NCBI RefSeq assembly: GCF_001422485.1
Contig: NZ_LMNF01000002.1
Span: 817,949 to 881,948, forward strand
DNA length: 64,000 nucleotides
Direction of reading: 5' to 3'
Origin: Agreia sp. Leaf283
Lineage (GTDB): Bacteria > Actinomycetota > Actinomycetes > Actinomycetales > Microbacteriaceae
Numbering within the stretch: position 1 is the first letter of the stretch; every line of letters begins with the position of its first letter. Position numbers and translations under genes: made by a program. This document shows, piece by piece, positions 1-64,000 of this stretch. Below the pieces are notes generated by a model. The model had not been told where the DNA came from. It ran no database searches and saw only the letters and a program-made list of their open reading frames with translations.

Positions 1-1318
1 TCCCCTCGAGAACGCCTGCGCGGGTGATCATCTTCACGTAGCGTCCGTGCTCGGCGTCCATCCAGCTCGCCACCCGCAGCGGCGGATCGACCGGGCATCC
101 TGCTGCATGGCCGATCGATGGACCGTGCACATCCGCGGCGAGATCGTCGAACACGTCTCGTGAGACGTCTCCGACAGCGACGACGTCGATGCCGGATGCC
201 TTCAGCATCACCACCGGACGGGGATCGGCGCCCAACGGCTCGGGGTTGCTGTGCCCCTCCGCGACGGCGACGAGGGTTCGGGCGAGCCAGTCGGCCTGCC
301 TCCACCCGGGCCCGATGAGGCCCGCGGGTGCACCGACCGGCGGGGCCTGCGAGTCACCGGGCCGAGGCGGCGGAGCGATCTGCGCGCAGTCCCCGATCGC
401 ATGGATGCGCTCGTCGGTCCAGCTCGTGAGGCTCTCGTCGACCAGGATGCCTGCGGCGACGTCGAGCCCGCACAGTCGCGCGAGCTCGCTCCGAGCACCG
501 ACGCCGCAACTGAGCACGAGCAGGTCGGCGAAGATCTGCTTGCCATCGGCGCACACGAGCGCGTCGAATCGCTCGACACCATCGGCATCGGTGCGGAAGA
601 GAACGCTCTCGGCGGGAGAATGCGAGATCATGCTCACCGCCGCCGCTCGGGCTCCACGCGCCAGGAGCAGTCCAGCACCGCGGTCGAGCTGCCGCGCCAT
701 CGGGACCTCCCCGTGGTAGACCACACCCACCTGAGCCCCCGCTTCGGCGGCGGCCAGGGCGATCTCCATTCCCAGCACCCCCGCGCCGAGCACGAGTATC
801 CGCTGGCCGCGTTCCACCGCGCGAGCGACGGTCGTCGCGTCGGCGAGGTCGCGCAGCACGGTGACCCCCCGAGGCAGCGGAGCGCCTGCGTCGTCGAGCC
901 GATGAGCCTCTTCGGACGGTCGACGATGGTCGCGCCTCAGCCGGGTGATGCCCGCGAGCGTCGGAATATTCGCCCGGGCACCGGTGGCCAGCACGACCCT
1001 GTCGTACGCCAGTGCGGATCCGTCGCTCAGCACGACTCTGCGGCGGGTTCGTTCGATCGACACGGCGGTGACGCCTGTCAACACGGTGACGCCCGCAGCA
1101 CGGGCCTCGTCCGGATCCGTGACGTCGAGCATCTCGCGCTCGGCCCGCCCGACGGCGAGCTCCGCGATGAGCACTCTGTTGTAGGCCGGGTCCTGCTCGG
1201 CACCCACGACGGTCACCTCTACGAGGCCGTCGGAAGCGGCCGGCAGGAGTTCGTCGACCAGGCGTGCGCCGACAGGACCGTACCCGATCACAACGACGCG
1301 CAGCGGTGAATCAGGCAC
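1..1318 (-). CDS. FAD-dependent oxidoreductase, electron donor to nitrate reductase (partial, runs off the window)
   Basis: Reading the minus strand from a GTG at 1318 gives an open frame of 439 codons to the window edge, so the C-terminus is missing. The start (VPDSPLRVVVIGYGPVGARL) carries an FAD-type dinucleotide fold, although its first glycine motif is GYGPVG. A second fold near residue 175 reads LVLGAGVLGMEIA (NAD(P)H site), and AIGDCAQIAPP is the typical C-terminal FAD motif. This is the NirB N-terminal/rubredoxin-reductase-like family; by family knowledge and position it passes electrons from NAD(P)H to the adjacent molybdenum nitrate reductase. The GTG overlaps the nitrate reductase stop by 8 bases, so the two are co-translated. 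Family assignment is firm; its partner role is inferred from context. Confidence 0.85.
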   Translation of the reverse strand, partial: MPDSPLRVVVIGYGPVGARLVDELLPAASDGLVEVTVVGAEQDPAYNRVLIAELAVGRAEREMLDVTDPDEARAAGVTVLTGVTAVSIERTRRRVVLSDGSALAYDRVVLATGARANIPTLAGITRLRRDHRRPSEEAHRLDDAGAPLPRGVTVLRDLADATTVARAVERGQRILVLGAGVLGMEIALAAAEAGAQVGVVYHGEVPMARQLDRGAGLLLARGARAAAVSMISHSPAESVLFRTDADGVERFDALVCADGKQIFADLLVLSCGVGARSELARLCGLDVAAGILVDESLTSWTDERIHAIGDCAQIAPPPRPGDSQAPPVGAPAGLIGPGWRQADWLARTLVAVAEGHSNPEPLGADPRPVVMLKASGIDVVAVGDVSRDVFDDLAADVHGPSIGHAAGCPVDPPLRVASWMDAEHGRYVKMITRAGVLEG

Positions 1319-3452
1319 CGACGACCTCCTGTCTGCGGGCGGGATCCGCGGGCTGGATCCGAACCGTCGTCCGCTTGAATTCGGGCATGCCGGAGATCGG
1401 ATCGGTGAGCTGCTCCGTGAGGAGATTGGCGCTCTGGTCTTCGGCGAAGTGGAACGGCAGGAAGACCGTGTCGGGACGGATCTCGAGGCTAAGGTCTGCA
1501 CGGCACAGCACCATTGATTCGCCGCGGGCGAGCTCGACCCAGGCGCCATCGTCGATACCATGAAGCTCCGCCGTCGCCGGATGGATCTGCACGCGGGCCT
1601 CCGGCTTCGACTCGAGCAGTTCGGGCACGCGGCGCGTCTGGGCTCCGGACTGGTAGTGCTCGAGCAGTCGCCCGGTGATGAGGGTGACGACACCGTCCTT
1701 CTGCGCGGCAGCCTTCTGTTCGTGCGCCTTCACGGGAACGAGTCTGGCGAGTCCGTCGTCGTGCGCGAACCGCTCGGCGAACAGCCGCGGCGTGCCGGAG
1801 GACCCTCGAGGGAACGGCCAGTAGGCGGCGATGGAGTCGTCGTCGAGGATGTCATAGCTGATCCCGGAGTAGTCGGCGATGCCTCCCTCCGAAGCCCGGC
1901 AGAGCTCATCGAACACGGTGGGCGCGTGAGTGCTGAACGTTCCGGGTGACTTCAGCCGGCGAGCCAGTTCAGCGAGTATCCACAGCTCGCTGCGGACCCC
2001 GGGCGGCGGCTCTGCGGCGAGGCGTCGGCGCAGCACCCTGCCCTCGAGATTCGTCATCGTCCCCTCCTCCTCCGCCCACTGGGTGACCGGCAGCACGACG
2101 TCGGCGAGCCGTGCCGTCTCGGTGAGGAAGAAGTCGCAGACGACGAGAAGGTCGAGGCGCGCGAGCCCGGCCCGCACAGCAGAGACGTCCGGCGCCGAGA
2201 CGACCACGTTCGATCCGTGCACGAGAAGGCAGCGCACGCCGCCGGGTTCGCCGAGCGACGCGAGCAGTTCGACGGCGGGCAGACCGGCGCCGGGCAGAGC
2301 AGCCTCGTCTATTCCCCACACAGCCGCGACGTGTGTGCGCGCGGCCGGATCTGAGATCTTGCGGTAGCCGGGGAGCTGATCGCATTTCTGGCCGTGTTCT
2401 CGGCCGCCCTGCCCGTTGCCCTGGCCGGTCAGCGTGCCGTAGCCGCTGCCGTCGGTTCCGACCAGCCCGAGCACGAGTGCCAGATTGATGGCGGCCGTCG
2501 CCGTGTCGGTGCCGTTCGCGTGCTGCTCGACGCCCCGACCGGTGAGGATGTAGGTGCCGACGCCGGATGCGAGTCGTCGCGCGATCTCGCGCAGCTGGTG
2601 TGCGGGTACTCCCGTCTGGGACTGCACGCGCTCGGGCCACCATTCGCTGACGCTGCGACGCACGCCATCGAATCCGTCGGTTCGGCTCCCGAGATAGTCG
2701 ACGGCATGCAGTCGTTCGGCGATGACGATGTGCGTGAGCCCGAGGAGCAGGATGAGGTCGGTTCCCGGCGTCGGCTGCACGTGCACGCCTGCCCCGTCTT
2801 CGGTGAGCCGCGCAGTCGGCGATCGACGCGGGTCGACGACGATGAGGCCGCCCGCAGCGCGCGCGCCCGCGAGGTGGCCGATGAAGGGCGGCATCGTCTC
2901 GGCGACGTTCGATCCGAGCATCATGATGGTCGAGGCGCCGTCGAGGTCACTGAGGGGAAAAGGCAGGCCGCGGTCAAGACCGAAGGCTCGGTTGCCCGCA
3001 GCGGCCGCCGAGGACATGCAGAAGCGACCGTTGTAGTCGATGCGGGACGTGCCGAGCGCGACCCGCGCGAACTTGCCCAGCTGATAGGCCTTCTCGTTCG
3101 TGAGCCCGCCACCGCCGAAGACTCCGACCGAGTCGGCCCCGTAAACCCTTCGGCTCGTCGACACTCTCCGGGCGACCTCGTCGAGCGCATGCTCCCAGGA
3201 CACCGGAGAGAGCAGTCCGTCGGCGCCCCGCAGGAGGGGTGTCGTGATCCGCTCCGGCGAATCGATGAGCTCCGCCGAGGTCCACCCCTTCTTGCACAGG
3301 CCGCCTCGATTCGTCGGGAACTCACGCCCTGACACCGTGAGCGACAGGCGTCGTCCGACGGACGGGAGGGCGGCCGGGGCCGGGGTCGTCAGTGTCATCG
3401 CGCACTGCAGGGCGCAGTACGGACAGTGAGTCTTCGCGTCGGTGGAGGTCAT
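1311..3452 (-). CDS. nasC: Assimilatory nitrate reductase, molybdopterin catalytic subunit
   Basis: A 713-residue protein of the NasC/NarB/NapA molybdopterin family that reduces nitrate to nitrite in the cytoplasm. Cys10, Cys13, Cys17 and Cys53 form the N-terminal [4Fe-4S] site (CPYCALQC, GGLCKKG), and Cys145 in NGRFCMSSA is the expected molybdenum ligand. The middle has the usual bis-MGD segments (GSNVAETMPP, GQGNGQGGREHGQKCDQLPG), and the C-terminus is the dinucleotide-binding beta-barrel (LITGRLLEHYQSGAQTRR). No twin-arginine signal is present, consistent with a cytoplasmic enzyme. The frame is open upstream into the transporter gene, but the ATG at 3452 puts the cluster cysteines at the usual distance from the N-terminus and lies 2 bases after the narK stop. 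It forms an operon with narK before and the flavoprotein after. Confidence 0.95.
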   Translation of the reverse strand: MTSTDAKTHCPYCALQCAMTLTTPAPAALPSVGRRLSLTVSGREFPTNRGGLCKKGWTSAELIDSPERITTPLLRGADGLLSPVSWEHALDEVARRVSTSRRVYGADSVGVFGGGGLTNEKAYQLGKFARVALGTSRIDYNGRFCMSSAAAAGNRAFGLDRGLPFPLSDLDGASTIMMLGSNVAETMPPFIGHLAGARAAGGLIVVDPRRSPTARLTEDGAGVHVQPTPGTDLILLLGLTHIVIAERLHAVDYLGSRTDGFDGVRRSVSEWWPERVQSQTGVPAHQLREIARRLASGVGTYILTGRGVEQHANGTDTATAAINLALVLGLVGTDGSGYGTLTGQGNGQGGREHGQKCDQLPGYRKISDPAARTHVAAVWGIDEAALPGAGLPAVELLASLGEPGGVRCLLVHGSNVVVSAPDVSAVRAGLARLDLLVVCDFFLTETARLADVVLPVTQWAEEEGTMTNLEGRVLRRRLAAEPPPGVRSELWILAELARRLKSPGTFSTHAPTVFDELCRASEGGIADYSGISYDILDDDSIAAYWPFPRGSSGTPRLFAERFAHDDGLARLVPVKAHEQKAAAQKDGVVTLITGRLLEHYQSGAQTRRVPELLESKPEARVQIHPATAELHGIDDGAWVELARGESMVLCRADLSLEIRPDTVFLPFHFAEDQSANLLTEQLTDPISGMPEFKRTTVRIQPADPARRQEVVGA

Positions 3453-3454
3453 GC

Positions 3455-4864
3455 TCAGATGCGCTGGCCCGCGAAGGTCGAACCGCGGCGCAAGTAGACG
3501 AGCCCGGTGACGGCCATGAGCGCGATATAGGCCACGACGAAGATATACAGGGCGCTGCCGTAGTCGCCTGTCGCGGTCTTCGACAGGCCGAGCATCTGCG
3601 GAATGATGAATCCCCCGTATGCGCCGATCGCCGAGATGAGCCCGAGCGACGCCGCCGTCTTGCGCTGCGTGGACACGTCGCCCGAGTTCGTCGATGCATC
3701 GGCCACACCGGAGCGGGCGGCGAACACGCTCGGAATCATGCGATAGGTCGATCCGTTGCCGACCCCGCCGGCGACGAAGAGCAGGAGGAAGCATCCGAGG
3801 AAGATCCAGAAGTTGTTCATGCCGATGGTCCAGGTCACCGCGAGCGCGCCGACAGCCATCACAGCGAACGCCGCCATCGTCACACGCGCTCCCCCGAAGC
3901 GATCGGCGAGCCGGCCGCCATAGGGCCTCGAGAGCGAGCCGACCAGCGCACCGAGGAACGCGAGCGAGAGGGAGGCGGAGCCCACGGCGAACGTCGAGAA
4001 CTCAGGGAACTGGTCTGCGATCAGCTTGGGGAACACGCTGGCGAATCCGATGAACGATCCGAAGGTGCCGATGTACAGCAGAGCAAGAATCCACAGATGC
4101 GGCTCCCTGAGGGCGGCAAGCGAGGCGGAGAAGTCGGCCTTCGCGCTCGAGAGGTTGTCCATGTGCCGGTACGCGCCCCACATCGCCACGAGGATGAACG
4201 GGATCCAGATCCATCCGGCGAGCGGGAGGGTGAGGGTCGTCGCGGCCCCGATGGTGATGGCGATGGGAACGATGAGCTGTGCGACCGAGGCGCCGAGGTT
4301 TCCTCCCGCAGCGTTGAGTCCGAGCGCCCATCCTTTCTGGCTCTGAGGATAGAAGTACGTGATGTTCGACATCGAGCTGGCGAAGTTGCCTCCGCCCAGT
4401 CCCGCGAGAGCAGCGACTGTCAGCATCACACCGAACGGGGTGTCGGGGTTGCCGACGCAGATGGCGAGTCCGGTCGCAGGAATGAGCAGCAGCCCGGCCG
4501 AGATGATCGTCCAGTTGCGGCCGCCGAATTTCGGCACCATGAAGCTGTAGGGAAAGCGGAGGGTCGCCCCCACGAGGCTGGGGATGGAGATCAGCCAGAA
4601 GATCTGCCCGGTATCGAAGGTGAATCCGGCCGCGGGAAGAGAAACGACGACGATGCTCCAGAGCTGCCAGATAACGAAGCCGAGGAACTCCGCGAAAATC
4701 GACCAGCGGAGGTTGCGGGCAGCTATCCGCTTTCCGCCGCTCTCCCATTGATCGGGATCCTCGGCGTTCCAGTTGTCGATCCAGCGGCCAGGGCGCATCG
4801 ACAGCGCCGGGACCTCGTTCTTCGACGTGTCGAACAGTGCGGAGGGAGTTTCGGTGTGGGTCAA
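3455..4864 (-). CDS. narK: MFS nitrate/nitrite transporter, NarK family
   Basis: A 469-residue membrane protein of the nitrate/nitrite porter family, with about 12 hydrophobic segments. Two glycine-rich nitrate signatures are visible: AGLGGGNFASSMSNITYFYP followed by KGWALGLNAAGGNLG in the first half, and LLLFVAGGVGNGSTYRMIPS in the second. An N-terminal extension of about 50 hydrophilic residues (MTHTETPSALFDTSKNE) precedes the first membrane span. It heads the minus-strand run narK, nasC, flavoprotein and so supplies substrate to the reductase. The 101 bases upstream, before the end of the chelatase gene, must hold its promoter; a GlnR-like box lies at 4954-4969. Confidence 0.93.
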   Translation of the reverse strand: MTHTETPSALFDTSKNEVPALSMRPGRWIDNWNAEDPDQWESGGKRIAARNLRWSIFAEFLGFVIWQLWSIVVVSLPAAGFTFDTGQIFWLISIPSLVGATLRFPYSFMVPKFGGRNWTIISAGLLLIPATGLAICVGNPDTPFGVMLTVAALAGLGGGNFASSMSNITYFYPQSQKGWALGLNAAGGNLGASVAQLIVPIAITIGAATTLTLPLAGWIWIPFILVAMWGAYRHMDNLSSAKADFSASLAALREPHLWILALLYIGTFGSFIGFASVFPKLIADQFPEFSTFAVGSASLSLAFLGALVGSLSRPYGGRLADRFGGARVTMAAFAVMAVGALAVTWTIGMNNFWIFLGCFLLLFVAGGVGNGSTYRMIPSVFAARSGVADASTNSGDVSTQRKTAASLGLISAIGAYGGFIIPQMLGLSKTATGDYGSALYIFVVAYIALMAVTGLVYLRRGSTFAGQRI

Positions 4865-4953
4865 GACGTTCTCCGTCGATCGGTGGTGCGCGGGGTGGAT
4901 GGGCTGACGCTCATGACGCTATCCACGCGGTGTTTCAGCAGACGGCCTGACCG

Positions 4954-4969
4954 ATTACCGTTCGGTCAC
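4954..4969 (-). promoter_or_regulatory. Candidate GlnR-type box upstream of narK
   Basis: On the minus strand the bases read GTGAC-N6-GTAAT, close to the GTnAC-N6-GnAAC layout known for actinobacterial GlnR sites. It lies about 90 bases before the narK start and overlaps the last codons of the chelatase gene. The same arrangement occurs twice in the nirD-nirB gap. Inferred from pattern only. Confidence 0.4.
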
Positions 4970-5736
4970 CATGTCGTCGCATCGGTTCGCGCACCCTGAT
5001 AGGCCGCCGTAACATGCTCGTCACATGCGCGGAGGTACCGGTCGACGACGACGTCGACCAGCACGACGGGCGGCTGCTCGCCATCGACCAGCAACGGCTC
5101 CGACGCCGCGTCCGCACCCGCTCGCTGAACGAGCGAGTGAAAGTAGCCGGGGGCGAGGAGGTAGCTCGCAGCCACGATCCGCCGACCGGGATTCGCCGCG
5201 CGGGCAGCCGTCACCGCATCGCCGAGGCGCGGTTCCGCGGCCGACAGGAATCCGACGACGACGGGTCGCCCCAGTTCGGCCTCGAGCAGGGACCCCATGG
5301 CGCGGCAGTCGACGACGGCGCCGGCGTCGCTCGATCCGGCCGCTGCCAGTACCACGACATCGTCGTCGTCGAGGCCGATGGCCGCCAGTCGCATCGCGAG
5401 GATGCGCGCGAGACGCGCATCCGGACCGAGCGCCAACGTGACCACAACAGGCTGCCGGGTGTCGGCCCCGGCGGCCGCGGCGGCCTCGGCGAGGTCGACG
5501 TGCACGTGGTAGCCCGTCGACAGCAGCAACGGCACGATCACGACCGGCGCCCCGCTCGACATCCCGTCGAGGGCGGTCGGCACATCCGGTTGCTGCACGT
5601 CGACGAACGCACCGACGACCGTCACGTCGGGGCGCCGATCGGTGACGGCCGCGACGAGGGATGCGACGGCCCGGCGCCCGGCCGGATCGCTCGTTCCATG
5701 AGACGCCGCGACGAGCGCCGGTGCCGCACCGGTCAC
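4966..5736 (-). CDS. CbiX-type sirohydrochlorin ferrochelatase-like protein
   Basis: 256 residues from a GTG whose bases overlap the nirD stop (GTGA), so it is translationally coupled to nirD. The N-terminal half has the CbiX/SirB signature ALVAASHGTSDPAGR, in which the His is the family metal-site residue, and a second conserved stretch VVIVPLLLSTGYHVHVDL contains the other His residues. The C-terminal half repeats the chelatase fold (VVGFLSAAEPRLGDAV; ASYLLAPGYFHSLV). It should insert iron into sirohydrochlorin to give siroheme, the cofactor of NirB. Long two-domain CbiX proteins beside nirBD are known in mycobacteria (Rv0259c neighbourhood). Cobalt chelation for cobalamin is the alternative, but no other cobalamin genes are present. 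Confidence 0.85.
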   Translation of the reverse strand: MTGAAPALVAASHGTSDPAGRRAVASLVAAVTDRRPDVTVVGAFVDVQQPDVPTALDGMSSGAPVVIVPLLLSTGYHVHVDLAEAAAAAGADTRQPVVVTLALGPDARLARILAMRLAAIGLDDDDVVVLAAAGSSDAGAVVDCRAMGSLLEAELGRPVVVGFLSAAEPRLGDAVTAARAANPGRRIVAASYLLAPGYFHSLVQRAGADAASEPLLVDGEQPPVVLVDVVVDRYLRACDEHVTAAYQGARTDATTW

Positions 5737-6089
5737 GCTGCTGCGCCGCTCTGCCCACGATCCGGGCGGGTGTCGATCTCGACGACACCGTCGACGATGC
5801 GCACGGCGAAGACGGGAAGACGGTAGTCGGGCGCGCTGAAGCACTCGCCCGTCTCGAGGTCGTAGACCTGCTTATGCAAGGGCGATGCGATGGTGGCGCG
5901 ATCGCCGCGAGAACCGACGATGCCCCGCGACAGGACCTGCGAGCCTGTGGCCGGATCCTGGTTGGAGACCGCGTGCACCCGGTCGTCAGGAAGACGGAAG
6001 AGGGCGAACTGCTCGCCCTCGATGAGGGCGGCCTCACCCCAGAGGACCTCGAGCTCGTCGAGCCGGCAGACGCGGATCCAGGTGGTCAT
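5733..6089 (-). CDS. nirD: Nitrite reductase (NADH) small subunit NirD
   Basis: 118 residues starting MTTWIRVCRLDELEV. The fold is the Rieske-like NirD domain: LIEGEQFALFRLPDDRVHAVSNQDP, then ASPLHKQVYDLETGECF and PVFAVRIVDGVVEID. As expected for NirD, the Rieske cysteine/histidine cluster ligands are absent, so it carries no [2Fe-2S] centre. It partners NirB, which is encoded divergently 191 bases away. A -10-like TAGCGT ends 7 bases before the ATG and there is no Shine-Dalgarno sequence, so the transcript is probably leaderless. The chelatase gene follows with a 4-base overlap. Confidence 0.93.
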   Translation of the reverse strand: MTTWIRVCRLDELEVLWGEAALIEGEQFALFRLPDDRVHAVSNQDPATGSQVLSRGIVGSRGDRATIASPLHKQVYDLETGECFSAPDYRLPVFAVRIVDGVVEIDTRPDRGQSGAAA

Positions 6090-6096
6090 GCGTCCC

Positions 6097-6102
6097 ACGC
6101 TA
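6097..6102 (-). promoter_or_regulatory. Probable -10 element of nirD, leaderless
   Basis: TAGCGT on the minus strand, 7 bases upstream of the nirD ATG. This spacing puts transcription start at or next to the first codon. The GlnR-like box at 6135-6150 is centred about 53 bases upstream of that point, a position suited to an activator. Confidence 0.45.
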
Positions 6103-6134
6103 GGCCGCGCAGATTTCGGCGCTGGACGGCTGCC

Positions 6135-6150
6135 GTGACGGTTGCGTAAC
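6135..6150 (+). promoter_or_regulatory. Candidate GlnR-type box, nirD side
   Basis: GTGAC-N6-GTAAC in the 191-base gap between nirD and nirB. Its centre is about 53 bases from the inferred nirD start of transcription. The match to known GlnR sites (GTnAC-N6-GnAAC) is by eye. Confidence 0.5.
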
Positions 6151-6189
6151 AAAGACCTCTCCGCGGCGCATCAATGCGGTGAGGTGCCG

Positions 6190-6204
6190 GTCACACGCCG
6201 TTAC
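6190..6204 (+). promoter_or_regulatory. Candidate GlnR-type box, nirB side
   Basis: GTCAC-N5-GTTAC, which on the opposite strand reads GTAAC-N5-GTGAC. It is a near mirror copy of the box at 6135-6150 and sits about 53 bases upstream of the start of transcription inferred from the TAGGCT at 6237-6242. The spacer is one base shorter than in the other copies. Confidence 0.45.
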
Positions 6205-6236
6205 GTGGGCGCAATCGTCGAGAAACCGGCGCTGCC

Positions 6237-6242
6237 TAGGCT
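6237..6242 (+). promoter_or_regulatory. Probable -10 element of nirB
   Basis: TAGGCT, a common actinobacterial -10 hexamer, lies 38 bases before the nirB ATG at 6281. A leader of about 30 bases would follow, containing the purine-rich GCGAGAGG before the start codon. Confidence 0.4.
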
Positions 6243-6280
6243 TCGAGCATTCCCTGACGACGCATGCGAGAGGCACAGCG

Positions 6281-8890
6281 ATGACGACACCGGAGCATTC
6301 TGGCGGCCGCCCCCACCGGGTCGTCGTCATCGGCGGAGGGCCGGCCGCGCATCGATTCGCCGAGTCCGTGCATTCCCGACGAGACGGCGCTCGACCGGTC
6401 ACGGTCACCGTGCTCGGCGAAGAGACACACCTCCCCTACGACCGGGTCGCCCTCTCCCGTCGTCTCGTCTCCGCGGAGGACCTGACTCTGGGCGATCGCG
6501 CGCTGTGGGAAGCCCCTGGCATCCGCTATCGAGGCGGCGTCGCGGCGACCCGCGTCGACACGGGTGCGCGTCGCGTCGAGCTCGCCGACGGCAGTTCGGA
6601 GCCGTACGACGACCTGGTCTTCGCGACCGGCTCCGCGGCGACCGTGCCACCGATCCCGGGCGCGGACGCCGGATACGTGTACCGCACGATCGAGGACGTC
6701 GACTTCCTCGTGGCGGAGTCGGCCCGACTCTCATCGCGGCTCGGCAGGCCGACGAATGTGATCGTGGTCGGCGGCGGCCTGCTCGGGCTCGAGGCGGCCG
6801 GAGGATTGCAGCGCCTCGGGGCCAGGGCGAGCATCGTCCACTCGGGGCGGTGGCTCATGTCGTCACAGCTCGATGAGGGCGCGGGCCAGGCTCTCGGGCG
6901 CCTGATCGAGGCTCAGGGCGTGACGCTTGCCCTCGGCAATCGACCGGCCCGCGTGATCACCGGCCCATCGGGCACCGTGCTGGGCGTCGAACTCACCGAT
7001 GGCAGGGCGATCAATGCAGACCTCGTCGTCTTCTCCATCGGCATCACTCCGAGAGACGAGCTCGCCCGGGATGCCGGACTCGCGATCGGCGCGCGCGGCG
7101 GCATCGTTATCGGCGACGACTGCGCGACCTCCCATGACGGGATCTGGGCCATCGGCGAGGTGGCGAGCGTCGGAGGGGTGTGTGTGGGACTCGTGGCCCC
7201 GGCGAACGCCATGGCCGAGGTCGTCGCCGACCGCATCCACGGCGGGCACGCGAGCTTCCCCGGCATCGACGACGCGACGAAGTTGAAGCTCTCAGGGGTC
7301 GAGGTCGCGAGCTTCGGCGACGCGTTCGCCGCCTCTGACGGCGCACTCGAGGTCGTGTACGCCGATCCAGCGCGCGGCATGTACCAGAAGCTCGTCGTCT
7401 CGAACGATGCCAAGACTCTCCTCGGCGGCATCTTCGTCGGCGACGCCGCACCCTACTCCGCTCTCAGACCCCTGCTCGGTCGAGAGCTTCCCGGCGAACC
7501 CGGAGCCTATCTCTCGACCTCGGGTGCTGAGGCTCCCGCGAGCGCCGAACTCCCCGATGACGTGCAACTGTGCTCGTGCAACAACGTGTCGGTGGGAGCC
7601 GTTCGCGATGCGATTCGGGGCGAGCACGGCGAGGCCTGCACCGAGCTCGGACCGTTGAAGAGCTGCACCCGGGCCGGCACGCAGTGCGGCTCCTGTGTTC
7701 CCCTCGTCAAGAAGATCCTCGAGACAGAACTCTCCAAGGCCGGCATCGAGGTGTCGAAAGCGCTCTGCGAGCATGTCGACCTCAGCCGCAGCGAACTGTT
7801 CGAAGCCGTGAGGATCCTGCAGCTCACCAGCTACGAGCAGATCATGGAGCATTTCGGCCGCGGACTCGGCTGCGACGTCTGCAAGCCGGTGATGGCATCC
7901 ATTCTGGCCACCCAGACGTCGAAGTACATCCTCGACTCGGGCAGCGGAGCCCTGCAGGACACCAACGACCGGGCGCTCGCGAACATGCAGAAGGACGGCA
8001 CGTACTCTGTCGTGCCCCGCATCCCGGGCGGGGAGATCACCCCGGCGAAGCTCAAGGTGATCGCCGAGGTGGCGGAACAGTTCAACCTGTACACGAAGCT
8101 CACGGGAGGACTGCGCATCGATATGTTCGGGGCGCGACTCGAGCAGCTGCCCGACATCTGGAAGATCCTGGTCGACGCCGGATTCGAATCGGGCCAGGCC
8201 TATGGCAAGTCGCTGCGCACGGTCAAGTCGTGCGTCGGCTCCACCTGGTGCCGCTTCGGTGTTCAGGATGCAGTCGCGATGGCCATCGAGCTCGAGCTGC
8301 GGTACCGCGGGCTGCGGTCGCCGCACAAGTTCAAGCTGGGCGTCTCTGGTTGCGCCCGCGAATGTGCGGAGGCGCGCAGCAAGGACATCGGAATCATCGC
8401 GACAGAGCAGGGGTGGAACCTCTACGTCGGCGGAAACGGCGGATACCAGCCCGCGCACGCCCAGCTGCTGGCGCAGGATCTCGACGACGCGACGCTCATC
8501 TCCTACATCGACCGCTACCTGATGTACTACATCCGCACCGCCGATCGCCTGCAGCGCACGGCCCGCTGGCAGGAGGAGCTGCCGGGCGGCCTCGACCACG
8601 TGCGCGAGGTGGTGTGCGACGACTCGCTCGGACTGGCCGAGGAACTCGAGGCCGCCATGGCGGAGCATGTGGGCAACTACGAGGACGAATGGGCGGCCAC
8701 GCTCAACGACCCGGAACGCCTCCGCCGCTTCCGGTCGTTCGTCAACGCGCCGAGGACGCCGGACCCCGCCGTGGTGCAGGTCACGGAGCGGGATCAGCCG
8801 CGCCCGGCGACCGCCGATGAGCGTGCACACGCATCGGCCGGAGGCGTGCTGCTCTCCGGACCGACGATTCCCGTGCGGAGAGGACAATAG
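6281..8890 (+). CDS. nirB: Assimilatory nitrite reductase (NADH) large subunit NirB
   Basis: 869 residues. Domains in order: FAD/NAD(P)H oxidoreductase (VVVIGGGPAAHRF near residue 14; VIVVGGGLLGLEAAGG near 165); BFD-like [2Fe-2S] domain around residue 430 (LCSCNN, then SCTRAGTQCGSC); nitrite/sulfite reductase ferredoxin-like half-domain; and the siroheme-[4Fe-4S] domain with CVGSTWC (near 650) and CAREC (near 690). It reduces nitrite to ammonium with six electrons from NADH. The upstream ATG-like starts are ignored because the ATG at 6281 follows GAGAGG and gives the usual N-terminus. cobA follows after 5 bases, so siroheme synthesis is made on the same mRNA. Confidence 0.96.
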   Translation: MTTPEHSGGRPHRVVVIGGGPAAHRFAESVHSRRDGARPVTVTVLGEETHLPYDRVALSRRLVSAEDLTLGDRALWEAPGIRYRGGVAATRVDTGARRVELADGSSEPYDDLVFATGSAATVPPIPGADAGYVYRTIEDVDFLVAESARLSSRLGRPTNVIVVGGGLLGLEAAGGLQRLGARASIVHSGRWLMSSQLDEGAGQALGRLIEAQGVTLALGNRPARVITGPSGTVLGVELTDGRAINADLVVFSIGITPRDELARDAGLAIGARGGIVIGDDCATSHDGIWAIGEVASVGGVCVGLVAPANAMAEVVADRIHGGHASFPGIDDATKLKLSGVEVASFGDAFAASDGALEVVYADPARGMYQKLVVSNDAKTLLGGIFVGDAAPYSALRPLLGRELPGEPGAYLSTSGAEAPASAELPDDVQLCSCNNVSVGAVRDAIRGEHGEACTELGPLKSCTRAGTQCGSCVPLVKKILETELSKAGIEVSKALCEHVDLSRSELFEAVRILQLTSYEQIMEHFGRGLGCDVCKPVMASILATQTSKYILDSGSGALQDTNDRALANMQKDGTYSVVPRIPGGEITPAKLKVIAEVAEQFNLYTKLTGGLRIDMFGARLEQLPDIWKILVDAGFESGQAYGKSLRTVKSCVGSTWCRFGVQDAVAMAIELELRYRGLRSPHKFKLGVSGCARECAEARSKDIGIIATEQGWNLYVGGNGGYQPAHAQLLAQDLDDATLISYIDRYLMYYIRTADRLQRTARWQEELPGGLDHVREVVCDDSLGLAEELEAAMAEHVGNYEDEWAATLNDPERLRRFRSFVNAPRTPDPAVVQVTERDQPRPATADERAHASAGGVLLSGPTIPVRRGQ

Positions 8891-8895
8891 CCCCC

Positions 8896-9993
8896 ATGGA
8901 CATCTCCGTGAACCTCGCGGGTCGTCGAGTTCTCGTCGTCGGGCACGCGGGCGAGGCGCGCCACACGATCGCGCGCTGCCTCGCATCCGGCGCGCGCGTG
9001 TACCTCGCCGACGACGACGACGAGGGCCGCGACGACCGCGCCGCCGAGATCGTCGTGCGCGTCGTTCTGCCGCAGAATCGCCTCGAGTGGCGCACGCTCG
9101 TGTCATCGGTCGATCTCGTGATCTCGGTGGGTGTCGACTCGGCGACGACCGACGCACTCGAGCGGGCGTCGCGAGACGCCCGGGTCTGGCTCACCGCGGA
9201 ACCTCCGAGCCCCACGCTGCCCCTCGGTCGCGTCACCCTTGTCGGCGGTGGCCCCGGCGACGGTCAACTGCTGACCGTCGCCGCGCTCACGGCTCTGCGC
9301 GAGGCCGATGTCGTCTTCTTCGACCGGCTCGGACCGGTCGCGCGCCTGTCGGAGTGGGCACCGGGGGCTGAGCTCGTGAACGTGGGCAAGACGCCCGGGC
9401 ACCACGCGGTCAACCAGACCGAGATCGAGCAGAAGCTGGTCGAAGCCGCGCTCGCGGGCCGAACCGTGGTGCGGTTGAAGGGTGGCGATCCTTTCGTGTT
9501 CGGGCGTGGCGGCGAGGAGGTTCTGGCGTGCAGCCGGGCCGGCGTTCCTGTGACCGTGGTGTCCGGTGTGACCAGCGCCATCGCCGTTCCCGGGGCGGCA
9601 GGAATCCCGGTGACTCATAGGGAGATCTCCCGGCTCTTCACCGTGGTCTCGGGCCACACGCCTCTCGCAGAGAGCGAGCTCGTGCACCTCGCGGGCCTTG
9701 GCGGCACCATCGTCGTTCTCATGGGTGTCGGCACTCTGCCGCACCTCACCGCCGGCCTCGCACGGGCCGGCATGCGCGCGTCCATGCCCGTCGCGATCGT
9801 GGAGAAGGGATTCTCGACGAGCCAGCGCACCACCCGAGCGACCCTCGCCGACATCGCCGCACTCGCCTCGCGACTCGGCGTGCTCTCACCCGCCGTCGTC
9901 GTAATCGGCGAGGTCGTACGATTGAGCGAGCAACTCGATGTGACGACCGCGACGTTCCTTCAGGATGCTGCGGCCGAACTGACGACCGACTGA
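8896..9993 (+). CDS. cobA: Uroporphyrinogen-III C-methyltransferase with degenerate precorrin-2 dehydrogenase-like N-terminus
   Basis: 365 residues. From about residue 112 it is a standard SUMT domain (VTLVGGGPGDGQLLTVAA, then VVRLKGGDPFVFGRGGEE and GIPVTHR), which makes precorrin-2 with S-adenosylmethionine. The first 105 residues resemble the Rossmann part of CysG (RRVLVVGHAGEARHTIARCL) but its glycine motif is VGHAGEA, and the segment is acidic (ADDDDEGRDD). It may therefore have lost NAD-dependent precorrin-2 oxidation. If so, the oxidation to sirohydrochlorin needs another enzyme not in the window. The gene lies between nirB and the HemD-like gene in one operon. Confidence 0.92.
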   Translation: MDISVNLAGRRVLVVGHAGEARHTIARCLASGARVYLADDDDEGRDDRAAEIVVRVVLPQNRLEWRTLVSSVDLVISVGVDSATTDALERASRDARVWLTAEPPSPTLPLGRVTLVGGGPGDGQLLTVAALTALREADVVFFDRLGPVARLSEWAPGAELVNVGKTPGHHAVNQTEIEQKLVEAALAGRTVVRLKGGDPFVFGRGGEEVLACSRAGVPVTVVSGVTSAIAVPGAAGIPVTHREISRLFTVVSGHTPLAESELVHLAGLGGTIVVLMGVGTLPHLTAGLARAGMRASMPVAIVEKGFSTSQRTTRATLADIAALASRLGVLSPAVVVIGEVVRLSEQLDVTTATFLQDAAAELTTD

Positions 9994-10004
9994 CGGAGAC
10001 GCAC

Positions 10005-11138
10005 GTGACCGATGGAGACACGGATGCCCCCCTCATCGGATTCCGCGCGGACCAGCTGCGCGGCTTCCGTATCGGCGTGACGAGCGACCGGAGATCTGAA
10101 GACCTGATCGCAGCCTTCGAGCGCCGGGGGGCCGATGTCATGCATGCCCCCGCCATCCGGATCGCTGCCTCGGATGACGATGCACAACTGACGGCCGACA
10201 CCCTGGCGATCATCGCGGGCCGACCTGATGTGCTGCTCGCCACGACCTCCTACGGCGTGCGCCGGTGGTTCGAGGCCGCAGATGCTGCAGGCATCGGACA
10301 CGAACTCAGCGAGACCCTCGCTCAGTCCCGCATCCTGGTGCGAGGGCCGAAGGCGCGCGGCGCCGTCCGCGCAGCCGGCCTCGACGATTCCGGGATGAGC
10401 GACGAGGAGACGACGAAGTCGCTCGTCGACCATGTTCTGCGCGACGGCGCGTCGGGACGTGTCGTCGCCGTGCAGCTGCACGGGTTCACCGATGAGGGTC
10501 AGCTTCAACGGCTGCGCGACTCGGGCGCAACAGTTCTCACCGCCGCGCCCTATCGTTGGTCACTGCCGGCGGATTCGTCACGTGTGCTTCGCCTCGTCGA
10601 CGCCATCTGCGCCGGCTCGCTCGACGCCGTCACCTTCACGAGCGCTCCCGCCGTCGAAGCACTGTTCGCGGCGGCGGACGGAGCCGGTCGACTCGACGAG
10701 CTCCAGGCCGCGTTCACAGGCACGGTCGTGGCTGCCGCCGTCGGCCACGTCACAGCGGCGCCCCTCGTAGCCGCCGGTATCGATCCGATCGTCCCGCCCC
10801 GATATCGCATGGGAGCCCTCATCCGCCTGGTGTGCGAGTATCTGGAGGAGAACCGGATCATCAGGCTGGCGACGAAGCATGGCGACATCGAGCTGCGCGG
10901 TCGGCTCGTGCGCGTCGGCGAGTCCGAGGCGACGCTCGCCCCGCTCTCGCTCGCCCTCTTCCGGGCGCTCATGAATGCGCGGGGCGCGGTGCTCTCGAGA
11001 GCAGAGCTGATGGCTGCCCAGCCCGACATGCAGGACGATCACGCCACCGATGTGGCCATCAGTCGTCTGCGTCAGTCGCTGCCCGTGCCGGGAATCGTGT
11101 CGACTGTCATCAAGCGGGGATACCGCATCTCGGTGTGA
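10005..11138 (+). CDS. Uroporphyrinogen-III synthase fused to an OmpR-type winged-helix DNA-binding domain
   Basis: 377 residues from a GTG, 11 bases after cobA. Residues 20-265 are a HemD-type fold of two alternating domains (GFRIGVTSDRRSEDLIAAFERRGADV; DAVTFTSAPAVEALF; AAAVGHVTAAPLVAAGI). Residues 285-377 are a transcriptional-regulator C-terminal domain (LRGRLVRVGESEATLAPLSLALFRALM; DDHATDVAISRLRQSL; VIKRGYRISV). No receiver domain is present, so it is not a classical response regulator. The same architecture exists in mycobacteria as Rv0260c, next to nirBD and narK3. It could close the ring for siroheme synthesis, act as a regulator of this locus, or do both; the sequence does not decide. 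Confidence 0.88.
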   Translation: MTDGDTDAPLIGFRADQLRGFRIGVTSDRRSEDLIAAFERRGADVMHAPAIRIAASDDDAQLTADTLAIIAGRPDVLLATTSYGVRRWFEAADAAGIGHELSETLAQSRILVRGPKARGAVRAAGLDDSGMSDEETTKSLVDHVLRDGASGRVVAVQLHGFTDEGQLQRLRDSGATVLTAAPYRWSLPADSSRVLRLVDAICAGSLDAVTFTSAPAVEALFAAADGAGRLDELQAAFTGTVVAAAVGHVTAAPLVAAGIDPIVPPRYRMGALIRLVCEYLEENRIIRLATKHGDIELRGRLVRVGESEATLAPLSLALFRALMNARGAVLSRAELMAAQPDMQDDHATDVAISRLRQSLPVPGIVSTVIKRGYRISV

Positions 11139-11204
11139 GGCCCTCGAGTAGGCTTTAATAGAGCCTGCGCTCCAGAATCAGTGCGCGCCTGACGTCAGGA
11201 CATC

Positions 11205-12212
11205 ATGCACCCCACTCGGTCGACCGCGACCCGGCGGCTGCCGCGCGTCGGCATCCTGCTCTTCGACGACGTGAAGATGCTCGACTTCGTCGGGCCGGCC
11301 GAGGTGTTCTTCGAGGCCAACCAGCGCTCGGCGGGCTACGAGATCGTCACCATCTCCCGCACCGGGCAGCCCGTGACGACCTCGATGGGCATCCAGGTGG
11401 CGGTGCAGACGTCGGTGGCGGATGCGGGTCGTCTCGACACGCTCATCGTGCCGGGCACAGAGAAGGCGCTGACCGTGTTCGCCGATCCGCAGCTCCTCGA
11501 CGCGGTCGCCAAGCTGGCCTCCCGGTCGACCCGCATCGCCGGCATCTGCACGGGAGCCTTCGGCCTCGCCGCCGCGGGCCTCCTCGCCGGCAAGTCGGCG
11601 ACGACCCACTGGAAGTTCAGCTCGACCCTGGCGGAGCGCTTTCCCGACATAGACGTTCAGGCCGAAGCGATCTTCGTGCACGACGGCAACACCTTCACCT
11701 CCGCCGGCGTCGCTGCGGGCATCGACCTCGCACTCTCGTTGCTCGAGCTCGACTACGGTCCGGGGGTTGCCCGGTCGGTGGCCCAGCTTCTTCTCGTGCA
11801 CATGAAGCGCTCCGGCAACCAGTCGCAATTCTCCGCGGCGCTACAGGGCCCTCCCCCTCGCACTCCCCTCATCACCGTGATCACCGATCACATCAGCGAG
11901 GACCCGTCGAGGCCGTACACGGTCGGCAGCCTGGCATCCTTCGCGAACGTGAGTCCGCGGCACCTGACCCGGGTGATGCGCGATGAGCTGGGCATGTCGC
12001 CGATCGAGTACGTCACCTCCATGCGCCTCGACCTGGCCGTGTCGTATCTCGACTCCGGCGCATCGGTGGCCGATGCCGCCGCACACTCTGGCTACGCGAC
12101 GCCGGTGTCGCTACGACGCTCGTTCGTCGCCCGATTCACGATCACGCCCTCCGAGTACCAGCGTCGATTCCAGTCCACCCGACAGGGCTCTGAGCGCCTG
12201 CGCCGACCGTGA
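11205..12212 (+). CDS. GlxA-family transcriptional regulator (DJ-1/PfpI domain plus AraC HTH)
   Basis: 335 residues. Residues 10-190 form a DJ-1/PfpI-like class I glutamine amidotransferase fold (RVGILLFDDVKMLDFVGPAE; GICTGAFGLAAAGLL, with the Cys of the nucleophile elbow retained). Residues 225-330 are an AraC double helix-turn-helix (YTVGSLASFANVSPRHLTRVM; SVADAAAHSGYATPVSLRRSF). Members of this family sense small molecules through the N-domain; the ligand here is unknown. The 66 bases upstream hold a TAGGCT hexamer within a short inverted repeat (AGGCT-N7-AGCCT, 11151-11167). Its 3' end overlaps the convergent XRE gene by 102 bases. Confidence 0.9.
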   Translation: MHPTRSTATRRLPRVGILLFDDVKMLDFVGPAEVFFEANQRSAGYEIVTISRTGQPVTTSMGIQVAVQTSVADAGRLDTLIVPGTEKALTVFADPQLLDAVAKLASRSTRIAGICTGAFGLAAAGLLAGKSATTHWKFSSTLAERFPDIDVQAEAIFVHDGNTFTSAGVAAGIDLALSLLELDYGPGVARSVAQLLLVHMKRSGNQSQFSAALQGPPPRTPLITVITDHISEDPSRPYTVGSLASFANVSPRHLTRVMRDELGMSPIEYVTSMRLDLAVSYLDSGASVADAAAHSGYATPVSLRRSFVARFTITPSEYQRRFQSTRQGSERLRRP

Positions 12213-12998
12213 GCCGGGCTCGGCCATATAGGTCGTGAGAAACTGCCGGGGCGACCGGGGGATGCCGAGGGTCTGCCAGACGAGGTCGACCCGGCCGAAC
12301 GGCTCGATGGTCACAGGCCGCAGCCCTGTCGTAAGAGGGCTCACGTCGTGCTCGGCCCAGATGCGCCGGAACGACAGGTGCCGACTCGAGAGCCGGCCGA
12401 CGACATCCTGAAGCCGCGCGTCGTCGGGGTCGCCGTTGAATCGCAGGGCTCCGATGTATTCGCGGATCGTCTCCTCCCATTCGAGTTCGACGTCGGCGCC
12501 GTTCATCACGGTCGTCATCGTGAGGTGGTCGTACGCGGCCTCGAGAAGATTGGTTCCGGGCACGAGGATGCCGGGCGACACGAGACGCGCCAGGCGGTTC
12601 GCGGCCAGCACGTCGAGATTGGCGTCGGTCACATACGCCGGAGTCTGGGTCCATGCATCGAGCAGGCGTCGCACGCTGTCACTCACCACGGACGGCTCGC
12701 GCACGGCTCGCAGATACGGAAGCGGCCTCGCCACCCGGAACAGGTAGTTCGCGCCGTCGTCATCGAGCAGGAGAGCTTTGGCCAGCGAGCGCACGACCTG
12801 CTCCGACGGCCGCCTGTCGCGACCCTGCTCGATTCGCAGGTAGTACTCGGGGCTGATGTCGGCCCGTGCGGCGACCTCCTCCCGGCGCAGGCCGGGCACA
12901 CGGCGGGCCGCATCGAGCGGCAGACCCACATCTTCGGGCTTCAGGAGCTTGCGTCGCGCGCGAAGAAACTCCCCCAACGGACTCGCTGACGCGCCCAT
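12111..12998 (-). CDS. XRE-family regulator with MmyB-like ligand-binding domain
   Basis: 295 residues. The N-terminus is an HTH_XRE domain (residues 7-80: LGEFLRARRKLLKPEDVG; RREEVAARADISPEYYLRIE), followed by the MmyB-like PAS-type domain (residues 105-275: TPAYVTDANLDVLAANRLAR; TYMAEPGSRSAQALRAL). This family commonly binds fatty acids or similar ligands and represses neighbours. The last 19 or so residues (ESTLVLGGRDRESGDERAS) go beyond the normal end of the domain and are read antisense through the GlxA coding region, which suggests loss of the original stop codon. A purine-rich GGAAGAAGAGAC precedes the ATG. Confidence 0.88.
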   Translation of the reverse strand: MGASASPLGEFLRARRKLLKPEDVGLPLDAARRVPGLRREEVAARADISPEYYLRIEQGRDRRPSEQVVRSLAKALLLDDDGANYLFRVARPLPYLRAVREPSVVSDSVRRLLDAWTQTPAYVTDANLDVLAANRLARLVSPGILVPGTNLLEAAYDHLTMTTVMNGADVELEWEETIREYIGALRFNGDPDDARLQDVVGRLSSRHLSFRRIWAEHDVSPLTTGLRPVTIEPFGRVDLVWQTLGIPRSPRQFLTTYMAEPGSRSAQALRALSGGLESTLVLGGRDRESGDERAS

Positions 12999-13169
12999 GT
13001 CTCTTCTTCCTCACCTCGACGGAGCCGGAGGGCCCCACGAAAGATTCTCACCGACGCCGCGCATCCGGAGTGAGAGCGCGTTCAGCCCTGCATGGTGCAG
13101 AAACGGACATGATTGCGGCGACGTGTGGGTGGTAATGGCACGGCCATGTGGCGGCCCGATCGTCGCTTC

Positions 13170-13175
13170 TAGGCT
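13170..13175 (+). promoter_or_regulatory. -10 hexamer of the PucR-type gene, leaderless
   Basis: TAGGCT ends 7 bases before the ATG at 13183 and no Shine-Dalgarno sequence is present. The spacing matches the leaderless arrangement of three other regulator or redox genes in this window and supports the chosen start. Confidence 0.5.
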
Positions 13176-13182
13176 CGCGACC

Positions 13183-13953
13183 ATGACTCTCTACCAGCTG
13201 ACAGATGAGCGCGTCACGTCCTCCTCGGCGATGGCCCACCACAGGCTCGATCCCGGTTTCCCCTCGTCGGTCTGGGCCGTCGTCATCGAGCCCCAGGCGG
13301 GTGCGCTCAGGGCGAGGGCCCTTGCGGGCCGGATCGCGACCTCGGCCGGTCTCGGCACGGCGTTCGTGGGCGAGCAGTCGGGATGCCTGTTCTTCGTCAC
13401 ACGCGCGCGGCCCGGAGACACAGACGGGGAGCTCGCCGAGCGGATCCGTTCGATGGCCGGCCGGTTCGAGCTGCGCATCGTCGCGATCGGCGCCGCGCTC
13501 GTCGAGAACACCGACTACGACCTCGCACCCGCGGCGGAGCGCGCCGAACGGGCCGCAGGCATCCTGACGGCCCTGCCCGAGCTCGCCGAGGTCGGCTGGT
13601 ACGGCGACCTCGGGCCCTGGATCATGCTGAGTCGCATCGCGCCGGGCTCCGTTCGTGTTCGTGACATCTCGCCGGCCGCCGAGGTGCTCCTCGATCCGAC
13701 GAACGCCATTTACCGCGAGACCGTCGAGGTCTATCTCGACGTGGCCGGCCGCATCGGCGACGCCTGCGCCCGGCTGCACATCCACCGCACCACGCTCTAC
13801 TACCGGCTCGACAAGGCACCGGATGCGGTGCGCGACGCTCTACACGACGGATCGGCCCGCAGCAGCCTGCACATGGCTTTGAAGCTGGACCGGCTCTGGA
13901 GCTCCCACCGGAACTCGCCCTCACTCCTCCAGCAGGGCCAGCAGCTGTCTTAG
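13183..13953 (+). CDS. PucR-type transcriptional regulator (C-terminal HTH_30)
   Basis: 256 residues starting MTLYQLTDERVTSSSAMAHH. The body (residues 20-170) is a GGDEF-like, PucR/CdaR-type sensor region (ALAGRIATSAGLGTAFVGEQ; GILTALPELAEVGWYGDLG). The end is the PucR helix-turn-helix (YLDVAGRIGDACARLHIHRT then TLYYRLDKA). It lacks the N-terminal ligand domain of full-length PucR proteins, which are about 500 residues. The frame is open further upstream, but the ATG at 13183 is placed directly after a TAGGCT promoter hexamer. Its last 33 bases overlap the convergent MmyB-like gene. Confidence 0.82.
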   Translation: MTLYQLTDERVTSSSAMAHHRLDPGFPSSVWAVVIEPQAGALRARALAGRIATSAGLGTAFVGEQSGCLFFVTRARPGDTDGELAERIRSMAGRFELRIVAIGAALVENTDYDLAPAAERAERAAGILTALPELAEVGWYGDLGPWIMLSRIAPGSVRVRDISPAAEVLLDPTNAIYRETVEVYLDVAGRIGDACARLHIHRTTLYYRLDKAPDAVRDALHDGSARSSLHMALKLDRLWSSHRNSPSLLQQGQQLS

Positions 13954-14436
13954 AGCCTCCCGTGACCCGTCGTCGACGGGGTGCCACACGAAGAGCACAT
14001 CGCGATCATCACCCGGCACCGTCAGCAGCTGGTACGCGAGCACGATCGGCCCCACCGGGGTCTCGTCGAAGGGGACGACGCCTCGGGTCTTCGCTGTTCG
14101 GGCGTCGTCGGCCCACGCGATCGAGAAGTCCCGGCTGTGCGCCGAGAGCTCCCCCACGATCGTGTGGAAGGAGGGGTCCGCCTCGTGCTCGTCGAGGGAC
14201 TCCCTCAGAAGGGCCGCCACCTGGCTGGAGGCCTCGGGCCACATCGCATGGTTTCGGTCGACATCCGGTTCGAGATAGGCGAACCGCGCCAGATTCGTGC
14301 CCTCCACGAATGCAGGACTCACCGCGCTGGCCGCGGTATTCGACGCCACGACCGTGAAGTGCCGGTCGCAGAGGAACGCTGGTACGGCCCGCCAGGAGGC
14401 CAGAAGCTCTCGCATCTCGTCGCGCATGTCGCTCAC
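13921..14436 (-). CDS. MmyB-like ligand-binding domain protein lacking its HTH
   Basis: 171 residues from a GTG preceded by GGAGGG with 5-base spacing. The whole protein is the MmyB-type PAS-like domain (LLASWRAVPAFLCDRHFTVV; ASNTAASAVSPAFVEGTNLA; FVWHPVDDGSREALRQLL). In the family an XRE domain of about 80 residues comes first; here the frame upstream of the GTG encodes nothing resembling one. It could be a truncated regulator left by deletion, or a stand-alone ligand sensor. It overlaps the PucR-type gene by 33 bases at the 3' end. Confidence 0.75.
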   Translation of the reverse strand: MSDMRDEMRELLASWRAVPAFLCDRHFTVVASNTAASAVSPAFVEGTNLARFAYLEPDVDRNHAMWPEASSQVAALLRESLDEHEADPSFHTIVGELSAHSRDFSIAWADDARTAKTRGVVPFDETPVGPIVLAYQLLTVPGDDRDVLFVWHPVDDGSREALRQLLALLEE

Positions 14437-14536
14437 GGTAGCCCTCCGCTTCGCTGCCCGATACCGCGTTCGAGGATTTCGGACAATGGTCGGAATTGCC
14501 GACGTGGCCCGGCCGCTCGGATGGTTGACTGGGTCG

Positions 14537-15418
14537 ATGGATGCCACGACACCCGACCGCGCGGGGTACACGCAAGACTTCCTCGCTCTTCCGGTCGCCC
14601 TGCCCGCACCGGCCGTGGGTTCGCCCGTTCGTGAGCTCGCGTACACGCACTTCACGGTGCTGCTCGATCCCGTCAGGCGGCTCGCGCAGTCGACCGGAGT
14701 GAACATCGACGGCGAGCTGCTGCTCGACCTCGACCGCGGGGACGACTGGCACCTCGACGACCGGATCCCCGAGAACGAACAGACCGGACCGGATGTCTAT
14801 GCGGGCAACGACCTCGATCGCGGACACCTGGTGCGCCGCCGCGATCCGGTCTGGGGCGACCGCGCGACGGCCGCCCGGGCGAATGTCGATACGTTCGCGT
14901 ACACGAATGCCGCTCCGCAGGCCGGCGAGTTCAACCAGTCCAAAGAGCTGTGGCTCGGTCTCGAAGACCACGTGCTCGCCTACGCGCAGGCCAACCGCAA
15001 CCGGATCAGCGTCTTCACCGCGCCCGTTCTGGCACTGAACGATCCGCTCTACCGGGGTGTGGGCATCCCCCAGGCCTTCTGGAAGGTCGTCGCCTGGACG
15101 ACCGACGCATCCGGCGCCGACGCCCTGCGAGCCGCGGCCTTCGTGCTCGACCAGTCGCCCCAGCTCTCGGACATCGACCTCAACGACGCCAGCGCGCAGG
15201 CCCTCATCGACGGCAGTCCTCCCCCGCTCGGCCCGTACTTCAGCTATCAGGTTCCGGTCGACGACGTGGCGAGCCTCACCGGGCTCGATTTCGGCGAGCT
15301 CATCGACGCCGACGTCATGGCGCCCGTTCTCGCCGGTCGCGCCGACGGTTCGCCTCGAACCGGATGGGTGCGGCTGCGCACCGAAGAAGACATCACCGTC
15401 GAGAAGGCCCCGGCCTAG
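14537..15418 (+). CDS. DNA/RNA non-specific endonuclease
   Basis: 293 residues. The His-Me finger nuclease core is recognisable: LAYTHFTVLLDPVRRLAQST, the metal/catalytic motif DLDRGHLVRRRDPVWG near residue 95, then FAYTNAAPQAGEFNQ and FTAPVLALNDPLYRG. The conserved His of DRGH is the general base in this family (NucA/Serratia nuclease type). No signal peptide or membrane segment is visible, so it is predicted to be cytoplasmic or exported by another route. No immunity gene was recognised nearby. The ATG at 14537 is chosen because it gives the family N-terminus; no strong ribosome site is seen. The DUF2071 gene starts 3 bases after its stop. Confidence 0.88.
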   Translation: MDATTPDRAGYTQDFLALPVALPAPAVGSPVRELAYTHFTVLLDPVRRLAQSTGVNIDGELLLDLDRGDDWHLDDRIPENEQTGPDVYAGNDLDRGHLVRRRDPVWGDRATAARANVDTFAYTNAAPQAGEFNQSKELWLGLEDHVLAYAQANRNRISVFTAPVLALNDPLYRGVGIPQAFWKVVAWTTDASGADALRAAAFVLDQSPQLSDIDLNDASAQALIDGSPPPLGPYFSYQVPVDDVASLTGLDFGELIDADVMAPVLAGRADGSPRTGWVRLRTEEDITVEKAPA

Positions 15419-15420
15419 AG

Positions 15421-16176
15421 GTGGAGCTCACTCGAACGGCTCCCCCGCTGTCAGGCGGTGTCGTCGCCGCCCAGGAGTGGCGCCAGGTGGCGTTCGTCCA
15501 CTGGCGGGTGGCGCCCGAGATCGTGGCACCCCTGCTTCCGCCGGGCGTCGTTCCGGACGTGTTCGACGGGTCGACCTGGGTGGGGCTCATCGCGTTCCGG
15601 CTCGGCGACGCGCGCGTCGGCCCCTTTCCGCCGACGTCGCGGTGGGGGTCGTTCACCGAGGTCAACGTGCGACTGTACGGTGTGGACGGCGCCGGCCGTC
15701 GAGGTGTCGTGTTCCGGTCGCTCGAGGCATCCAGCCTGCCCGCCGTCGTCGCCGCCCGCGCCCTCTTCGGGCTTCCGTACGTCTGGTCGAGCACCGACCA
15801 GCGGCAGACGTCAGACGGGTGGCAGTACGCGTCGAGACGCAGGGGGCTGCTCCCTTCCTCGCCCGAGCCCCGCTTCCGACTCGACGTCTCCGTCGACTAC
15901 TCGCGCCGCGTCGACGACGAGCTCTCGCTGTTCCTGACCGCTCGCTGGGGGCTCTTCCAGGGCCGGCTCGGCCACACGCAGTGGCTGCCGAACGAGCACG
16001 AGCCGTGGGTCCTGCATCCGGCGCGTGTCACCACGCTGCACGACGAGCTCTGCGCGGCCGCCGGGCTGCCCGGCATCGTCGACGGGCCGCCCGACTCGGT
16101 GCTCTTCAGCCCGGGGGTCGACGCGAAATTCGGCCTGGCAGGTGCGCACGCTCGCCATCGTGGTCGAAGATCGTGA
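15421..16176 (+). CDS. DUF2071 (YqjF-like) family protein
   Basis: 251 residues from a GTG two bases after the nuclease stop. The protein matches the DUF2071/acetoacetate decarboxylase-like fold: FVHWRVAPEIVAPLLPPGVV, WVGLIAFRLGD, GSFTEVNVRLYGVD and RGVVFRSLEASSLPAVVAAR. Function is unknown for the family. It is probably co-transcribed with the nuclease. The last 71 bases overlap the convergent XRE-cupin gene; the C-terminal residues AHARHRGRRS are basic and lie entirely in the overlap, so the natural end may have been shifted. Confidence 0.85.
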   Translation: MELTRTAPPLSGGVVAAQEWRQVAFVHWRVAPEIVAPLLPPGVVPDVFDGSTWVGLIAFRLGDARVGPFPPTSRWGSFTEVNVRLYGVDGAGRRGVVFRSLEASSLPAVVAARALFGLPYVWSSTDQRQTSDGWQYASRRRGLLPSSPEPRFRLDVSVDYSRRVDDELSLFLTARWGLFQGRLGHTQWLPNEHEPWVLHPARVTTLHDELCAAAGLPGIVDGPPDSVLFSPGVDAKFGLAGAHARHRGRRS

Positions 16177-16690
16177 GCAGCTCGACCGGGCCGTCGTTGG
16201 CATCGAGGGCGTGCGGGGTCATGGTCGAGAACTCGGCGGCCTGGCCTTCACGCACCTGGATCGTGCGCTCGCCGAGCCTCAGCGTGAGCACGCCGCTCAG
16301 CACGGTGAACCACTCGTAGCCGGGGTGCACCTGCGGTTCGACCTTGGCGCGCTCGGGAGTGATGCGCATCTTGGCGATCATCACGCCGCGTCGATCGCGC
16401 TCGCGCGAGAGCAGCCAGATGGTCGATCCCGCACTCGTCTCGGGTTCGGGCCGGATCACCACGTCGTCGTCGCCCTCCGGCTCGACGAGCTGATCGAGCG
16501 TCGTGCCGAGAGCCTGCGCGATCGGCACCAACTGGTCGAGGGCGATGCGCCGGTGGCCCGTCTCGATGCGGCTCAGGGTCGACGGCGAGAGAAAGCATCG
16601 GCTCGAGAGGGTGTCGAGGGTCCAGCCCAACGACAGTCGCAGGCTCCGGATGCGCTGGCGCACCACATCGTCGATCATCTCTTGCGTCAT
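16106..16690 (-). CDS. XRE-cupin transcriptional regulator
   Basis: 194 residues. An XRE helix-turn-helix (residues 8-65: RQRIRSLRLSLGWTLDTLSS; LSPSTLSRIETGHRRIALDQ) is followed by a cupin domain (residues 105-180: VHPGYEWFTVLSGVLTLRLG; EGQAAEFSTMTPHALDA). Proteins of this build usually regulate adjacent efflux or metabolic genes in response to a small ligand. The ATG sits in the 3-base centre of a perfect 9-bp inverted repeat and 7 bases after a -10-like TAGACT, so a leaderless, self-repressed transcript is likely. It follows the DUF1275 gene with 10 bases between them. Confidence 0.88.
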   Translation of the reverse strand: MTQEMIDDVVRQRIRSLRLSLGWTLDTLSSRCFLSPSTLSRIETGHRRIALDQLVPIAQALGTTLDQLVEPEGDDDVVIRPEPETSAGSTIWLLSRERDRRGVMIAKMRITPERAKVEPQVHPGYEWFTVLSGVLTLRLGERTIQVREGQAAEFSTMTPHALDANDGPVELLTIFDHDGERAHLPGRISRRPPG

Positions 16691-16699
16691 ACGCAAGAG
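16679..16699. promoter_or_regulatory. Perfect 9-bp inverted repeat centred on the XRE-cupin start codon (putative operator)
   Basis: CTCTTGCGT, three bases, then ACGCAAGAG; the three central bases are the start codon of the XRE-cupin gene on the minus strand. The arms are exactly complementary. Binding here would cover the start of transcription predicted from the adjacent TAGACT. As RNA the same bases could put the AUG in a hairpin loop. Confidence 0.7.
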
Positions 16700-16703
16700 T
16701 CTA
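16698..16703 (-). promoter_or_regulatory. -10 hexamer of the XRE-cupin gene, overlapping the DUF1275 stop codon
   Basis: TAGACT on the minus strand; its first three bases are also the TAG stop codon of the DUF1275 gene. It ends 7 bases before the ATG at 16690. The regulator can thus be made both from the upstream promoter and from this internal one. Confidence 0.45.
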
Positions 16704-17366
16704 TGTGCGTGACGCGATCCCGAGGCGGGCAAGCAGGACGACGCCGGCGATGGCCGGAACCACGGGCAGGGCGGCCCCGAGACTCGGCGACACCCCGATG
16801 AGCAGGGATCCCGACAGCGCTCCGAGAACGAGAGCGGCCACGACGCCGATCCGTGTGAGCAGATCCTGCTGTCGTCGATCGGCGGCGTCGGCCATGATGC
16901 TGGTCAGCGTGCCGGTCACGTAGGTGGTGGTGACCCCGGACTCGCCATCCAGACGCTTGGCGACGACGGTCTGGCAGGCCATGGCCGACGCCGACAGCCC
17001 GATCGAGACCATGATCAGGGGCATCGTCTTCGTGCCCGGCGATGCCGCACAGATGACGAGCACCACGAGCTGCGCGAGCGCCGCGGCGGCGAGAACGCCG
17101 ATCAGGGCGCCCCTCCGTTCACCGTTGGGCGCCGCTCGGAACGCGACGTAGAGCACAACGACGAAGACGACGAGAGCCACGAGAATGCCTCCGATCGAGG
17201 TCGAGTACCCGCTTCGTTCGGTCAGACCGGCGAGCACGAGGTTGCCGGTCATGTTCGCGGTGAAGACGCCGAGCAGCTGGAGGAAGGCGAAGGCATCCGT
17301 GGCGCCCGCGGCGAAAGCCAGGACGACGGCCATCGTCGTCAGGCGGACGGATCGGTGCGCGGTCAC
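16701..17366 (-). CDS. DUF1275 (YoaK-like) membrane protein
   Basis: 221 residues with six or seven hydrophobic segments. Family motifs visible are FAAGATDAFAFLQLLGVFTA followed by NMTGNLVLAGL, then GLSASAMACQTVVAKRL and TTYVTGTLTSIM. Function of the family is unknown; a transporter role is usually assumed. It is followed at 10 bases by the XRE-cupin regulator, so the regulator probably controls it. Confidence 0.9.
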   Translation of the reverse strand: MTAHRSVRLTTMAVVLAFAAGATDAFAFLQLLGVFTANMTGNLVLAGLTERSGYSTSIGGILVALVVFVVVLYVAFRAAPNGERRGALIGVLAAAALAQLVVLVICAASPGTKTMPLIMVSIGLSASAMACQTVVAKRLDGESGVTTTYVTGTLTSIMADAADRRQQDLLTRIGVVAALVLGALSGSLLIGVSPSLGAALPVVPAIAGVVLLARLGIASRT

Positions 17367-17505
17367 TCTCCCACTGTGTCCGGCCCGGGCATCCAGGGCG
17401 TACGTCAGATGTCTGAATCCTGCGCCCGGGAGGTTGCGTCAAAAGTCGTATGCGCCGCCGCGTCTCGAGGGCTTTGCTGGAGGGAACACGACGAAGGAGA
17501 GCGCC

Positions 17506-18723
17506 ATGGGCACCGACGAACCGACAACCCCGCACCACGAGCCGGCAACGTTCGGGAACCCCGACCTGCCCGCCGAAGGAATCGTGAATACGGGCGACAA
17601 CCCCCAGAGCACCACGATGACCGGGCCGCAGAACCTGGTGATCGAGAGCCAGTTCCCGAATCAGATGGATGCCCCGCCCACGGACATCAGCACCCAGGCG
17701 TTCTTCTGGTCGTCGTTCAACATCTCCCCGCGCCGGGTGCAGGACGGCGGCTGGGCCCGTGAGCTCACCCAGTCCGACTTCGCGATCTCGAACGAGATCG
17801 CCGGGGTGAACATGTATCTCGAGCCGGGCGGAATCCGCGAGCTGCACTGGCACCAGACCGCCGAGTGGGCCCTGATGACCCGGGGAAAATGCCGCGTCAC
17901 CACTCTGAGCAGAGAAGGTCTGCCGAGCGTCGAGGACGTCGAGGCGGGCGACCTCTGGTACTTCCCCGCCGGACTCCCCCATTCGCTGCAGGGCATGGGG
18001 CCCGATGGGGCCGAGTTCGTTCTCGCCTTCGACGACGGCGAGCAGTCGGAGAGCAACACTCTGCTCCTGACCGACTGGTTCGCACACACGCCGCCGGAGG
18101 TGCTCGCGAAGAACTTCGGCGTCGCGCAGGAGGTCTTCAAGGACATCCCCCTCCACAACCTCTGGATCTTCCCCGGTGACGAGCCGGGCGATCTCGAGAC
18201 CGACCATGCGTCCGCCGGCGTCGAGTGGGGCGACGAGCCCGTCATCTTCCGACTCTCCCGGTCGACTCCCGCGCACGAGAACAGCGGTGGCCGCATCCAG
18301 ATCGCCGACAGCAGCAACTTCCGCGCATCCAAGACCGTCGCCGCCGCGCTCACCACCATCAACCCCGGATCGATGCGCGAGCTGCACTGGCACCCCAACG
18401 CCGACGAGTGGCAGTACTACCTGCAGGGGCAGGGCCGCATGACCGTGTTCAACACGGGCCCGCACGCCAACACCACCGACTTCAAGGCGGGAGACGTCGG
18501 CGTCGTGCGGCGCAACCTCGGGCACTACATCGAGAACACGGGCGACGATGTGCTCATCTACATCGAGACCTTCCGCAGCGACCACTATGAAGAGGTCTCG
18601 CTGGCCAACTGGCTGAGCCACCTGCCGCCCGCGCTCGTCTCCGCGCACCTCAACATCCCCATCGAGACCCTGGCCACGTTCCCGAAGGGCACCCAGGGCA
18701 TCGTGCCTATTCCGGGGAAGTAG
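17506..18723 (+). CDS. oxdC: Bicupin oxalate decarboxylase
   Basis: 405 residues with two cupin domains. Manganese-ligand motifs occur in both: RELHWHQTAEWALMTRG near residue 112 with PHSLQG later, and RELHWHPNADEWQYYLQG near residue 291 with LGHYIENTG later. The flexible lid that separates decarboxylases from oxidases in Bacillus subtilis OxdC is SENST; here residues 181-185 read SESNT with Glu182 retained, so decarboxylation of oxalate to formate and CO2 is predicted. No signal peptide is seen. AAGGAGA lies 5 bases before the ATG. It is divergent from the DUF1275 gene across 139 bases, in which no clear operator was found. Confidence 0.92.
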   Translation: MGTDEPTTPHHEPATFGNPDLPAEGIVNTGDNPQSTTMTGPQNLVIESQFPNQMDAPPTDISTQAFFWSSFNISPRRVQDGGWARELTQSDFAISNEIAGVNMYLEPGGIRELHWHQTAEWALMTRGKCRVTTLSREGLPSVEDVEAGDLWYFPAGLPHSLQGMGPDGAEFVLAFDDGEQSESNTLLLTDWFAHTPPEVLAKNFGVAQEVFKDIPLHNLWIFPGDEPGDLETDHASAGVEWGDEPVIFRLSRSTPAHENSGGRIQIADSSNFRASKTVAAALTTINPGSMRELHWHPNADEWQYYLQGQGRMTVFNTGPHANTTDFKAGDVGVVRRNLGHYIENTGDDVLIYIETFRSDHYEEVSLANWLSHLPPALVSAHLNIPIETLATFPKGTQGIVPIPGK

Positions 18724-18725
18724 CG

Positions 18726-18998
18726 ATGGATCAGCGACTTCTGACCGAGGCGGACCGCGTCGTCGCGACGCTGCCTCCGGGGAAGCGGGAGAGCGTGCGG
18801 GAGATCGTCGTCGACGCGACCCGCCGCGGATCCGTCAGCGAGAGCGCACGCCGATTCCTCGATTCGGCGACGGGATCGCCCCTGGTCGCCGAGGTGCTCG
18901 CCCGGGCGGTGGCCGAGGGCGCGGACGCCACCCTTCCTATCGCCCGCTCGAGTACGTATACACGGCCTCCTGGCCCGGAGTCCACGTCGCCGAGCTGA
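18726..18998 (+). CDS. Hypothetical protein downstream of oxdC
   Basis: 90 residues starting MDQRLLTEADRVVATLPPGK, 2 bases after the oxdC stop. Residues 1-70 look like a compact helical protein (ESVREIVVDATRRGSVSESA). The last 20 residues are low-complexity and overlap the opposite-strand gene, so the useful domain may be shorter. Not recognised. Position suggests co-transcription with oxdC. Confidence 0.6.
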   Translation: MDQRLLTEADRVVATLPPGKRESVREIVVDATRRGSVSESARRFLDSATGSPLVAEVLARAVAEGADATLPIARSSTYTRPPGPESTSPS

Positions 18999-19152
18999 GG
19001 GTGAAGACGATCACCGCGACCGTCTCCGCTGTGCGCTGCTCGTGCAATTCGAGGGTGGCCTCGGGCGTTCCTCCCACCAGCTCCCTCTCGATGAGCGCAG
19101 CGATGCTGCCGTCGGGGTTCACGAGACGTGCTCGGTACGTTTGTGGCATCAT
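18937..19152 (-). CDS. Small hypothetical protein
   Basis: 71 residues, MMPQTYRARLVNPDGSIAAL and onwards, with good coding character (a mixed beta pattern ending VIVFTLSSATWTPGQEA). No family recognised. It overlaps the convergent hypothetical gene by 62 bases and lies 38 bases downstream of the VIT-family stop in the same direction. The ribosome site is weak, so it may depend on read-through from the VIT gene. Confidence 0.5.
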   Translation of the reverse strand: MMPQTYRARLVNPDGSIAALIERELVGGTPEATLELHEQRTAETVAVIVFTLSSATWTPGQEAVYTYSSGR

Positions 19153-19190
19153 GACGGTCCGACTCTACCCGTCGATCAGTCCGAGAATCG

Positions 19191-19922
19191 CTAGACGATT
19201 CCGGATGCGCCCAGGAGCAGTCCCACGCCATATGTCGCCGCGAGCGCCAGAGCTCCCCCGATCACGACCCGGATCGTCGCGCGTCTGCGGGAGCTGCCTC
19301 CGATGTGGGCGGAGATCGCGCCGGTGAGTGCCAGTGCGAGGAGCACGGCGACGAATGTGACGGGAACCCGCCATTCTTCCGGGGGCAGCAATATGGCGAG
19401 GAGGGGCAGAACGGCCCCGATGGTGAACGCCGCCGCCGAGGCGCCCGCCGCATGCCACGGGCTCACCACGTCGTCCTCATCGATGTTCAGCTCGGCCGAG
19501 AGGTGGGCAGCCAGGGCATCCTTCTCGGTCAGTTCCACTGCGACCTGTCGGGCCGTCGCGGCGCTGAGGCCACGCGCCTGATAGAGGGAGGTGAGTTCGT
19601 CGAGTTCCTCGTCAGGCATCTCGGCGAGTTCTCGGCGCTCTTTGGCGATGAGGGCCCGCTCACTGTCACTCTGACTGCTGACCGACACGTATTCTCCCAG
19701 CGCCATGGATATCGCTCCACCGACGAGTCCCGCGACTCCTGCCGTCAGGATGGGACCGGATGCGGTCGTCGCCCCGGCGACGCCGACGACGATCGCTGCG
19801 ACGGAGACGATGCCGTCGTTCGCGCCCAGCACCCCGGCGCGAAGCCAGTTCAGCCGCTTCGCGACGCCACCCTGATGCGGCTCGCCCTCGTGCCTGTGTG
19901 GTCGTGCTGGTTCAGTAGTCAT
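19191..19922 (-). CDS. VIT1/CCC1-family divalent cation transporter
   Basis: 243 residues. The N-terminus has the family signature NWLRAGVLGANDGIVSVAAI followed by VVGVAG, then GAISMALGEYVSVSSQSDSE. A cytosolic helical stretch rich in Glu follows (RALIAKERRELAEMPDEELD), and then three C-terminal membrane spans (FTIGAVLPLLAILLPP; VPVTFVAVLLALALTGAI; GALALAATYGVGLLLGASG). The family moves iron or manganese; the metal here is not fixed by sequence. It is divergent from the PPOX gene with 156 bases between. Confidence 0.9.
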   Translation of the reverse strand: MTTEPARPHRHEGEPHQGGVAKRLNWLRAGVLGANDGIVSVAAIVVGVAGATTASGPILTAGVAGLVGGAISMALGEYVSVSSQSDSERALIAKERRELAEMPDEELDELTSLYQARGLSAATARQVAVELTEKDALAAHLSAELNIDEDDVVSPWHAAGASAAAFTIGAVLPLLAILLPPEEWRVPVTFVAVLLALALTGAISAHIGGSSRRRATIRVVIGGALALAATYGVGLLLGASGIV

Positions 19923-20002
19923 CGACTCCCCCTGTCCTCTGTCGTCCGATCCGCCGTGTGCGACGCATTGTCACAGCATGCTCCTCAGCCGAGGCGACGG
20001 TG

Positions 20003-20020
20003 TCGGGACCAAAGACTCTT
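20003..20020 (+). promoter_or_regulatory. Candidate DevR/DosR-like box upstream of the PPOX gene
   Basis: TCGGGACCAAAGACTCTT, a partial match to the mycobacterial dormancy box TTSGGGACTWWAGTCCCSAA. It is 59 bases before the PPOX start. A matching GAGTCT-GTCCCC lies at 20042-20053, so the region could also form a hairpin. Pattern-based only; no DevR gene is in the window. Confidence 0.3.
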
Positions 20021-20078
20021 TCTCCCGTCGCTCGGGAGTGCGAGTCTGTCCCCATGAACAGATTCTGGTTGCTCTGAC

Positions 20079-20534
20079 ATGGTCATGCTCGCCGAAGACT
20101 TCCAACAGTGGTCGCCTCAAGGGCCTGTCACGGAGCTGTCCGTAGAGCACTGCTGGCAACGACTCGCCGCGTCGAATATCGGACGGCTCGGCCTGATCAT
20201 CGATGACCTGCCCGAGATCTTCCCCGTCAACTACATCGCCGATGGGCACACCATCGTCTTCAGAACGGCTCGGGGAACCAAGTTCGAGATCCTCGCTGAA
20301 GGCGCTCCCGTCGTCTTCGAAGTGGACGAGCGACTCACGCACGGAGCGTGGAGCGTTGTCCTCAAGGGGCAGGCCGTGATGCTGGGGCCCGCCATTCCAG
20401 AGTCGTCGCCACGTGGCCAACATCCGCCGATGTGGGTCGCTGCGGCCGGGTACATCTACTTCCGTCTCACCCCGCTCGAGATTCGTGGACGCCAGTTCGA
20501 AGGACAAGTTCGAATCATCTATCCGAACAACTAG
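20079..20534 (+). CDS. Pyridoxamine 5'-phosphate oxidase family, flavin nucleotide-binding protein
   Basis: 151 residues. The PPOX split-barrel pattern is clear: CWQRLAASNIGRLGLIIDDL, PEIFPVNYIADGHTIVFRTA, GTKFEILAEGAPVVFEVDE and HGAWSVVLKGQA. Members bind FMN or F420 and many belong to hypoxia or stress regulons. A start three codons later (MLAEDF, 20085) is equally possible, as no Shine-Dalgarno sequence is seen. Its stop overlaps the stop of the convergent GH32 gene by 4 bases. Confidence 0.88.
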   Translation: MVMLAEDFQQWSPQGPVTELSVEHCWQRLAASNIGRLGLIIDDLPEIFPVNYIADGHTIVFRTARGTKFEILAEGAPVVFEVDERLTHGAWSVVLKGQAVMLGPAIPESSPRGQHPPMWVAAAGYIYFRLTPLEIRGRQFEGQVRIIYPNN

Positions 20535-23500
20535 CCGGCCGAGGGCACGACCGCCTTCTGCGCTCCGTGCAGCTCGAACAGCACCAGCTCGTTGGCGCCG
20601 TCGATGACAAGGAGCAGTGCGGCGATCGCTCCAGCCATCCCGACAGAAAGGCCCGTTGCCGCGAGCCCACCCTGCGAGCCGCTGGCCGGCACCGACGGGG
20701 CGCCGCTCGATGGCGGCGTCGTCGAGGTTCCGGCCGCCTCCGCGATCCGAACGTCGACCGGAGTCGAGCTCGCACCCTCTCCGACCAGGTTGCGGGCCGT
20801 CACGGTGAAGCTCGCCACGGAACCCGGCTCGAGCCCGGTGACACGGCATTCCGTCGCCGTCACGTCGCACACCGAGCCCGCTGCCCGCGCATCCGCAGCA
20901 ACCGCTCGCACGACGTACGACGTGACCGGCGACCCGCCGTCGTCATCCGGCGCAGCCCACGTGATGGTCGCGGCGCCCGCTTCGGTCGACGTCGCCGCCA
21001 CCGATGTCGGAGCGCCGGGAGTCTCGAGCACCGGCTGCGGGTCGTACATTCCTCCGTACAGCGGCGTGATCGTCAGGCTCTCGATCTCGGCGGAGCCTCC
21101 GGTCGACAGGAGCGAGATGCCCGTCGACGACGGGTCGGGGAACACCTGATCGGTGATCGTCGTCGAACCGCCCTGCGCGAAGGCCTGCACCGACGCGTTG
21201 TCGACGTAGACCTCGAGCCGCAGACGCCCGTCGTCATCCAGCGCGACGGGCGCCGTCTCGACAGACGAGAACGTCGGGTTGAACGAGACGTCGCCCGATG
21301 CGCGTCGGTCGAGACTCAACGATCCGGATGCGGTGTCGTAGGTGAGCGGTGTCGACTGCGTGCCGTCGCTCGACGTGCGCAGGGCGAGACCGAAGCTCGA
21401 CGCCGTACCCGGCTTGAGCACGGCATCCACTCGGTAGACCGCGCCGACGCCGTCGACGGGCAGAGCCGTCTCGCCCTCGGCGACGGGGCCGGCAGGCACC
21501 GTCACTGCGGCGAACGGCTTCGACAGCCCGTCGACCTGGGGGGTGACCTCGGAGACGAGCTTCGGCTGTCCATCGATGGTCTTCAGGGAGAGCTCGCGCG
21601 GCAGTGCCATCGCGCTCCTCCACTGACCGGTCGGGATGTCGTTCGCGTACTCCCAGTTGTTCATCCAGGCGACCATGATGCGCTTGCCGTCGGGTGCATT
21701 GTCGTAGGTGACTCCCGCGTAGAAGTCGCGACCCCAGTCGAGCCAGTCGTACGACTCGATGCGGGGCGCGGCGGCGGCGTCGGAGAACAGGAACTGGTCG
21801 GCGAGAATGTGGCCCCATCCGGCGCGGTTGTTGTCGACGACCGAGATGTGCGCCGTCTTTCCGATCAGGTCGGAGACATCCCACGCGGCCCAGTCGAGGG
21901 TCTCGCTGTCATTGCCCGTCGTGCTGCGCACCACCTGGCCGTCGACGACCAGGTTGACCGAGGTCTCATTGCTGCGCACGAGCGCCGGGCTGTCGGCCAG
22001 AACGACCTCGTCGAGGGTGAGGTGGCCCCATCCCCCGGTCGCCTGGTCGTTGACGCGGATCTGCGCCTGCTGGCCCTGGTAGTCGCTGACGTCCCAGCTC
22101 TTCCAGTTCAAGGCTCCGTCGTTCTCCCCCGAGGCGGTGTCGACGACGTTTCCGTCGATGAGGAGTTCGGCCTGCAGGACCTGGCCGCTCGCCGCGTCGC
22201 GCTTGCCTCCGCCGACCAGCATGCTGACGAAGGACTTGTCGACGGTGAAGACATCCGACGTGAGAGTCCCGACGTTGTCGTCTCCCTTGGCGCCGCCCTC
22301 CCAGGTGTTGATGCGCTTCGCACCGATCGCGTAGTCGCCCCCGGATGTCGCCGGGTTGCGTTCGGCGACGAAGTCACCCGCCACGGTCCAGCCGTGATCG
22401 ACGACGCTCTCGGTTCCCGGGTACTCGAATCCGTCGAAGAGCAGTTCACTGTCGGCGGGGGGCTCGTTGCCCAGCTGGCTGCCGTCGACATGGGGGTGCT
22501 TGCCGCCGCCGACTAAGAAGTTGACGTAGTCCTTGCTGACCGTGAAGTCGGGCGACGACACGCTTCCGACGGGCCAGTCTCCGTCGTTGAACCCGTTGAT
22601 GAGTCCAGTGCCGATCTGACCCACGACCGTCTGCTGCCCGTCGATCGCACCGGTGGCGGGCTGGTCTCCGAAGGGTCCGTTCTTCCAGTTTCCCGGCTCA
22701 TTGGCGGTGGTCCACCCCGAGTAGGTTCCGTCATCGAATCCCGCGAACAGGTCGCCCTCCGGCAGGGAGTCGGTCGGCTTGGTCGTATCGGACGTGAATG
22801 TGGTGCCGTCGAAGTCACCCACGAAGTACTGGCCGCCGGAGCCGCCGGACACGGCGCCGGGGTTGAGGTTCACGACCATCACCCACTTGGTGTTGGCGGG
22901 ATCGCCATCCACGGCGAGCGGGAAGAGATCGGGGCACTCCCAGATGCCGGCCGTGGCGTTCGCCGGGCCGAAGTCGCTGAGGTAGGTCCAGTCGATCAGG
23001 TTGTCGGAGCGGTAGAGCAGCACGCGGTGCTCTGTCGCCTCGACGGTCGCGACGACCCAGTAGGAGTTCTCGGGTGACCCGCCGTCGTACCAGAACATGT
23101 GCGGGTCTCTGAAGTTGTTCGAGTCGCGATCGAGGATCGGGTTTCCGGAGTACTTGATCCAGGTCGCTCCTGCGTCGGTGCTGTACGCGAGCGCCTGCGC
23201 CTGCTTGCCCGTCTTGTAGGCGGCCGTGTACATGGCGACCAGCGGCGGGTTGTCTGCTGTTCCGAGACCGGAGGTGTTGTCGTGGTCGACGACGATGGAG
23301 CCGGAGAAGATGTCTGCGTCGGCGTCTTGGGGAATCGCGAGCGGCTGCTCGGACCAGTGCACGAGATCGGTGCTCGTGGCGTGACCCCAGCTCATGTTGC
23401 CCCACGTCGTGCCGAAGGGGTTGTACTGATAGAAGAGGTGATAGACGCCCTGGTAGTAGACGAGCCCGTTGGGATCGTTCATCCAGTTCTTCTCGGGGCT

Positions 23501-23716
23501 GTACCCGAGGTAGGGGCGATAGGGCTCGGCCGGCGGAGTAGCCTCGGCGGCTGCTGCCGTCGGTTGGGCTGCGGCCGTAGGCTGTGCTGCGGCCGTCGAC
23601 GCGGCACCCGAGACCGCGGCGGTCACGAGGAGGAATGCGCCGACGGCTGCCGCTGTTCGTGTGACGGAACCGGCTCGTTTTCTGACTTTCTGCTGCTGTT
23701 GTTCGTGATGTTTCAC
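20531..23716 (-). CDS. Secreted, wall-anchored GH32 fructanase (levanase/inulinase type)
   Basis: 1061 residues from a GTG with AAGGG 6 bases upstream. A signal peptide (about residues 13-45) leads into a GH32 five-bladed propeller: NWMNDPNG with the nucleophile Asp81, FRDPHMFW near 200, and WECPDLF with the acid/base Glu near 260. About 340 residues of beta-sandwich modules (roughly 311-650, two related halves with GWGHLTLDEVVLAD and GWGHILADQFLF) interrupt the propeller before it resumes at DWLDWGRDFYAGVTYDN. The GH32 C-terminal beta-sandwich follows, then a fibronectin III domain (about 900-990) and LAATG near 1018 with a hydrophobic segment. The basic tail expected after a sortase signal is missing in this frame. 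It cleaves fructan or sucrose outside the cell for the ABC system and fructokinase encoded upstream. Confidence 0.9.
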   Translation of the reverse strand: MKHHEQQQQKVRKRAGSVTRTAAAVGAFLLVTAAVSGAASTAAAQPTAAAQPTAAAAEATPPAEPYRPYLGYSPEKNWMNDPNGLVYYQGVYHLFYQYNPFGTTWGNMSWGHATSTDLVHWSEQPLAIPQDADADIFSGSIVVDHDNTSGLGTADNPPLVAMYTAAYKTGKQAQALAYSTDAGATWIKYSGNPILDRDSNNFRDPHMFWYDGGSPENSYWVVATVEATEHRVLLYRSDNLIDWTYLSDFGPANATAGIWECPDLFPLAVDGDPANTKWVMVVNLNPGAVSGGSGGQYFVGDFDGTTFTSDTTKPTDSLPEGDLFAGFDDGTYSGWTTANEPGNWKNGPFGDQPATGAIDGQQTVVGQIGTGLINGFNDGDWPVGSVSSPDFTVSKDYVNFLVGGGKHPHVDGSQLGNEPPADSELLFDGFEYPGTESVVDHGWTVAGDFVAERNPATSGGDYAIGAKRINTWEGGAKGDDNVGTLTSDVFTVDKSFVSMLVGGGKRDAASGQVLQAELLIDGNVVDTASGENDGALNWKSWDVSDYQGQQAQIRVNDQATGGWGHLTLDEVVLADSPALVRSNETSVNLVVDGQVVRSTTGNDSETLDWAAWDVSDLIGKTAHISVVDNNRAGWGHILADQFLFSDAAAAPRIESYDWLDWGRDFYAGVTYDNAPDGKRIMVAWMNNWEYANDIPTGQWRSAMALPRELSLKTIDGQPKLVSEVTPQVDGLSKPFAAVTVPAGPVAEGETALPVDGVGAVYRVDAVLKPGTASSFGLALRTSSDGTQSTPLTYDTASGSLSLDRRASGDVSFNPTFSSVETAPVALDDDGRLRLEVYVDNASVQAFAQGGSTTITDQVFPDPSSTGISLLSTGGSAEIESLTITPLYGGMYDPQPVLETPGAPTSVAATSTEAGAATITWAAPDDDGGSPVTSYVVRAVAADARAAGSVCDVTATECRVTGLEPGSVASFTVTARNLVGEGASSTPVDVRIAEAAGTSTTPPSSGAPSVPASGSQGGLAATGLSVGMAGAIAALLLVIDGANELVLFELHGAQKAVVPSAG

Positions 23717-23744
23717 AGGACGCCCTTCACTGCGCGTTGTCGCG

Positions 23745-23760
23745 ATGACATCGATGTCAT
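23745..23760. promoter_or_regulatory. LacI-type operator O1 before the GH32 gene
   Basis: ATGACATCGATGTCAT, a perfect 16-bp palindrome with the central CG typical of LacI-family operators, 29 bases upstream of the GH32 GTG. Imperfect copies lie at 24830-24845 (13 of 16 identical) and 24908-24923 (12 of 16). Confidence 0.8.
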
Positions 23761-23798
23761 CGATCGCGAGCGATGTTACGGAATGTCCATCGAACAAT

Positions 23799-24845
23799 TC
23801 AAGGGCGGATTTCTCCGGAGCCTCTCACGATGAGCCGGGTCGGCACGATGAAGTCCCGGGCCGGCTCGTCGAGCCCGTCGAGGCGATCGAAGACGCGGCG
23901 GGCGGCGATCTCTCCGATGGATGCCGGGTCCTGCGCCATCACGGTGACCGCCGGTTCGAGCAGGGCCGCCATGGGCACGTCGTCGAAGCCGACGAGGGCG
24001 ACCCGCGTCGACGCTCCCGCCGACCTGAGCGACGTGATCACGCCGACGGTGATGAGGTTCTGGGCGCTGAAAATGGCGGTGGGCGGGTCGTCGAGCGCAA
24101 GCAGGTCTGCGACAGCAGCGGATGCCTTCGCCTCGTCGTCGAGATTGTCGATCACAAGCCGGTCATCCGGAGCGATGCCCGCGCGCCGCAGTGTGTCGAG
24201 GTAGCCGCGCTTCCGCTCCCTCGCCGTGAAGATCTTCTCATCGTCGCCGAGGTAGGCGATGCGCCGGTGACCCATGGCAAGGAGATGCTCGACCGCGCCG
24301 GACGCCCCCTCGGCGTTCTCGGTCATCACCGTGTCCGCCTCGATTCCGTGGGGTCGGCGGTCGACGAACACGATGGGCACGCCCTGGTCGAGCTGGATGC
24401 CGAGATAGGCCTGGCTGGGCTGGATCGTCGTGAGGATGAGACCGTCGACCCGCCTGCGAAGAAAGGCGTTCACCGACGACAACTCGCGCTCGGGATCCTC
24501 GTCGAGGCTCGACGCGAACACCGCGACATGCCGCTCGAGCGCGATGTCTTCGACAGCACGGTGAACCGCAGCCGAGAACGGGTTGGCCACGCTGCCGACG
24601 AGCAGTCCGAGCGTGTCGGTGCGCCTGTCGGCACGCCGCAGGTTACCGGCCTGGATGTCGGGTTGATAGTGCAGCTGTTCAGCGGCCCGACGCACCCTGG
24701 CAATGGTCTCTTCCGACACATGGGGCTCGCGGTTGATCACTCGCGAGACGGTCTTCACACCCACCCCCGCCAGGTCTGCCACGTTCTTCATTGTGGGCCG
24801 ACGACGAAGGGCTTCGCTTCGCCTGGGATCTGATAACGATGTCAT
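23799..24845 (-). CDS. LacI-family regulator of the fructan/fructose module
   Basis: 348 residues. The helix-turn-helix is at residues 19-40 (MKNVADLAGVGVKTVSRVIN), followed by the hinge (AEQLHYQPDIQAGNLRRADR) and a periplasmic-binding-type sensor domain (TLGLLVGSVANPFSAAVHRA; GHRRIAYLGDDEKIF; ALVGFDDVP). The ATG at 24845 has AAGAG at proper spacing; the Met at codon 19 is a second candidate start giving the more usual N-terminus. It lies between the GH32 gene and the divergent sugar ABC operon, each preceded by related operators, and one of these overlaps its own start. The effector is probably fructose or a derivative; that is inference from neighbours. Confidence 0.92.
   Translation of the reverse strand: MTSLSDPRRSEALRRRPTMKNVADLAGVGVKTVSRVINREPHVSEETIARVRRAAEQLHYQPDIQAGNLRRADRRTDTLGLLVGSVANPFSAAVHRAVEDIALERHVAVFASSLDEDPERELSSVNAFLRRRVDGLILTTIQPSQAYLGIQLDQGVPIVFVDRRPHGIEADTVMTENAEGASGAVEHLLAMGHRRIAYLGDDEKIFTARERKRGYLDTLRRAGIAPDDRLVIDNLDDEAKASAAVADLLALDDPPTAIFSAQNLITVGVITSLRSAGASTRVALVGFDDVPMAALLEPAVTVMAQDPASIGEIAARRVFDRLDGLDEPARDFIVPTRLIVRGSGEIRP
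24830..24845. promoter_or_regulatory. LacI-type operator O2 over the lacI start
   Basis: CTGATAACGATGTCAT overlaps the start codon of the LacI gene, 13 of 16 bases as in O1. A -10-like TAGAGT for the LacI gene lies at 24876-24881 on the minus strand. This suggests autoregulation. Confidence 0.6.
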
Positions 24846-24907
24846 AACTGCTCTTCTTCTTCGAGGATTAACTTGACTCTACCGATCGAGGACCCCTATA
24901 CCTATAC

Positions 24908-24923
24908 CTGACATCGTTGTCGG
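24908..24923. promoter_or_regulatory. LacI-type operator O3 before the sugar ABC operon
   Basis: CTGACATCGTTGTCGG, 12 of 16 bases as in O1, 31 bases before the substrate-binding protein ATG. It sits just after TATACCTATACC, which could supply the -10 hexamer. Confidence 0.6.
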
Positions 24924-24954
24924 GCAGATCGCCCCCTGAGCCAATGAGGACTCC

Positions 24955-26055
24955 ATGAACACACGCACATCGCCCATCGCCCGGCTCGCCGGCTTCGGCA
25001 CCATCGCGCTCGTCGCCTCCGTGGGTCTCGCCGCCTGCTCGAGCGGTGGCGCATCCACCAGCACCGACTCGGCCGACGGCGGCGGTGACGTCGGCGTCAC
25101 CCTCATCGTGAAGACCACGACCAACCCCTTCTTCGTCGCCATGGAAGACGGCGCCAAGGCCGCTGCAGACAAGGCCGGCGTCAAGCTGACGCTGGCTGCG
25201 GGCAAGGAGGACGGCGACGAGGACACCCAGATCCAGGCCATCGAGAACGCGATCTCCAAGGGAGACAAGGGTATTCTCATCACCCCCAACGGCCCCTCGG
25301 TCGTCGACGCCATCCAGAAGGCGCGTGACGCAGGCCTCTACGTCATTGCGCTCGACACGCCGCCCGACCCGGCCGACGCCGTCGACATCACCTTCGCCAC
25401 CGACAACTTCAAGGCGGGAGAGTCGATCGGCAAGTGGACCGCGGCTCAGCTCGGCGGCGAGAAGGCCACCATCGCCATGCTCGACCTGTTCAACGACAAG
25501 GTCGTCTCGGTCGACTACAACAGAGACCAGGGCTTCCTGACGGGAATGGGCATCGACACCGTCGACGACCAGAAGAACGGCGACGAGGCCAAGACCGGCT
25601 CCTACAGCGGCGGCGACTACGAGCTCGTCGGCAACGAAGCCACCGACGGAGCCGAAGACGGCGGCCGCACGGCCATGGAGACGCTGCTGTCGAAGAACTC
25701 CGACATCAACGTGGTCTACACGATCAACGAGCCGGCCGCCTACGGCGCGTATCAGGCGCTCCAGGCCGCCGGCAAGGAGAAGGACGTGCTGCTCGTCTCG
25801 ATCGACGGCGGATGCTCCGGCGTCAAGAACGTGGCTGACGGCGTCATCGGAGCGACGGCTCAGCAGTACCCCGTGAAGATGGCCGAACTCGGTGTCGAGG
25901 CCATCGCCAAGCTCGCCACCGACGGCACGAAGCCCTCGACGAGCGCAGGACTCGACTTCTTCGACACCGGCTCGGCTCTGGTTACCGACAAGCCCGTCGA
26001 CGGGCTCGAGAGCATCACGGCCGCCGACGCGACCGACATCTGCTGGGGCGAGTAG
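24955..26055 (+). CDS. ABC sugar transporter substrate-binding lipoprotein (RbsB/FrcB type)
   Basis: 366 residues. A lipoprotein signal ends in LAAC (Cys about residue 25), followed by a Ser/Gly/Asp-rich linker and a type I periplasmic binding fold (VTLIVKTTTNPFFVAMEDGA; GDKGILITPNGPSVVDAIQ; GLYVIALDTPPDPADAVDIT). Proteins of this group bind ribose, fructose or xylose. Fructose is favoured here by the neighbouring fructanase and fructokinase. GAGGA precedes the ATG. A strong hairpin follows the stop, likely giving excess binding protein over permease. Confidence 0.92.
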   Translation: MNTRTSPIARLAGFGTIALVASVGLAACSSGGASTSTDSADGGGDVGVTLIVKTTTNPFFVAMEDGAKAAADKAGVKLTLAAGKEDGDEDTQIQAIENAISKGDKGILITPNGPSVVDAIQKARDAGLYVIALDTPPDPADAVDITFATDNFKAGESIGKWTAAQLGGEKATIAMLDLFNDKVVSVDYNRDQGFLTGMGIDTVDDQKNGDEAKTGSYSGGDYELVGNEATDGAEDGGRTAMETLLSKNSDINVVYTINEPAAYGAYQALQAAGKEKDVLLVSIDGGCSGVKNVADGVIGATAQQYPVKMAELGVEAIAKLATDGTKPSTSAGLDFFDTGSALVTDKPVDGLESITAADATDICWGE

Positions 26056-26062
26056 CCCGACA

Positions 26063-26090
26063 GCCGGGGGTGGAGTTCTCCACCCCCGGC
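26063..26090 (+). terminator. Hairpin between binding-protein and permease genes
   Basis: GCCGGGGGTGG (26063-26073) and CCACCCCCGGC (26080-26090) form an 11-bp GC-rich stem with a 6-base loop. No T-run follows, so it is more likely a partial terminator or mRNA-stabilising element inside the operon than a full stop. Confidence 0.65.
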
Positions 26091-26124
26091 ATTCCCTTGC
26101 CTCCCCTCCCCCAGAAAGGCCCTC

Positions 26125-27171
26125 GTGACTTCTCCCAACCCGGTGACCAACCCACCGACGTCTTCACTCGCTCTCGCTTCCGAGTTCCTCGACCGCCGCA
26201 CACCCATCGATCGTGTGCGAGGCGTTCTCCACCGCTACCCGGCGGTCAGCCCGGCCGTGGTCCTCGTCATCGCCATCATCGTCTTCGGCATACTCAATGA
26301 CAGGTTCCTCGCCCCCGCCAATCTCTCCCTGATCACGCAGCAGGTCGCCGTCGTCGGAACCCTCGCCGTGGCGCAGACGCTGATCATTCTCACCGCGGGA
26401 ATCGACCTCTCGGTCGGAGCGGTCATGGTGCTGGCCTCGATGGTGATGGCGCAGACCGCGACGCAGAACGGGGTCCCCGCCTTCCTGGCGTTGCTGATCG
26501 GCATCCTGGTCGCCGTCGCCGCCGGACTGTTCAACGGCCTGCTGGTGACCAAGCTGAGACTGCCCCCGTTCATCGTGACGCTGGGCACCCTGAACATCTT
26601 CGTCGCCCTCACCCTGCTCTACTCGTCGGGATCCACCGTTCGCGGCTCCGACATGCCGGCGCTGCTGCCATCGACGGGTCAGACCTTCGACCTGTTCGGT
26701 GTGCGGGTCAGCTTCGGCGTGATCATCATGCTCGCCCTCTACATCGTCGTCGCCTTCATTCTGGGCAAGACGGCATGGGGTCGCCACGTCTACGCCGTCG
26801 GTGATGACAAGGAGGCCGCGCGCCTCGCCGGAATCAGCGTCAACCGCGTGCTCGTCAGCGTCTACATCGCGGCCGGCGCCATCCTGGCCGTCGGTGCCTG
26901 GATCCAGATCGGTCGCAGCAACGCGGCCAGCCCGAACGCCGGCGCCGACCTGAACCTCGACTCCATCACGGCCGTCGTCATCGGCGGAACGAGCCTGTTC
27001 GGTGGTCGCGGCACCATCTGGGGCACCCTGCTCGGAGCCCTCATCGTGGGCGTCTTCCGCAACGGACTCTCGCTCGCGGGACTCGACGTGCTCTACCAGA
27101 CACTCGCCGTGGGCATCCTCATCATCGTCGCGGTCGGCATCGACCAGTGGATTCGAAAGGTACGCAAGTGA
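26125..27171 (+). CDS. ABC sugar transporter permease (RbsC/FrcC type)
   Basis: 348 residues from a GTG with AGAAAGG upstream. About 8-10 membrane spans are visible, with the family signature LAVAQTLIILTAGIDLSVGA near residue 90 and the EAA-like segment KEAARLAGISVNRVLVSVYI near residue 232. The first 45 residues are cytosolic. Its TGA overlaps the GTG of the ATPase gene. It forms the membrane channel for the sugar bound by the lipoprotein upstream. Confidence 0.92.
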   Translation: MTSPNPVTNPPTSSLALASEFLDRRTPIDRVRGVLHRYPAVSPAVVLVIAIIVFGILNDRFLAPANLSLITQQVAVVGTLAVAQTLIILTAGIDLSVGAVMVLASMVMAQTATQNGVPAFLALLIGILVAVAAGLFNGLLVTKLRLPPFIVTLGTLNIFVALTLLYSSGSTVRGSDMPALLPSTGQTFDLFGVRVSFGVIIMLALYIVVAFILGKTAWGRHVYAVGDDKEAARLAGISVNRVLVSVYIAAGAILAVGAWIQIGRSNAASPNAGADLNLDSITAVVIGGTSLFGGRGTIWGTLLGALIVGVFRNGLSLAGLDVLYQTLAVGILIIVAVGIDQWIRKVRK

Positions 27172-27962
27172 CCATCACAGACAGTGTCGTCCCCGAGGCC
27201 GAGACGCGAACGCCCGTTCTGCAGGCTCGCCGGCTCGTCAAGACCTTCGGCCGTGTCGTGGGCCTCGACGGTGTGAGCCTCGAACTCTACCCGGGCGAGG
27301 TGCTCGCCATCATCGGCGACAACGGAGCCGGCAAATCGACGCTCATCAAGTGCCTCACCGGCGCCGAGATCCCCGACGAGGGTGAGATCTTCCTCGACGG
27401 CAGGAAGGTCTCGTTCAAACGCCCGCAGGACGCTCGCGTGGCCGGCATCGAGACCGTCTACCAGAATCTGGCCGTCTCCCCCGCCCTCGATGTGGCATCC
27501 AATCTCTACCTCGGTCGGGAGAAGCGCAAGAAGGGCGTGCTGGGATCGGTCTTCCGCATGCTCGACACGGCCGGCATGCGTCGCGAGGCGAAAGAGGAGC
27601 TGACGAAGCTGGGCATCTCGACGCTCCAAGACGTGACCGTTCCCGTCGAGAACCTCTCCGGAGGGCAGCGGCAGGCCGTCGCCGTCGCCCGATCTGCGGC
27701 GTTCGGATCGAAAGTCGTGGTCCTGGACGAGCCGACGGCCGCCCTCGGAGTGCGCGAGTCGAACCAGGTTCTCGAGCTCATCCGCAACCTGCGCGACCGC
27801 GGTGTGCCCGTCATCCTGATCAGTCACAACATGCCGCACGTGTTCGACGTGGCCGATCGCATCCACATTCAGCGACTCGGCAAGCGGGCGGCGACCATCA
27901 CGCCGCAATCGCACTCCATGACCGACGCCGTCGCGATCATGACGGGTGCGGCGACCGCATGA
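27168..27962 (+). CDS. ABC sugar transporter ATP-binding protein (FrcA type, single ABC domain)
   Basis: 264 residues from the GTG that overlaps the permease stop; a longer reading from an earlier ATG lies inside the permease gene and is less likely. Walker A is GDNGAGKST near residue 50, the signature LSGGQRQAVAVARSA near 163, and Walker B VVVLDEPTAAL near 182. It has one nucleotide-binding domain, like FrcA, rather than the duplicated domain of RbsA. The next gene starts within its last codon (ATGA). Confidence 0.93.
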   Translation: MTITDSVVPEAETRTPVLQARRLVKTFGRVVGLDGVSLELYPGEVLAIIGDNGAGKSTLIKCLTGAEIPDEGEIFLDGRKVSFKRPQDARVAGIETVYQNLAVSPALDVASNLYLGREKRKKGVLGSVFRMLDTAGMRREAKEELTKLGISTLQDVTVPVENLSGGQRQAVAVARSAAFGSKVVVLDEPTAALGVRESNQVLELIRNLRDRGVPVILISHNMPHVFDVADRIHIQRLGKRAATITPQSHSMTDAVAIMTGAATA

Positions 27963-28273
27963 GTGCCGACGCACCCGCGCCAAAGGTGCTGTACGCCGAG
28001 TTCACGGCGCTGCCCGGATGCGAGGAGACGATCGCCGGCCTCTTGGCCGGGCTGGCAGACGACGTGAGACGCGAACCCGGATGCGTCGAGTTCGCGCCCT
28101 ATCAGGTAAGCACGGAGCCCTCGCGGTTCTTCGTGTACGAGGTGTATCGCGACGACGACGCGTTCACCGCGCACATCACGGCGCCCTACGGCCGCGTGTT
28201 CAATGACAAGCTCGCTCCACTGATCGTCGAGGCCGGCTCGCAGCTGACCTGGCTGCAGCCGCTGTCGAGCTGA
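27959..28273 (+). CDS. Antibiotic biosynthesis monooxygenase (ABM)-like protein
   Basis: 104 residues, overlapping the ATPase stop by 4 bases. The dimeric alpha/beta-barrel ABM pattern is clear: VLYAEFTALPGCEETIAGLL, REPGCVEFAPYQVS, RFFVYEVYRDDDAFTAHITA. The name covers quinol monooxygenases and also non-oxidative proteins such as sugar mutarotase-like members. Its tight placement in a sugar operon argues for a sugar-related or stress role rather than antibiotic synthesis; the actual reaction is unknown. Confidence 0.85.
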   Translation: MSADAPAPKVLYAEFTALPGCEETIAGLLAGLADDVRREPGCVEFAPYQVSTEPSRFFVYEVYRDDDAFTAHITAPYGRVFNDKLAPLIVEAGSQLTWLQPLSS

Positions 28274-28287
28274 CCGATTCCTTGCGA

Positions 28288-28320
28288 TGGCTCTGCCTGC
28301 TGCTTCCGGGCGGGCAGAGC
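28288..28320 (+). terminator. Hairpin between the ABM-like gene and the fructokinase gene
   Basis: GGCTCTGCC (28288-28296) pairs with GGCAGAGCC (28312-28320); GU and GC pairs extend the stem inward. CGTTTCCTT follows, a weak T-tract. It may end part of the transcription from the ABC operon. Confidence 0.55.
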
Positions 28321-28346
28321 CGTTTCCTTGCCCCGAAAGGCCCTCC

Positions 28347-29366
28347 GTGTCGCTCCCGCTCACCGCTGTCACCGCCATCGGTGAATCCCTCGTCGACGTG
28401 ATCGCGGGGTCCGACGGCGCACCCTGCGCGGAGCATCCGGGCGGATCGCCGATGAACATAGCGCTGGGCCTGGCCCGGTTGAACAGGCCCGTGGCTCTCG
28501 TCACGCGTATCGGCGACGATGCCCGCGGCGCCTCGATCGCCGAGCATCTGAGGGAGGCCGGCGTGACGCTCGCCTTCGGTTCGGTTCGCGATGAGCCGAC
28601 CTCGACGGCGACGGCATACCTCGGCGCCGACGGCTCGGCCGAGTACGTGTTCGATCTCCGCTGGTCTCTACCCATCGGCCTCAGCGTCGACGACCCGATC
28701 CTGACCGGGTCGGACATCGTGCACGTCGGCTCGATCGGAGCGTTCCTCGAGCCGGGCGGAAGCACTGTCGTGTCTTTGCTGAGGCAGCTCGTCGGCTCCG
28801 GGCGCCCGCCTCTCATCTGCTTCGACCCGAACATGCGGCCCAGCATCGTGACGGACCACGGAGCGGCCCTCGCTCGATTCGAACAGATCGCGGCCCTTGC
28901 TGCCGTCGTGAAGCTCAGCGACGAAGACGCCGAGTGGCTGTACCCGGAGCTCGGTCTCGAGGCCGCGGTCGAGCGCATCCTGCGATTCGGCGTCGGACTC
29001 GTGACGGTGACCCTGGGCAGCGCCGGCGCCCTGCTGTCGACGCGCTCGCTGCGTATCACCGTGCCCGGCGTCGCCGTCGAGGTCGCAGACACCATCGGCG
29101 CGGGCGACTCCTTCATGAGCGCCCTGATCGACTCCATCGCCGGACTCCGCGACGAGGGCGTTTCGGCCGAGGCGCTGCGCAGCGGAGGCGCCTTCGATGC
29201 GGCCCTGCTCACCGACATCGGCGACTACGCGGTGCGCTGCGCCGCCATCACCGTCTCCCGCCCCGGAGCCAATCCCCCGACCCGTGCGGAGATCGGTCTC
29301 CCCGGCAGACAACCTGACGAGAAGATCAACCCTCGAGAGGCAACTCGCTCACCCGAGTTATTGTGA
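28347..29366 (+). CDS. PfkB-family carbohydrate kinase, probable fructokinase
   Basis: 339 residues from a GTG (VSLPLTAVTAIGESLVDVIA) with GAAAGG upstream. PfkB signatures are present: GGSPMNIALGLARLNRPVAL near residue 32, and the C-terminal anion hole DTIGAGDSFMSALIDS near 248 with the catalytic Asp of GAGD. Context (fructanase, fructose-type ABC transporter) makes fructose the likely substrate, phosphorylated at O6 or O1; other ketoses cannot be excluded. It is the last gene of the plus-strand operon starting at 24955. Confidence 0.9.
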   Translation: MSLPLTAVTAIGESLVDVIAGSDGAPCAEHPGGSPMNIALGLARLNRPVALVTRIGDDARGASIAEHLREAGVTLAFGSVRDEPTSTATAYLGADGSAEYVFDLRWSLPIGLSVDDPILTGSDIVHVGSIGAFLEPGGSTVVSLLRQLVGSGRPPLICFDPNMRPSIVTDHGAALARFEQIAALAAVVKLSDEDAEWLYPELGLEAAVERILRFGVGLVTVTLGSAGALLSTRSLRITVPGVAVEVADTIGAGDSFMSALIDSIAGLRDEGVSAEALRSGGAFDAALLTDIGDYAVRCAAITVSRPGANPPTRAEIGLPGRQPDEKINPREATRSPELL

Positions 29367-29404
29367 CGAACCAGTGGCAATACGGAGACGAGAAGGAGCG
29401 CACG

Positions 29405-29752
29405 ATGGCCATCAAGCTGAACACCACCGCGGTAGGACACGCCCGAGATCTGATCAGTTCCGGCAAGGTCATCCGAGACACGCGGGACGATTGGAGCGAA
29501 GCCGCGCCGTCACCCGACGATGAGAACTCTTTCATCGAGAAGCATGGCTGGGGCGAATACGCCAAGTGGCATCTGGGCGTCGACACCGAGAAATCGGAAG
29601 AAACGAAAGGTCGCTACAGCTTTCCTTACGGGGACTTCAGCAATGTTCGCCGAGGGGGCATCATCTCGCTTGAGAGTCGCGCCGCCCAAAATGATCACGA
29701 CGACATCGCCAAAGCCACAAAGAAACTCCTCAACCTCATCGACGACGCGTAG
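29405..29752 (+). CDS. Conserved hypothetical protein, 115 residues
   Basis: MAIKLNTTAVGHARDLISSG with GAAGGAG 6 bases before the ATG. The pattern of conserved-looking motifs (DDWSEAAPSPDDENSFIEKH; EYAKWHLGVD; GRYSFPYGDFSNVRR; ESRAAQNDHDDIAKAT) matches a widespread bacterial family of unknown function that I recognise by sequence pattern but cannot name. It is hydrophilic and cytoplasmic. The gene lies alone after the fructokinase gene, and the damaged FMN reductase frame runs antisense across 243 bases of it. Confidence 0.85.
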   Translation: MAIKLNTTAVGHARDLISSGKVIRDTRDDWSEAAPSPDDENSFIEKHGWGEYAKWHLGVDTEKSEETKGRYSFPYGDFSNVRRGGIISLESRAAQNDHDDIAKATKKLLNLIDDA

Positions 29753-30238
29753 CAGGGAGTCCACCCGGGGCGGATATGGGACTACGCCAGCGGATTTGTC
29801 TTGCTGGGCGACGCGGTCGGTGACGCCGTCATGGGCCTCGCCGACAACTCCGCGGAGGTGTTCGACGGCTCGGACTCCGTAGCTGGTGCCGTAGCTGACG
29901 AATCCAACTGCCTTGTTGTTCCACTCGCTGTAAAGGTAATCGAGGGCATTCAGGAGCGCCGGGGAGGTGCTGTGGTTGTACTCCGGCGTAACGAACACGA
30001 ACCCGTCGAACCGGGCGATAGTCCCTGCCCCATCCTGGGTGTACTGGTGTTCGTAGCGCCCTGCGAGGGCGGGTACGGCCTCGTCAAGCAGGGGCAGTCC
30101 GATACCTTCGAGATCGACGACTTCATGAATCGCCGCTTTCCGCTCGGAGGCCCGTTCGTGAACCCAGGCAGCAACGGGTGCACCGTTGCGACCGGGGCGG
30201 GTGCTGCCGACAAGGATTGCGATGTTCAAGGGAGCCAT
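29510..30238 (-). pseudogene. NADPH-dependent FMN reductase with lost C-terminus
   Basis: The frame from MAPLNIAILVGSTRPGRNGA gives a normal flavodoxin-like FMN reductase for about 134 residues: VFVTPEYNHSTSPALLNALD, then KAVGFVSYGTSYGVRAVEHL and RGVVGEA. Homology-like sequence ends there (about position 29837). The remaining 108 codons (from HDGVTDRVAQQDKSA) do not resemble the family and mostly read antisense through the real gene at 29405-29752. Intact relatives run about 190 residues and end with a different helix. The 3' end was probably lost by deletion or recombination. Whether a stable protein is still made is unknown. Confidence 0.7.
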
Positions 30239-30328
30239 GGCTTCCGCCCTCAAGTAGTAGAGATGGGTTTGAGAGGTGAGGAAAGGGGCAGGCCGGTTGA
30301 CGACCCGCCCCCTCTTCCCTGCGTAGTG

Positions 30329-31147
30329 CTACTTGCCTTCGGCTTCGCGGGAGACGGGTGCCCACTCGGCCCACTCGGCGAGACGCTGCTGGTAGATGTG
30401 CGGCGCGATCTGGGTGGGCTGCTCGCCGAAGAACACCCGAAGGGGCGCCTTCTCGGCGTCGACGACCTTGAGGATGGCGGAGCCGAATCCGACGGGCTTC
30501 GGCTGCTCGCCGCCGGCCCGGGCCTTCATCGCGTCGTGCAGGCCCTGGTACTGCGGCTGCGCGTCGGCGACGACAGCGGATGCGCTGCCCCAGTCGGTGT
30601 CGAACCCGCCGGGCTCGACGAGGGTGACCTTGATGTTGAAGCCGGCGACCTCCTGCGCGAGCGACTCCGTGAGCCCTTCGAGGGCCCACTTGGATGCATG
30701 GTAGCCGCCGAGCGTGGGGAAGGCCGCAATGCCGCCGATGGTCGAGATCTGGATGATGTGACCGGAGCCCTGCTCTCGGAGGATGGGAAGAACCGCCTGG
30801 GTGACGTTGAATACGCCGAACAGGTTCGTCTCGAGCTGGTCGCGAAGCTGCTGCTCGGTGATCTCCTCGACCGTTCCGAATAGTCCGTAGCCGGCGTTGT
30901 TGATCACGACGTCGAGACGACCGAAGGTGTCGTGGGCCTCTTCGACGGCGGCGAACACCTGGTCGCGGTCAGTGACATCGAGCTGCAGCGGCAGAACGGC
31001 CTTTTTGCCATACTTCTCGACCAGATCGCTCAGGGTGTCGATATTCCGGGCGGTCGCAGCAACCCTGTCACCGCGCTCCAGCGCGGCGATGACGAATTCC
31101 CGGCCGAAGCCCTTCGACGAACCGGTGACGAACCAAACCTTGCTCAT
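30329..31147 (-). CDS. Short-chain dehydrogenase/reductase (SDR)
   Basis: 272 residues starting MSKVWFVTGSSKGFGREFVI. NAD(P)-binding TGSSKGFG is at residues 8-15, NNAG near 85, and the catalytic Ser and YxxxK (GGYHASKWALEGL) near 138-158. This is the classical SDR group related to ketoreductases with a Gly-rich motif favouring NADP. The substrate is not predictable. It is divergent from a TetR regulator across 100 bases that contain a perfect palindrome over its promoter, so it is very likely the TetR target. Confidence 0.92.
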   Translation of the reverse strand: MSKVWFVTGSSKGFGREFVIAALERGDRVAATARNIDTLSDLVEKYGKKAVLPLQLDVTDRDQVFAAVEEAHDTFGRLDVVINNAGYGLFGTVEEITEQQLRDQLETNLFGVFNVTQAVLPILREQGSGHIIQISTIGGIAAFPTLGGYHASKWALEGLTESLAQEVAGFNIKVTLVEPGGFDTDWGSASAVVADAQPQYQGLHDAMKARAGGEQPKPVGFGSAILKVVDAEKAPLRVFFGEQPTQIAPHIYQQRLAEWAEWAPVSREAEGK

Positions 31148-31189
31148 GATGCTCCTTCGATATCTCACGCCGTTCCGGCGCCTAGAGAG

Positions 31190-31220
31190 ACTATATGCCT
31201 TTAGTGACACCGGGTGTCAA
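31190..31220 (-). promoter_or_regulatory. Promoter of the SDR gene
   Basis: On the minus strand TTGACA (31215-31220) and TATAGT (31190-31195) are 19 bases apart; shifting to the overlapping CATATA gives 17. The -35 hexamer lies inside the palindrome at 31205-31219, so a bound repressor would block it. Confidence 0.6.
31205..31219. promoter_or_regulatory. TetR-type operator palindrome
   Basis: TGACACC-G-GGTGTCA, perfect 7-bp arms around one base, between the divergent SDR and TetR genes. It overlaps the SDR -35 hexamer and lies 17 bases upstream of the TetR -10. Confidence 0.75.
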
Positions 31221-31235
31221 GTGTGCGCCTTAGAG

Positions 31236-31241
31236 TATGCT
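31236..31241 (+). promoter_or_regulatory. -10 hexamer of the tetR gene, leaderless
   Basis: TATGCT ends 6 bases before the ATG at 31248, and no ribosome-binding sequence fits in the gap. Confidence 0.5.
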
Positions 31242-31247
31242 GGGCCC

Positions 31248-31868
31248 ATGAGCGAGTCCACCCCGTTACCGATCAGAGAACGCACCCGAAGACTCGCCCA
31301 GACCGAGTTGACGTCGGTAGCGCAGGACCTGTTCGTCGCCCAGGGCTATGACGGCACGACGGTGGATCAGATCGCGGCGGCCGCAGGCATGTCCAAGCGC
31401 ACCTTCTTCCGGTACTTCCCATCGAAAGACGACCTGGTCATCGGCAAGTACGACCTGTTCGCGGATCGAATGGCTGAAGCTCTCGACGAACGACCCGCAG
31501 ACGAGCCGATCTGGGAGTCGCTTCGTCGAGTCTTCGACACCACTCTCGACTACGTGCAGGACGATTATCAGCGCGCACGGAACGAAGCCATGGACGAGAT
31601 AGTGCGAAGCACCCCCCAGCTCTACGCTCGCTACCTCGAGAAGATGCAGCGCGTTCAGCAGCTCCTCATAGGCCGCGTTGCCGGGCGCCTCGGCGCCCGC
31701 GGCGACGACCCGTCCGATCCCCGACCCGCCGCGATCGTCGGCGCCGCGTTCGCCTGCATGCAGGCGGCTCGCCAGGCCTGGTTCGCCTCCGACCGCAGCG
31801 ACACCTTCGGCGATTATCTCGACGTCGCAATGAAGACGATCCAGCTCAGCGAAAGGCCAACCGCGTGA
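31248..31868 (+). CDS. TetR-family regulator
   Basis: 206 residues. The TetR N-domain is at residues 10-58 (TRRLAQTELTSVAQDLFVAQ; VDQIAAAAGMSKRTFFRYFP SKDDL). The C-domain has the MftR-like pattern with EIVRSTPQLYARYLEKMQRV and IVGAAFACMQAARQAWF. The start follows a promoter hexamer directly. Its TGA overlaps the GTG of the hydrolase gene, so regulator and hydrolase are co-expressed. The likely targets are this operon and the divergent SDR. Confidence 0.9.
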   Translation: MSESTPLPIRERTRRLAQTELTSVAQDLFVAQGYDGTTVDQIAAAAGMSKRTFFRYFPSKDDLVIGKYDLFADRMAEALDERPADEPIWESLRRVFDTTLDYVQDDYQRARNEAMDEIVRSTPQLYARYLEKMQRVQQLLIGRVAGRLGARGDDPSDPRPAAIVGAAFACMQAARQAWFASDRSDTFGDYLDVAMKTIQLSERPTA

Positions 31869-32668
31869 CGACCACCGACCCCACATCCACATTCAGTCCG
31901 CAACACCAGGCGCTCGTCGACAGTGTCCTCCTTCGACAGGGGGCCTCGATCCAGTCGGAGCGCATCGCATACGAACACGATGGTTCCTCCCTCGAGGGTT
32001 CTCTCGCCTGGGACTCCTCCGCCACAGGACCGCGGCCCGGAGTGCTCGTCATCCACGACTGGTACGGAGAGGGCGAATACGTGCACGCGCGCGCCGAGAT
32101 GCTGGCACGCCTCGGCTACGTGGCTTTCGCCGCAGACATCTACGGAGCTGGCGTGCGCCCGCAGGGCGACGAAGCGCCCGCCGTGGCCGGCGCGTTCTAC
32201 GCCGACCAGCAGCTTCTTCGCGCCCGCGTCGAAGCCGGCTTCGATCGCCTGCGCTCGGATTCCCGAGTCGACCCCGACCGTATCGCGGTGATCGGCTACT
32301 GCTTCGGCGGCTCGGCCACCCTCGAGTTCGCCCGCACGGGAGCGCCCATCGCTGGCGCAGTCTCCTTCCACGGCGGACTCATCACCCACGAGCCCGCCGA
32401 CGTGGCCGACCTCCGCGCGCCGCTGCTCGTGCTCACCGGCGCCGACGACCCGGTCGTGCCCGACGAGGCCGTCGTCGCATTCGAGAACGAAATGCGCGCC
32501 AGACCGGAACTGGACTGGCAGGTCGTCAGCTACAGCGGAGCGCCGCACGCGTTCACCCAGCCGATGCTCGCGAGCTACCGGCCGAAGGCCGACGCCCGCA
32601 GCTGGGCAGCGATGGAGGCATTCCTCGACGAGGTATTCGCATCAGCCACTGTGGCGCGTGATCATTAA
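31865..32668 (+). CDS. Dienelactone hydrolase family protein
   Basis: 267 residues from a GTG overlapping the TetR stop. Alpha/beta hydrolase fold with the nucleophile Cys in VIGYCFGGSATLEFA near residue 143, the Asp in LVLTGADDPVVPDEAVVAFE near 200 and the His in SYSGAPHAFTQPM near 235. Members hydrolyse dienelactone in aromatic degradation, but many related proteins have other ester substrates. No aromatic-ring pathway genes lie nearby. Its last 4 bases overlap the convergent GH42 stop. Confidence 0.88.
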   Translation: MTTTDPTSTFSPQHQALVDSVLLRQGASIQSERIAYEHDGSSLEGSLAWDSSATGPRPGVLVIHDWYGEGEYVHARAEMLARLGYVAFAADIYGAGVRPQGDEAPAVAGAFYADQQLLRARVEAGFDRLRSDSRVDPDRIAVIGYCFGGSATLEFARTGAPIAGAVSFHGGLITHEPADVADLRAPLLVLTGADDPVVPDEAVVAFENEMRARPELDWQVVSYSGAPHAFTQPMLASYRPKADARSWAAMEAFLDEVFASATVARDH

Positions 32669-34635
32669 GGCCGATGAAGCCAAGTCCATCCCTGGAAGGA
32701 TAGCTCGAGTCGCTCTTCCTTCTTGCCTGCCTCGGATGCGTCAGCTGGGATAATCAGCGACACCGCCTCAGACCCGTGATTGATGAGGAGAAGGTGTTCG
32801 TCGCGCCGACTCACTTCGACGACCTCCGGTAGTCCCGTCAGCTCCGGGCCCACTCCGGCCCGTTCGGCGGCCCAGGCGAGAATCGATGTCATTCCGGCGT
32901 CATCCGGGATCGTTGCGATGTAGTAGCCAACACCAGAACCGAAACCATTTGCCGTCAATGCCGGGGAACCCTTGATCGGGCCGTCTGAGAAAACGGCCAC
33001 GACCTCAGCCGTTTCAGGGTGTAACTCGTCGACCATGTACTCACCGCGGATGGAGGTCCCGTCGACAGTGAAGCTGGCTTCGCGATATCCCGGTCCTCCT
33101 GTTCCCGGGAGGACTAGTGCGTCGTATTCTTCGACCGCAACGCCGAATACGGCTCCAAGCGCCTGGAGGTACCCGCCGGCCCGGAACGTGTTGGTCTCGT
33201 CGACCACGTCGGTGAACGCTGAGACGAGCAGATGTCCGCCGTTCTCGACGTAGTTGGAGAGGTTCGCGGCGCTCTCATCGGTGACGAGGTAGAGCAGGGG
33301 GGCGATAACCAAGGCGTAGCTGCTGAGGTCGGATCGTGCGCTGACGATATCGACGCCGATGTGCTGGCGGTGTAGGGCGGCGTGCCAGCGTTGCACGATG
33401 GCGTGGTAATCCAGCGTCACGGGCATCGCTGGCCCCTCGACTGCCCACAAGCAATCCCAGTCAAACACGATCCCGACGCGCGCTCTCGACCCAGTCCCCA
33501 TCTGAGGAAGAACTTTCAAATCTGCCCCTAATGCGCTGATCTCCCGGAACACTCGAGACTTCTCTCCTGAGTGCGGAAGCATCGCGGAGTGGAACTTCTC
33601 TGCTCCTGCCCGAGACTGGCGCCACTGGAAAAACAGGATGCCGTCGGCGCCTCGGCTCACGGACTGCATAGACCAGGCGGACATCACTCCGGGTTGCTTG
33701 CGCGCGTTCGTCGGCCTCCATTGCACCGCGTTCGTTGCCTGCTCCATGAGCAACCACGGCCGGTCCGGCTTCAGGCCCCGCATGACGTCGCTCGAAAAAG
33801 CCATGGAGCGAAAGGCCTCGGGATCGTTCGGGTCGGGATAGGCGTCATTGCTGACCACGTCCATCTCCTCGGCCCAGCTCCAGTAGTCCGCTCCGGGAAA
33901 TGCCCCCATGAGGTTGGTTGTAATGGGCTGCGTCGCGCCAGAAGCGCGGACGATGTCCCGCTCCATCACGAAAAGGTCAAGGAGGGCGTCGGAGGAAAAT
34001 CGCTTGAAGTCGAGAACCAGGCCGGGATTGGGAAAGGACGGCGTCTTGCGCGGAGGGATGATCTGGGCGAACGATGTGTAGCGCTGCGACCAGAAGGCCG
34101 TGTTCCAGGCTGTGTTCAACGCCTTGATGGTGGTGTACTTCTGCTCGAGCCACTCTGCGAAGGCCGCGCGTGCGTTATCGGAGTAGTCGTAGGCGACATG
34201 GCAGCCGAGTTCATTGTTCACATGCCACATCGATACTGCCGGATGCCGCGCATAGCGTTCCACCAGAGCGCTGACCAGCGTCGCCGCGAGGCGTCGGTAG
34301 TCGGGTGAGGTCGGCGAGTAGTGCTGGCGGCTACCTGGCCAGAGGTTTACCCCGTTCTCATCTTGCGGCAATACTCCGGGGTACTGCTCGGTGAGCCACG
34401 GCGGCGGCGATGCGGTGCCTGTGGCGAGATCCACATCGATACCGTTTGCGTGCATATTCTCGAGCACACGGTCGAGCCATTCCCACTCGAAGACGCCCTC
34501 CGCTGGCTGGATGACTGACCAGGAGAATACGTTGACCGTGACGAGCGTGACCCCGGCCTCGCGCATCAGCCGGGCGTCCTCTACCCAGGTCTCTTCAGAC
34601 CACTGTTCAGGGTTGTAGTCGCCGCCGTACTGCAT
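32665..34635 (-). CDS. GH42 beta-galactosidase
   Basis: 656 residues, without a signal peptide, so intracellular. The GH42 TIM barrel spans about 1-380: MQYGGDYNPEQWSEETWVED, ATGTASPPPWLTEQYPGVLP, the acid/base Glu in MWHVNNELGCHVAYDYSD near 140 and the nucleophile Glu in PWLLMEQATNAVQWRP near 295. The trimerisation domain (about 390-590: VGIVFDWDCLWAVEGPAM) and C-terminal beta-domain follow. It removes terminal beta-galactose, or in some members alpha-L-arabinopyranose. A copy of the locus operator lies 59 bases upstream. It is monocistronic and shares its upstream region with the MFS-GH3 operon. Confidence 0.93.
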   Translation of the reverse strand: MQYGGDYNPEQWSEETWVEDARLMREAGVTLVTVNVFSWSVIQPAEGVFEWEWLDRVLENMHANGIDVDLATGTASPPPWLTEQYPGVLPQDENGVNLWPGSRQHYSPTSPDYRRLAATLVSALVERYARHPAVSMWHVNNELGCHVAYDYSDNARAAFAEWLEQKYTTIKALNTAWNTAFWSQRYTSFAQIIPPRKTPSFPNPGLVLDFKRFSSDALLDLFVMERDIVRASGATQPITTNLMGAFPGADYWSWAEEMDVVSNDAYPDPNDPEAFRSMAFSSDVMRGLKPDRPWLLMEQATNAVQWRPTNARKQPGVMSAWSMQSVSRGADGILFFQWRQSRAGAEKFHSAMLPHSGEKSRVFREISALGADLKVLPQMGTGSRARVGIVFDWDCLWAVEGPAMPVTLDYHAIVQRWHAALHRQHIGVDIVSARSDLSSYALVIAPLLYLVTDESAANLSNYVENGGHLLVSAFTDVVDETNTFRAGGYLQALGAVFGVAVEEYDALVLPGTGGPGYREASFTVDGTSIRGEYMVDELHPETAEVVAVFSDGPIKGSPALTANGFGSGVGYYIATIPDDAGMTSILAWAAERAGVGPELTGLPEVVEVSRRDEHLLLINHGSEAVSLIIPADASEAGKKEERLELSFQGWTWLHRP

Positions 34636-34693
34636 AGGTCTCCCTTGATGTGCCGTCGCGTCAGCCTACGTAGCCGCCTATCTGGTCCACGAC

Positions 34694-34706
34694 CTTTTGC
34701 GCAACA
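34694..34706 (+). promoter_or_regulatory. Glycosidase-locus operator, copy 1 (GH42 side)
   Basis: CTTTTGCGCAACA with the palindromic core TTGCGCAA at 34697-34704. It is 59 bases from the GH42 start. Identical over all 13 bases to the copies at 34751 and 42839. Confidence 0.8.
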
Positions 34707-34750
34707 ACGGGATAAAGACACAGCGCGTGGGTGCAGCAACGCTACAGCGG

Positions 34751-34763
34751 CTTTTGCGCAACA
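34751..34763 (+). promoter_or_regulatory. Glycosidase-locus operator, copy 2 (MFS-GH3 side)
   Basis: CTTTTGCGCAACA, core 34754-34761, 104 bases upstream of the efflux pump GTG. Centre-to-centre distance to copy 1 is 57 bases, close to five and a half helical turns. Together they control the divergent GH42 and MFS-GH3 units; the 231-base gap holds nothing else that I recognise. Confidence 0.8.
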
Positions 34764-34866
34764 ATTCGATATTGCGTCACCTGCATGACAGCATCTCGTC
34801 GGGGACTTATTGCCCCTGCCGGTTCCGCCCCGGAAATGCTCATCACCTTTCTGGAAGGGGCACTCC

Positions 34867-36108
34867 GTGCCGCAGAGAACCACCATCGCAGCGACGGCAC
34901 CTCGCGTGTCGACTCGTCTGATCATCATCCTCGGCTTCCTTGCCGTGCTCGGACCCCTCACGATCGACCTGTACCTGCCGGCCTTCCCGCAGTTGCAGGA
35001 ATCCCTCTCGACCACTCCGGCCCGGGTTCAGCTCACCCTCAGCGCAGCCACCCTCGGCTTCGCTCTCGGACAGCTGGTCGTCGGACCGTGGAGCGACACC
35101 ATCGGTCGTCGTCGTCCACTGCTGATCGCCACTGCTGTGCATATCGTTGCCAGTGTTGCCATCGCCGCAGCTCCGGACATCACCTGGGTCCTGGCGCTCC
35201 GTGTACTGCAAGGCGCCGGCGCCGCGGGAGGCGGCGTCGTCGCCATGGCTATGATGCGCGACGTCGCGGAAGGGCGACACCTCATTCGCGGCCTGGCACG
35301 GGTGGCACTGTTCACCGGTATCGCGCCTGTTATCGCTCCTTTTCTGGGTGCACAACTCATGGTGGCTCTCGACTGGCGCGGGCTCTTCGGCGCGGTGGCG
35401 GTTTACGGCGTCGCCGTGCTTGGGGCGTCGATGTTCCTGATCCCGGAGACGCTCGCACTGGAACGTCGGTTGGACCGTTCGGATCGTCGAGCCGTCTGGC
35501 GTGGCTACCGCACCTTGCTCATGGATCGACGGTTTGTCGGCATCGCACTCATCGGCGGAATGATGGTGTCTTCCGTCTTCGCTTACCTGTCTTCGTCGTC
35601 ATTCCTTCTCCAGCAGCAATACGGCCTGACACCTCAGCTGTATGGCGTCGTATCCGCCGCCAACGCCGTGGCTTTCGTCGTAGGCACTCAAATGTCTGCG
35701 TTCATCGCGCAGCGACGATCTCCCCAACACGTGCTTGTTGTCGTGCTTCCAGCGATGGCCGTCACCGGCTTCTCGCTCGGACTCATCGCTCAAGCCTGGA
35801 GCGGACTTACACCCGTTCTCGGCAGCATGCTGGTGTTTATGGCCCTTGCGGGCGCCTGCGGGCCCTGCCTGGGTGCGCTGGGACTCGCTGACCACGCTAC
35901 GAGAGCAGGCACCGCAGCGGCGCTCTTGGGCGCTGTGAATTTCGGCCTCGCGGGGCTGGCGTCACCCATCGTCGGTGCGATCGGCATCACAACCATGACG
36001 CCATTGGGCGTCGTGATGGGCATAGCTATGACCACGGCGACCGCGGCATTCTGGCTGCTCGTGCGAAACAGACCCCGTGACCGGGTCATCGCTCGGCAGG
36101 TTCATTAG
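34867..36108 (+). CDS. Bcr/CflA-family MFS efflux transporter
   Basis: 413 residues from a GTG with GGAAGGGG 7 bases upstream. Twelve membrane spans; motifs of the drug:proton antiporter group include LAVLGPLTIDLYLPAFPQLQ in the first span, FALGQLVVGPWSDTIGRRRP (motif A) and ALRVLQGAGAAGGGVVAMAM (motif B/C region). Related proteins export bicyclomycin, sulfonamides and other drugs. It is the first gene of an operon with a GH3 glycosidase and is preceded by the glycosidase-locus operator, so its substrate is more likely a product or part of the plant compound being degraded than a medical antibiotic. Confidence 0.9.
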   Translation: MPQRTTIAATAPRVSTRLIIILGFLAVLGPLTIDLYLPAFPQLQESLSTTPARVQLTLSAATLGFALGQLVVGPWSDTIGRRRPLLIATAVHIVASVAIAAAPDITWVLALRVLQGAGAAGGGVVAMAMMRDVAEGRHLIRGLARVALFTGIAPVIAPFLGAQLMVALDWRGLFGAVAVYGVAVLGASMFLIPETLALERRLDRSDRRAVWRGYRTLLMDRRFVGIALIGGMMVSSVFAYLSSSSFLLQQQYGLTPQLYGVVSAANAVAFVVGTQMSAFIAQRRSPQHVLVVVLPAMAVTGFSLGLIAQAWSGLTPVLGSMLVFMALAGACGPCLGALGLADHATRAGTAAALLGAVNFGLAGLASPIVGAIGITTMTPLGVVMGIAMTTATAAFWLLVRNRPRDRVIARQVH

Positions 36109-36158
36109 CACCTGCGGCAGCGCTCTGCGCGACACTTCTCACCTGGAAGAGAGAATCA

Positions 36159-38555
36159 ATGAAGAACTCCACGTACGCCCTGTCCAACGCACCCGAACGC
36201 GCGCACGAGCTCCTCGGGCGGATGACGCTCGGAGAGAAGTGCGCGCAGCTCGCGGGCACTTTCGCCTGGGAGCTGATCAAGCCCGACGGCTCGCCCGCGG
36301 ACACCGCCGAGCAGCTGCTGGCCGCGCCGCCCGGTCATATCTCGCAGCTGATCCTGCACGACGCGCGTCAACTCGCCGACACAGTCGGACTGATGCAGCG
36401 CCGGTTCGTCGAGGACACCCGCCTCGGCATCCCCGCGCTCTTCCATGCCGAGGCCCTAAACGGCGTCCTCGCGGGCGGGCATCCGATCTTCCCTACGGCC
36501 ATCGGACTGGCCGCCGGCTGGAATCCGGCACTCGTTGAGCGGATGGCCGACCTCACGAGACGGGAGATGATCCGTATGGGCCTCCGGCACGCTCTCTCTC
36601 CAGTTATGGATGTCGCCATCGACCCGCGTTGGGGCAGGGTCCACGAGACCTACGGCGAGGACCCCTATCTCGTCGCGGCGCTGTCTGTCGCCTACACTCG
36701 CGGCCTGCAGGGCGAAGAGCTCTCTTCAGGAGTGCTGGCAACCGGCAAGCACTTTCTCGGCTACGCAGCTCCCGAGGCAGGAATGAACTCCTCTGTCGCG
36801 GCGATATCACCCCGACGCATGCGAGACGTGTTCGCGTTTCCGTTCGAAGCCGCCGTTCACCAGGCGGGCCTCGGTTCGATCATGAACACGTACGCCGATA
36901 TCGACGGCATTCCCGTCGCTGCGTCTCGGGAGATCCTCACAGACTTTCTCCGCGGCGAACTGGGCTTCACCGGCTTCGTCTCGGCCGACTACGCCAGCAT
37001 CGAGCATCTCGTCTTCCGTCAGGGCGTCGCCCGCGACATCGCTGAGGCCGCACGGCTCGCTATCAGCGCGGGTCTGGATGTCGAGTTTCCGAAGACCATC
37101 GCTTACGGCCAGGTGCTCGCCGGCGAGGTAGCTGCGGGGCGGCTGGACATGTCTGTCGTCGACGAGTCCGTACTCAGGGTTCTGGAGGCGAAGTTCCGGC
37201 TCGGCCTGTTCGAGCAGCCGTATCCGACCGGAAGCATCGACCTGGACGCTGTGCCGCATGAGGGCGACGGTTTGTCACGCGAACTCGCCCAACGATCTGT
37301 CGTCGTTCTTGAGAATGACGGAATACTCCCCCTCGATCCGACAGGCCGACGCATCGCCGTCGTCGGCCCGCATGCAAATGCTCCGGAGCTCCAATTCGCG
37401 GCCTACAGCTACGTGTCGTGGCGGCAGGCGGTCGAAGCCATTCATCTGGGCGGCGAGATGACGATGGTCGGTGTAGACCACGATGCAGACGCATGGCACC
37501 GGAATCTGGTGCGACCGGGCGAGGCCGCAGCCATGGGTCGTGACCGCTACGACACGAAGTCGCTCGCAGTCGCGCTCGCCGACCGCGGCGCCCAGATAAC
37601 TGTCGAGTCGGGCTCATCGCTGACGAATGATCTCAATCCGTCTGAGCTGGCGAGAGCTGTCACTGCTGCAGCGGACGCGGATCTGACGATCGTTGCTCTG
37701 GGCGGCGCGAGCCTCTGGTTCGCGGGCGAGCGCACCGAGGGCGAGGCCAGCGACACAGCAGACATCTCATTGCCGGCCGCCCAGACCCGCCTGCTCGAAG
37801 CCGTGGCCGCAACGGGCACACCTTTCATCGTCGTACTCGTCCAGGGCCGTGCCTATACATTGCCTGCCGTAGTTGAACAGGCTCGCGCGATCGTCATGTC
37901 CTCGTTCGGCGGACCCTACGGTGCTTCTGCGATCGTCGACGTTCTCATCGGTGACAGCGACCCCGTCGGGCGACTCCCCTACTCGATTCCGAAGCACGTC
38001 GGGCAGGTGCCGATCTATCACCACCGGACGACGGGCAGCGGTGGTCGGTCAGCGTCGTCTGACGCGACGCGCAATGGCTATCTGGATCTGGATGCCGAGC
38101 CTGCGTATCCGTTCGGCTACGGGCTCGCCTTTACAAGTTTCGAGCTCGGTGACCTAAGGGTGCCCGAGATGGTTTCGACGGACGGCGAGTTCACCGTCGA
38201 CGTGCCGATCACGAACACCGGAAGCAGCGCCGGCTCCACAATCGTGCAGCTCTACCTGCGTTCTCGGGTCAGCGGAATCATTCGTCCATTCCAGCAACTC
38301 GCAGGATTCTCAGAGATCCGGTTGGACCCAGGGGCCAGCTCTGTGCTGCGCTTCACCGTGTCCGCCGATCAGCTGGCGGCGTCGGGCATTGACCGCCTGG
38401 TGGCCGTCGAGCCGGGCACCCTCGAGGTCGCCGCAGGTTTCGATTCCGCGACGACCCCGGTGACGGCTCAGCTCCGTGTCGAGGGGCCGCGCCGGGTGGT
38501 GCGTGGCGTTGACCGCAGCTTCTTTTCGCAGGTCGAAATCCTCACGGATTACTGA
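36159..38555 (+). CDS. GH3 beta-glycosidase (beta-glucosidase/beta-xylosidase)
   Basis: 798 residues, without a signal peptide. Catalytic barrel: MTLGEKCAQLAGTFAWELIK, HAEALNGVLAGGHPIFPTAI, the KH motif in GVLATGKHFLGYAAPEAG near 195 and the nucleophile Asp in GFVSADYASIEHLVF near 277. The second alpha/beta domain (about 375-600) and a C-terminal fibronectin III-like domain (about 690-790: DVPITNTGSSAGSTIVQLYL) complete the usual GH3 form. Glucose, xylose and arabinose specificities are all found in this family and cannot be separated here. It is the second gene of the operon begun by the efflux pump. Confidence 0.93.
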   Translation: MKNSTYALSNAPERAHELLGRMTLGEKCAQLAGTFAWELIKPDGSPADTAEQLLAAPPGHISQLILHDARQLADTVGLMQRRFVEDTRLGIPALFHAEALNGVLAGGHPIFPTAIGLAAGWNPALVERMADLTRREMIRMGLRHALSPVMDVAIDPRWGRVHETYGEDPYLVAALSVAYTRGLQGEELSSGVLATGKHFLGYAAPEAGMNSSVAAISPRRMRDVFAFPFEAAVHQAGLGSIMNTYADIDGIPVAASREILTDFLRGELGFTGFVSADYASIEHLVFRQGVARDIAEAARLAISAGLDVEFPKTIAYGQVLAGEVAAGRLDMSVVDESVLRVLEAKFRLGLFEQPYPTGSIDLDAVPHEGDGLSRELAQRSVVVLENDGILPLDPTGRRIAVVGPHANAPELQFAAYSYVSWRQAVEAIHLGGEMTMVGVDHDADAWHRNLVRPGEAAAMGRDRYDTKSLAVALADRGAQITVESGSSLTNDLNPSELARAVTAAADADLTIVALGGASLWFAGERTEGEASDTADISLPAAQTRLLEAVAATGTPFIVVLVQGRAYTLPAVVEQARAIVMSSFGGPYGASAIVDVLIGDSDPVGRLPYSIPKHVGQVPIYHHRTTGSGGRSASSDATRNGYLDLDAEPAYPFGYGLAFTSFELGDLRVPEMVSTDGEFTVDVPITNTGSSAGSTIVQLYLRSRVSGIIRPFQQLAGFSEIRLDPGASSVLRFTVSADQLAASGIDRLVAVEPGTLEVAAGFDSATTPVTAQLRVEGPRRVVRGVDRSFFSQVEILTDY

Positions 38556-38566
38556 ACGGGCCCTGC

Positions 38567-40981
38567 TCAGATCGAGACTCGACCTGAGCTGAGACCCTCT
38601 GCGCGGGCGATGAGTTCACCTGACTCATCGCCCGTTACCCGGAGAACAGCTTGCGCCCGGCCCAGATACGCGTGGCACGAGTTGCCGAGGTAGTCGTCGT
38701 CGGTCGACGGGCGGGCGCTCCCGAACCCCATCAGCTGTGCATCGCCCGTCGTCTCGACCGTGATGATGCGTTCGTCATACGGAACGACGAGGCCAAAATC
38801 GTCGACGAGTTCGACGATGACGTATCGGTGCGCATCCACGGAGGCGGAACTCGCTTGCTCGAGGACCACCCGTATTGCAACTGCTGGCCCGCTCGATCGC
38901 AGGGTTGTCCTCTCCGTCGCCCTTCCATTGCGGTGATTCACCGCGGTCAACTCGCCGGGCTGATAAGGCACGGTGAATGTCGCCAAGTAGTCATGGTCGC
39001 CGCCGGCGGCGTTTCGCGCGATGACAGTGCCATCGAGAAGCAATTCGACCTCGTCGGCATCGCTGTAGACATCGACCGTCATCGGCGTGCCCGCATCGGC
39101 AGTCCACGACCACGAAGAGACGCTGTCTGTCCACGCCCAGCCGAGGCCTGTCGGAACGCGCCCGTCTGTCCGCGGTCGGTGCACTGCTATGTACGGGTCG
39201 GATCGCAAGCCGAACACGATCGCGCGGAAGAACGACGCGGGCCGCCGGAAGCCGGTGATGTCGATGTCTCCGCAGTAGGCGAGCAACGACGGGAATCTAT
39301 CGGCGTCCCAGCCCCCGTCGCTGTCGGGGTAGGTCACGGCACCGAGGCCGGCCTCTCCGAGATAGTCCCAACCTGTCCAGGTGAAGTCGCCGAGCACCCA
39401 AGGCATTGAGGTGACGAGGGTCCAGTTTTCCGCGATATCCTCCGGGTTCGTTTCAGTTCCAACGACGACGCGGTTCGGGTAGAGATCCTTCTCGGCCTGA
39501 TAGCGCCAAGATGCATAGTTATGGCCCGCCACGTCGACGACCGCATGCGACTCGGCAATCGCATTGGTGACAAAATCGGATTTGCTGACCCGATCGAGTA
39601 GGGCTTTTCCCACGCCCTGCGCGTCATTAATGCCGCCCTCCACGCCGACGAGCTCCGCTTTCATCTCCGGCACCGTCTCAGACAGAGTCGCGACAAAACC
39701 GCTGATTCCATTGGTGAGGAACCGGGTTGGATCGAGGGCTCGTACTTCCTCGGCGAGGTCGCGACCAATGGCTGCTCCAAGCGGTTTGCCGGCGTCGAGG
39801 ATCTCGTTGCCGATCGAGTACATGATGACGCTCGGGTGGTTTCGATCCTTGAGGACCATTGCCTCGATGTCGCGCCGCCACCATTCGACGAAGTTGAGCG
39901 AGTAGTCGAATGGCTGCTTTCCTTCGGTCCACATATCGAAGGCCTCATCGATAACCAGCATGCCGAGTCGGTCGCACGCGTCCAAGACACTGGGAGCGAT
40001 CGTGTTGTGCGACGAACGAATCGCATTGAACCCGGCCGATTTGAGAATCCGGATGCGTCGCTCCTCGGCTTCGGGAATCGATACAGCGCCGAGCACACCG
40101 TTGTCGTGATGCACACACGCACCCCGCAGCTTGGTCTCGACACCGTTGATGCGAAGCCCGCGCCGAGGATCGAGTTGCAGGGTCCGGATCCCGAATGTGG
40201 ACGTGCTCTCGTCGTCGATCGCGTCAGCGTTGTGCAGGGTGGCAGCCAGCGTGTAGAGGTTCGGCGCGTCGAGGCTCCATCTCTCGGCATTCTCGACGTA
40301 CATCCGGATACGTGCTGTGGCCGTCTCATTAGCCCGCACTGTGATGACAGTGTCACCGGTCGCCACCTCATTGCCGGCGGGGTCGAGGACGACAGCGTGC
40401 ATCTGACGGATTGACGGCACTCGATCCTGGTTGGCGATTTGCGCGGAGAGCTCGACTACGGCGCGCTCGTCGTCGATGTCGGGTGTGGTGATGGAGACTC
40501 CCCCGGGCACGATGTGCGTCAGCGACAGATCGTGGAGCCACACGCTGCGGTAGATTCCGAGGCCGGAGTACCACCGTGAGTCGCGGTAGGCGCGGGCATC
40601 GACCCGCAGCCGGTTCAGTTGTCCCGGTTTCAGCGCCTGGTCAAGCCGCACGCGGAACGGCGAATAGCCGTTGGGCCTCTGACCGATCAGGACGCCGTTC
40701 AGGTACACCATGGCGTCGCGATACACGCCCTCGAACTCAAGCTCGATCACCCGATCCGCCCAGCTCTCAGGTGCGTCGAATTCCTTGCGGTAGGTCACCG
40801 CGCCGCCTTCGAAGTACCCAGTGGATGAACCGCCCTCGGCGTCGGCTCTCCTGGGAAGTGCCAGCATTGCGTCGTGGGGAAGCGTCACCGCTACCGACGA
40901 AGTCGAGCCCCCCGTGATCTCGGAGAACACACTGACGTTCGGTCCGACGGTCCAGTCGCCGTCGAAGTTGGTGCGTGTCAT
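38567..40981 (-). CDS. GH2 beta-galactosidase-like enzyme
   Basis: 804 residues, intracellular. The order is: sugar-binding domain (about 1-165: TLPHDAMLALPRRADAEGGS, VYLNGVLIGQRPNGYSPF), immunoglobulin-like domain (about 170-275), TIM barrel (LRGACVHHDNGVLGAVSIPE; acid/base Glu in SIGNEILDAG near 392; nucleophile Glu in VVGTETNPED near 508) and two C-terminal beta-sandwich domains ending in an Ig-like module (IRVVLEQASSASVDAHRYVI). The ATG at 40981 overlaps the stop of the DUF5060 gene, so they form one operon. Beta-galactosidase is likeliest; GH2 also contains glucuronidases and mannosidases. Confidence 0.92.
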   Translation of the reverse strand: MTRTNFDGDWTVGPNVSVFSEITGGSTSSVAVTLPHDAMLALPRRADAEGGSSTGYFEGGAVTYRKEFDAPESWADRVIELEFEGVYRDAMVYLNGVLIGQRPNGYSPFRVRLDQALKPGQLNRLRVDARAYRDSRWYSGLGIYRSVWLHDLSLTHIVPGGVSITTPDIDDERAVVELSAQIANQDRVPSIRQMHAVVLDPAGNEVATGDTVITVRANETATARIRMYVENAERWSLDAPNLYTLAATLHNADAIDDESTSTFGIRTLQLDPRRGLRINGVETKLRGACVHHDNGVLGAVSIPEAEERRIRILKSAGFNAIRSSHNTIAPSVLDACDRLGMLVIDEAFDMWTEGKQPFDYSLNFVEWWRRDIEAMVLKDRNHPSVIMYSIGNEILDAGKPLGAAIGRDLAEEVRALDPTRFLTNGISGFVATLSETVPEMKAELVGVEGGINDAQGVGKALLDRVSKSDFVTNAIAESHAVVDVAGHNYASWRYQAEKDLYPNRVVVGTETNPEDIAENWTLVTSMPWVLGDFTWTGWDYLGEAGLGAVTYPDSDGGWDADRFPSLLAYCGDIDITGFRRPASFFRAIVFGLRSDPYIAVHRPRTDGRVPTGLGWAWTDSVSSWSWTADAGTPMTVDVYSDADEVELLLDGTVIARNAAGGDHDYLATFTVPYQPGELTAVNHRNGRATERTTLRSSGPAVAIRVVLEQASSASVDAHRYVIVELVDDFGLVVPYDERIITVETTGDAQLMGFGSARPSTDDDYLGNSCHAYLGRAQAVLRVTGDESGELIARAEGLSSGRVSI
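38605..38633. terminator. Hairpin at the convergent GH3/GH2 ends
   Basis: GGGCGATGAG (38605-38614) and CTCATCGCCC (38624-38633) form a perfect 10-bp stem with a 9-base loop, extended by one CG pair. It lies 50 bases after the GH3 stop and inside the last codons of the GH2 gene. No T-run; a bidirectional barrier between converging transcripts is plausible. Confidence 0.45.
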
Positions 40982-42774
40982 ACGTTCTGCTCGATTCGAT
41001 CGGATTCGGAATGGTTCTCGTTGAGGACGACCCGGATCGCGCAGTAGGGCTTTCCCGGTAGGTCGACGCGCACGAGGCCAGTGTGGATGCCGGGTAGGCG
41101 GTCGATCGTCATGTCCCACGTGTCGAGGACATCGATTTCTGCTGTACGGCCTTCGGGGATGCGGATGTCTCGGTAGCGAGGACGATGGCCACCGTAGTAG
41201 GTGACCCCGTAGTTTCCGGCACCGCCGGTGGGAAAGTCCCAGTCGCTGGGCAGCGGGTCGATGCGGCCGGAAGGCGACTGCTCGATGATCCGTCGCAGGA
41301 AGGCCAGACGGGGAAGGCTGTCACCCTGAAGGGTTCCTCCCTTGGACCACCAGAGAATGTCGTCGTCTGAGACGTACGTCTCGCCGTGGGTGAGGTAGCC
41401 CCCGAACATTGTCGCGTCCCAGAAGCGGCGAACCATTTCTTCGGCAGGGAGGTTTCCCCAGCCCTGGTCGATGTCGCCTTCATAGCCGGACTCGTCGACG
41501 ACGACCGGTTTCTGCCAGCGCCGTTTCCACTGCGCCACAGACTTGCCGATGGTGTGGTCGCCCCGCTGGATGCTGCAATGGGTTGTCCAGTCGGCCGTGT
41601 AATCGAAAAGATCGACCCAGTTGTGGATAGAGAGCAGATGGTCGACGTGGTCGTTCTCCTGCACAATCCCTGCAAGACGGTCCCAGTCGTCGCGGTTCTT
41701 CGTTGTGATGAGGTCGTACTCGTTCGCCATCGACCACCACACGTTTGCGAAAGCGGCCAGACGTCGCGTTACGTACGAGGTATAGCGGTCATCTGCGGTG
41801 GTTCCCAGCGTGGCGAACCCCCATCGGTCATAGGGATGGAAAAGAATCAGGTCGGCTTCGATACCCAGCTGCTCGAGCTCGTCTAGGCGTCGTTCGAGGT
41901 TGCGGAAGTACTCCGGATCGAACCGCGTCGTGTCCCAGCCGCCCTCGGAATCCCGAGGAAAAACGAAGAGATCCGGCTCGTTCTCGTTGAACATGAATGA
42001 CTTGGGGAACAGTCCCATCCTGATCTTGTTGAAAGGCGCATCCACGAGCGATTGGACAGTCTGATCCTGGAGCTCTGTGGTCTGGTTGGTCCAGGCGTAG
42101 GCGGTGGTACCGACGGGAACATGTGGGGTGCCGTTGGCATAAGCAAAATGTCCATCGACTACCCGCACCGGGCCTCGGCGGTCACTGTCCACGACCTGCA
42201 GCTCACCCGTGATGCCGTCCAGCGATCTGGCGTTGGACGACGTCGCGAATGTCCAGGTGCCTACTGCTGGCGCCAGGAAGCGAACGCGGTAGGTGCCGTC
42301 TTCGTCGTAGAAACCGCCGGCGCTGATTTCTGTCTGTCCAAGAATGAACGTGGCATTGAGCTCGACGTCGACAAACGGATTGCCGTGAGACGGGCCATGT
42401 AGCACGAGCTCGCTACGGCGATGCAGACGCGCTGTCGCTATCGGGTCGATCGAGGCGCTTCCTGCTACGACTTCTGACGGCTCGTAGTCCGTGCGAGGGA
42501 TGATCGGGGGCGACGATGCCGGCACTGGGCTCAGGTCTTCGTAGTCTGCGATCGACTTCATGATCTCGTCGATACGAGGATCGTCGTCTCCAAGGATGAG
42601 CCCCATGATGGGTGCAACGGGGAAGTCGGCTAATTCCACCACCATCGGCGACTCCAGCACCTCGGGCGCGATCGAACTCAGGACTCTTCGCGCGTCGTCG
42701 TGCATCAACACTGAGGAGATGGGGGTAGATCGTTCGATCGTTCGCAACGGGTGCTCCTTGTTCGCGAGCCTCAT
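40978..42774 (-). CDS. DUF5060/DUF5605-type glycoside hydrolase
   Basis: 598 residues from the ATG at 42774. Residues 1-80 are a helical segment (ERSTPISSVLMHDDARRVLS; FPVAPIMGLILGDDDPRIDE) like the small helical module found at the ends of some other glycosidases. A DUF5060 beta-sandwich follows (about 105-190: NPFVDVELNATFILGQTEIS; YRVRFLAPAVGTWTF), then a TIM barrel (DAPFNKIRMGLFPKSFMFNE; NVWWSMANEYDLI; KPVVVDESGYEGDI), with Glu of ANEYD and of DESGYE as the likely catalytic pair, and a DUF5605-like C-terminal domain. The exact substrate is unknown for this group. It leads the operon DUF5060-GH2 and has its own operator 65 bases upstream. Confidence 0.85.
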   Translation of the reverse strand: MRLANKEHPLRTIERSTPISSVLMHDDARRVLSSIAPEVLESPMVVELADFPVAPIMGLILGDDDPRIDEIMKSIADYEDLSPVPASSPPIIPRTDYEPSEVVAGSASIDPIATARLHRRSELVLHGPSHGNPFVDVELNATFILGQTEISAGGFYDEDGTYRVRFLAPAVGTWTFATSSNARSLDGITGELQVVDSDRRGPVRVVDGHFAYANGTPHVPVGTTAYAWTNQTTELQDQTVQSLVDAPFNKIRMGLFPKSFMFNENEPDLFVFPRDSEGGWDTTRFDPEYFRNLERRLDELEQLGIEADLILFHPYDRWGFATLGTTADDRYTSYVTRRLAAFANVWWSMANEYDLITTKNRDDWDRLAGIVQENDHVDHLLSIHNWVDLFDYTADWTTHCSIQRGDHTIGKSVAQWKRRWQKPVVVDESGYEGDIDQGWGNLPAEEMVRRFWDATMFGGYLTHGETYVSDDDILWWSKGGTLQGDSLPRLAFLRRIIEQSPSGRIDPLPSDWDFPTGGAGNYGVTYYGGHRPRYRDIRIPEGRTAEIDVLDTWDMTIDRLPGIHTGLVRVDLPGKPYCAIRVVLNENHSESDRIEQNV

Positions 42775-42838
42775 CGTCCGGTCGGTCGACGGCGGCGTCT
42801 TCAACGACGATTCCAGACTCGACGCCGTCCTGGCCACC

Positions 42839-42851
42839 TGTTGCGCAAAAG
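42839..42851 (-). promoter_or_regulatory. Glycosidase-locus operator, copy 3 (DUF5060-GH2 operon)
   Basis: CTTTTGCGCAACA on the minus strand, core TTGCGCAA at 42841-42848, 65 bases before the DUF5060 gene start. All 13 bases are the same as copies 1 and 2. Confidence 0.8.
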
Positions 42852-42866
42852 TTCTTTGCAGACGAA

Positions 42867-42901
42867 GACGGCGAGGTTCCTTTCACGGGAACCTCGCCGT
42901 C
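42867..42901 (-). terminator. Strong terminator hairpin after the GH116 gene
   Basis: GACGGCGAGGTTCC (42867-42880) and GGAACCTCGCCGTC (42888-42901) form a perfect 14-bp stem with a 7-base loop, 31 bases beyond the GH116 stop. It separates that gene from the next operator and operon on the same strand. Confidence 0.85.
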
Positions 42902-42932
42902 GTCACTCTCGGCACTACTGGGAAGGCCGAAT

Positions 42933-45812
42933 CTACTGCTGGAGGCGGCGACTTCTACGACGTAGCAGAACCAGTCCCGCGATGAGCAGCACTGCACCGG
43001 CCAGCATGGGCAGTTCGAGGTTCTGCCCGGTGGCCGCCAGCCTGTCCTGGGCAATAGCCGATGTTTCTGTGGCTGGTTGGTCACCAGGTGCTGGATCACC
43101 GGGGGTCGGAGTCGTTCCAGGCGTCTCCGTTGCCGGGTCCGGCCTGACAACGTCGATGAGCTGCCAGATCGCGAGGTTGTTCTCGAACGATGGGTAGATG
43201 TACCTGGCAGGGTTCACCGCGTCGTATTGGAACGGCGCATTGAACTCGTATCCGTTTTCTCTGACGTCCCAGATCTGGGCGGAAACCGCGGATGCCATCG
43301 TCAATCCGTCCTGTTTTAGCCGGTCGCTTCCAAAGCGCTCGCCCGCTGCGAAGTAGGTTGCACCCGCGGCGTAGTTCGCGCCCGGCCAGACGTTGGGTTC
43401 GTAGATGGTTCCGGAAGTCCCCACGAGCGGATACTGGGTGCTGCCGGCCGGAAGACCCATGTTGATTGCTCCGGTCAAACGACCCGCTGCGTCGGTTTTG
43501 CCACTCACGAGCGGATACATGGATTCAAGGTGCTGCCTGTACCGCTCCGGCTGCACGAGATCCGGAAGGCCGGCCCGCTCAGCCAGCGATTGTGCCAGGA
43601 AGGTGGTCAGCAGAACGCTGTCGTTCTCCGGCGTTCCCTGTGGCAGCGTGTACCGGTAGTACCCGTTCTGCTCACTCCAGAACGTCGTCTCGAACGCGTT
43701 CTTGGCCGCTACCAACTGGTCCTTGAGGTCCGCGATCCGTGCGGGGTCCTCGTTGACCTGCTCCCCCGCTGCGATCATCGATTCCAAAGCCAGGAGGTAC
43801 AGCATCGACGTGTAGGAGTCGAATCTGTCCGACGGAATGATGTTGTAGATGTTCGACATCGCGATGGGACTGGACAGATCCGGTTTGGGATTGAGAGCCG
43901 ACGGAACTTCAGGCAAAGGCAGATCGGCAGGGATCGTCTGCTGGAGGAATGCGAACGTCTTCTCCATCGCCGGGTACGCGAACTCGAGGAAGGCCTTGTC
44001 GTCGTGCCGTTGCGCGTAGTCGTACATCCTGAATATGTTCTCGGATGGCCGGTCAAGGAACCATGCGCGCCCGGGGCCTGGTGTGGCTCCCTGGTTCCAG
44101 GTAACGAACGGGTCGCCATCCGCGTTGTAAGCAGCAGGGTCTGTTGATCCGGTCATCCCGAAGTCCGAGGGATCTCCAGCCGTCGTACCGGCGAGAATTG
44201 CCTCAACTTTGCCTCTAAGCCGGTCACGTTCGATCGAGGGGAACATCTCTGTGTAGAGGATGTTGCTGTAGATTCCGACTTCGCCTCCCATGCCCAGCGT
44301 CGATACGCCTCCCGCGTTCGAGTCCACGCCGAGGTAGTTGTGAGTGTCCGGCACGGAAGTACCGATCCGATCCTCTCCGGTGATCACCGGCACCGAGTTC
44401 CTGACCAGCCCGCCTTCCCACAGCGAGGTATGGAAGGGAACATTGGCCAGATGATTCAAAGCGGACTCGCTCATCCAGTCGGGGTAGTCCCCGGACTCGG
44501 CTATCGGTGACCACCAGGACTTGACGTCGGCGAGGTTCTGCTCGCTCTCGTTGAGGGCGTCACGAGCGATCTCGTAGCTCTGATTGAACTGATAGGTGCC
44601 GGGAACGTAGTCGTTGGTCTGGTTCGTCTGCGCTCCGTAGAAGTTCGTGTAGCGGCGCATCCAGACCGTGTTGTTGTCAGCGAAACCGACCTCGGGGAAG
44701 TCCCAGGTCAGAACGAACGGGATGGTGGTGACTTCGCCGGGCTCGAGTGTTGCGGAGACTGCTACTGCCCCGGCGCTGGCCGAGTCATCGAGGGCCCCAT
44801 CGTTGAGGGAACCGTCTGAAGAGAATAGGTCGTAGATGTCGGATCCGTCGCCCTCGCCGTCCCATGAGGTCGTGTAGCTGACGCTCTGGCCCTCGTCAAC
44901 CTTTGCTGCGACGGTCCACTCGGACTTGTACGCGTCAGGAGTGTTGCTTTCGGAGTCTGCCGAGAGGGTCACCGCGTGAATGCCGGTTGTTTCGTCGACT
45001 TCGTAGCTGCTGGAAAGTCCCTCCCGGATCGTGGCCGGCTGCTTGCCGACATGGGCCGGGGCGTTCGGCATGGTGAACATGGTGGAGACTTCGGCCTGCT
45101 CGTCGGTGTGGTTGGCGATTCGCACATCGAAGTAAGCCACCGGTAGAGAACTCCGCCGGTCATCGCCCGCGACGATCGGCGAGTGGAAGCGCATGGAGAT
45201 GTCCGTTGCGAACGGCTTGTAGGTCATCCATCCAAACGGGTACAGGGCGGAGTAGTCCGCGTCACCGGTTTCTAGCGTGTTCCAGGCCGGCAGCGGGCCT
45301 TCCCACGACCTGCTGGGCACGGGGCCGTTCGCCCCAACGTTTTCGACGCCGTCGGTGGCAAGCGTGCGGACCTCGGCGGGACCGTCGCCGATCTGCTCGC
45401 GTACATGGAGTGCTGCCTGCGGAAGGGTACGCACTTCCCACGCGTCGCTTTGCGATCCTCCGAAGTACCACGGGCCGAACATGCCCGACTGGTTGATCAT
45501 GAAGGACCCGGCGCCGATGCCGCCGAGCGGAACACCCATTCCGGGCAGCGAGTTCGGGAAGAAGCCGGCGTTGCCATCGCATCCGGTCGGGAAGAAGCCC
45601 GCGCACGGACCCTGTACGACGTCGCCGAGCGGCCGCACCGTGGCAGCCGAGGGGATGTCGTACCAGTCGCGCCCAGCCACCGGCGCGGCCGACGCGCTTG
45701 AATCTGCGGAGGTCACGGAGATCGGCACGATGAGTGCAGCTGCGAGAACGGCGACGCCAAGTAGACGGGCGTGCGACCGGGCTCGTAATGTCATTTTTGG
45801 AGGGTTTAACAA
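42933..45812 (-). CDS. Secreted, wall-anchored GH116 (DUF608) glycosidase
   Basis: 959 residues if started at the TTG at 45812, which has AAAGGAG with 5-6 bases spacing; the ATG at 45794 has no ribosome site. A signal peptide (about residues 7-43, VAVLAAALIVPISVTSADSS) is followed by the GH116 N-terminal beta-domain (GMGVPLGGIGAGSFMINQSG, ALYPFGWMTYKPFATDI) and the catalytic helical barrel (MLYLLALESMIAAGE; FSYTLP-like region YYRYTLPQGTPENDSV; EPNVWPGANYAAGATYFAAG). A Pro/Thr linker leads to LAATG, a hydrophobic span and RRRSRRLQQ, a complete sortase signal. GH116 enzymes act on beta-glucosides, xylosides and N-acetylglucosaminides. It is the only exported hydrolase of the locus and would act first. 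Confidence 0.88.
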   Translation of the reverse strand: MLNPPKMTLRARSHARLLGVAVLAAALIVPISVTSADSSASAAPVAGRDWYDIPSAATVRPLGDVVQGPCAGFFPTGCDGNAGFFPNSLPGMGVPLGGIGAGSFMINQSGMFGPWYFGGSQSDAWEVRTLPQAALHVREQIGDGPAEVRTLATDGVENVGANGPVPSRSWEGPLPAWNTLETGDADYSALYPFGWMTYKPFATDISMRFHSPIVAGDDRRSSLPVAYFDVRIANHTDEQAEVSTMFTMPNAPAHVGKQPATIREGLSSSYEVDETTGIHAVTLSADSESNTPDAYKSEWTVAAKVDEGQSVSYTTSWDGEGDGSDIYDLFSSDGSLNDGALDDSASAGAVAVSATLEPGEVTTIPFVLTWDFPEVGFADNNTVWMRRYTNFYGAQTNQTNDYVPGTYQFNQSYEIARDALNESEQNLADVKSWWSPIAESGDYPDWMSESALNHLANVPFHTSLWEGGLVRNSVPVITGEDRIGTSVPDTHNYLGVDSNAGGVSTLGMGGEVGIYSNILYTEMFPSIERDRLRGKVEAILAGTTAGDPSDFGMTGSTDPAAYNADGDPFVTWNQGATPGPGRAWFLDRPSENIFRMYDYAQRHDDKAFLEFAYPAMEKTFAFLQQTIPADLPLPEVPSALNPKPDLSSPIAMSNIYNIIPSDRFDSYTSMLYLLALESMIAAGEQVNEDPARIADLKDQLVAAKNAFETTFWSEQNGYYRYTLPQGTPENDSVLLTTFLAQSLAERAGLPDLVQPERYRQHLESMYPLVSGKTDAAGRLTGAINMGLPAGSTQYPLVGTSGTIYEPNVWPGANYAAGATYFAAGERFGSDRLKQDGLTMASAVSAQIWDVRENGYEFNAPFQYDAVNPARYIYPSFENNLAIWQLIDVVRPDPATETPGTTPTPGDPAPGDQPATETSAIAQDRLAATGQNLELPMLAGAVLLIAGLVLLRRRSRRLQQ

Positions 45813-45875
45813 CGGGACTCCTTTGTCGGTTGCAAGGTGCGATGATGCTCGCAGAGACGCTGGCCCGGGCCCATC

Positions 45876-45888
45876 CTTTTGCGCAAAA
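45876..45888 (+). promoter_or_regulatory. Glycosidase-locus operator, copy 4 (GH116)
   Basis: CTTTTGCGCAAAA, core TTGCGCAA at 45879-45886, 64 bases upstream of the GH116 start, in the 111-base gap after the GH43 gene. The last bases differ from the other copies, making it nearly fully palindromic (TTTTGCGCAAAA). Confidence 0.8.
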
Positions 45889-45923
45889 CATCTGCCAAGA
45901 AGGTCGACGCCGACCTCCTGCGT

Positions 45924-47441
45924 TTAGGCGGCGTCCGAGCTGTATTCGAACGAGATGATGCGGCCCCGAGCGTCAGGCGAGCCGATGGCGAGCATTCTTC
46001 CCGTGAAGCCCGCCGCGACCTCGGTCGAGAAATATCTGCCGTCAACACGGGCGAGCTCAGTGAATCCGTCCCCCGTATCGACTGACAGCGTGATGTCGTC
46101 CGGACCGGCAGAACCGAATGGAACCGGGGCGCTCCTGGGTGGCGACGCGCGCAATCGCACGGTCGCGATGGTGGCTGGGAGGGCAACAGATGCAAGCTCG
46201 AGCTGCATGTCCCCGACATGCAGCACCGCACGGACGCAGTCCCGATCTACGATGATTCCGCACCAGTGACGGTCGTCGATGAGAAGTCGGAGCTCTCCAG
46301 CTGATTCGATCACGGCGTCCGCGGTCCATTCGAAGTCCCGTACCCGTGTGTAGAGCATGTCGGAGGCTGCCCCTGATCGAGGGAATGCGATGCCGCCACG
46401 CGCGTCGCGAGCTGAGGCGTCTTCAGGCTCACCGTCCGCGACGACCCAGCGCTGATCGAATGATCCACCCAGGAATTCATCCCGGAACGACGTCTCACCC
46501 GGAGGGATCTCGAATTGGTACTCGTCGATTACTGGCCAGCCATCCGCCCAGGTCACGCCGGCGATAAATGTCTCGCGACCGAGTACGTGGAACCCGGGTG
46601 TGGAGCCGCGTGGCCGTGCGCCCAGGTAGACGACAGCCCACCGCCCGTCCGGGCCTTCGACGAGGTCGGCGTGACCAACGCTCTGCACCGGGTGGGACGT
46701 GCTTCTGTGGGTGAAGATCGGATTCCACGGACACGGTTCGAATGGACCCGACGGGCTCGTCGCGCGGGCCGCAGTGACGCAGTGACCTCGTTCAGTGCCT
46801 CCCTCGGCGAGAAGGATGTACCAGTATGCACCCACGTGGTACAGGTGCGGACCTTCGGCGGCCTGCATACCACTCCCCTGCCAAACCGGGTAGTCAGGCC
46901 CGACAAGCGTGCCTGTCTCGAGGTCGATGCGTGCTTGCCGGATGCCTTGGCCACCCACAATGAAATCCAGAACATGCCAGGTGAGAAAGCACTGCCCGTC
47001 GTCATCCCAGCTGAGATCCGGGTCAATACCGGTGGCATCCGGGACGAAGACCGGCTCGCTCCAGGGTCCTCGAGGATCGTCTGCGTGCACGATCACTTGG
47101 CCGGATTCGAAGTCGCTGACGTTCGTCGTGATGAACCAGAATGTGCCGTCGTGGTGACGCAGCGTGGAACCGTAAATGCCCGTGGACGGGCCTGGTGTCG
47201 TCAGTCGGAATTGCTCGCGGGTGGTGAGAATGTTGCCGATCTGCGTCCAACTCACGAGGTCGCGGCTGTGGAAGATCGGGGCACCGGGAAAGTATTCGAA
47301 GCTCGATGTTGCGAGGTAGAAATCGTCGCCGACTCGGCAGATGGTCGGGTCCGGGTAGAAGCCCGGCAGGATAGGTTGCACGGCGCCGTTGGCGGCGGGA
47401 TTGGTGGCGGCGAGTTGAATTTCGGCCGTGCTGTCAGACAT
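45924..47441 (-). CDS. GH43 beta-xylosidase/alpha-L-arabinofuranosidase
   Basis: 505 residues, no signal peptide. Five-bladed propeller with the general base Asp31 in GFYPDPTICRVGDDFYLATS, the pKa-modulating Asp in ATGIDPDLSWDDDGQ near 140 and the general acid Glu in QAAEGPHLYHVGAYWYILLA near 196. The C-terminal 165 residues form the beta-sandwich typical of the xylosidase-type subfamilies (FRDEFLGGSFDQRWVV). The ATG at 47441 overlaps the GH78 stop by 8 bases. It is the last gene of the six-gene unit that starts with the ABC binding protein. It removes arabinose or xylose. Confidence 0.92.
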   Translation of the reverse strand: MSDSTAEIQLAATNPAANGAVQPILPGFYPDPTICRVGDDFYLATSSFEYFPGAPIFHSRDLVSWTQIGNILTTREQFRLTTPGPSTGIYGSTLRHHDGTFWFITTNVSDFESGQVIVHADDPRGPWSEPVFVPDATGIDPDLSWDDDGQCFLTWHVLDFIVGGQGIRQARIDLETGTLVGPDYPVWQGSGMQAAEGPHLYHVGAYWYILLAEGGTERGHCVTAARATSPSGPFEPCPWNPIFTHRSTSHPVQSVGHADLVEGPDGRWAVVYLGARPRGSTPGFHVLGRETFIAGVTWADGWPVIDEYQFEIPPGETSFRDEFLGGSFDQRWVVADGEPEDASARDARGGIAFPRSGAASDMLYTRVRDFEWTADAVIESAGELRLLIDDRHWCGIIVDRDCVRAVLHVGDMQLELASVALPATIATVRLRASPPRSAPVPFGSAGPDDITLSVDTGDGFTELARVDGRYFSTEVAAGFTGRMLAIGSPDARGRIISFEYSSDAA

Positions 47442-50277
47442 GAAGTGCTTTCGTGTCAAGAGGGTCAAAGTTGTCTGCCCCGGGTGATGTGAGCGAGCGC
47501 ACGAATGCCGCAAGCTCTTTCTTGGCGGATTCCGAGGGCCACCCCTTTGTCCAAACCCCATCCACCAGACTCGCTACTGGGTGATTGAGGTAGGACGAGA
47601 GCAGCTGCGCAAGTCGCAACTCGTTGGGGGCTAGGTCGGCGCCCAAGGCGAGAGCCGTGAAACGCGCCCAGTGCTGCTCGTCGTCGATGAGGTCGCGAAT
47701 CGTTGAGGTGGCCTGGATTGTGAGCTCAGGGGCCGGTATCTCCCAGCGATGCTGTCCGTGGCTGACGGAGAACTCGCCCGCGTTCCAGGGCAGCTCCACA
47801 TCTGCGGTCGTCCCTACGGGAACTGTCACATCCAAGGTGAGGACGCCGCCCTCCCTTCTCCAGGCAACGCGTGCTTCGCCGTAAGGCGTGATGTGCCGCG
47901 CGGACGCCGAAGTGAGCTGAGCCGGCGGCAGCGGGCGAACGCTGATACCTCGGTATCCCGGAGCACTTGGAGCGAGACCTGCCACGCGCCGGTGAACCCA
48001 GTCGACGACGCTGCCCAACGCGTAGTGGTTGAAGGACGTCATGCCGCTGGGATTGATGGTGCCGTCCGGGAGTAGGGAATCCCACCTCTCCCACACCGTC
48101 GTTGCGTCCATTGTCACGGGATAAAGCCAGGAGGGCGCTGACGTCTGAAAAAGTAGTCTGTGAGCAAGGTCAGCATGGCCGGTGTCTGTCAGCGCGTCAC
48201 AGATGATCGGAGTTCCGACGAATCCGGTTGCGATACGAAACGCGCTCCCCCGAACGAGATCGGCGAGCCGGTTTCCGGCTTCGAGCCGCTGGTCACTGTC
48301 GGTGACCAGATCCCATTGGAGCGCCATGGCATAGGCGGTCTGCGAGTCCGAGAGTACGCGACCGGTTCCCGTAACGAACTCGCGGACGAACGCTTCCCGG
48401 ACTTGTCGGGCGAGAAGTCCGTAGTGCGCTCCTTCGTCTGCACGGCCCAGTTCAAGCGCAGCATCAGCTACGAGTTGCGCAGACTTGGCGAAATGGGCAG
48501 TGGCGACCACGTCTGGATCGGCTTTCGCAGCGGCGGGGTCGTCGAAGGGCGCCGTCGGATCCAGCCAGTCACCGTATTGGAAACCGCCGCGCCAGATGAG
48601 GTCGGGGCCGGCGATCCCGTTGAGGCGGTCGACCCACCCTCGCATGCTGTCGAATTGGCGAGCCAGGACTCCGGTGTCTCCGGTGCGTTGCCAGAGCGTC
48701 CATGGAACGACGGTTGCCGCGTCTCCCCATGCTGCCGCCGGCGCCGATGTCAGTGGCGTTCGCAGGATGTCGGGGATGACGTGCGGTACCGTGCCATCCG
48801 CGCTCTGTTCGGCGGCAAGGTCTTTGAGCCATGAGTCGAGGAACCCGGCGCTGTCAAACAGATAGGTTGCGGTCGGTGTGAATACCTGGATGTCGCCTGT
48901 CCAGCCGAGACGTTCGTCTCGTTGTGGACAGTCGGTCGGCACGCTGAGGAAGTTGCCGCGCATCCCCCAGACGACGTTCTCGTGGAAGCGATTGAGGAGT
49001 TCGTGTGAGGAGTCGAACCATCCGGTTCGCTGCAGATCGCTCGAGATGACGATGGCTTCCAGGTCTCTTGCTTCAATGCCGTCGAGGCCCTCGATTTCGG
49101 CATACCGGAATCCGTGGAACGTCAGCGATGGTTCCAGGATCTCCTCGTCATCACCGCGAATGAAGAATGTGTCCGTGGCTTTCGCACTTCGCAAAGGCTC
49201 GATGCCCAGTTCGCCGTTCTCAAGGACTTCCGCGTGTCGGAGAGTGACCTCGGTTCCTGCCTTTCGCGAATGGACTCGCAGTCGCATCCACCCGACCACG
49301 TTCTGGCCGAAGTCGACGAGCGTCTTGCCGGATGGTGAAGACCAGACACGTCGGGCCTGCAGCGTTTCGACGACGCGCATGGGAGGGCCGTCCTCGCCTG
49401 CAAGCGTGCGAAGATTCCCGGCGACCTCGTCGACTGGCACCGTGAACTCGGTTCTGTCGTCGAACCGGAGATCGGTGATTTGACCGTCGTAGATGTCGTC
49501 GGCAAGTATGCCGGTCGCTCGTGCGCGCCAGGTGCCGTCGGTCGAAAGGGTATGGCGAAGACCGTCGGTTGTCGTCACCTCGAGTTGCGCCAGCAGGGCG
49601 AGGGTGTCGCCGTAGAGGGCGCGTTCGCCGAGAAAGCCGAATCGACCTCGCCACCAGCCGTTGCCCAGCAGTACCGTCACCTGATTGAGCCCGTTTTGGA
49701 CCAGTGCTGTGACGTCGTAGGCCCGGTAGCGGAGGCGATCCTGGTATGCCGTCCACCCCGGCGCCAGGACTGTGTCATCTGCTGGAACTCCATTGATGCG
49801 AGCCGACATGATGCCGTGCGCGGTTGCGAACAACCGCGCGGACGCGATCTCCCCGCTGATCACGATCGAACCCTGGAGTTCGGGCGCCGGCTGGTGGAGA
49901 CCGCCGATACCTCGCGGCGAGATGAATCCCGCACTCCAGTCTTCGACTTCCAGCAACCCGGCCTCGACAACGCGAGCAGGACTCCAGTCGCTTTCATAAC
50001 CAGCCGCCCGAACGCGAACCCGAACCGATGCACGTTCGCGCGAATGAAGGGCATCAGCAGGCCACGGCACGAGAACTTGCTCGGCCGACTCGACCGCGAA
50101 TACTGTCACACCCGCCGGCCGACTGACCTCGACGTCATAGCCGCTCTGTACGTAGTCGTCAGGCGCCGTAGCCACCGTCCACGAGAGTCGAGGCGTGCCG
50201 GTGCCGAGCCCGAGGGTGTCTCCCGGATCCGTTCGATGTTCAAATCTGGGCGCCGTTGGCGGAGTGAGAGAAGCCAT
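47434..50277 (-). CDS. GH78 alpha-L-rhamnosidase
   Basis: 947 residues, no signal peptide. N-terminal beta domains (about 1-110 and 120-350: ARLFATAHGIMSARINGVPA, FGFLGERALYGDTLALLAQL) precede the alpha6/alpha6 barrel with the family signature DCPQRDERLGWTGDIQVFTP near residue 450, including the catalytic Glu of RDERLGW, and AAWGDAATVVPWTLWQRTGD. The C-terminal beta domain ends near 850 and a helical tail of about 90 residues follows (DDEQHWARFTALALGADLAP), more than in many relatives. It releases terminal L-rhamnose from oligosaccharides or plant glycosides. It lies 50 bases after the ABC ATPase gene in the same operon. Confidence 0.93.
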   Translation of the reverse strand: MASLTPPTAPRFEHRTDPGDTLGLGTGTPRLSWTVATAPDDYVQSGYDVEVSRPAGVTVFAVESAEQVLVPWPADALHSRERASVRVRVRAAGYESDWSPARVVEAGLLEVEDWSAGFISPRGIGGLHQPAPELQGSIVISGEIASARLFATAHGIMSARINGVPADDTVLAPGWTAYQDRLRYRAYDVTALVQNGLNQVTVLLGNGWWRGRFGFLGERALYGDTLALLAQLEVTTTDGLRHTLSTDGTWRARATGILADDIYDGQITDLRFDDRTEFTVPVDEVAGNLRTLAGEDGPPMRVVETLQARRVWSSPSGKTLVDFGQNVVGWMRLRVHSRKAGTEVTLRHAEVLENGELGIEPLRSAKATDTFFIRGDDEEILEPSLTFHGFRYAEIEGLDGIEARDLEAIVISSDLQRTGWFDSSHELLNRFHENVVWGMRGNFLSVPTDCPQRDERLGWTGDIQVFTPTATYLFDSAGFLDSWLKDLAAEQSADGTVPHVIPDILRTPLTSAPAAAWGDAATVVPWTLWQRTGDTGVLARQFDSMRGWVDRLNGIAGPDLIWRGGFQYGDWLDPTAPFDDPAAAKADPDVVATAHFAKSAQLVADAALELGRADEGAHYGLLARQVREAFVREFVTGTGRVLSDSQTAYAMALQWDLVTDSDQRLEAGNRLADLVRGSAFRIATGFVGTPIICDALTDTGHADLAHRLLFQTSAPSWLYPVTMDATTVWERWDSLLPDGTINPSGMTSFNHYALGSVVDWVHRRVAGLAPSAPGYRGISVRPLPPAQLTSASARHITPYGEARVAWRREGGVLTLDVTVPVGTTADVELPWNAGEFSVSHGQHRWEIPAPELTIQATSTIRDLIDDEQHWARFTALALGADLAPNELRLAQLLSSYLNHPVASLVDGVWTKGWPSESAKKELAAFVRSLTSPGADNFDPLDTKALHV

Positions 50278-50327
50278 GAGGTCTCCTGTAGCTGAAGGGG
50301 AACTGTGGACGGGACGCGTTCAACGGC

Positions 50328-51167
50328 TCAGGCTGTCTCCGTACCCTCCAGTCGGTCGGCAGCGAGAATTCGTAGTCGCTCCGCGCGACGAGCCCGTTGT
50401 CTTGGTGGGTCCGCGATGGGCGCCGACATCTGGAGCTGGCGCGTATACGGGTGCTGCGGCGCGGTCGCGACCTGATGGGCGTCGCCAATTTCGACGATGC
50501 GCCCTCCTCGTAGAACGGCGATCCGGTCACTGATGGCGTGGACAACACCGAGATCGTGGCTGATGAACAAGTAGGCGACGCCCGTGTCTTTCTGCAGGTC
50601 GCGCAGGAGCGTGAGAACGCGAGCCTGGGTCGTTACGTCGAGAGCACTGGTCGGCTCGTCGCAGACGATGACTGCAGGGTCCATGGCCAGCGCACGGGCT
50701 ATAGCAATGCGCTGCCGTTGCCCGCCGGAGAACTCGCGCGGGTACCGTGATCCCGAGTCGCCCGGCATGCCCACCGCGTCAAGTAGTTCACGAACGCGAG
50801 TCTTGCCCTCGGAGACTCCCGCAGCGCGAAGAGGCTCGACAAGGATACTTTCGATCGTCATGGACGGATTGAGCGATGAATACGGGTCTTGGAAGATGAC
50901 CTGGATGTCTCGGGCGACCTGTCGTCGACGCTGGCGGCTGATGTTGCTGATCTCTTGATCGCGGAATCGGATGGTTCCGCCTGTGACCGGTGCCAGGCCG
51001 AGGATTGCCCGACCAATGGTGGTCTTGCCGGAGCCTGACTCGCCAACCAGACTTACCGTCTCACCGGCCCGCAAGTTGAGCGAGACGTCTTCAATAACGG
51101 TCTTTCCACCCCGGCGGCCGCCGTAACGAACGACCAGATCCTTGATCTCGAGCAGGTTCTCACTCAT
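50328..51167 (-). CDS. Opp/Dpp-type ABC transporter ATP-binding protein (DppF-like)
   Basis: 279 residues. Walker A GESGSGKTT near residue 39, signature SGGQRQRIAIARAL near 145, Walker B VIVCDEPTSALDV near 165, and the oligopeptide-group C-terminal segment HPYTRQLQMSAPIADPP. The ATG overlaps the stop of the permease-ATPase fusion by 8 bases. In this locus the importer most likely takes up oligosaccharides or glycosides rather than peptides. Confidence 0.93.
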   Translation of the reverse strand: MSENLLEIKDLVVRYGGRRGGKTVIEDVSLNLRAGETVSLVGESGSGKTTIGRAILGLAPVTGGTIRFRDQEISNISRQRRRQVARDIQVIFQDPYSSLNPSMTIESILVEPLRAAGVSEGKTRVRELLDAVGMPGDSGSRYPREFSGGQRQRIAIARALAMDPAVIVCDEPTSALDVTTQARVLTLLRDLQKDTGVAYLFISHDLGVVHAISDRIAVLRGGRIVEIGDAHQVATAPQHPYTRQLQMSAPIADPPRQRARRAERLRILAADRLEGTETA

Positions 51168-52953
51168 CGTCAGCCTCTTTCAGTTCGACGGTGCGCGAGG
51201 ACACCAGGAGATCTTTGGTGTACTGATCGTGCGGGGCTGCGAATAGCGAGTCGACGTCATTGCTTTCAATGATTCGACCGTCTTTCATCACACTGACGGT
51301 GTCGCAGATGTCTGCGACAACGCCGAGGTTGTGCGTGACGATAATCATGGCCATCCCCCGTTCCCTGCTGAGTTCTCGAAGGAGTTCTAGAACGTCCGCT
51401 TGCACGGTCACATCCAGAGCAGTTGTCGGCTCGTCGGCGACGATCAGATGAGGTTTAGTCGCCACGGCGCCGCAGATCAGCACGCGTTGTGCCATGCCAC
51501 CGGAGATCTCGTGCGGGTAGAGACTCATGACCCGTTCCGCATCCTGGATACCTACGCGGGTGAGGAGGTCGAGCAGCTCCCGGCGAGCCTGCGCCTTCGA
51601 GACACCAGTCGATGCGCGGAGCCCATAAATGAGCTGGGCGCCGATCGTGAATGACGGATCGAGATTCGACATGGGCTCCTGCGGCACATACGCGATACCA
51701 CGACCGCGGGCCCGGCGCATGCGCATCTTGTCCGCAAGAAGGTCGCGGCCCTCGAAGAAGACACTGCCGCCTAGAACTACCGCTTCGCGCGGCAGAATGC
51801 CGAGCGTCGAGAATGCGAGCTGCGACTTTCCTGACCCGGATTCGCCCACGAGGCCGTGGATTTCGCCTTTTCGAACATCGAGGTCTACGCCGTGAACCAC
51901 GGGGCGTACGTCATCGGCAGATGTCGGGTAGCCGATCCGCAGATTGCGGATTGAGAGAATGACGTCCTGCGCCGGAGTTAGGTCATTTACGCCAGCAACT
52001 CGCTCGTCCTGTGCCGACATCATCAAAGAACGTCGTCTGGCGCCTTTGAGCACCGCACTGCGGTTCGAGGCCTGGAGCGTGTCGCGCAGAGCATTACCCA
52101 GCAGCACGAATGACAGGATCGTCAGGCTGATAAGAATCGAAGGCCAGATGACGTTGGCTGGGTTTGTGTACAGGTTGTTGAACGCTTCCTGGAGCACTCG
52201 ACCCCAGGATGGTGCCGAGGGGTCACCGAGTCCGAGGAAGTCGACTCCGGCGAGAATTGCGACGGCTGTAGCGAGCACGAACGAGCTCTGGACAATGACT
52301 GGCGCCCGCACAGCCGACAGCACATGCCGACCGATGATTCGCGCATCAGAAAGTCCGACGACCTTGGCGGCATCGATGTAGAGCTCGGACCGAACCGAGA
52401 TGACAACGGAGCGGACCAGTCGGTAGAACGACGGGGCGACGATGACGCCGAATACAGCCATGGCGACGGGGATGTTCGGGCCAGTCAGCGCATACAGCGC
52501 GATCAGCAAGACGATTCCCGGGAGCGACATGATCACGTCTGAGACGAAGTTCACGACGGTCTCGAACTTGCCGCGATAGAAACCGGCGAGTAGTCCGAAT
52601 GTGAGCCCCAAGACCAGGGAGACCCCCAAGACGAGCAGGCAGGCGATGATGGTCTGCTGCGTTCCCCACATGAGGCGCGAGAGGATATCGCGACCTGAGG
52701 CGTCGGCGCCGAAGAAGTGACCGTCGGTGAAAGGTGCCGCGTTGGTAGCCGCAAGGTCTGTCGCGTTCGGCGAGAATGGCGCAAGCCACGGCGTGGTGAT
52801 CGCGATGAAGACAATAAGAAACAGGAAGGCAATGCTGACGGACGCGAAAGGATTCGCGAGCAATGATCGCAGCGGTGAGCGGCGGACACGTTCGCCGGTG
52901 ATTGCTGCGGTGCCGTCTGCAGCAGGGTCGAGTTCGTGCTGATCGATGGTCAT
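51160..52953 (-). CDS. Fused ABC permease (DppC) and ATPase (DppD)
   Basis: 597 residues joining two proteins that are usually separate. Residues 1-290 are the DppC-type permease: FADASGRDILSRLMWGTQQT-like region (GADASGRDILSRLMWGT near 82), AAKVVGLSDARIIGRHVLSA as the EAA loop, and six membrane spans. After a linker (about 300-330) comes the ATPase: Walker A GESGSGKSQ near 366, signature SGGMAQRVLICGAV near 475 and Walker B LIVADEPTTALDVT near 497. The frame is open through the joint with no sign of a frameshift. Such fusions are known in some actinobacterial Opp systems. It overlaps its neighbours on both sides by 4-8 bases. Confidence 0.92.
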   Translation of the reverse strand: MTIDQHELDPAADGTAAITGERVRRSPLRSLLANPFASVSIAFLFLIVFIAITTPWLAPFSPNATDLAATNAAPFTDGHFFGADASGRDILSRLMWGTQQTIIACLLVLGVSLVLGLTFGLLAGFYRGKFETVVNFVSDVIMSLPGIVLLIALYALTGPNIPVAMAVFGVIVAPSFYRLVRSVVISVRSELYIDAAKVVGLSDARIIGRHVLSAVRAPVIVQSSFVLATAVAILAGVDFLGLGDPSAPSWGRVLQEAFNNLYTNPANVIWPSILISLTILSFVLLGNALRDTLQASNRSAVLKGARRRSLMMSAQDERVAGVNDLTPAQDVILSIRNLRIGYPTSADDVRPVVHGVDLDVRKGEIHGLVGESGSGKSQLAFSTLGILPREAVVLGGSVFFEGRDLLADKMRMRRARGRGIAYVPQEPMSNLDPSFTIGAQLIYGLRASTGVSKAQARRELLDLLTRVGIQDAERVMSLYPHEISGGMAQRVLICGAVATKPHLIVADEPTTALDVTVQADVLELLRELSRERGMAMIIVTHNLGVVADICDTVSVMKDGRIIESNDVDSLFAAPHDQYTKDLLVSSRTVELKEADDE

Positions 52954-53891
52954 TTGATTCTCGACTTCGGGTTGAGGATTCCGACGAACAGGTCGGCGAG
53001 GAAATTGACGACGAGGATGAGGATCATTGCGAAGATCACGGTGCCCATCACCATGGGAACGTCTCCCGCCTGTGCAGACAGGTTGGCGAGCTGACCTACG
53101 CCGGGGAGGGCGAACACCGACTCGATGAACAGTGCGCCGCCCAGGAGTCCCAACGTGGTCAAGCTGAGGACGATCAAACCCGGACCCGCGGCATTACGCA
53201 GCACGTGCCTGAATACGATGGCGCGCTCTGAAATACCTCTGGACCGGAGTGTGCGGACGTAGTCCTGAGAAAGGGCGTCGGACACAGATCCGCGAAATTG
53301 CGAGGCGGCGTTGGCGATCGTGCCGATGAGAAGAGCTGTGACGGGAAGAGTCAGAGACCAAAGCCACCCCTGCGGGTCGTCTGTAATCCGGATGTAGCCC
53401 GTAGCCGGATAAAGAGGTATCGAGATCGCGAAAGCGAAGATGAGGGCAATAGCGATGATGAAGCCGGGGACAGCGGCGCCGAGAACAGCGATGAACTGGA
53501 CGAGCTTGTCGACCCAGCCGCCATAGAGGGCGGCTGTGACACCGAGGATGACACTGATCACGGCGGTCAAGATGATGGTCAGGATGATGAGGGACAGAGT
53601 GACCGGTGCCCGGTTTGCCATTGCGTCCGTGACCGGTTGGCCGGTGAGGAACGAGGAGCCAAGGTCTCCTCGGACGGCACCGGCCAGCCAGCTGAAGTAT
53701 TGCTCGTAGAGGGGGCGGGTAAGCCCCAACTCTGCAGCGCGCGCTGCTACCTGCGTGTCCGTTGCCGTCGGTCCCAGGACCGCTCGTGCAATACCGATGC
53801 CATCGCTGAACATCAGGCAGTAGGTGGCAAAGCTCACGACGAGCAGAACACCGACCGCGCGGACAAGATTGAGCAGGAGAGTGCGGAACAT
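52950..53891 (-). CDS. Opp/Dpp-type ABC transporter permease (DppB-like)
   Basis: 313 residues, six membrane spans. The N-terminal span (LVRAVGVLLVVSFATYCLMF) and periplasmic loop with AAELGLTRPLYEQYFSWLAG are typical, and the EAA loop reads SDALSQDYVRTLRSRGISER near residue 215. It pairs with the permease half of the fusion protein. Its start lies 19 bases after the binding-protein stop. Confidence 0.92.
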   Translation of the reverse strand: MFRTLLLNLVRAVGVLLVVSFATYCLMFSDGIGIARAVLGPTATDTQVAARAAELGLTRPLYEQYFSWLAGAVRGDLGSSFLTGQPVTDAMANRAPVTLSLIILTIILTAVISVILGVTAALYGGWVDKLVQFIAVLGAAVPGFIIAIALIFAFAISIPLYPATGYIRITDDPQGWLWSLTLPVTALLIGTIANAASQFRGSVSDALSQDYVRTLRSRGISERAIVFRHVLRNAAGPGLIVLSLTTLGLLGGALFIESVFALPGVGQLANLSAQAGDVPMVMGTVIFAMILILVVNFLADLFVGILNPKSRIK

Positions 53892-53910
53892 AGTTGGGGC
53901 CTACCGCCGG

Positions 53911-55434
53911 TTACTTGGTCTGGAAGTCGCGCAGCAGCGGGTGCAGTGCGGCGAAGTCAGACTCGGTGGGAATGGAGATGTCCGGGTTGTACACGTAGAA
54001 CCCGTCCGGGTACGCCATCGGCACGAACCATGCCTGGTCGATGATGTACTGGTTGATTTCCTTCTGGGCCGAGACTCGTTCTTCGTCCGTTCCGGTCAGG
54101 ACCTTCTGCCACAGTGCGTCGACTGTCGCGTCCGGCTGGTGCTCGACGTTCCAGATGCCGTCCGTCAGAACGTAGTCCTTAATGTCCTGGAGCGACTCGC
54201 CGTAGTTGCCGAGCTGCCAGAGCGGCACGGGGTACTCGCCACTGAGAAGGTCGGTGATGGCGTCCGGTCCGGTCAGGTTGACCTGCTCGACCTTGATGTT
54301 GAGCTGGGCGAGCTGCTCTGTGATGTACGGGAACAGGAGATCGTGATTCTGTCCTTCAAAGAACGGTATCTGCAGGGTGAAGCCATCTGCATAGCCGGCT
54401 TCGGCCATGAGCGCTTTGGCAGCGTCGACGTCGTAGGGGTACGGGTCTTCCGTCAGGTCATCCAGGTACGCATCGCTACCGACACGGAAGATCTGATAGG
54501 CGGGATCGGCGAAACCTCGGTACAGCTGCTCGGAGATCGCGTCACGGTCGAAGACCATGTTCATGGCCTGTCGCACGCGGACGTCGCCGAGTGCTGGGAT
54601 CTTTTCTCCGTTGTGATCGGTGATGAGAAGACGAGTCGTGACACCGCGAAGAGTCACAACCTCCATGCCCGAGCTCTTGGCCTCATCGACCGTCGATGCG
54701 TCGGCCAGGATGCCGTCGATCTGCTTCGTCTTGATGGCGTTGATACCTGCCGTGCTGTCGGTGAACACCTTGAGCACGACCTTGTCGAAGGGATACGTTT
54801 CTGCGTCCCAGTAGTCCGGGTTCCTCGTCAAGGTGTACGACGAACCTTGTGTGCTCGCGCCGGCGTCATATATGTATGGACCCGAACCGACAACAGTGGT
54901 GTCCTGCGCATCACCGGCGTAGTACTCCGAGCTAGAGATGTTCGGCTCGCACAGTACAAGATCCAGGGTCGGGATCGGCTGCGGCCAGGTGAGGGTGATC
55001 GTGTTCTCGTCCTCGATGTCGAAAGCGACGTCCGCGAACCGGTCGTTGACCTCTCCCGCGGCAGTAATCGCAGCCTTAACGTCCTCTGCGTCGAAGTCGG
55101 TGCCGTCGGAGAACTTCACTCCTTCCCGCAGCTTCAGCTTGGCAGAACTGCGGTCGTCGTTGTATTCCCACTCGGTTGCCAACTGCGGTGAGGGCTTCCC
55201 CGACGAATCGCAGATCAGGAGGGTGTCCCAAGCCGCATCGGCGAACCATCCTTGATACGCGGGCTGGATTGCGACACCGAGACCGGGTAGGTCGGCAGTC
55301 ATTCCCAGCGTCAGAGTGGATCCGCCTCCGCCTCCGGAGGTCCCGCCGCCGGGCGCGCATCCCGTGAGGGCGACAGCCGAGGCGAGGAGAGAGATCGACA
55401 GCGCCGATATGGCGCGTCGTCGGGTTTTGTTCAT
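53911..55434 (-). CDS. ABC transporter substrate-binding lipoprotein (SBP_bac_5, Opp/Dpp type)
   Basis: 507 residues from the ATG at 55434, with AAAGGAG 5-6 bases upstream; the earlier in-frame Met is not supported. A signal peptide ends in the lipobox LTGC (Cys about 25), followed by a Gly/Ser linker. The body is a cluster C binding protein: KLREGVKFSDGTDFDAEDVK, SSSYTLTRNPDYWDAE-like segment (GSSYTLTRNPDYWD), VRQAMNMVFDRDAISEQLY. This group binds peptides, nickel and also oligosaccharides. It is the first gene of the operon running through GH43, and the operator lies 132 bases upstream. Confidence 0.93.
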   Translation of the reverse strand: MNKTRRRAISALSISLLASAVALTGCAPGGGTSGGGGGSTLTLGMTADLPGLGVAIQPAYQGWFADAAWDTLLICDSSGKPSPQLATEWEYNDDRSSAKLKLREGVKFSDGTDFDAEDVKAAITAAGEVNDRFADVAFDIEDENTITLTWPQPIPTLDLVLCEPNISSSEYYAGDAQDTTVVGSGPYIYDAGASTQGSSYTLTRNPDYWDAETYPFDKVVLKVFTDSTAGINAIKTKQIDGILADASTVDEAKSSGMEVVTLRGVTTRLLITDHNGEKIPALGDVRVRQAMNMVFDRDAISEQLYRGFADPAYQIFRVGSDAYLDDLTEDPYPYDVDAAKALMAEAGYADGFTLQIPFFEGQNHDLLFPYITEQLAQLNIKVEQVNLTGPDAITDLLSGEYPVPLWQLGNYGESLQDIKDYVLTDGIWNVEHQPDATVDALWQKVLTGTDEERVSAQKEINQYIIDQAWFVPMAYPDGFYVYNPDISIPTESDFAALHPLLRDFQTK

Positions 55435-55746
55435 AACAACTCCTTTGTTGGTTTGGGTGTCACTGAGCTGTGAACCCGGGAGGAGAGCCAATCGTGATTG
55501 CAGGGGCTTCGATCTCCGAAGCTGACGCTACGCATAGCAATCTGCCGCGGCAAGAAAACCAGAGACTTTTGCGCAACTCGTCGGGTGTTGCCAAATCGTT
55601 GCAGACGAGCCCGCGCATCAACGCAGTCAGGTCAGCGTCATTCTTTGCTGTCCTCATCGCTTGGTGTGATCAGCCTCGGGTCCGAGCCGGTCTTCGTTCC
55701 TGTAGTAACGTGCCGGAAACAGCCGCCGCACGATCAAAGGAGATAC
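55435..55746. promoter_or_regulatory. Divergent regulatory region between the ABC-GH78-GH43 operon and its LacI gene
   Basis: 312 bases without a gene. It holds the operator copy at 55566-55578, ribosome sites at both ends, and presumably two promoters, of which none stands out. A TGTAGTAACGT stretch near 55702-55712 could be part of the LacI gene promoter. Confidence 0.55.
55566..55578 (+). promoter_or_regulatory. Glycosidase-locus operator, copy 5 (ABC operon and lacI)
   Basis: CTTTTGCGCAACT, core TTGCGCAA at 55569-55576, 12 of 13 bases as in copies 1-3. It lies between the binding-protein gene and the LacI gene and could repress both. Confidence 0.8.
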
Positions 55747-56763
55747 ATGACGGAGCATGGCCCTGACTCTGTCACTTTCGCGATGATCGCGGAAGCCGCA
55801 GGGGTGTCTGTGTCATCCGTGTCGCGGGTGCTTGCCGGTCGCGGTGATCTGAAGCGGCAGACGCGCGAGAAGGTTCTCGAGGCGGCCCGGGCACTGGGAT
55901 ACAACCGCAGTTCGGCCCTCCGGGGCAGACCGGCGACATTGGACCAGCGGCTCATCGAATTGGTGTTGGGCAGCTTCGACGACGCATGGACGAGCGCAGT
56001 GGTTGCCGGTACCAGGCAGGCAGCCTTTCGACTTGGATTCGATCTCGTGCTGACGCTGGAGCGCGACGATCCGTCCGACGATTGGCCGGCTCGCGTCGCA
56101 ATGCGCAAACCCTCCGGAGTGATACTCGGAATCATCCGCCCGACACATAGTCAACTCGACGAACTACGAGGCCTTCGCATCCCCATAGTCCTGCTCGATC
56201 CACGCTCCGACCCCGAGGGCGAACTCGCCAGCGTCGGCACAACCGATTGGCAAGGCGGTTACGACGCCGGGGAACACCTTGCTCAATCTGGAGCCTTGAG
56301 CTTTATCGTCGTGACCGGAGTCCCCGCGTATCGATTCGGCCGCGCACGGGAAGAAGGTTTCCGGGCAGCACTAGCTGAACTGGCTCCGGAGGCCAGCATT
56401 CGGCGCGTCGAAAGTCAGTGGACCAACGCCGCTCCCACGACCGCATTGGTGCGTGCCCTGAAAGAGTCGGCATTACCCGTCGGGGTCTTCGCAGGCAACG
56501 ACGAAATGGCTCTTTCCGTCTATGCCGCGGTCCAGCGATTGGACCTCGCCATTCCCGCAGACGTCCGCATCGTGGGGTTCAATGATGAACCTAGGGCTGT
56601 CGCTGCTACACCGCCGCTGACATCCGTTCGCCAACCGCTCCGAGAGATGGCAGGTCGTGCGGTGGAATTAGTGCGGGAACTCCGAGAACATCAAGACGAC
56701 CAATTCGAGCGAGTGGAGATCCCCTCCCGTCTCATCATCCGCCGGTCCTCGAACCGAGACTGA
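55747..56763 (+). CDS. LacI-family regulator of the glycosidase locus
   Basis: 338 residues with AAAGGAG 6 bases before the ATG. The helix-turn-helix is at residues 10-32 (FAMIAEAAGVSVSSVSRVLA), with the hinge following (EAARALGYNRSSALRGRPAT) and a binding-protein-like sensor domain (IELVLGSFDDAWTSAVVAG; VVTGVPAYRFGRAREEGFRA; PVGVFAGNDEMALSVYAAVQ; RIVGFNDEP). It is the only regulator within the 24-kb locus and adjoins one of five identical operators, so it is the obvious reader of that site. Effector unknown; likely a mono- or disaccharide released by the hydrolases. Confidence 0.92.
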   Translation: MTEHGPDSVTFAMIAEAAGVSVSSVSRVLAGRGDLKRQTREKVLEAARALGYNRSSALRGRPATLDQRLIELVLGSFDDAWTSAVVAGTRQAAFRLGFDLVLTLERDDPSDDWPARVAMRKPSGVILGIIRPTHSQLDELRGLRIPIVLLDPRSDPEGELASVGTTDWQGGYDAGEHLAQSGALSFIVVTGVPAYRFGRAREEGFRAALAELAPEASIRRVESQWTNAAPTTALVRALKESALPVGVFAGNDEMALSVYAAVQRLDLAIPADVRIVGFNDEPRAVAATPPLTSVRQPLREMAGRAVELVRELREHQDDQFERVEIPSRLIIRRSSNRD

Positions 56764-56775
56764 TAGCGCGGCTCG

Positions 56776-56849
56776 TACCCCCACAGGGACTCGAACCCTG
56801 ACTGAAACGATTTTAAGTCGTCTGCCTCTGCCGATTGGGCTATGGGGGC
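56776..56849 (-). tRNA. tRNA with anticodon UAA (predicted Leu), short variable arm
   Basis: A 74-base cloverleaf on the minus strand: acceptor GCCCCCA/TGGGGGT (first pair G-U), D-arm GCC...GGC with GG in the loop, anticodon stem GACGA/TCGTT with loop CTTAAAA, variable loop TCAGT of only five bases, T-arm CAGGG-TTCGAGT-CCCTG, discriminator A. CCA is not encoded. The anticodon reads UUA (Leu), yet leucine tRNAs normally have a long variable arm. It sits 12 bases after the LacI gene and marks the right edge of the glycosidase locus. Confidence 0.9.
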
Positions 56850-56911
56850 CCGGCACCCTCGAGACTACCGAACACTCCCTTGACCGGGGCGCCGAACGGG
56901 TCTAGCTTGTC

Positions 56912-56927
56912 TCTAAACCGGTTTAGA
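56912..56927. promoter_or_regulatory. LacI-type operator before the second sugar module
   Basis: TCTAAACCGGTTTAGA, a perfect 16-bp palindrome with central CG, 26 bases upstream of the LacI gene at 56954. It probably autoregulates the whole operon, because the transport genes overlap the regulator gene. Confidence 0.75.
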
Positions 56928-56953
56928 CCGTCCGACTCGATGAGGAGATCGCG

Positions 56954-58006
56954 ATGCAGGCATCCCGCCCGACGATCGCCGACGTGGCCCGCGCCGCCGG
57001 GGTCAGCAAGGGCCTCGTGTCGTTCGCGCTCAATGACCGCCCGGGGGTGTCGCCCGAGAGCCGCACGCGCATCCTCGCCGCGGCCGAGGAGCTCGGCTGG
57101 TCCCCCAGCGTGCGGGCACGCTCGCTCAGCTCCGACGTGTCGTTCGCGGTGGGGCTCGTCATCGCCCGCGATCCCGAGATCATCGCCGACGACTCCTTCT
57201 TCCCCTCCTTCATCTCGGGCGTCGAACGGGTGCTGGCCCCTCGCGGCCAGTCGCTGGTTCTGAGCGTCGTGGGAGACGAACGCCTCGAAGAGGCCACCTA
57301 CCGCAGGCTCGCGGCCGAGCGCCGCGTCGACGGCGTGATCCTCACCGACCTCAGGGCCGCGGATTCCCGCGTATCCCTGCTGCGAGAGATCGGCCTGCGT
57401 GCCATCTCGCTGGGCCGCACCGACGTCGACGCGAGCGCCATTCCCGCCGTCACCCTCGACGATGCCCCGGCCATCCACGACGCCGTTCGGCACCTCGTGA
57501 GTCTGGGCCACACGCGCATCGCCCATGTCGCGGGCCCGGATCGTCTGCTGCACGCCGCCCGACGCAAGGCGTCGTTCCTGCAGGCCCTCGCGTCGTCGAA
57601 CCTCTCCGCGCCCGACGTCGTCGAGACCGACTTCAGCGCCGCCGACGGCGCGCGCGCCACCGCGGAGCTGCTCGACCGTGCAGAGAGGCCCACAGCGATC
57701 GTCTACGCGAACGACGCGATGGCGATCGCCGGCATCGGCGTGGCCCGGCGCGCCGGCCTCGACGTTCCGCGCGACGTGTCGATCGTCGGCTTCGACGACT
57801 CGGCGATCGGCCGCTACATCGAGCCGGCGCTCACGACGGTGGCGACGGATGCCCGGGGCTGGGGATTCACGGCCGCCGACGCCCTGCTGCGGCTGGTCGG
57901 CGGCGACGAGGTGGGCGACATCGAACTCGCCCCCGCAGAACTGGTGGTTCGGGATTCCACGGCGACGGCGCCGACGGAGACGAACACAGACAGGAGACAA
58001 CGATGA
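56954..58006 (+). CDS. LacI-family regulator of the GH130 sugar module
   Basis: 350 residues; GAGGAGA precedes the ATG. Helix-turn-helix at residues 6-28 (PTIADVARAAGVSKGLVSFA), hinge (AAEELGWSPSVRARSLSSDV) and sensor domain (FAVGLVIARDPEIIADDSFF; RIAHVAGPDRLLHAARRKAS; AIVYANDAMAIAGIGVARRA; SIVGFDDSAIGRYIEPALT). A 16-bp palindrome lies just upstream. Its stop overlaps the binding-protein start (ATGA), an unusual case where the regulator is the first gene of the operon it should control. Confidence 0.92.
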   Translation: MQASRPTIADVARAAGVSKGLVSFALNDRPGVSPESRTRILAAAEELGWSPSVRARSLSSDVSFAVGLVIARDPEIIADDSFFPSFISGVERVLAPRGQSLVLSVVGDERLEEATYRRLAAERRVDGVILTDLRAADSRVSLLREIGLRAISLGRTDVDASAIPAVTLDDAPAIHDAVRHLVSLGHTRIAHVAGPDRLLHAARRKASFLQALASSNLSAPDVVETDFSAADGARATAELLDRAERPTAIVYANDAMAIAGIGVARRAGLDVPRDVSIVGFDDSAIGRYIEPALTTVATDARGWGFTAADALLRLVGGDEVGDIELAPAELVVRDSTATAPTETNTDRRQR

Positions 58007-59283
58007 AGAAGAGACGAGCTGTGGCCGCGGCCGCGCTGATCGTCGGGGCGCTGGCGCTCACGGCGTGCTCGCGCGGCGGCTCGGGCGGATCACCAGACGA
58101 CCACGGACCCATCACGATCTGGTACTCGAACAACGAGCAGGAGGTCGCCTGGGGCAAGCAGATGGTCGAAGCCTGGAACGCCGAGCACCCCGACGAGAAG
58201 GTCACGGGCCAGGAGATCCCCGCCGGCCGGTCGAGCGAGGAGGTCATCGGCGCCGCCATCACGGCCGGAAACGCCCCCTGCCTGATCTATAACACCGCCC
58301 CGAGCGCGGTCGGCCAGTTCGAGAAGGCGGGCGGGCTCGTCGACATCTCGTCGCTGCCGGATGGCGCGGAGTACATCGAAGACCGGTCCGGCGAACTGTC
58401 GACGCAGTACCAGAACGCCGACGGCGACTACTTCCAGCTCCCGTGGAAGTCGAACCCCGTCGTGATCTTCTACAACAAGGACATCTTCGAAAAGGCCGGG
58501 CTCGATCCCGACGACCCCCAGTTGTCGACCTATGCCGACTTCCTCGCCGCGTCGAAGACCGTCGTCGAGAAGGGCGGCGCCGACTACGCGATCTGGCCCG
58601 CACCGACGAGCGAGTTCTTCCAGATGCAGTTCGACTTCTACCCGCTGTACGCTGCGCAGACCGGCGGCAAGCTGGTCGTGGAGGACGACAAGGCCACGTT
58701 CGACGACGAGGCCGGCGACGGCGTCGGCGAGTTCTGGTCGACCCTGTACGCCGACGGGCTCGCCGGCCAGGAGAAGTACACGGGTGACGCGTTCGGAGAC
58801 GGCAAGGCGGCCATGGCGATCGTCGGTCCGTGGGCGGTCTCGGTCTACGACGGGGTGAACTGGGGTTCCGTTCCGGTTCCCACCCAAGACGGAATTCCCG
58901 CCGACGAGACCTACACGTTCAGTGACGCGAAGAACATCGGCTTCTACACAGCGTGCGTGAACCAGGGAACGGCGTGGGACGTGGCGAAGTTCTCGACGAG
59001 CCTCGATCAAGACAAGAAGCTGCTCGAGACCACGGGCCAGATGCCGCTGCGCGCCGATCTGCTCGACACTTTCCCCGACTACTTCGCGGCCAACCCCGCC
59101 TACGCCGAGTTCGGCGACCAGGCGGCCCGCACCGTCGACGTGCCCGCCGGACCCAACACGGTGCAGATGCTCCAGGCGTTCCGAGACGAATGGTCGCAAT
59201 CCGTGATCTTCGGCGGCAAGGACGTGAAACAGGCGCTGGCGGATGCGGCGGCCAAGATCGACGACATCGCCAAGCAGCCGTAA
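58003..59283 (+). CDS. ABC sugar transporter substrate-binding lipoprotein (family 1, MalE/UgpB type)
   Basis: 426 residues. Signal peptide with lipobox LTAC (Cys about 22), then a Gly/Ser linker and a cluster D binding fold: ITIWYSNNEQEVAWGKQMVE, LPWKSNPVVIFYNKDIFEKA, FGDGKAAMAIVGPWAVSVYD. This group binds oligosaccharides such as maltose, cellobiose or mannosides. The linked GH130 enzyme favours a beta-mannoside or related disaccharide; that is inference. Confidence 0.92.
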   Translation: MKKRRAVAAAALIVGALALTACSRGGSGGSPDDHGPITIWYSNNEQEVAWGKQMVEAWNAEHPDEKVTGQEIPAGRSSEEVIGAAITAGNAPCLIYNTAPSAVGQFEKAGGLVDISSLPDGAEYIEDRSGELSTQYQNADGDYFQLPWKSNPVVIFYNKDIFEKAGLDPDDPQLSTYADFLAASKTVVEKGGADYAIWPAPTSEFFQMQFDFYPLYAAQTGGKLVVEDDKATFDDEAGDGVGEFWSTLYADGLAGQEKYTGDAFGDGKAAMAIVGPWAVSVYDGVNWGSVPVPTQDGIPADETYTFSDAKNIGFYTACVNQGTAWDVAKFSTSLDQDKKLLETTGQMPLRADLLDTFPDYFAANPAYAEFGDQAARTVDVPAGPNTVQMLQAFRDEWSQSVIFGGKDVKQALADAAAKIDDIAKQP

Positions 59284-59295
59284 GGGGAGACGACC

Positions 59296-60216
59296 ATGAC
59301 CACACTCATCGAGAACCCGCCCCGCCCTGTCGGCCGCACACGACGCATCCTCGGCCGCAACCCGCTCGGACTGCTGTTCAGCGCCCCCTACCTCATCTTC
59401 GTGATCGCGGTGTTCGCGTATCCGCTCATCTACTCCGTCTGGATCTCGTTCCACGACTTCTTCTTCACGGCGCCCGGCTTCGAGGCCGACAGGCCGTTCG
59501 TGGGCCTGACCAACTACCTGACGGCGTTCCAGGATCCCGCGGTCATCCGCTCGTTCGGCAACGTGGGCATCTTCCTGCTCATCAACGTTCCGCTGACCGT
59601 CGTGCTGTCGCTGCTGCTCGCCTCTGGCCTGAACCGCATCGTGCACTTCCGCACGTTCCTGAGGGTCGCCTACTACGTGCCCTACGTCACCGCGAGCGTC
59701 GCGGTCGTGGCGATCTGGCTGTTCCTGTTCAACGGCGACGGTCTCGTGAACGCGGTGCTCGGGCCGCTCGCCCCTGACCCGTCGTGGCTCATCAACTCGG
59801 CGTGGGCGATGCCCACGATCGCGTTCTTCGTCACCTGGAAGCAGCTCGGCTTCTACATCCTGCTCTACCTCGCGGCCCTCCAGGGCATTCCGAAAGAGCT
59901 CTACGAGTCGGCATCCACAGACGGGGCCGGGCCCATCCGGAGCTTCTTCTCGGTGACCGTGCCGGGCGTCAGGCCCGCCACCGTGCTCGTGCTCCTCGTC
60001 TCCACCGTCACGGGCGCGAACCTCTTCACCGAGCCGTACCTGCTGACGGGCGGCGGAGGCCCCGACGGCGCATCGGCCTCGCCGGTGCTCATCATGTATC
60101 AGAAGGGCCTCCAGCAGGGCCAGCCCGACGTGGCCGCCGCCATCGGCGTCGTGCTCGTCGTGCTGGTGCTCGTGGTCGCACTGCTGCAGAACCGCTTCGC
60201 GGGAGGGCGAGACTGA
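59296..60216 (+). CDS. ABC sugar transporter permease (MalF type)
   Basis: 306 residues with six membrane spans. Family features: GLLFSAPYLIFVIAVFAYPL, LTVVLSLLLASGLNRIVHFR and the EAA loop IPKELYESASTDGAGPIRSF near residue 195. AAGGGGAG precedes the ATG. Its TGA overlaps the next ATG (TGATG). Confidence 0.93.
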   Translation: MTTLIENPPRPVGRTRRILGRNPLGLLFSAPYLIFVIAVFAYPLIYSVWISFHDFFFTAPGFEADRPFVGLTNYLTAFQDPAVIRSFGNVGIFLLINVPLTVVLSLLLASGLNRIVHFRTFLRVAYYVPYVTASVAVVAIWLFLFNGDGLVNAVLGPLAPDPSWLINSAWAMPTIAFFVTWKQLGFYILLYLAALQGIPKELYESASTDGAGPIRSFFSVTVPGVRPATVLVLLVSTVTGANLFTEPYLLTGGGGPDGASASPVLIMYQKGLQQGQPDVAAAIGVVLVVLVLVVALLQNRFAGGRD

Positions 60217-61049
60217 TGTCGAGATTCCAGAAGATACTCCGGGGCGTCGTGCTCTTCATCGGCGCTGTCGCGTTCCTTTTCCCGTTCTACTACATGATCA
60301 TCGGGTCGCTGCAGACCGCTCCCGACCCGACGATCGCGGGCGCGTTCCCGAATCCGTCGAACATCACGGGCGAGAACTACACCGCCATCAACGACCGCAT
60401 CAACCTCTTCCAAGGGCTGCTCAACTCGGGCATCTTCACCGGAGGAGTGCTGCTCGGCACCCTCGTCTTCGGCGTGCTCGTCGGCTACGCCCTGGCGGTG
60501 CTGCAGTGGCGTGGTCGCGGCGTGACGTTCGCCCTGGCGCTGCTCGTGCAGGTGGTCCCGTTCCAGCTGCTGATGGTGCCGCTCTACGTGCTGATCGCCC
60601 GCGACTACGGGCTGAGCGACAACTACCTGGGCATGATCCTGCCGTTCGCCATCAACTCGACGGCGGTGATCATCTTCCGGCAGTACTTCCTGCAGCTGCC
60701 GAAAGAGCTCTTCGAAGCGGCCCGCATCGACGGGGCCGGCGAGTTCGCCGTGCTGCGCCGCATCGCCCTTCCCCTCGTGCGCCCGGCCCTCATCACGGTC
60801 GTACTGCTCACCTTCATCGGCCCGTGGAACGAGTTCCTCTGGCCGTTCCTGATCACGAAGGAGGCCGGTCTCCAGCCACTCGCCGTCTCGCTCGCCAACT
60901 ACATCTCGAACGTCGCCGCCACTGCCGCCAATCCGTTCGGCGCCACCCTCGCGGGTGCCGCCGTGCTCGCGGGGCCCGTCGTCATTCTGTTCATCGTGTT
61001 CCAGCGCTACTTCATCTCGACCGACATCGGCTCGGGAGTGAAAGGATAA
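60216..61049 (+). CDS. ABC sugar transporter permease (MalG type)
   Basis: 277 residues from the ATG overlapping the previous stop. Six membrane spans; FYYMIIGSLQTAPDPT after the first span and the EAA loop LPKELFEAARIDGAGEFAVL near residue 165, then GPWNEFLWPFLI. No ATPase gene is in the operon, so it probably uses a shared MsmK/MalK-type ATPase encoded elsewhere, which is usual for such systems. Confidence 0.93.
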   Translation: MSRFQKILRGVVLFIGAVAFLFPFYYMIIGSLQTAPDPTIAGAFPNPSNITGENYTAINDRINLFQGLLNSGIFTGGVLLGTLVFGVLVGYALAVLQWRGRGVTFALALLVQVVPFQLLMVPLYVLIARDYGLSDNYLGMILPFAINSTAVIIFRQYFLQLPKELFEAARIDGAGEFAVLRRIALPLVRPALITVVLLTFIGPWNEFLWPFLITKEAGLQPLAVSLANYISNVAATAANPFGATLAGAAVLAGPVVILFIVFQRYFISTDIGSGVKG

Positions 61050-61051
61050 CC

Positions 61052-62113
61052 ATGCACACCACCCCATTCCCCTACGAGCTCACCCGGGTCGGCGTCATCA
61101 TGACGCCCGAGGAGGGCAACGATCTCGAGGCCGAGGGAGTCCTCAATCCCGGCAGCGGGCACACTCCCGATGGCGCGCTGCATCTGCTTCCCCGTCTCGT
61201 GGCCACCGGCAATGTGAGCCGCGTGGGCCTCGCCCGCGTGGTGGTCGAAGACGGCGTTCCCGTGGGCGTCGAGCGCGAGGGCGTCGTGCTCGAGCCCGAT
61301 CGCGGCTGGGAGCGCGGCGCCCACAACGCCGGCGTCGAAGACCCCCGGGTGACCTTCATTCCCGTTCTCGGCCTGCACGTGATGACGTACGTCGCCTACG
61401 GGCCGCTCGGGCCCCGCACCGCCATCGCGACCTCGTCGGATCTCCGCGAATGGACCCGCCTGGGGCCGGCGCTCTTCGACTACGACGACTCCCTCGACAT
61501 GGACCTCAACCTCTTCCACAACAAGGACACGGTCTTCTTCCCCGAGCCGGTGACCGCCCCCGATGGAACGGAGAGCCTCGCCGTGCTGCACCGCCCGATG
61601 TGGGATCTCGGCGAGACCAAGCCGGGAGAGGGAATCCGTGTGCCGGAGGGGGTGCCCGACGACCGGCAGAGCATCTGGATCAGCTTCATCCCGTTGGCCG
61701 AGGTGCTGGCAGATCCGCGCACCCTCGTTCGCTGGGGACAGCACCGCTTCCTGGCCGGCCCCGAGTTCCCCTTCGAGGCCGTCAAGATCGGCGGAGGACC
61801 TCCTCCCCTCCGCGTCGAAGAGGGCTGGCTCGTCCTGCACCACGGCGTGACGGGCGTGATCAACAGTGCGTTCGCCCAGCAGCAGAAGGTCAACTACGCC
61901 GCGGGCGGCATGATCCTCGACGGCGACGACCCCACGAAGGTGATCGCCCGCAGCCCGGATCCGTTGCTCTTCGCCGAGACGGAGGACGAGCGCAGCGGCA
62001 TCGTGCCGAACGTCGTGTTCCCGACGGCGATCGAGACGATCGACGGGGTGCGCTTCGTGTTCTACGGCATGGCCGACTCGAAGATCGGGGTCGCGCGGCT
62101 CGACAGGCGCTGA
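61052..62113 (+). CDS. GH130-family glycoside phosphorylase/hydrolase
   Basis: 353 residues; AAAGGA 5 bases before the ATG. Five-bladed propeller with NPGSGHTPDGALHLLPRLVA near residue 28, the family general-acid Asp in HNAGVEDPRVTFIPVLG near 98 and LHHGVTGVINSAFAQQQKVN near 265. Characterised members phosphorolyse beta-1,4-mannosyl-glucose or mannooligosaccharides; some cut beta-1,2-mannosides by hydrolysis. Phosphate-binding residues cannot be judged by eye, so phosphorylase versus hydrolase stays open. Last gene of the plus-strand operon. Confidence 0.88.
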   Translation: MHTTPFPYELTRVGVIMTPEEGNDLEAEGVLNPGSGHTPDGALHLLPRLVATGNVSRVGLARVVVEDGVPVGVEREGVVLEPDRGWERGAHNAGVEDPRVTFIPVLGLHVMTYVAYGPLGPRTAIATSSDLREWTRLGPALFDYDDSLDMDLNLFHNKDTVFFPEPVTAPDGTESLAVLHRPMWDLGETKPGEGIRVPEGVPDDRQSIWISFIPLAEVLADPRTLVRWGQHRFLAGPEFPFEAVKIGGGPPPLRVEEGWLVLHHGVTGVINSAFAQQQKVNYAAGGMILDGDDPTKVIARSPDPLLFAETEDERSGIVPNVVFPTAIETIDGVRFVFYGMADSKIGVARLDRR

Positions 62114-62117
62114 GCGG

Positions 62118-63998
62118 CTACAGCCTGAGCCACACGAACTGGTGCGGTTCCAGCACGAGATCGGTCCATAGATCGACCGTGCTGGCCGTCACCAGGTCGT
62201 CGGCCGTCGGGGGCAGCCCGGCCAGCGTCTCCCGCGTCACGGTCTGCGACGTCTCGGCGAAGTTCGCCAGCACCACCACCGTCGACGGCACACCGTAGAA
62301 CGTACCCGTGCGCTGGTAACCCAGCACGTGCGGATTGTTCGTGCCGAAGGCCACGAGGTCTCCCCCGGCGAACTCCGGGGTCGCCTGCCGCACGGCGATC
62401 AGGTGACGCAGTCTCAGGTAGATACCCCCGGCATCCGTCGTCGCATCGAGCCGCGACGCGTAGCGGTCGGCCGGGTAGCGCGGCCGCCCCACCCAGCGGC
62501 TGTCGCCCTGCTGGCCGGGCACCTCGAGCTGGCCGTAGTCGTTCAGCTGCCCCACCTCGTCGCCGAGGTACAGCAGCGGAATGCCGCCGGTGCTCAGAAT
62601 GATCGAGTGAGCCAGCACGATGCGATAGATCGCCTCGTCATCGCCCGCCTCGAGCCCGGCGAGGGATGCCGTGGTGCCCGACACGCGCGCATCCCCGGTC
62701 TTCGGGTTCTCCTGGAACGGCGCACCGCGCGAGAAGCTGCCATCGAAACGGTTGACATAGAACGCGTTGAGAAAGCGTCGATGATCGAAGCCGTCGATGC
62801 CCAGCTCGCGGGCGTCCTCGTCGGCGAAGGTCCAGCCGATGTCGTCGTGGCTGCGCACGTAGTTGACCCAGGCCGTTCCCGGTGCGATGGCGTGGCGGCG
62901 CTCGAGGGCCTGCGACAGCAGACCCACCTCCCTCGTCGCCAGCGAGTTCCAGATGAGTGCCATCTGCAGGGGGTTGTAGCTGAGCTGGCACTCCTCGAGA
63001 GAGATGTACTGAGCGACCTCGTCGGGGTGCACGATGGCCTCAGACTTGAACAGCAGCGAAGGCGCGGCGATGCGGCACACGGCGTTGAACGCCTGCAGCA
63101 GCAGATGCGCTTCGGGCAGGTTCTCGCTGGGGGTGCCGAGGCGTTTCCAGATGAAGGCCACCGCGTCCATGCGCACCACGTCGACCCCGGCGTTCGCCAG
63201 AAAGAGCAGCTCGCCCGCCATGGCCCGGAAGACCGCGGGATTCGAGTAGTTCAGGTCCCACTGGAACGAGTGGAACGTCGCCCAGATCCATCGCCCGTCG
63301 CCCAGCTGCACGAACGAGCCGGGATGGTCGTCGGGGAAGATCTCGCGCACCGTCTGCTCATAGGCATCCGGCATCTCGCGGTCGGGGAAGATCCAGTAGA
63401 AGTCCTCGAACTCCGGGTCGCGGGCGAGCGCCTTCTGCGCCCACTCGTGCTCATTCGAGGTGTGGTTGAAGATGAAGTCGATCACCAGCGAGATGCCGTG
63501 TCCGCGCAGCTCGGCCGCGAGCTCGGTGAGCTGCTGCATGGTTCCGAGCGACGGGTTCACCTGCCGGTAGCTCGACACCGCGTAGCCCCCGTCGGAGTTC
63601 TCGCTCGGCGCGAGGAACAGCGGCATGAGGTGCAGGTAGGTGAGGCCCATTTCGACGAAGTACGGGATGCGATCGCGGATGCCCGACAGGTCGCCTGCGT
63701 AGAGGTCGACGTAGCAGACACCGCCCAGCATGCGGTTCGACTGGAACCAGCCGGGGTCGGCCGCCCGCTTCGCGTCGAGCGTCCGCAGGTCGGCCGGGCG
63801 AGACTGCCACGACTCGGCGAGTTCGCCGACGAGGGATGCGAGATGGCCGGTCACCCTCGGATCGTCGCCGTAGATGCGGGTGAAGAGCGACTGGAGCCGA
63901 GGGAACTCCGCATCGAAACGCTCCGAGAATCCCTGCCAGTCGGCATCCGATGTGTCGGGGCGGCGCGCGCCGTCACGATGCTCGGTCATTGTCGTCAT
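62118..63998 (-). CDS. GH13 amylosucrase/sucrose hydrolase-type enzyme
   Basis: 626 residues, start close to the window edge (ATG at 63998; a second at 63989), so a slightly longer form is possible. GH13_4 features: helical N-domain ([20 protein letters not shown]), then [38 protein letters not shown], the nucleophile Asp in [19 protein letters not shown] near 278, acid/base Glu in [13 protein letters not shown] near 321 and third Asp in [15 protein letters not shown] near 385. These spacings follow Neisseria polysaccharea amylosucrase (286, 328, 393). It either builds alpha-glucan from sucrose or hydrolyses sucrose. No signal peptide. It converges on the GH130 gene with 4 bases between the stops. 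Confidence 0.9.
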
Positions 63999-64000
63999 CG

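Follow-up and report, generated by a model that had tools for sequence, protein, structure and literature searches.

A recurrent palindromic operator word and its likely LacI-family regulator in a candidate glycoside regulon of Agreia sp. Leaf283

Do the glycosidase and transporter genes lying beside a LacI-family repressor gene in Agreia sp. Leaf283 answer to one regulator, and if so, which protein is it and what substrate does the system serve? The question arises in a stretch of 64,000 nucleotides from contig NZ_LMNF01000002.1, which we call the window. An earlier note had proposed that a single operator word serves five transcription units here, and this proposal is supported, the word recurring ahead of homologous genes in relatives. 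The genes concerned are as follows.

32665..34635, minus strand: GH42 glycosidase, beta-galactosidase type (PF02449 497 bits, PF08532 159 bits); no obvious signal peptide
34867..36108, plus strand: MFS exporter, Bcr/CflA type; GTG start preceded by GGAAGGGG
36159..38555, plus strand: GH3 glycosidase (PF00933, PF01915, PF14310); closest solved relative the beta-xylosidase 7zb3
38567..40981, minus strand: GH2 glycosidase, beta-galactosidase type (PF02836 and others); ATG overlaps the DUF5060 gene stop
40978..42705, minus strand: DUF5060/apiosidase-like/DUF5605 putative glycosidase (PF16586, PF13204, PF18310); ATG at 42705
42933..45794, minus strand: GH116 glycosidase (PF12215, PF04685); signal-like N-terminal segment
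45924..47441, minus strand: GH43 glycosidase, beta-xylosidase/alpha-L-arabinofuranosidase type (PF04616 268 bits); start overlaps the GH78 stop
47434..50277, minus strand: GH78 alpha-L-rhamnosidase (PF17389 398 bits; 6gsz 692 bits)
50328..51167, minus strand: Opp/Dpp-type ABC ATPase (PF00005, PF08352)
51160..52953, minus strand: fused permease-ATPase, OppC-OppD (PF00528, PF12911, PF00005)
52950..53891, minus strand: permease, OppB (PF00528, PF19300)
53911..55434, minus strand: substrate-binding protein of SBP family 5, OppA (PF00496 210 bits); ATG at 55434 with AAAGGAG; signal-like N-terminus
55747..56763, plus strand: LacI-family repressor (PF00356 42.9 bits, cut-off 27; PF13377 106 bits, cut-off 26.5)

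The five operator copies are placed around these genes, with distances measured from the shared 8-mer to the chosen start codons.

34694..34706, plus strand: operator copy 1, CTTTTGCGCAACA; 62 bp from the GH42 start, 163 from the MFS start
34751..34763, plus strand: operator copy 2, CTTTTGCGCAACA; 106 bp from the MFS start, 119 from the GH42 start
42839..42851, minus strand: operator copy 3, CTTTTGCGCAACA; 136 bp from the DUF5060 start
45876..45888, plus strand: operator copy 4, CTTTTGCGCAAAA; 85 bp from the GH116 start, between the GH43 stop and the GH116 start
55566..55578, plus strand: operator copy 5, CTTTTGCGCAACT; 135 bp from the OppA start (ATG 55434), 171 from the lacI start

We consider it probable that these genes form an accessory regulon for the catabolism of small glycosides of plant type, in which one LacI repressor controls Opp import, deglycosylation and aglycone export. 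The repressor would bind TTTTGCGCAA-type sites ahead of GH42, MFS-GH3, DUF5060-GH2, GH116, the Opp-GH78-GH43 operon and its own gene, until released by a sugar or glycoside. The Opp-type ABC transporter would then import rhamnose-bearing glycosides, the sugars being stripped inside the cell by GH78, GH43, GH3, GH2, GH42 and the DUF5060 protein, while the GH116 protein, probably secreted, may trim glycosides outside and the Bcr/CflA-type exporter would remove the aglycone. The parts of this scheme that we infer are binding and repression, the inducer, the class of glycoside and the export of the aglycone.

Import, intracellular deglycosylation and export are suggested by the efflux type of the MFS protein together with the hydrolases, six of seven having no obvious signal peptide by eye and hydropathy. 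The MFS protein scores 260.9 bits against TIGR00710 (cut-off 200.9; scored on the longer ORF 34810-36108). A role as sugar importer was therefore rejected, so that the locus looks less like one for sugar uptake and more like one for glycoside deglycosylation with the aglycone exported. The DUF5060 protein matches 4n0r, a putative glycoside hydrolase, at 346 bits, the closest solved structures to the GH43 protein are 5z5d and 5jow, and the GH2 protein falls under the cut-offs of NF041462 and NF041463. No examined gene points to the identity of an aglycone.

A somewhat unlikely alternative is that the same regulon serves pectin side chains (rhamnogalacturonan, apiose-containing or arabinogalactan oligosaccharides), the exporter being incidental. 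The DUF5060/apiosidase-like, GH78, GH43, GH42 and GH2 proteins of the locus belong to families that fit pectic side chains, and oligosaccharides are among the possible cargoes of SBP family 5 transporters. However, the hydrolase families present are mostly exo-acting, a profile scan found no polysaccharide lyase among the scanned locus genes, and an efflux-type MFS gene lies behind the same operator. A precedent on the pectin side is RhaR, a LacI-type regulator of rhamnose and rhamno-oligosaccharide use in Actinomycetales, described in the available part of PMC3870299 as co-regulating rhamnosidases and ABC uptake. That regulon resembles ours in this respect, but the paper gives its LacI regulons 20-bp palindromic motifs, where the window-type site has a strong 8-bp core only, with weak A/T preference to +/-7, and no rhamnose catabolic gene was found among the scanned locus genes.

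For the small-glycoside reading, the nearest parallel lies in the clusters for deglycosylation of potato glycoalkaloids in Arthrobacter sp. S41 and Glutamicibacter halophytocola S2, which likewise unite GH2, GH3 and GH78 in one actinobacterial locus and take sugars off a plant glycoside (PMC9597252, PMC10653915, as far as the available parts of these papers go). The likeness is at family level, and the window goes beyond it with GH42, GH43, GH116 and DUF5060 genes, an importer of the Opp type, an exporter of the Bcr/CflA type and a LacI operator common to the units; PMC9597252 uses none of the terms LacI, transporter or operon in its main text. The claim that no described locus holds this set thus stands for the full set in the literature searched, but not for its GH2, GH3 and GH78 part.

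What binds the units together is the operator. It had been given as one 13-mer; all five places exist, but the exact CTTTTGCGCAACA occurs at three (34694, 34751 and 42839 on the minus strand), and the copies at 45876 and 55566 each carry one mismatch. Common to all five is the palindromic 8-mer TTGCGCAA with its central CG (34697, 34754, 42841, 45879, 55569), which in every window copy extends to TTTTGCGCAA on either strand. The 8-mer occurs five times in the window against 0.45 expected, a count of at least five being reached in 0 of 100 shuffles; across the genome (3,978,453 bases) there are 23 places against 62 for the reversed control word, and, at the rate seen outside the locus, five or more copies would fall in 24.1 kb with a Poisson probability of 1.2e-7. 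Frequent random occurrence, which the earlier note had named as speaking against the operator, is not seen: TTTTGCGCAA has six places genome-wide, five of them in the locus. The sixth, at C2:554931, lies 24 bp beyond the end of a 401-aa ORF and is taken as chance. With one mismatch allowed, the 8-mer shows no excess in the window (15 against 17.65 expected). Scanning 32600-52500 for the sigma-70 consensus was uninformative.

All five sites lie between genes, ahead of each proposed unit, as the earlier note had it. Its count of exactly one copy for each unit is a matter of interpretation, since 34697 and 34754 both fall in the gap that separates the divergently oriented GH42 and MFS genes, and 55569 is common to OppA and lacI; nor does its range of 60-135 bases hold for lacI, at 171. 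LacI-family operators are mostly even palindromes of 16-22 nt with a central CG, mostly 140-30 bp ahead of the start codon (PMC4052901, in its available part). The window sites share the central CG and have nearest-gene distances of 62 (GH42), 85 (GH116), 106 (MFS), 135 (OppA) and 136 bp (DUF5060). Their conservation seems concentrated at the centre: over 46 sites, positions +/-1 to 4 are fixed by the search, +/-5 to 7 show a weak A/T preference, and none is clear further out. BxlR of Streptomyces (xylo-oligosaccharides) is likewise a LacI-family regulator with a short palindrome ahead of ABC and xylosidase genes, but its operator, CGAANxTTCG, is different (PMC12772271, in part); the IolQ footprint contains the TTGCGCAA letters, the stated consensus being AGAAAGCGCTTTCT (PMC5504672, in part).

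Comparative genomics carries the argument further. In nine related loci (about 295 kb) with LacI relatives at 59-75% identity, TTGCGCAA occurs 41 times against 1.84 expected and ranks first among 256 palindromic 8-mers. When every 8-mer is counted, TTGCGCAA and TGCGCAAA come out on top, present in 9 of 11 lacI upstream regions; among the 11 nearest LacI genes, counting the window's own, the two without TTGCGCAA within 300 bp upstream are both from Leifsonia sp. Leaf336. Across the nine loci and the window, 41 of 46 sites lie at most 400 bp ahead of a called gene start and 5 lie inside called ORFs, with a coding fraction of 0.896 (binomial 5e-35). The targets also recur among the nine loci, four of which were covered over 21 kb only: GH43 in eight (at least 57% identity), the Opp set in six, GH78 in six (at least 45%), DUF5060 and GH2 in five each, a Bcr/CflA-like MFS in four, GH3 in two (at least 55%), GH42 in two and GH116 in one. 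Clustering of the sites, their promoter position and the joint recurrence of site, regulator and target genes are thus computed observations. The aglycone-export step is weakened, because the Bcr/CflA-like gene is found in four loci only and other MFS proteins stand behind a site in some relatives.

Because TTGCGCAA recurs ahead of homologous genes beside its orthologues, the LacI protein encoded at 55747-56763 is likely the regulator of these units. The earlier note had reached the same protein "from sequence alone", which is too strong: the genome has 38 LacI-type HTH matches, and TTGCGCAA also lies just upstream of two further LacI genes, C1:1140867 (two copies, at C1:1140701 and C1:1140806) and C1:1064707 (one). 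What points to this protein comes from the orthologous loci and from the bases around the 8-mer, and not from the window itself. The core is not exclusive to it, being found ahead of LacI genes in other clades as well, and cross-regulation is therefore possible.

We consider it quite improbable that another LacI-family protein reads some or all of the sites in a shared regulon. The obvious candidate is the paralogue C1:1140867, the closest in the genome (158 bits), with its two upstream copies; furthermore, a LacI clade in another family (L151-L156) has TTGCGCAA ahead of the gene in six of six loci. Nonetheless, site and orthologue travel together across loci, and the flanking bases are not the same. 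One half or both halves have TT at -6,-5 in 27 of 46 regulon sites, including all five in the window, and in all 8 sites from loci of other LacI genes with an xGRP motif. In loci of the non-RGRP group, to which C1:1140867 belongs, none of 14 sites has it; sites inside one group are not independent. That the cluster arises from chance or local composition is close to inconceivable: the lower G+C of the locus (0.622 against 0.673 in the remaining window) slightly raises the odds of A/T-flanked words, but shuffles, genome scan, enrichment in the nine relative loci and promoter position all contradict it, and it was rejected.

How the likely regulator would hold its site is a further question. In LacI-family proteins the hinge helix inserts into the minor groove in the middle of the operator. 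Like LacI, PurR, CcpA and RbsR, the protein has an N-terminal HTH and a periplasmic-binding-like effector domain by profile matches; unlike them it has no hinge-helix motif of the A-x-x-L type, and a linker with RGRP (residues 59-62) stands in its place, the CcpA hinge NAVARGL-AS aligning with SSALRGRPAT. By eye, all 38 distant relatives inspected retain the motif, one of them with F in place of L, as do 20 of 22 own-genome proteins matching the search pattern. RGRP is exact in 13 and xGRP present in 15 of 17 aligned LacI proteins, the surrounding linker being variable. Judging from these alignments, the clade seems to lack the family's usual DNA-gripping element.

AT-hook proteins carry an RGRP core in a flexible segment and bind A/T-rich DNA in its minor groove. 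A/T stands at -5 in 58 of 92 regulon half-sites, compared with 9 of 30 at other own-genome TTGCGCAA. It is tempting, though rather doubtful, to suppose that an AT-hook-like RGRP arm replaces the hinge helix, holds the T-tracts flanking the short TTGCGCAA core and keeps paralogous regulons apart. A role in specificity is suggested by the operators themselves, which are TTTTGCGCAA in this clade and A(G/C)TTGCGCAA in hinge-less relatives without RGRP. Against the arm, L151-L156 have the core without RGRP. Moreover, 14 LacI genes at 46-52% identity, further removed but each with xGRP, include 11 that have no TTGCGCAA within 300 bp upstream, seven of these being from one genus. A tie between RGRP and operator is thus upheld in neither direction. 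Other hinge-less LacI genes (L157-L173) gave no consistent match to a common CGAANNTTCG-like site. Four RGRP proteins had no Pfam AT-hook match at E up to 10, a negative of little weight, the model being very short and HMMER filters dropping weak matches. The open-access literature held no report combining LacI, AT-hook and hinge helix, or LacI family, AT-hook and operator.

Overall, the locus offers a testable set of regulator, operator and targets for the apparent breakdown of plant glycosides in Microbacteriaceae, and nine more loci are available for a substrate search. It also brings to light a LacI subgroup whose hold on DNA seems not to need the hinge helix demanded by textbook models.

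The five operator places proposed in the earlier note exist and are all intergenic, 62 to 171 bp upstream of the start codons concerned. The single 13-base site described there was over-stated: CTTTTGCGCAACA is exact at three places, and the copies at 45876 and 55566 each carry one mismatch within the last two bases. The invariant part is the 8-mer TTGCGCAA, which occurs five times in the window against 0.45 expected, a count reached by none of 100 shuffles; one-mismatch copies were not in excess there (15 seen, 17.65 expected). Across the whole genome (3,978,453 bases) TTGCGCAA is found at 23 places, against 62 for the reversed control word, and its extension TTTTGCGCAA at six, five of them inside the regulon locus (32665-56763). 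From the background rate in the DNA outside the locus, at least five copies in 24.1 kb would arise with a probability of 1.2e-7.

Two further probable sugar loci lie beside the regulon. Directly downstream, 56954-60216 carries a second LacI gene, in which the hinge motif is normal, and after it an ABC operon with a family 1 substrate-binding protein (SBP); no TTGCGCAA stands before it, and this is therefore probably a separate sugar system. On the other side, 20531-29366 encodes a GH32 protein, a third LacI (23799-24845), a sugar-binding protein, a BPD_transp_2 permease and a PfkB kinase, and is likely a fructan or sucrose locus adjoining the regulon.

The LacI encoded at 55747-56763 had been named as the regulator from sequence alone, for which the window is insufficient, since the genome holds 38 LacI-type HTH matches and TTGCGCAA also stands just upstream of two other LacI genes, on contig C1 at 1140867 (two copies) and 1064707 (one copy). 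The former is the closest paralogue (158 bits). Its locus (L057:9702-10935; C1:1140701-1141934) has two A(G/C)TTGCGCAA sites, common to a divergent gene that we take, from its N-terminus, to be ThuA-like.

It is the loci of relatives that point to this LacI. A protein search returned 48 loci, eight with 63-75% relatives (Leifsonia, Herbiconiux, Microbacterium and a Microbacteriaceae record). These eight contain 26 copies of TTGCGCAA and no control word in 168 kb, against 18 and seven in 682 kb of the 40 more distant loci, none of which has TTGCGCAA at locus positions 9000-10100, where the match begins in most. When nine loci with 59-75% relatives were compared (five over 40-51 kb, four over 21 kb), TTGCGCAA occurred 41 times against 1.84 expected under a second-order model, ranking first of 256 palindromic 8-mers. 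An all-8-mer count over 11 lacI upstream regions placed TTGCGCAA and TGCGCAAA at the top, in nine of them; the two regions lacking the word are both from Leifsonia sp. Leaf336. Of the 46 sites obtained by adding the window's own, 41 lie no more than 400 bp upstream of a called start and five fall within called ORFs (binomial 5e-35), in DNA of which 89.6% is coding by a simple gene caller; for two of these five the start was probably called too early. The genes behind the sites are of the kinds found here (OppA, GH43, GH78, GH2, GH42, MFS, DUF5060 and lacI), with a GFO/IDH/MocA oxidoreductase, an alpha/beta hydrolase, another apiosidase-like protein and other MFS proteins in single relatives; for some no Pfam match emerged, in a scan that covered 10 of the unlabelled ORFs.

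A Pfam scan of the locus genes gave GH42, MFS, GH3, GH2, GH116, GH43 and GH78 domains, apiosidase-like and DUF5605 domains in the DUF5060 protein, and an Opp-type ABC set including a fused permease-ATPase. The solved structures that match best by sequence are as follows.

36159-38555, GH3 protein: beta-xylosidase (7zb3)
GH43 protein: beta-xylosidase and arabinofuranosidases (5z5d, 5jow)
GH78 protein: alpha-L-rhamnosidase (6gsz)
DUF5060 protein: putative hydrolase (4n0r)

No S-D-W/Y/F motif was found in the GH3 protein. GH43 starts within the end of GH78, and GH2 within the end of the DUF5060 gene, overlaps that fit operons. Among the seven hydrolases only GH116 has a signal-like N-terminus, as judged by eye and a hydropathy value rather than a dedicated predictor. 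The MFS protein scores 260.9 bits against a curated cut-off of 200.9 for the Bcr/CflA efflux family, and is therefore more likely an exporter than an importer of sugar, which would be a different transporter type.

The hydrolase families are mostly exo-acting and most of the enzymes cytoplasm-like; together with an importer of Opp type and an MFS protein of efflux type under one operator, they suggest that small glycosides would be brought in by the importer and stripped of their sugars by the hydrolases, the aglycone then being exported by the MFS protein. The nearest model is the GH2-GH3-GH78 clusters described for potato glycoalkaloids (PMC9597252, PMC10653915). Pectic side chains are a possible substrate instead, and only four of the nine relative loci have the MFS gene. 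The G+C of the locus is 0.622, while the remainder of the window has 0.673; it drops to 0.60-0.64 across the regulon (32001-56000), where most of the window lies at 0.65-0.69. The distribution is patchy: at the thresholds used, a relative occurs in one of eight genomes from the same genus, namely the window's own, and in 19 of 398 from the family, that one counted. Both features fit horizontal acquisition.

The repressor itself departs from the usual pattern. The canonical hinge motif is absent from its sequence between HTH and effector domain, and alignment to CcpA places NAVARGL-AS opposite SSALRGRPAT. Across 17 relatives this linker is variable save for RGRP (exact in 13, xGRP in 15, second arginine in all 17). 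Among 42 LacI-like ORFs of the genome (four duplicates), only this one has [RK]GRP at the linker position; in a second, these letters stand close to the ORF start. RGRP is the core of AT-hooks, and the Pfam search listed no AT-hook family.

TTGCGCAA precedes all six further xGRP-type LacI genes of the family (L145-L150, L145 being the same gene as L127), all six of a LacI clade without RGRP from another family in the order (L151-L156), and none of 17 others (L157-L173). At 46-52% identity, where all 14 LacI genes are xGRP, three have it within 300 bp upstream; the 11 that lack it there (seven from one genus), for which no other common word was established, count against a simple rule linking xGRP to the site. 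What separates the LacI groups having TTGCGCAA is the flanks. TT at -6,-5 in at least one half occurs in 27 of the 46 regulon sites and all eight sites of other xGRP loci, against none of 14 in non-RGRP loci (the paralogue's two included) and one of 15 other genomic copies. The A/T excess at -5 in regulon over non-RGRP sites gives a Fisher value of 7e-6, which overstates independence because each group consists of related sites, gathered from the full length of every locus retrieved.

Beyond the fixed 8-bp core conservation is weak, an A/T preference reaching +/-7, whereas described LacI-family motifs are mostly 16-22 nt (PMC4052901). With low confidence, we propose that RGRP arms may take the place of the hinge helix and recognise the T-tracts beside the core. 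The regulon is real and was correctly spotted; it is ordinary in kind, but it has an unusual repressor that is worth testing.
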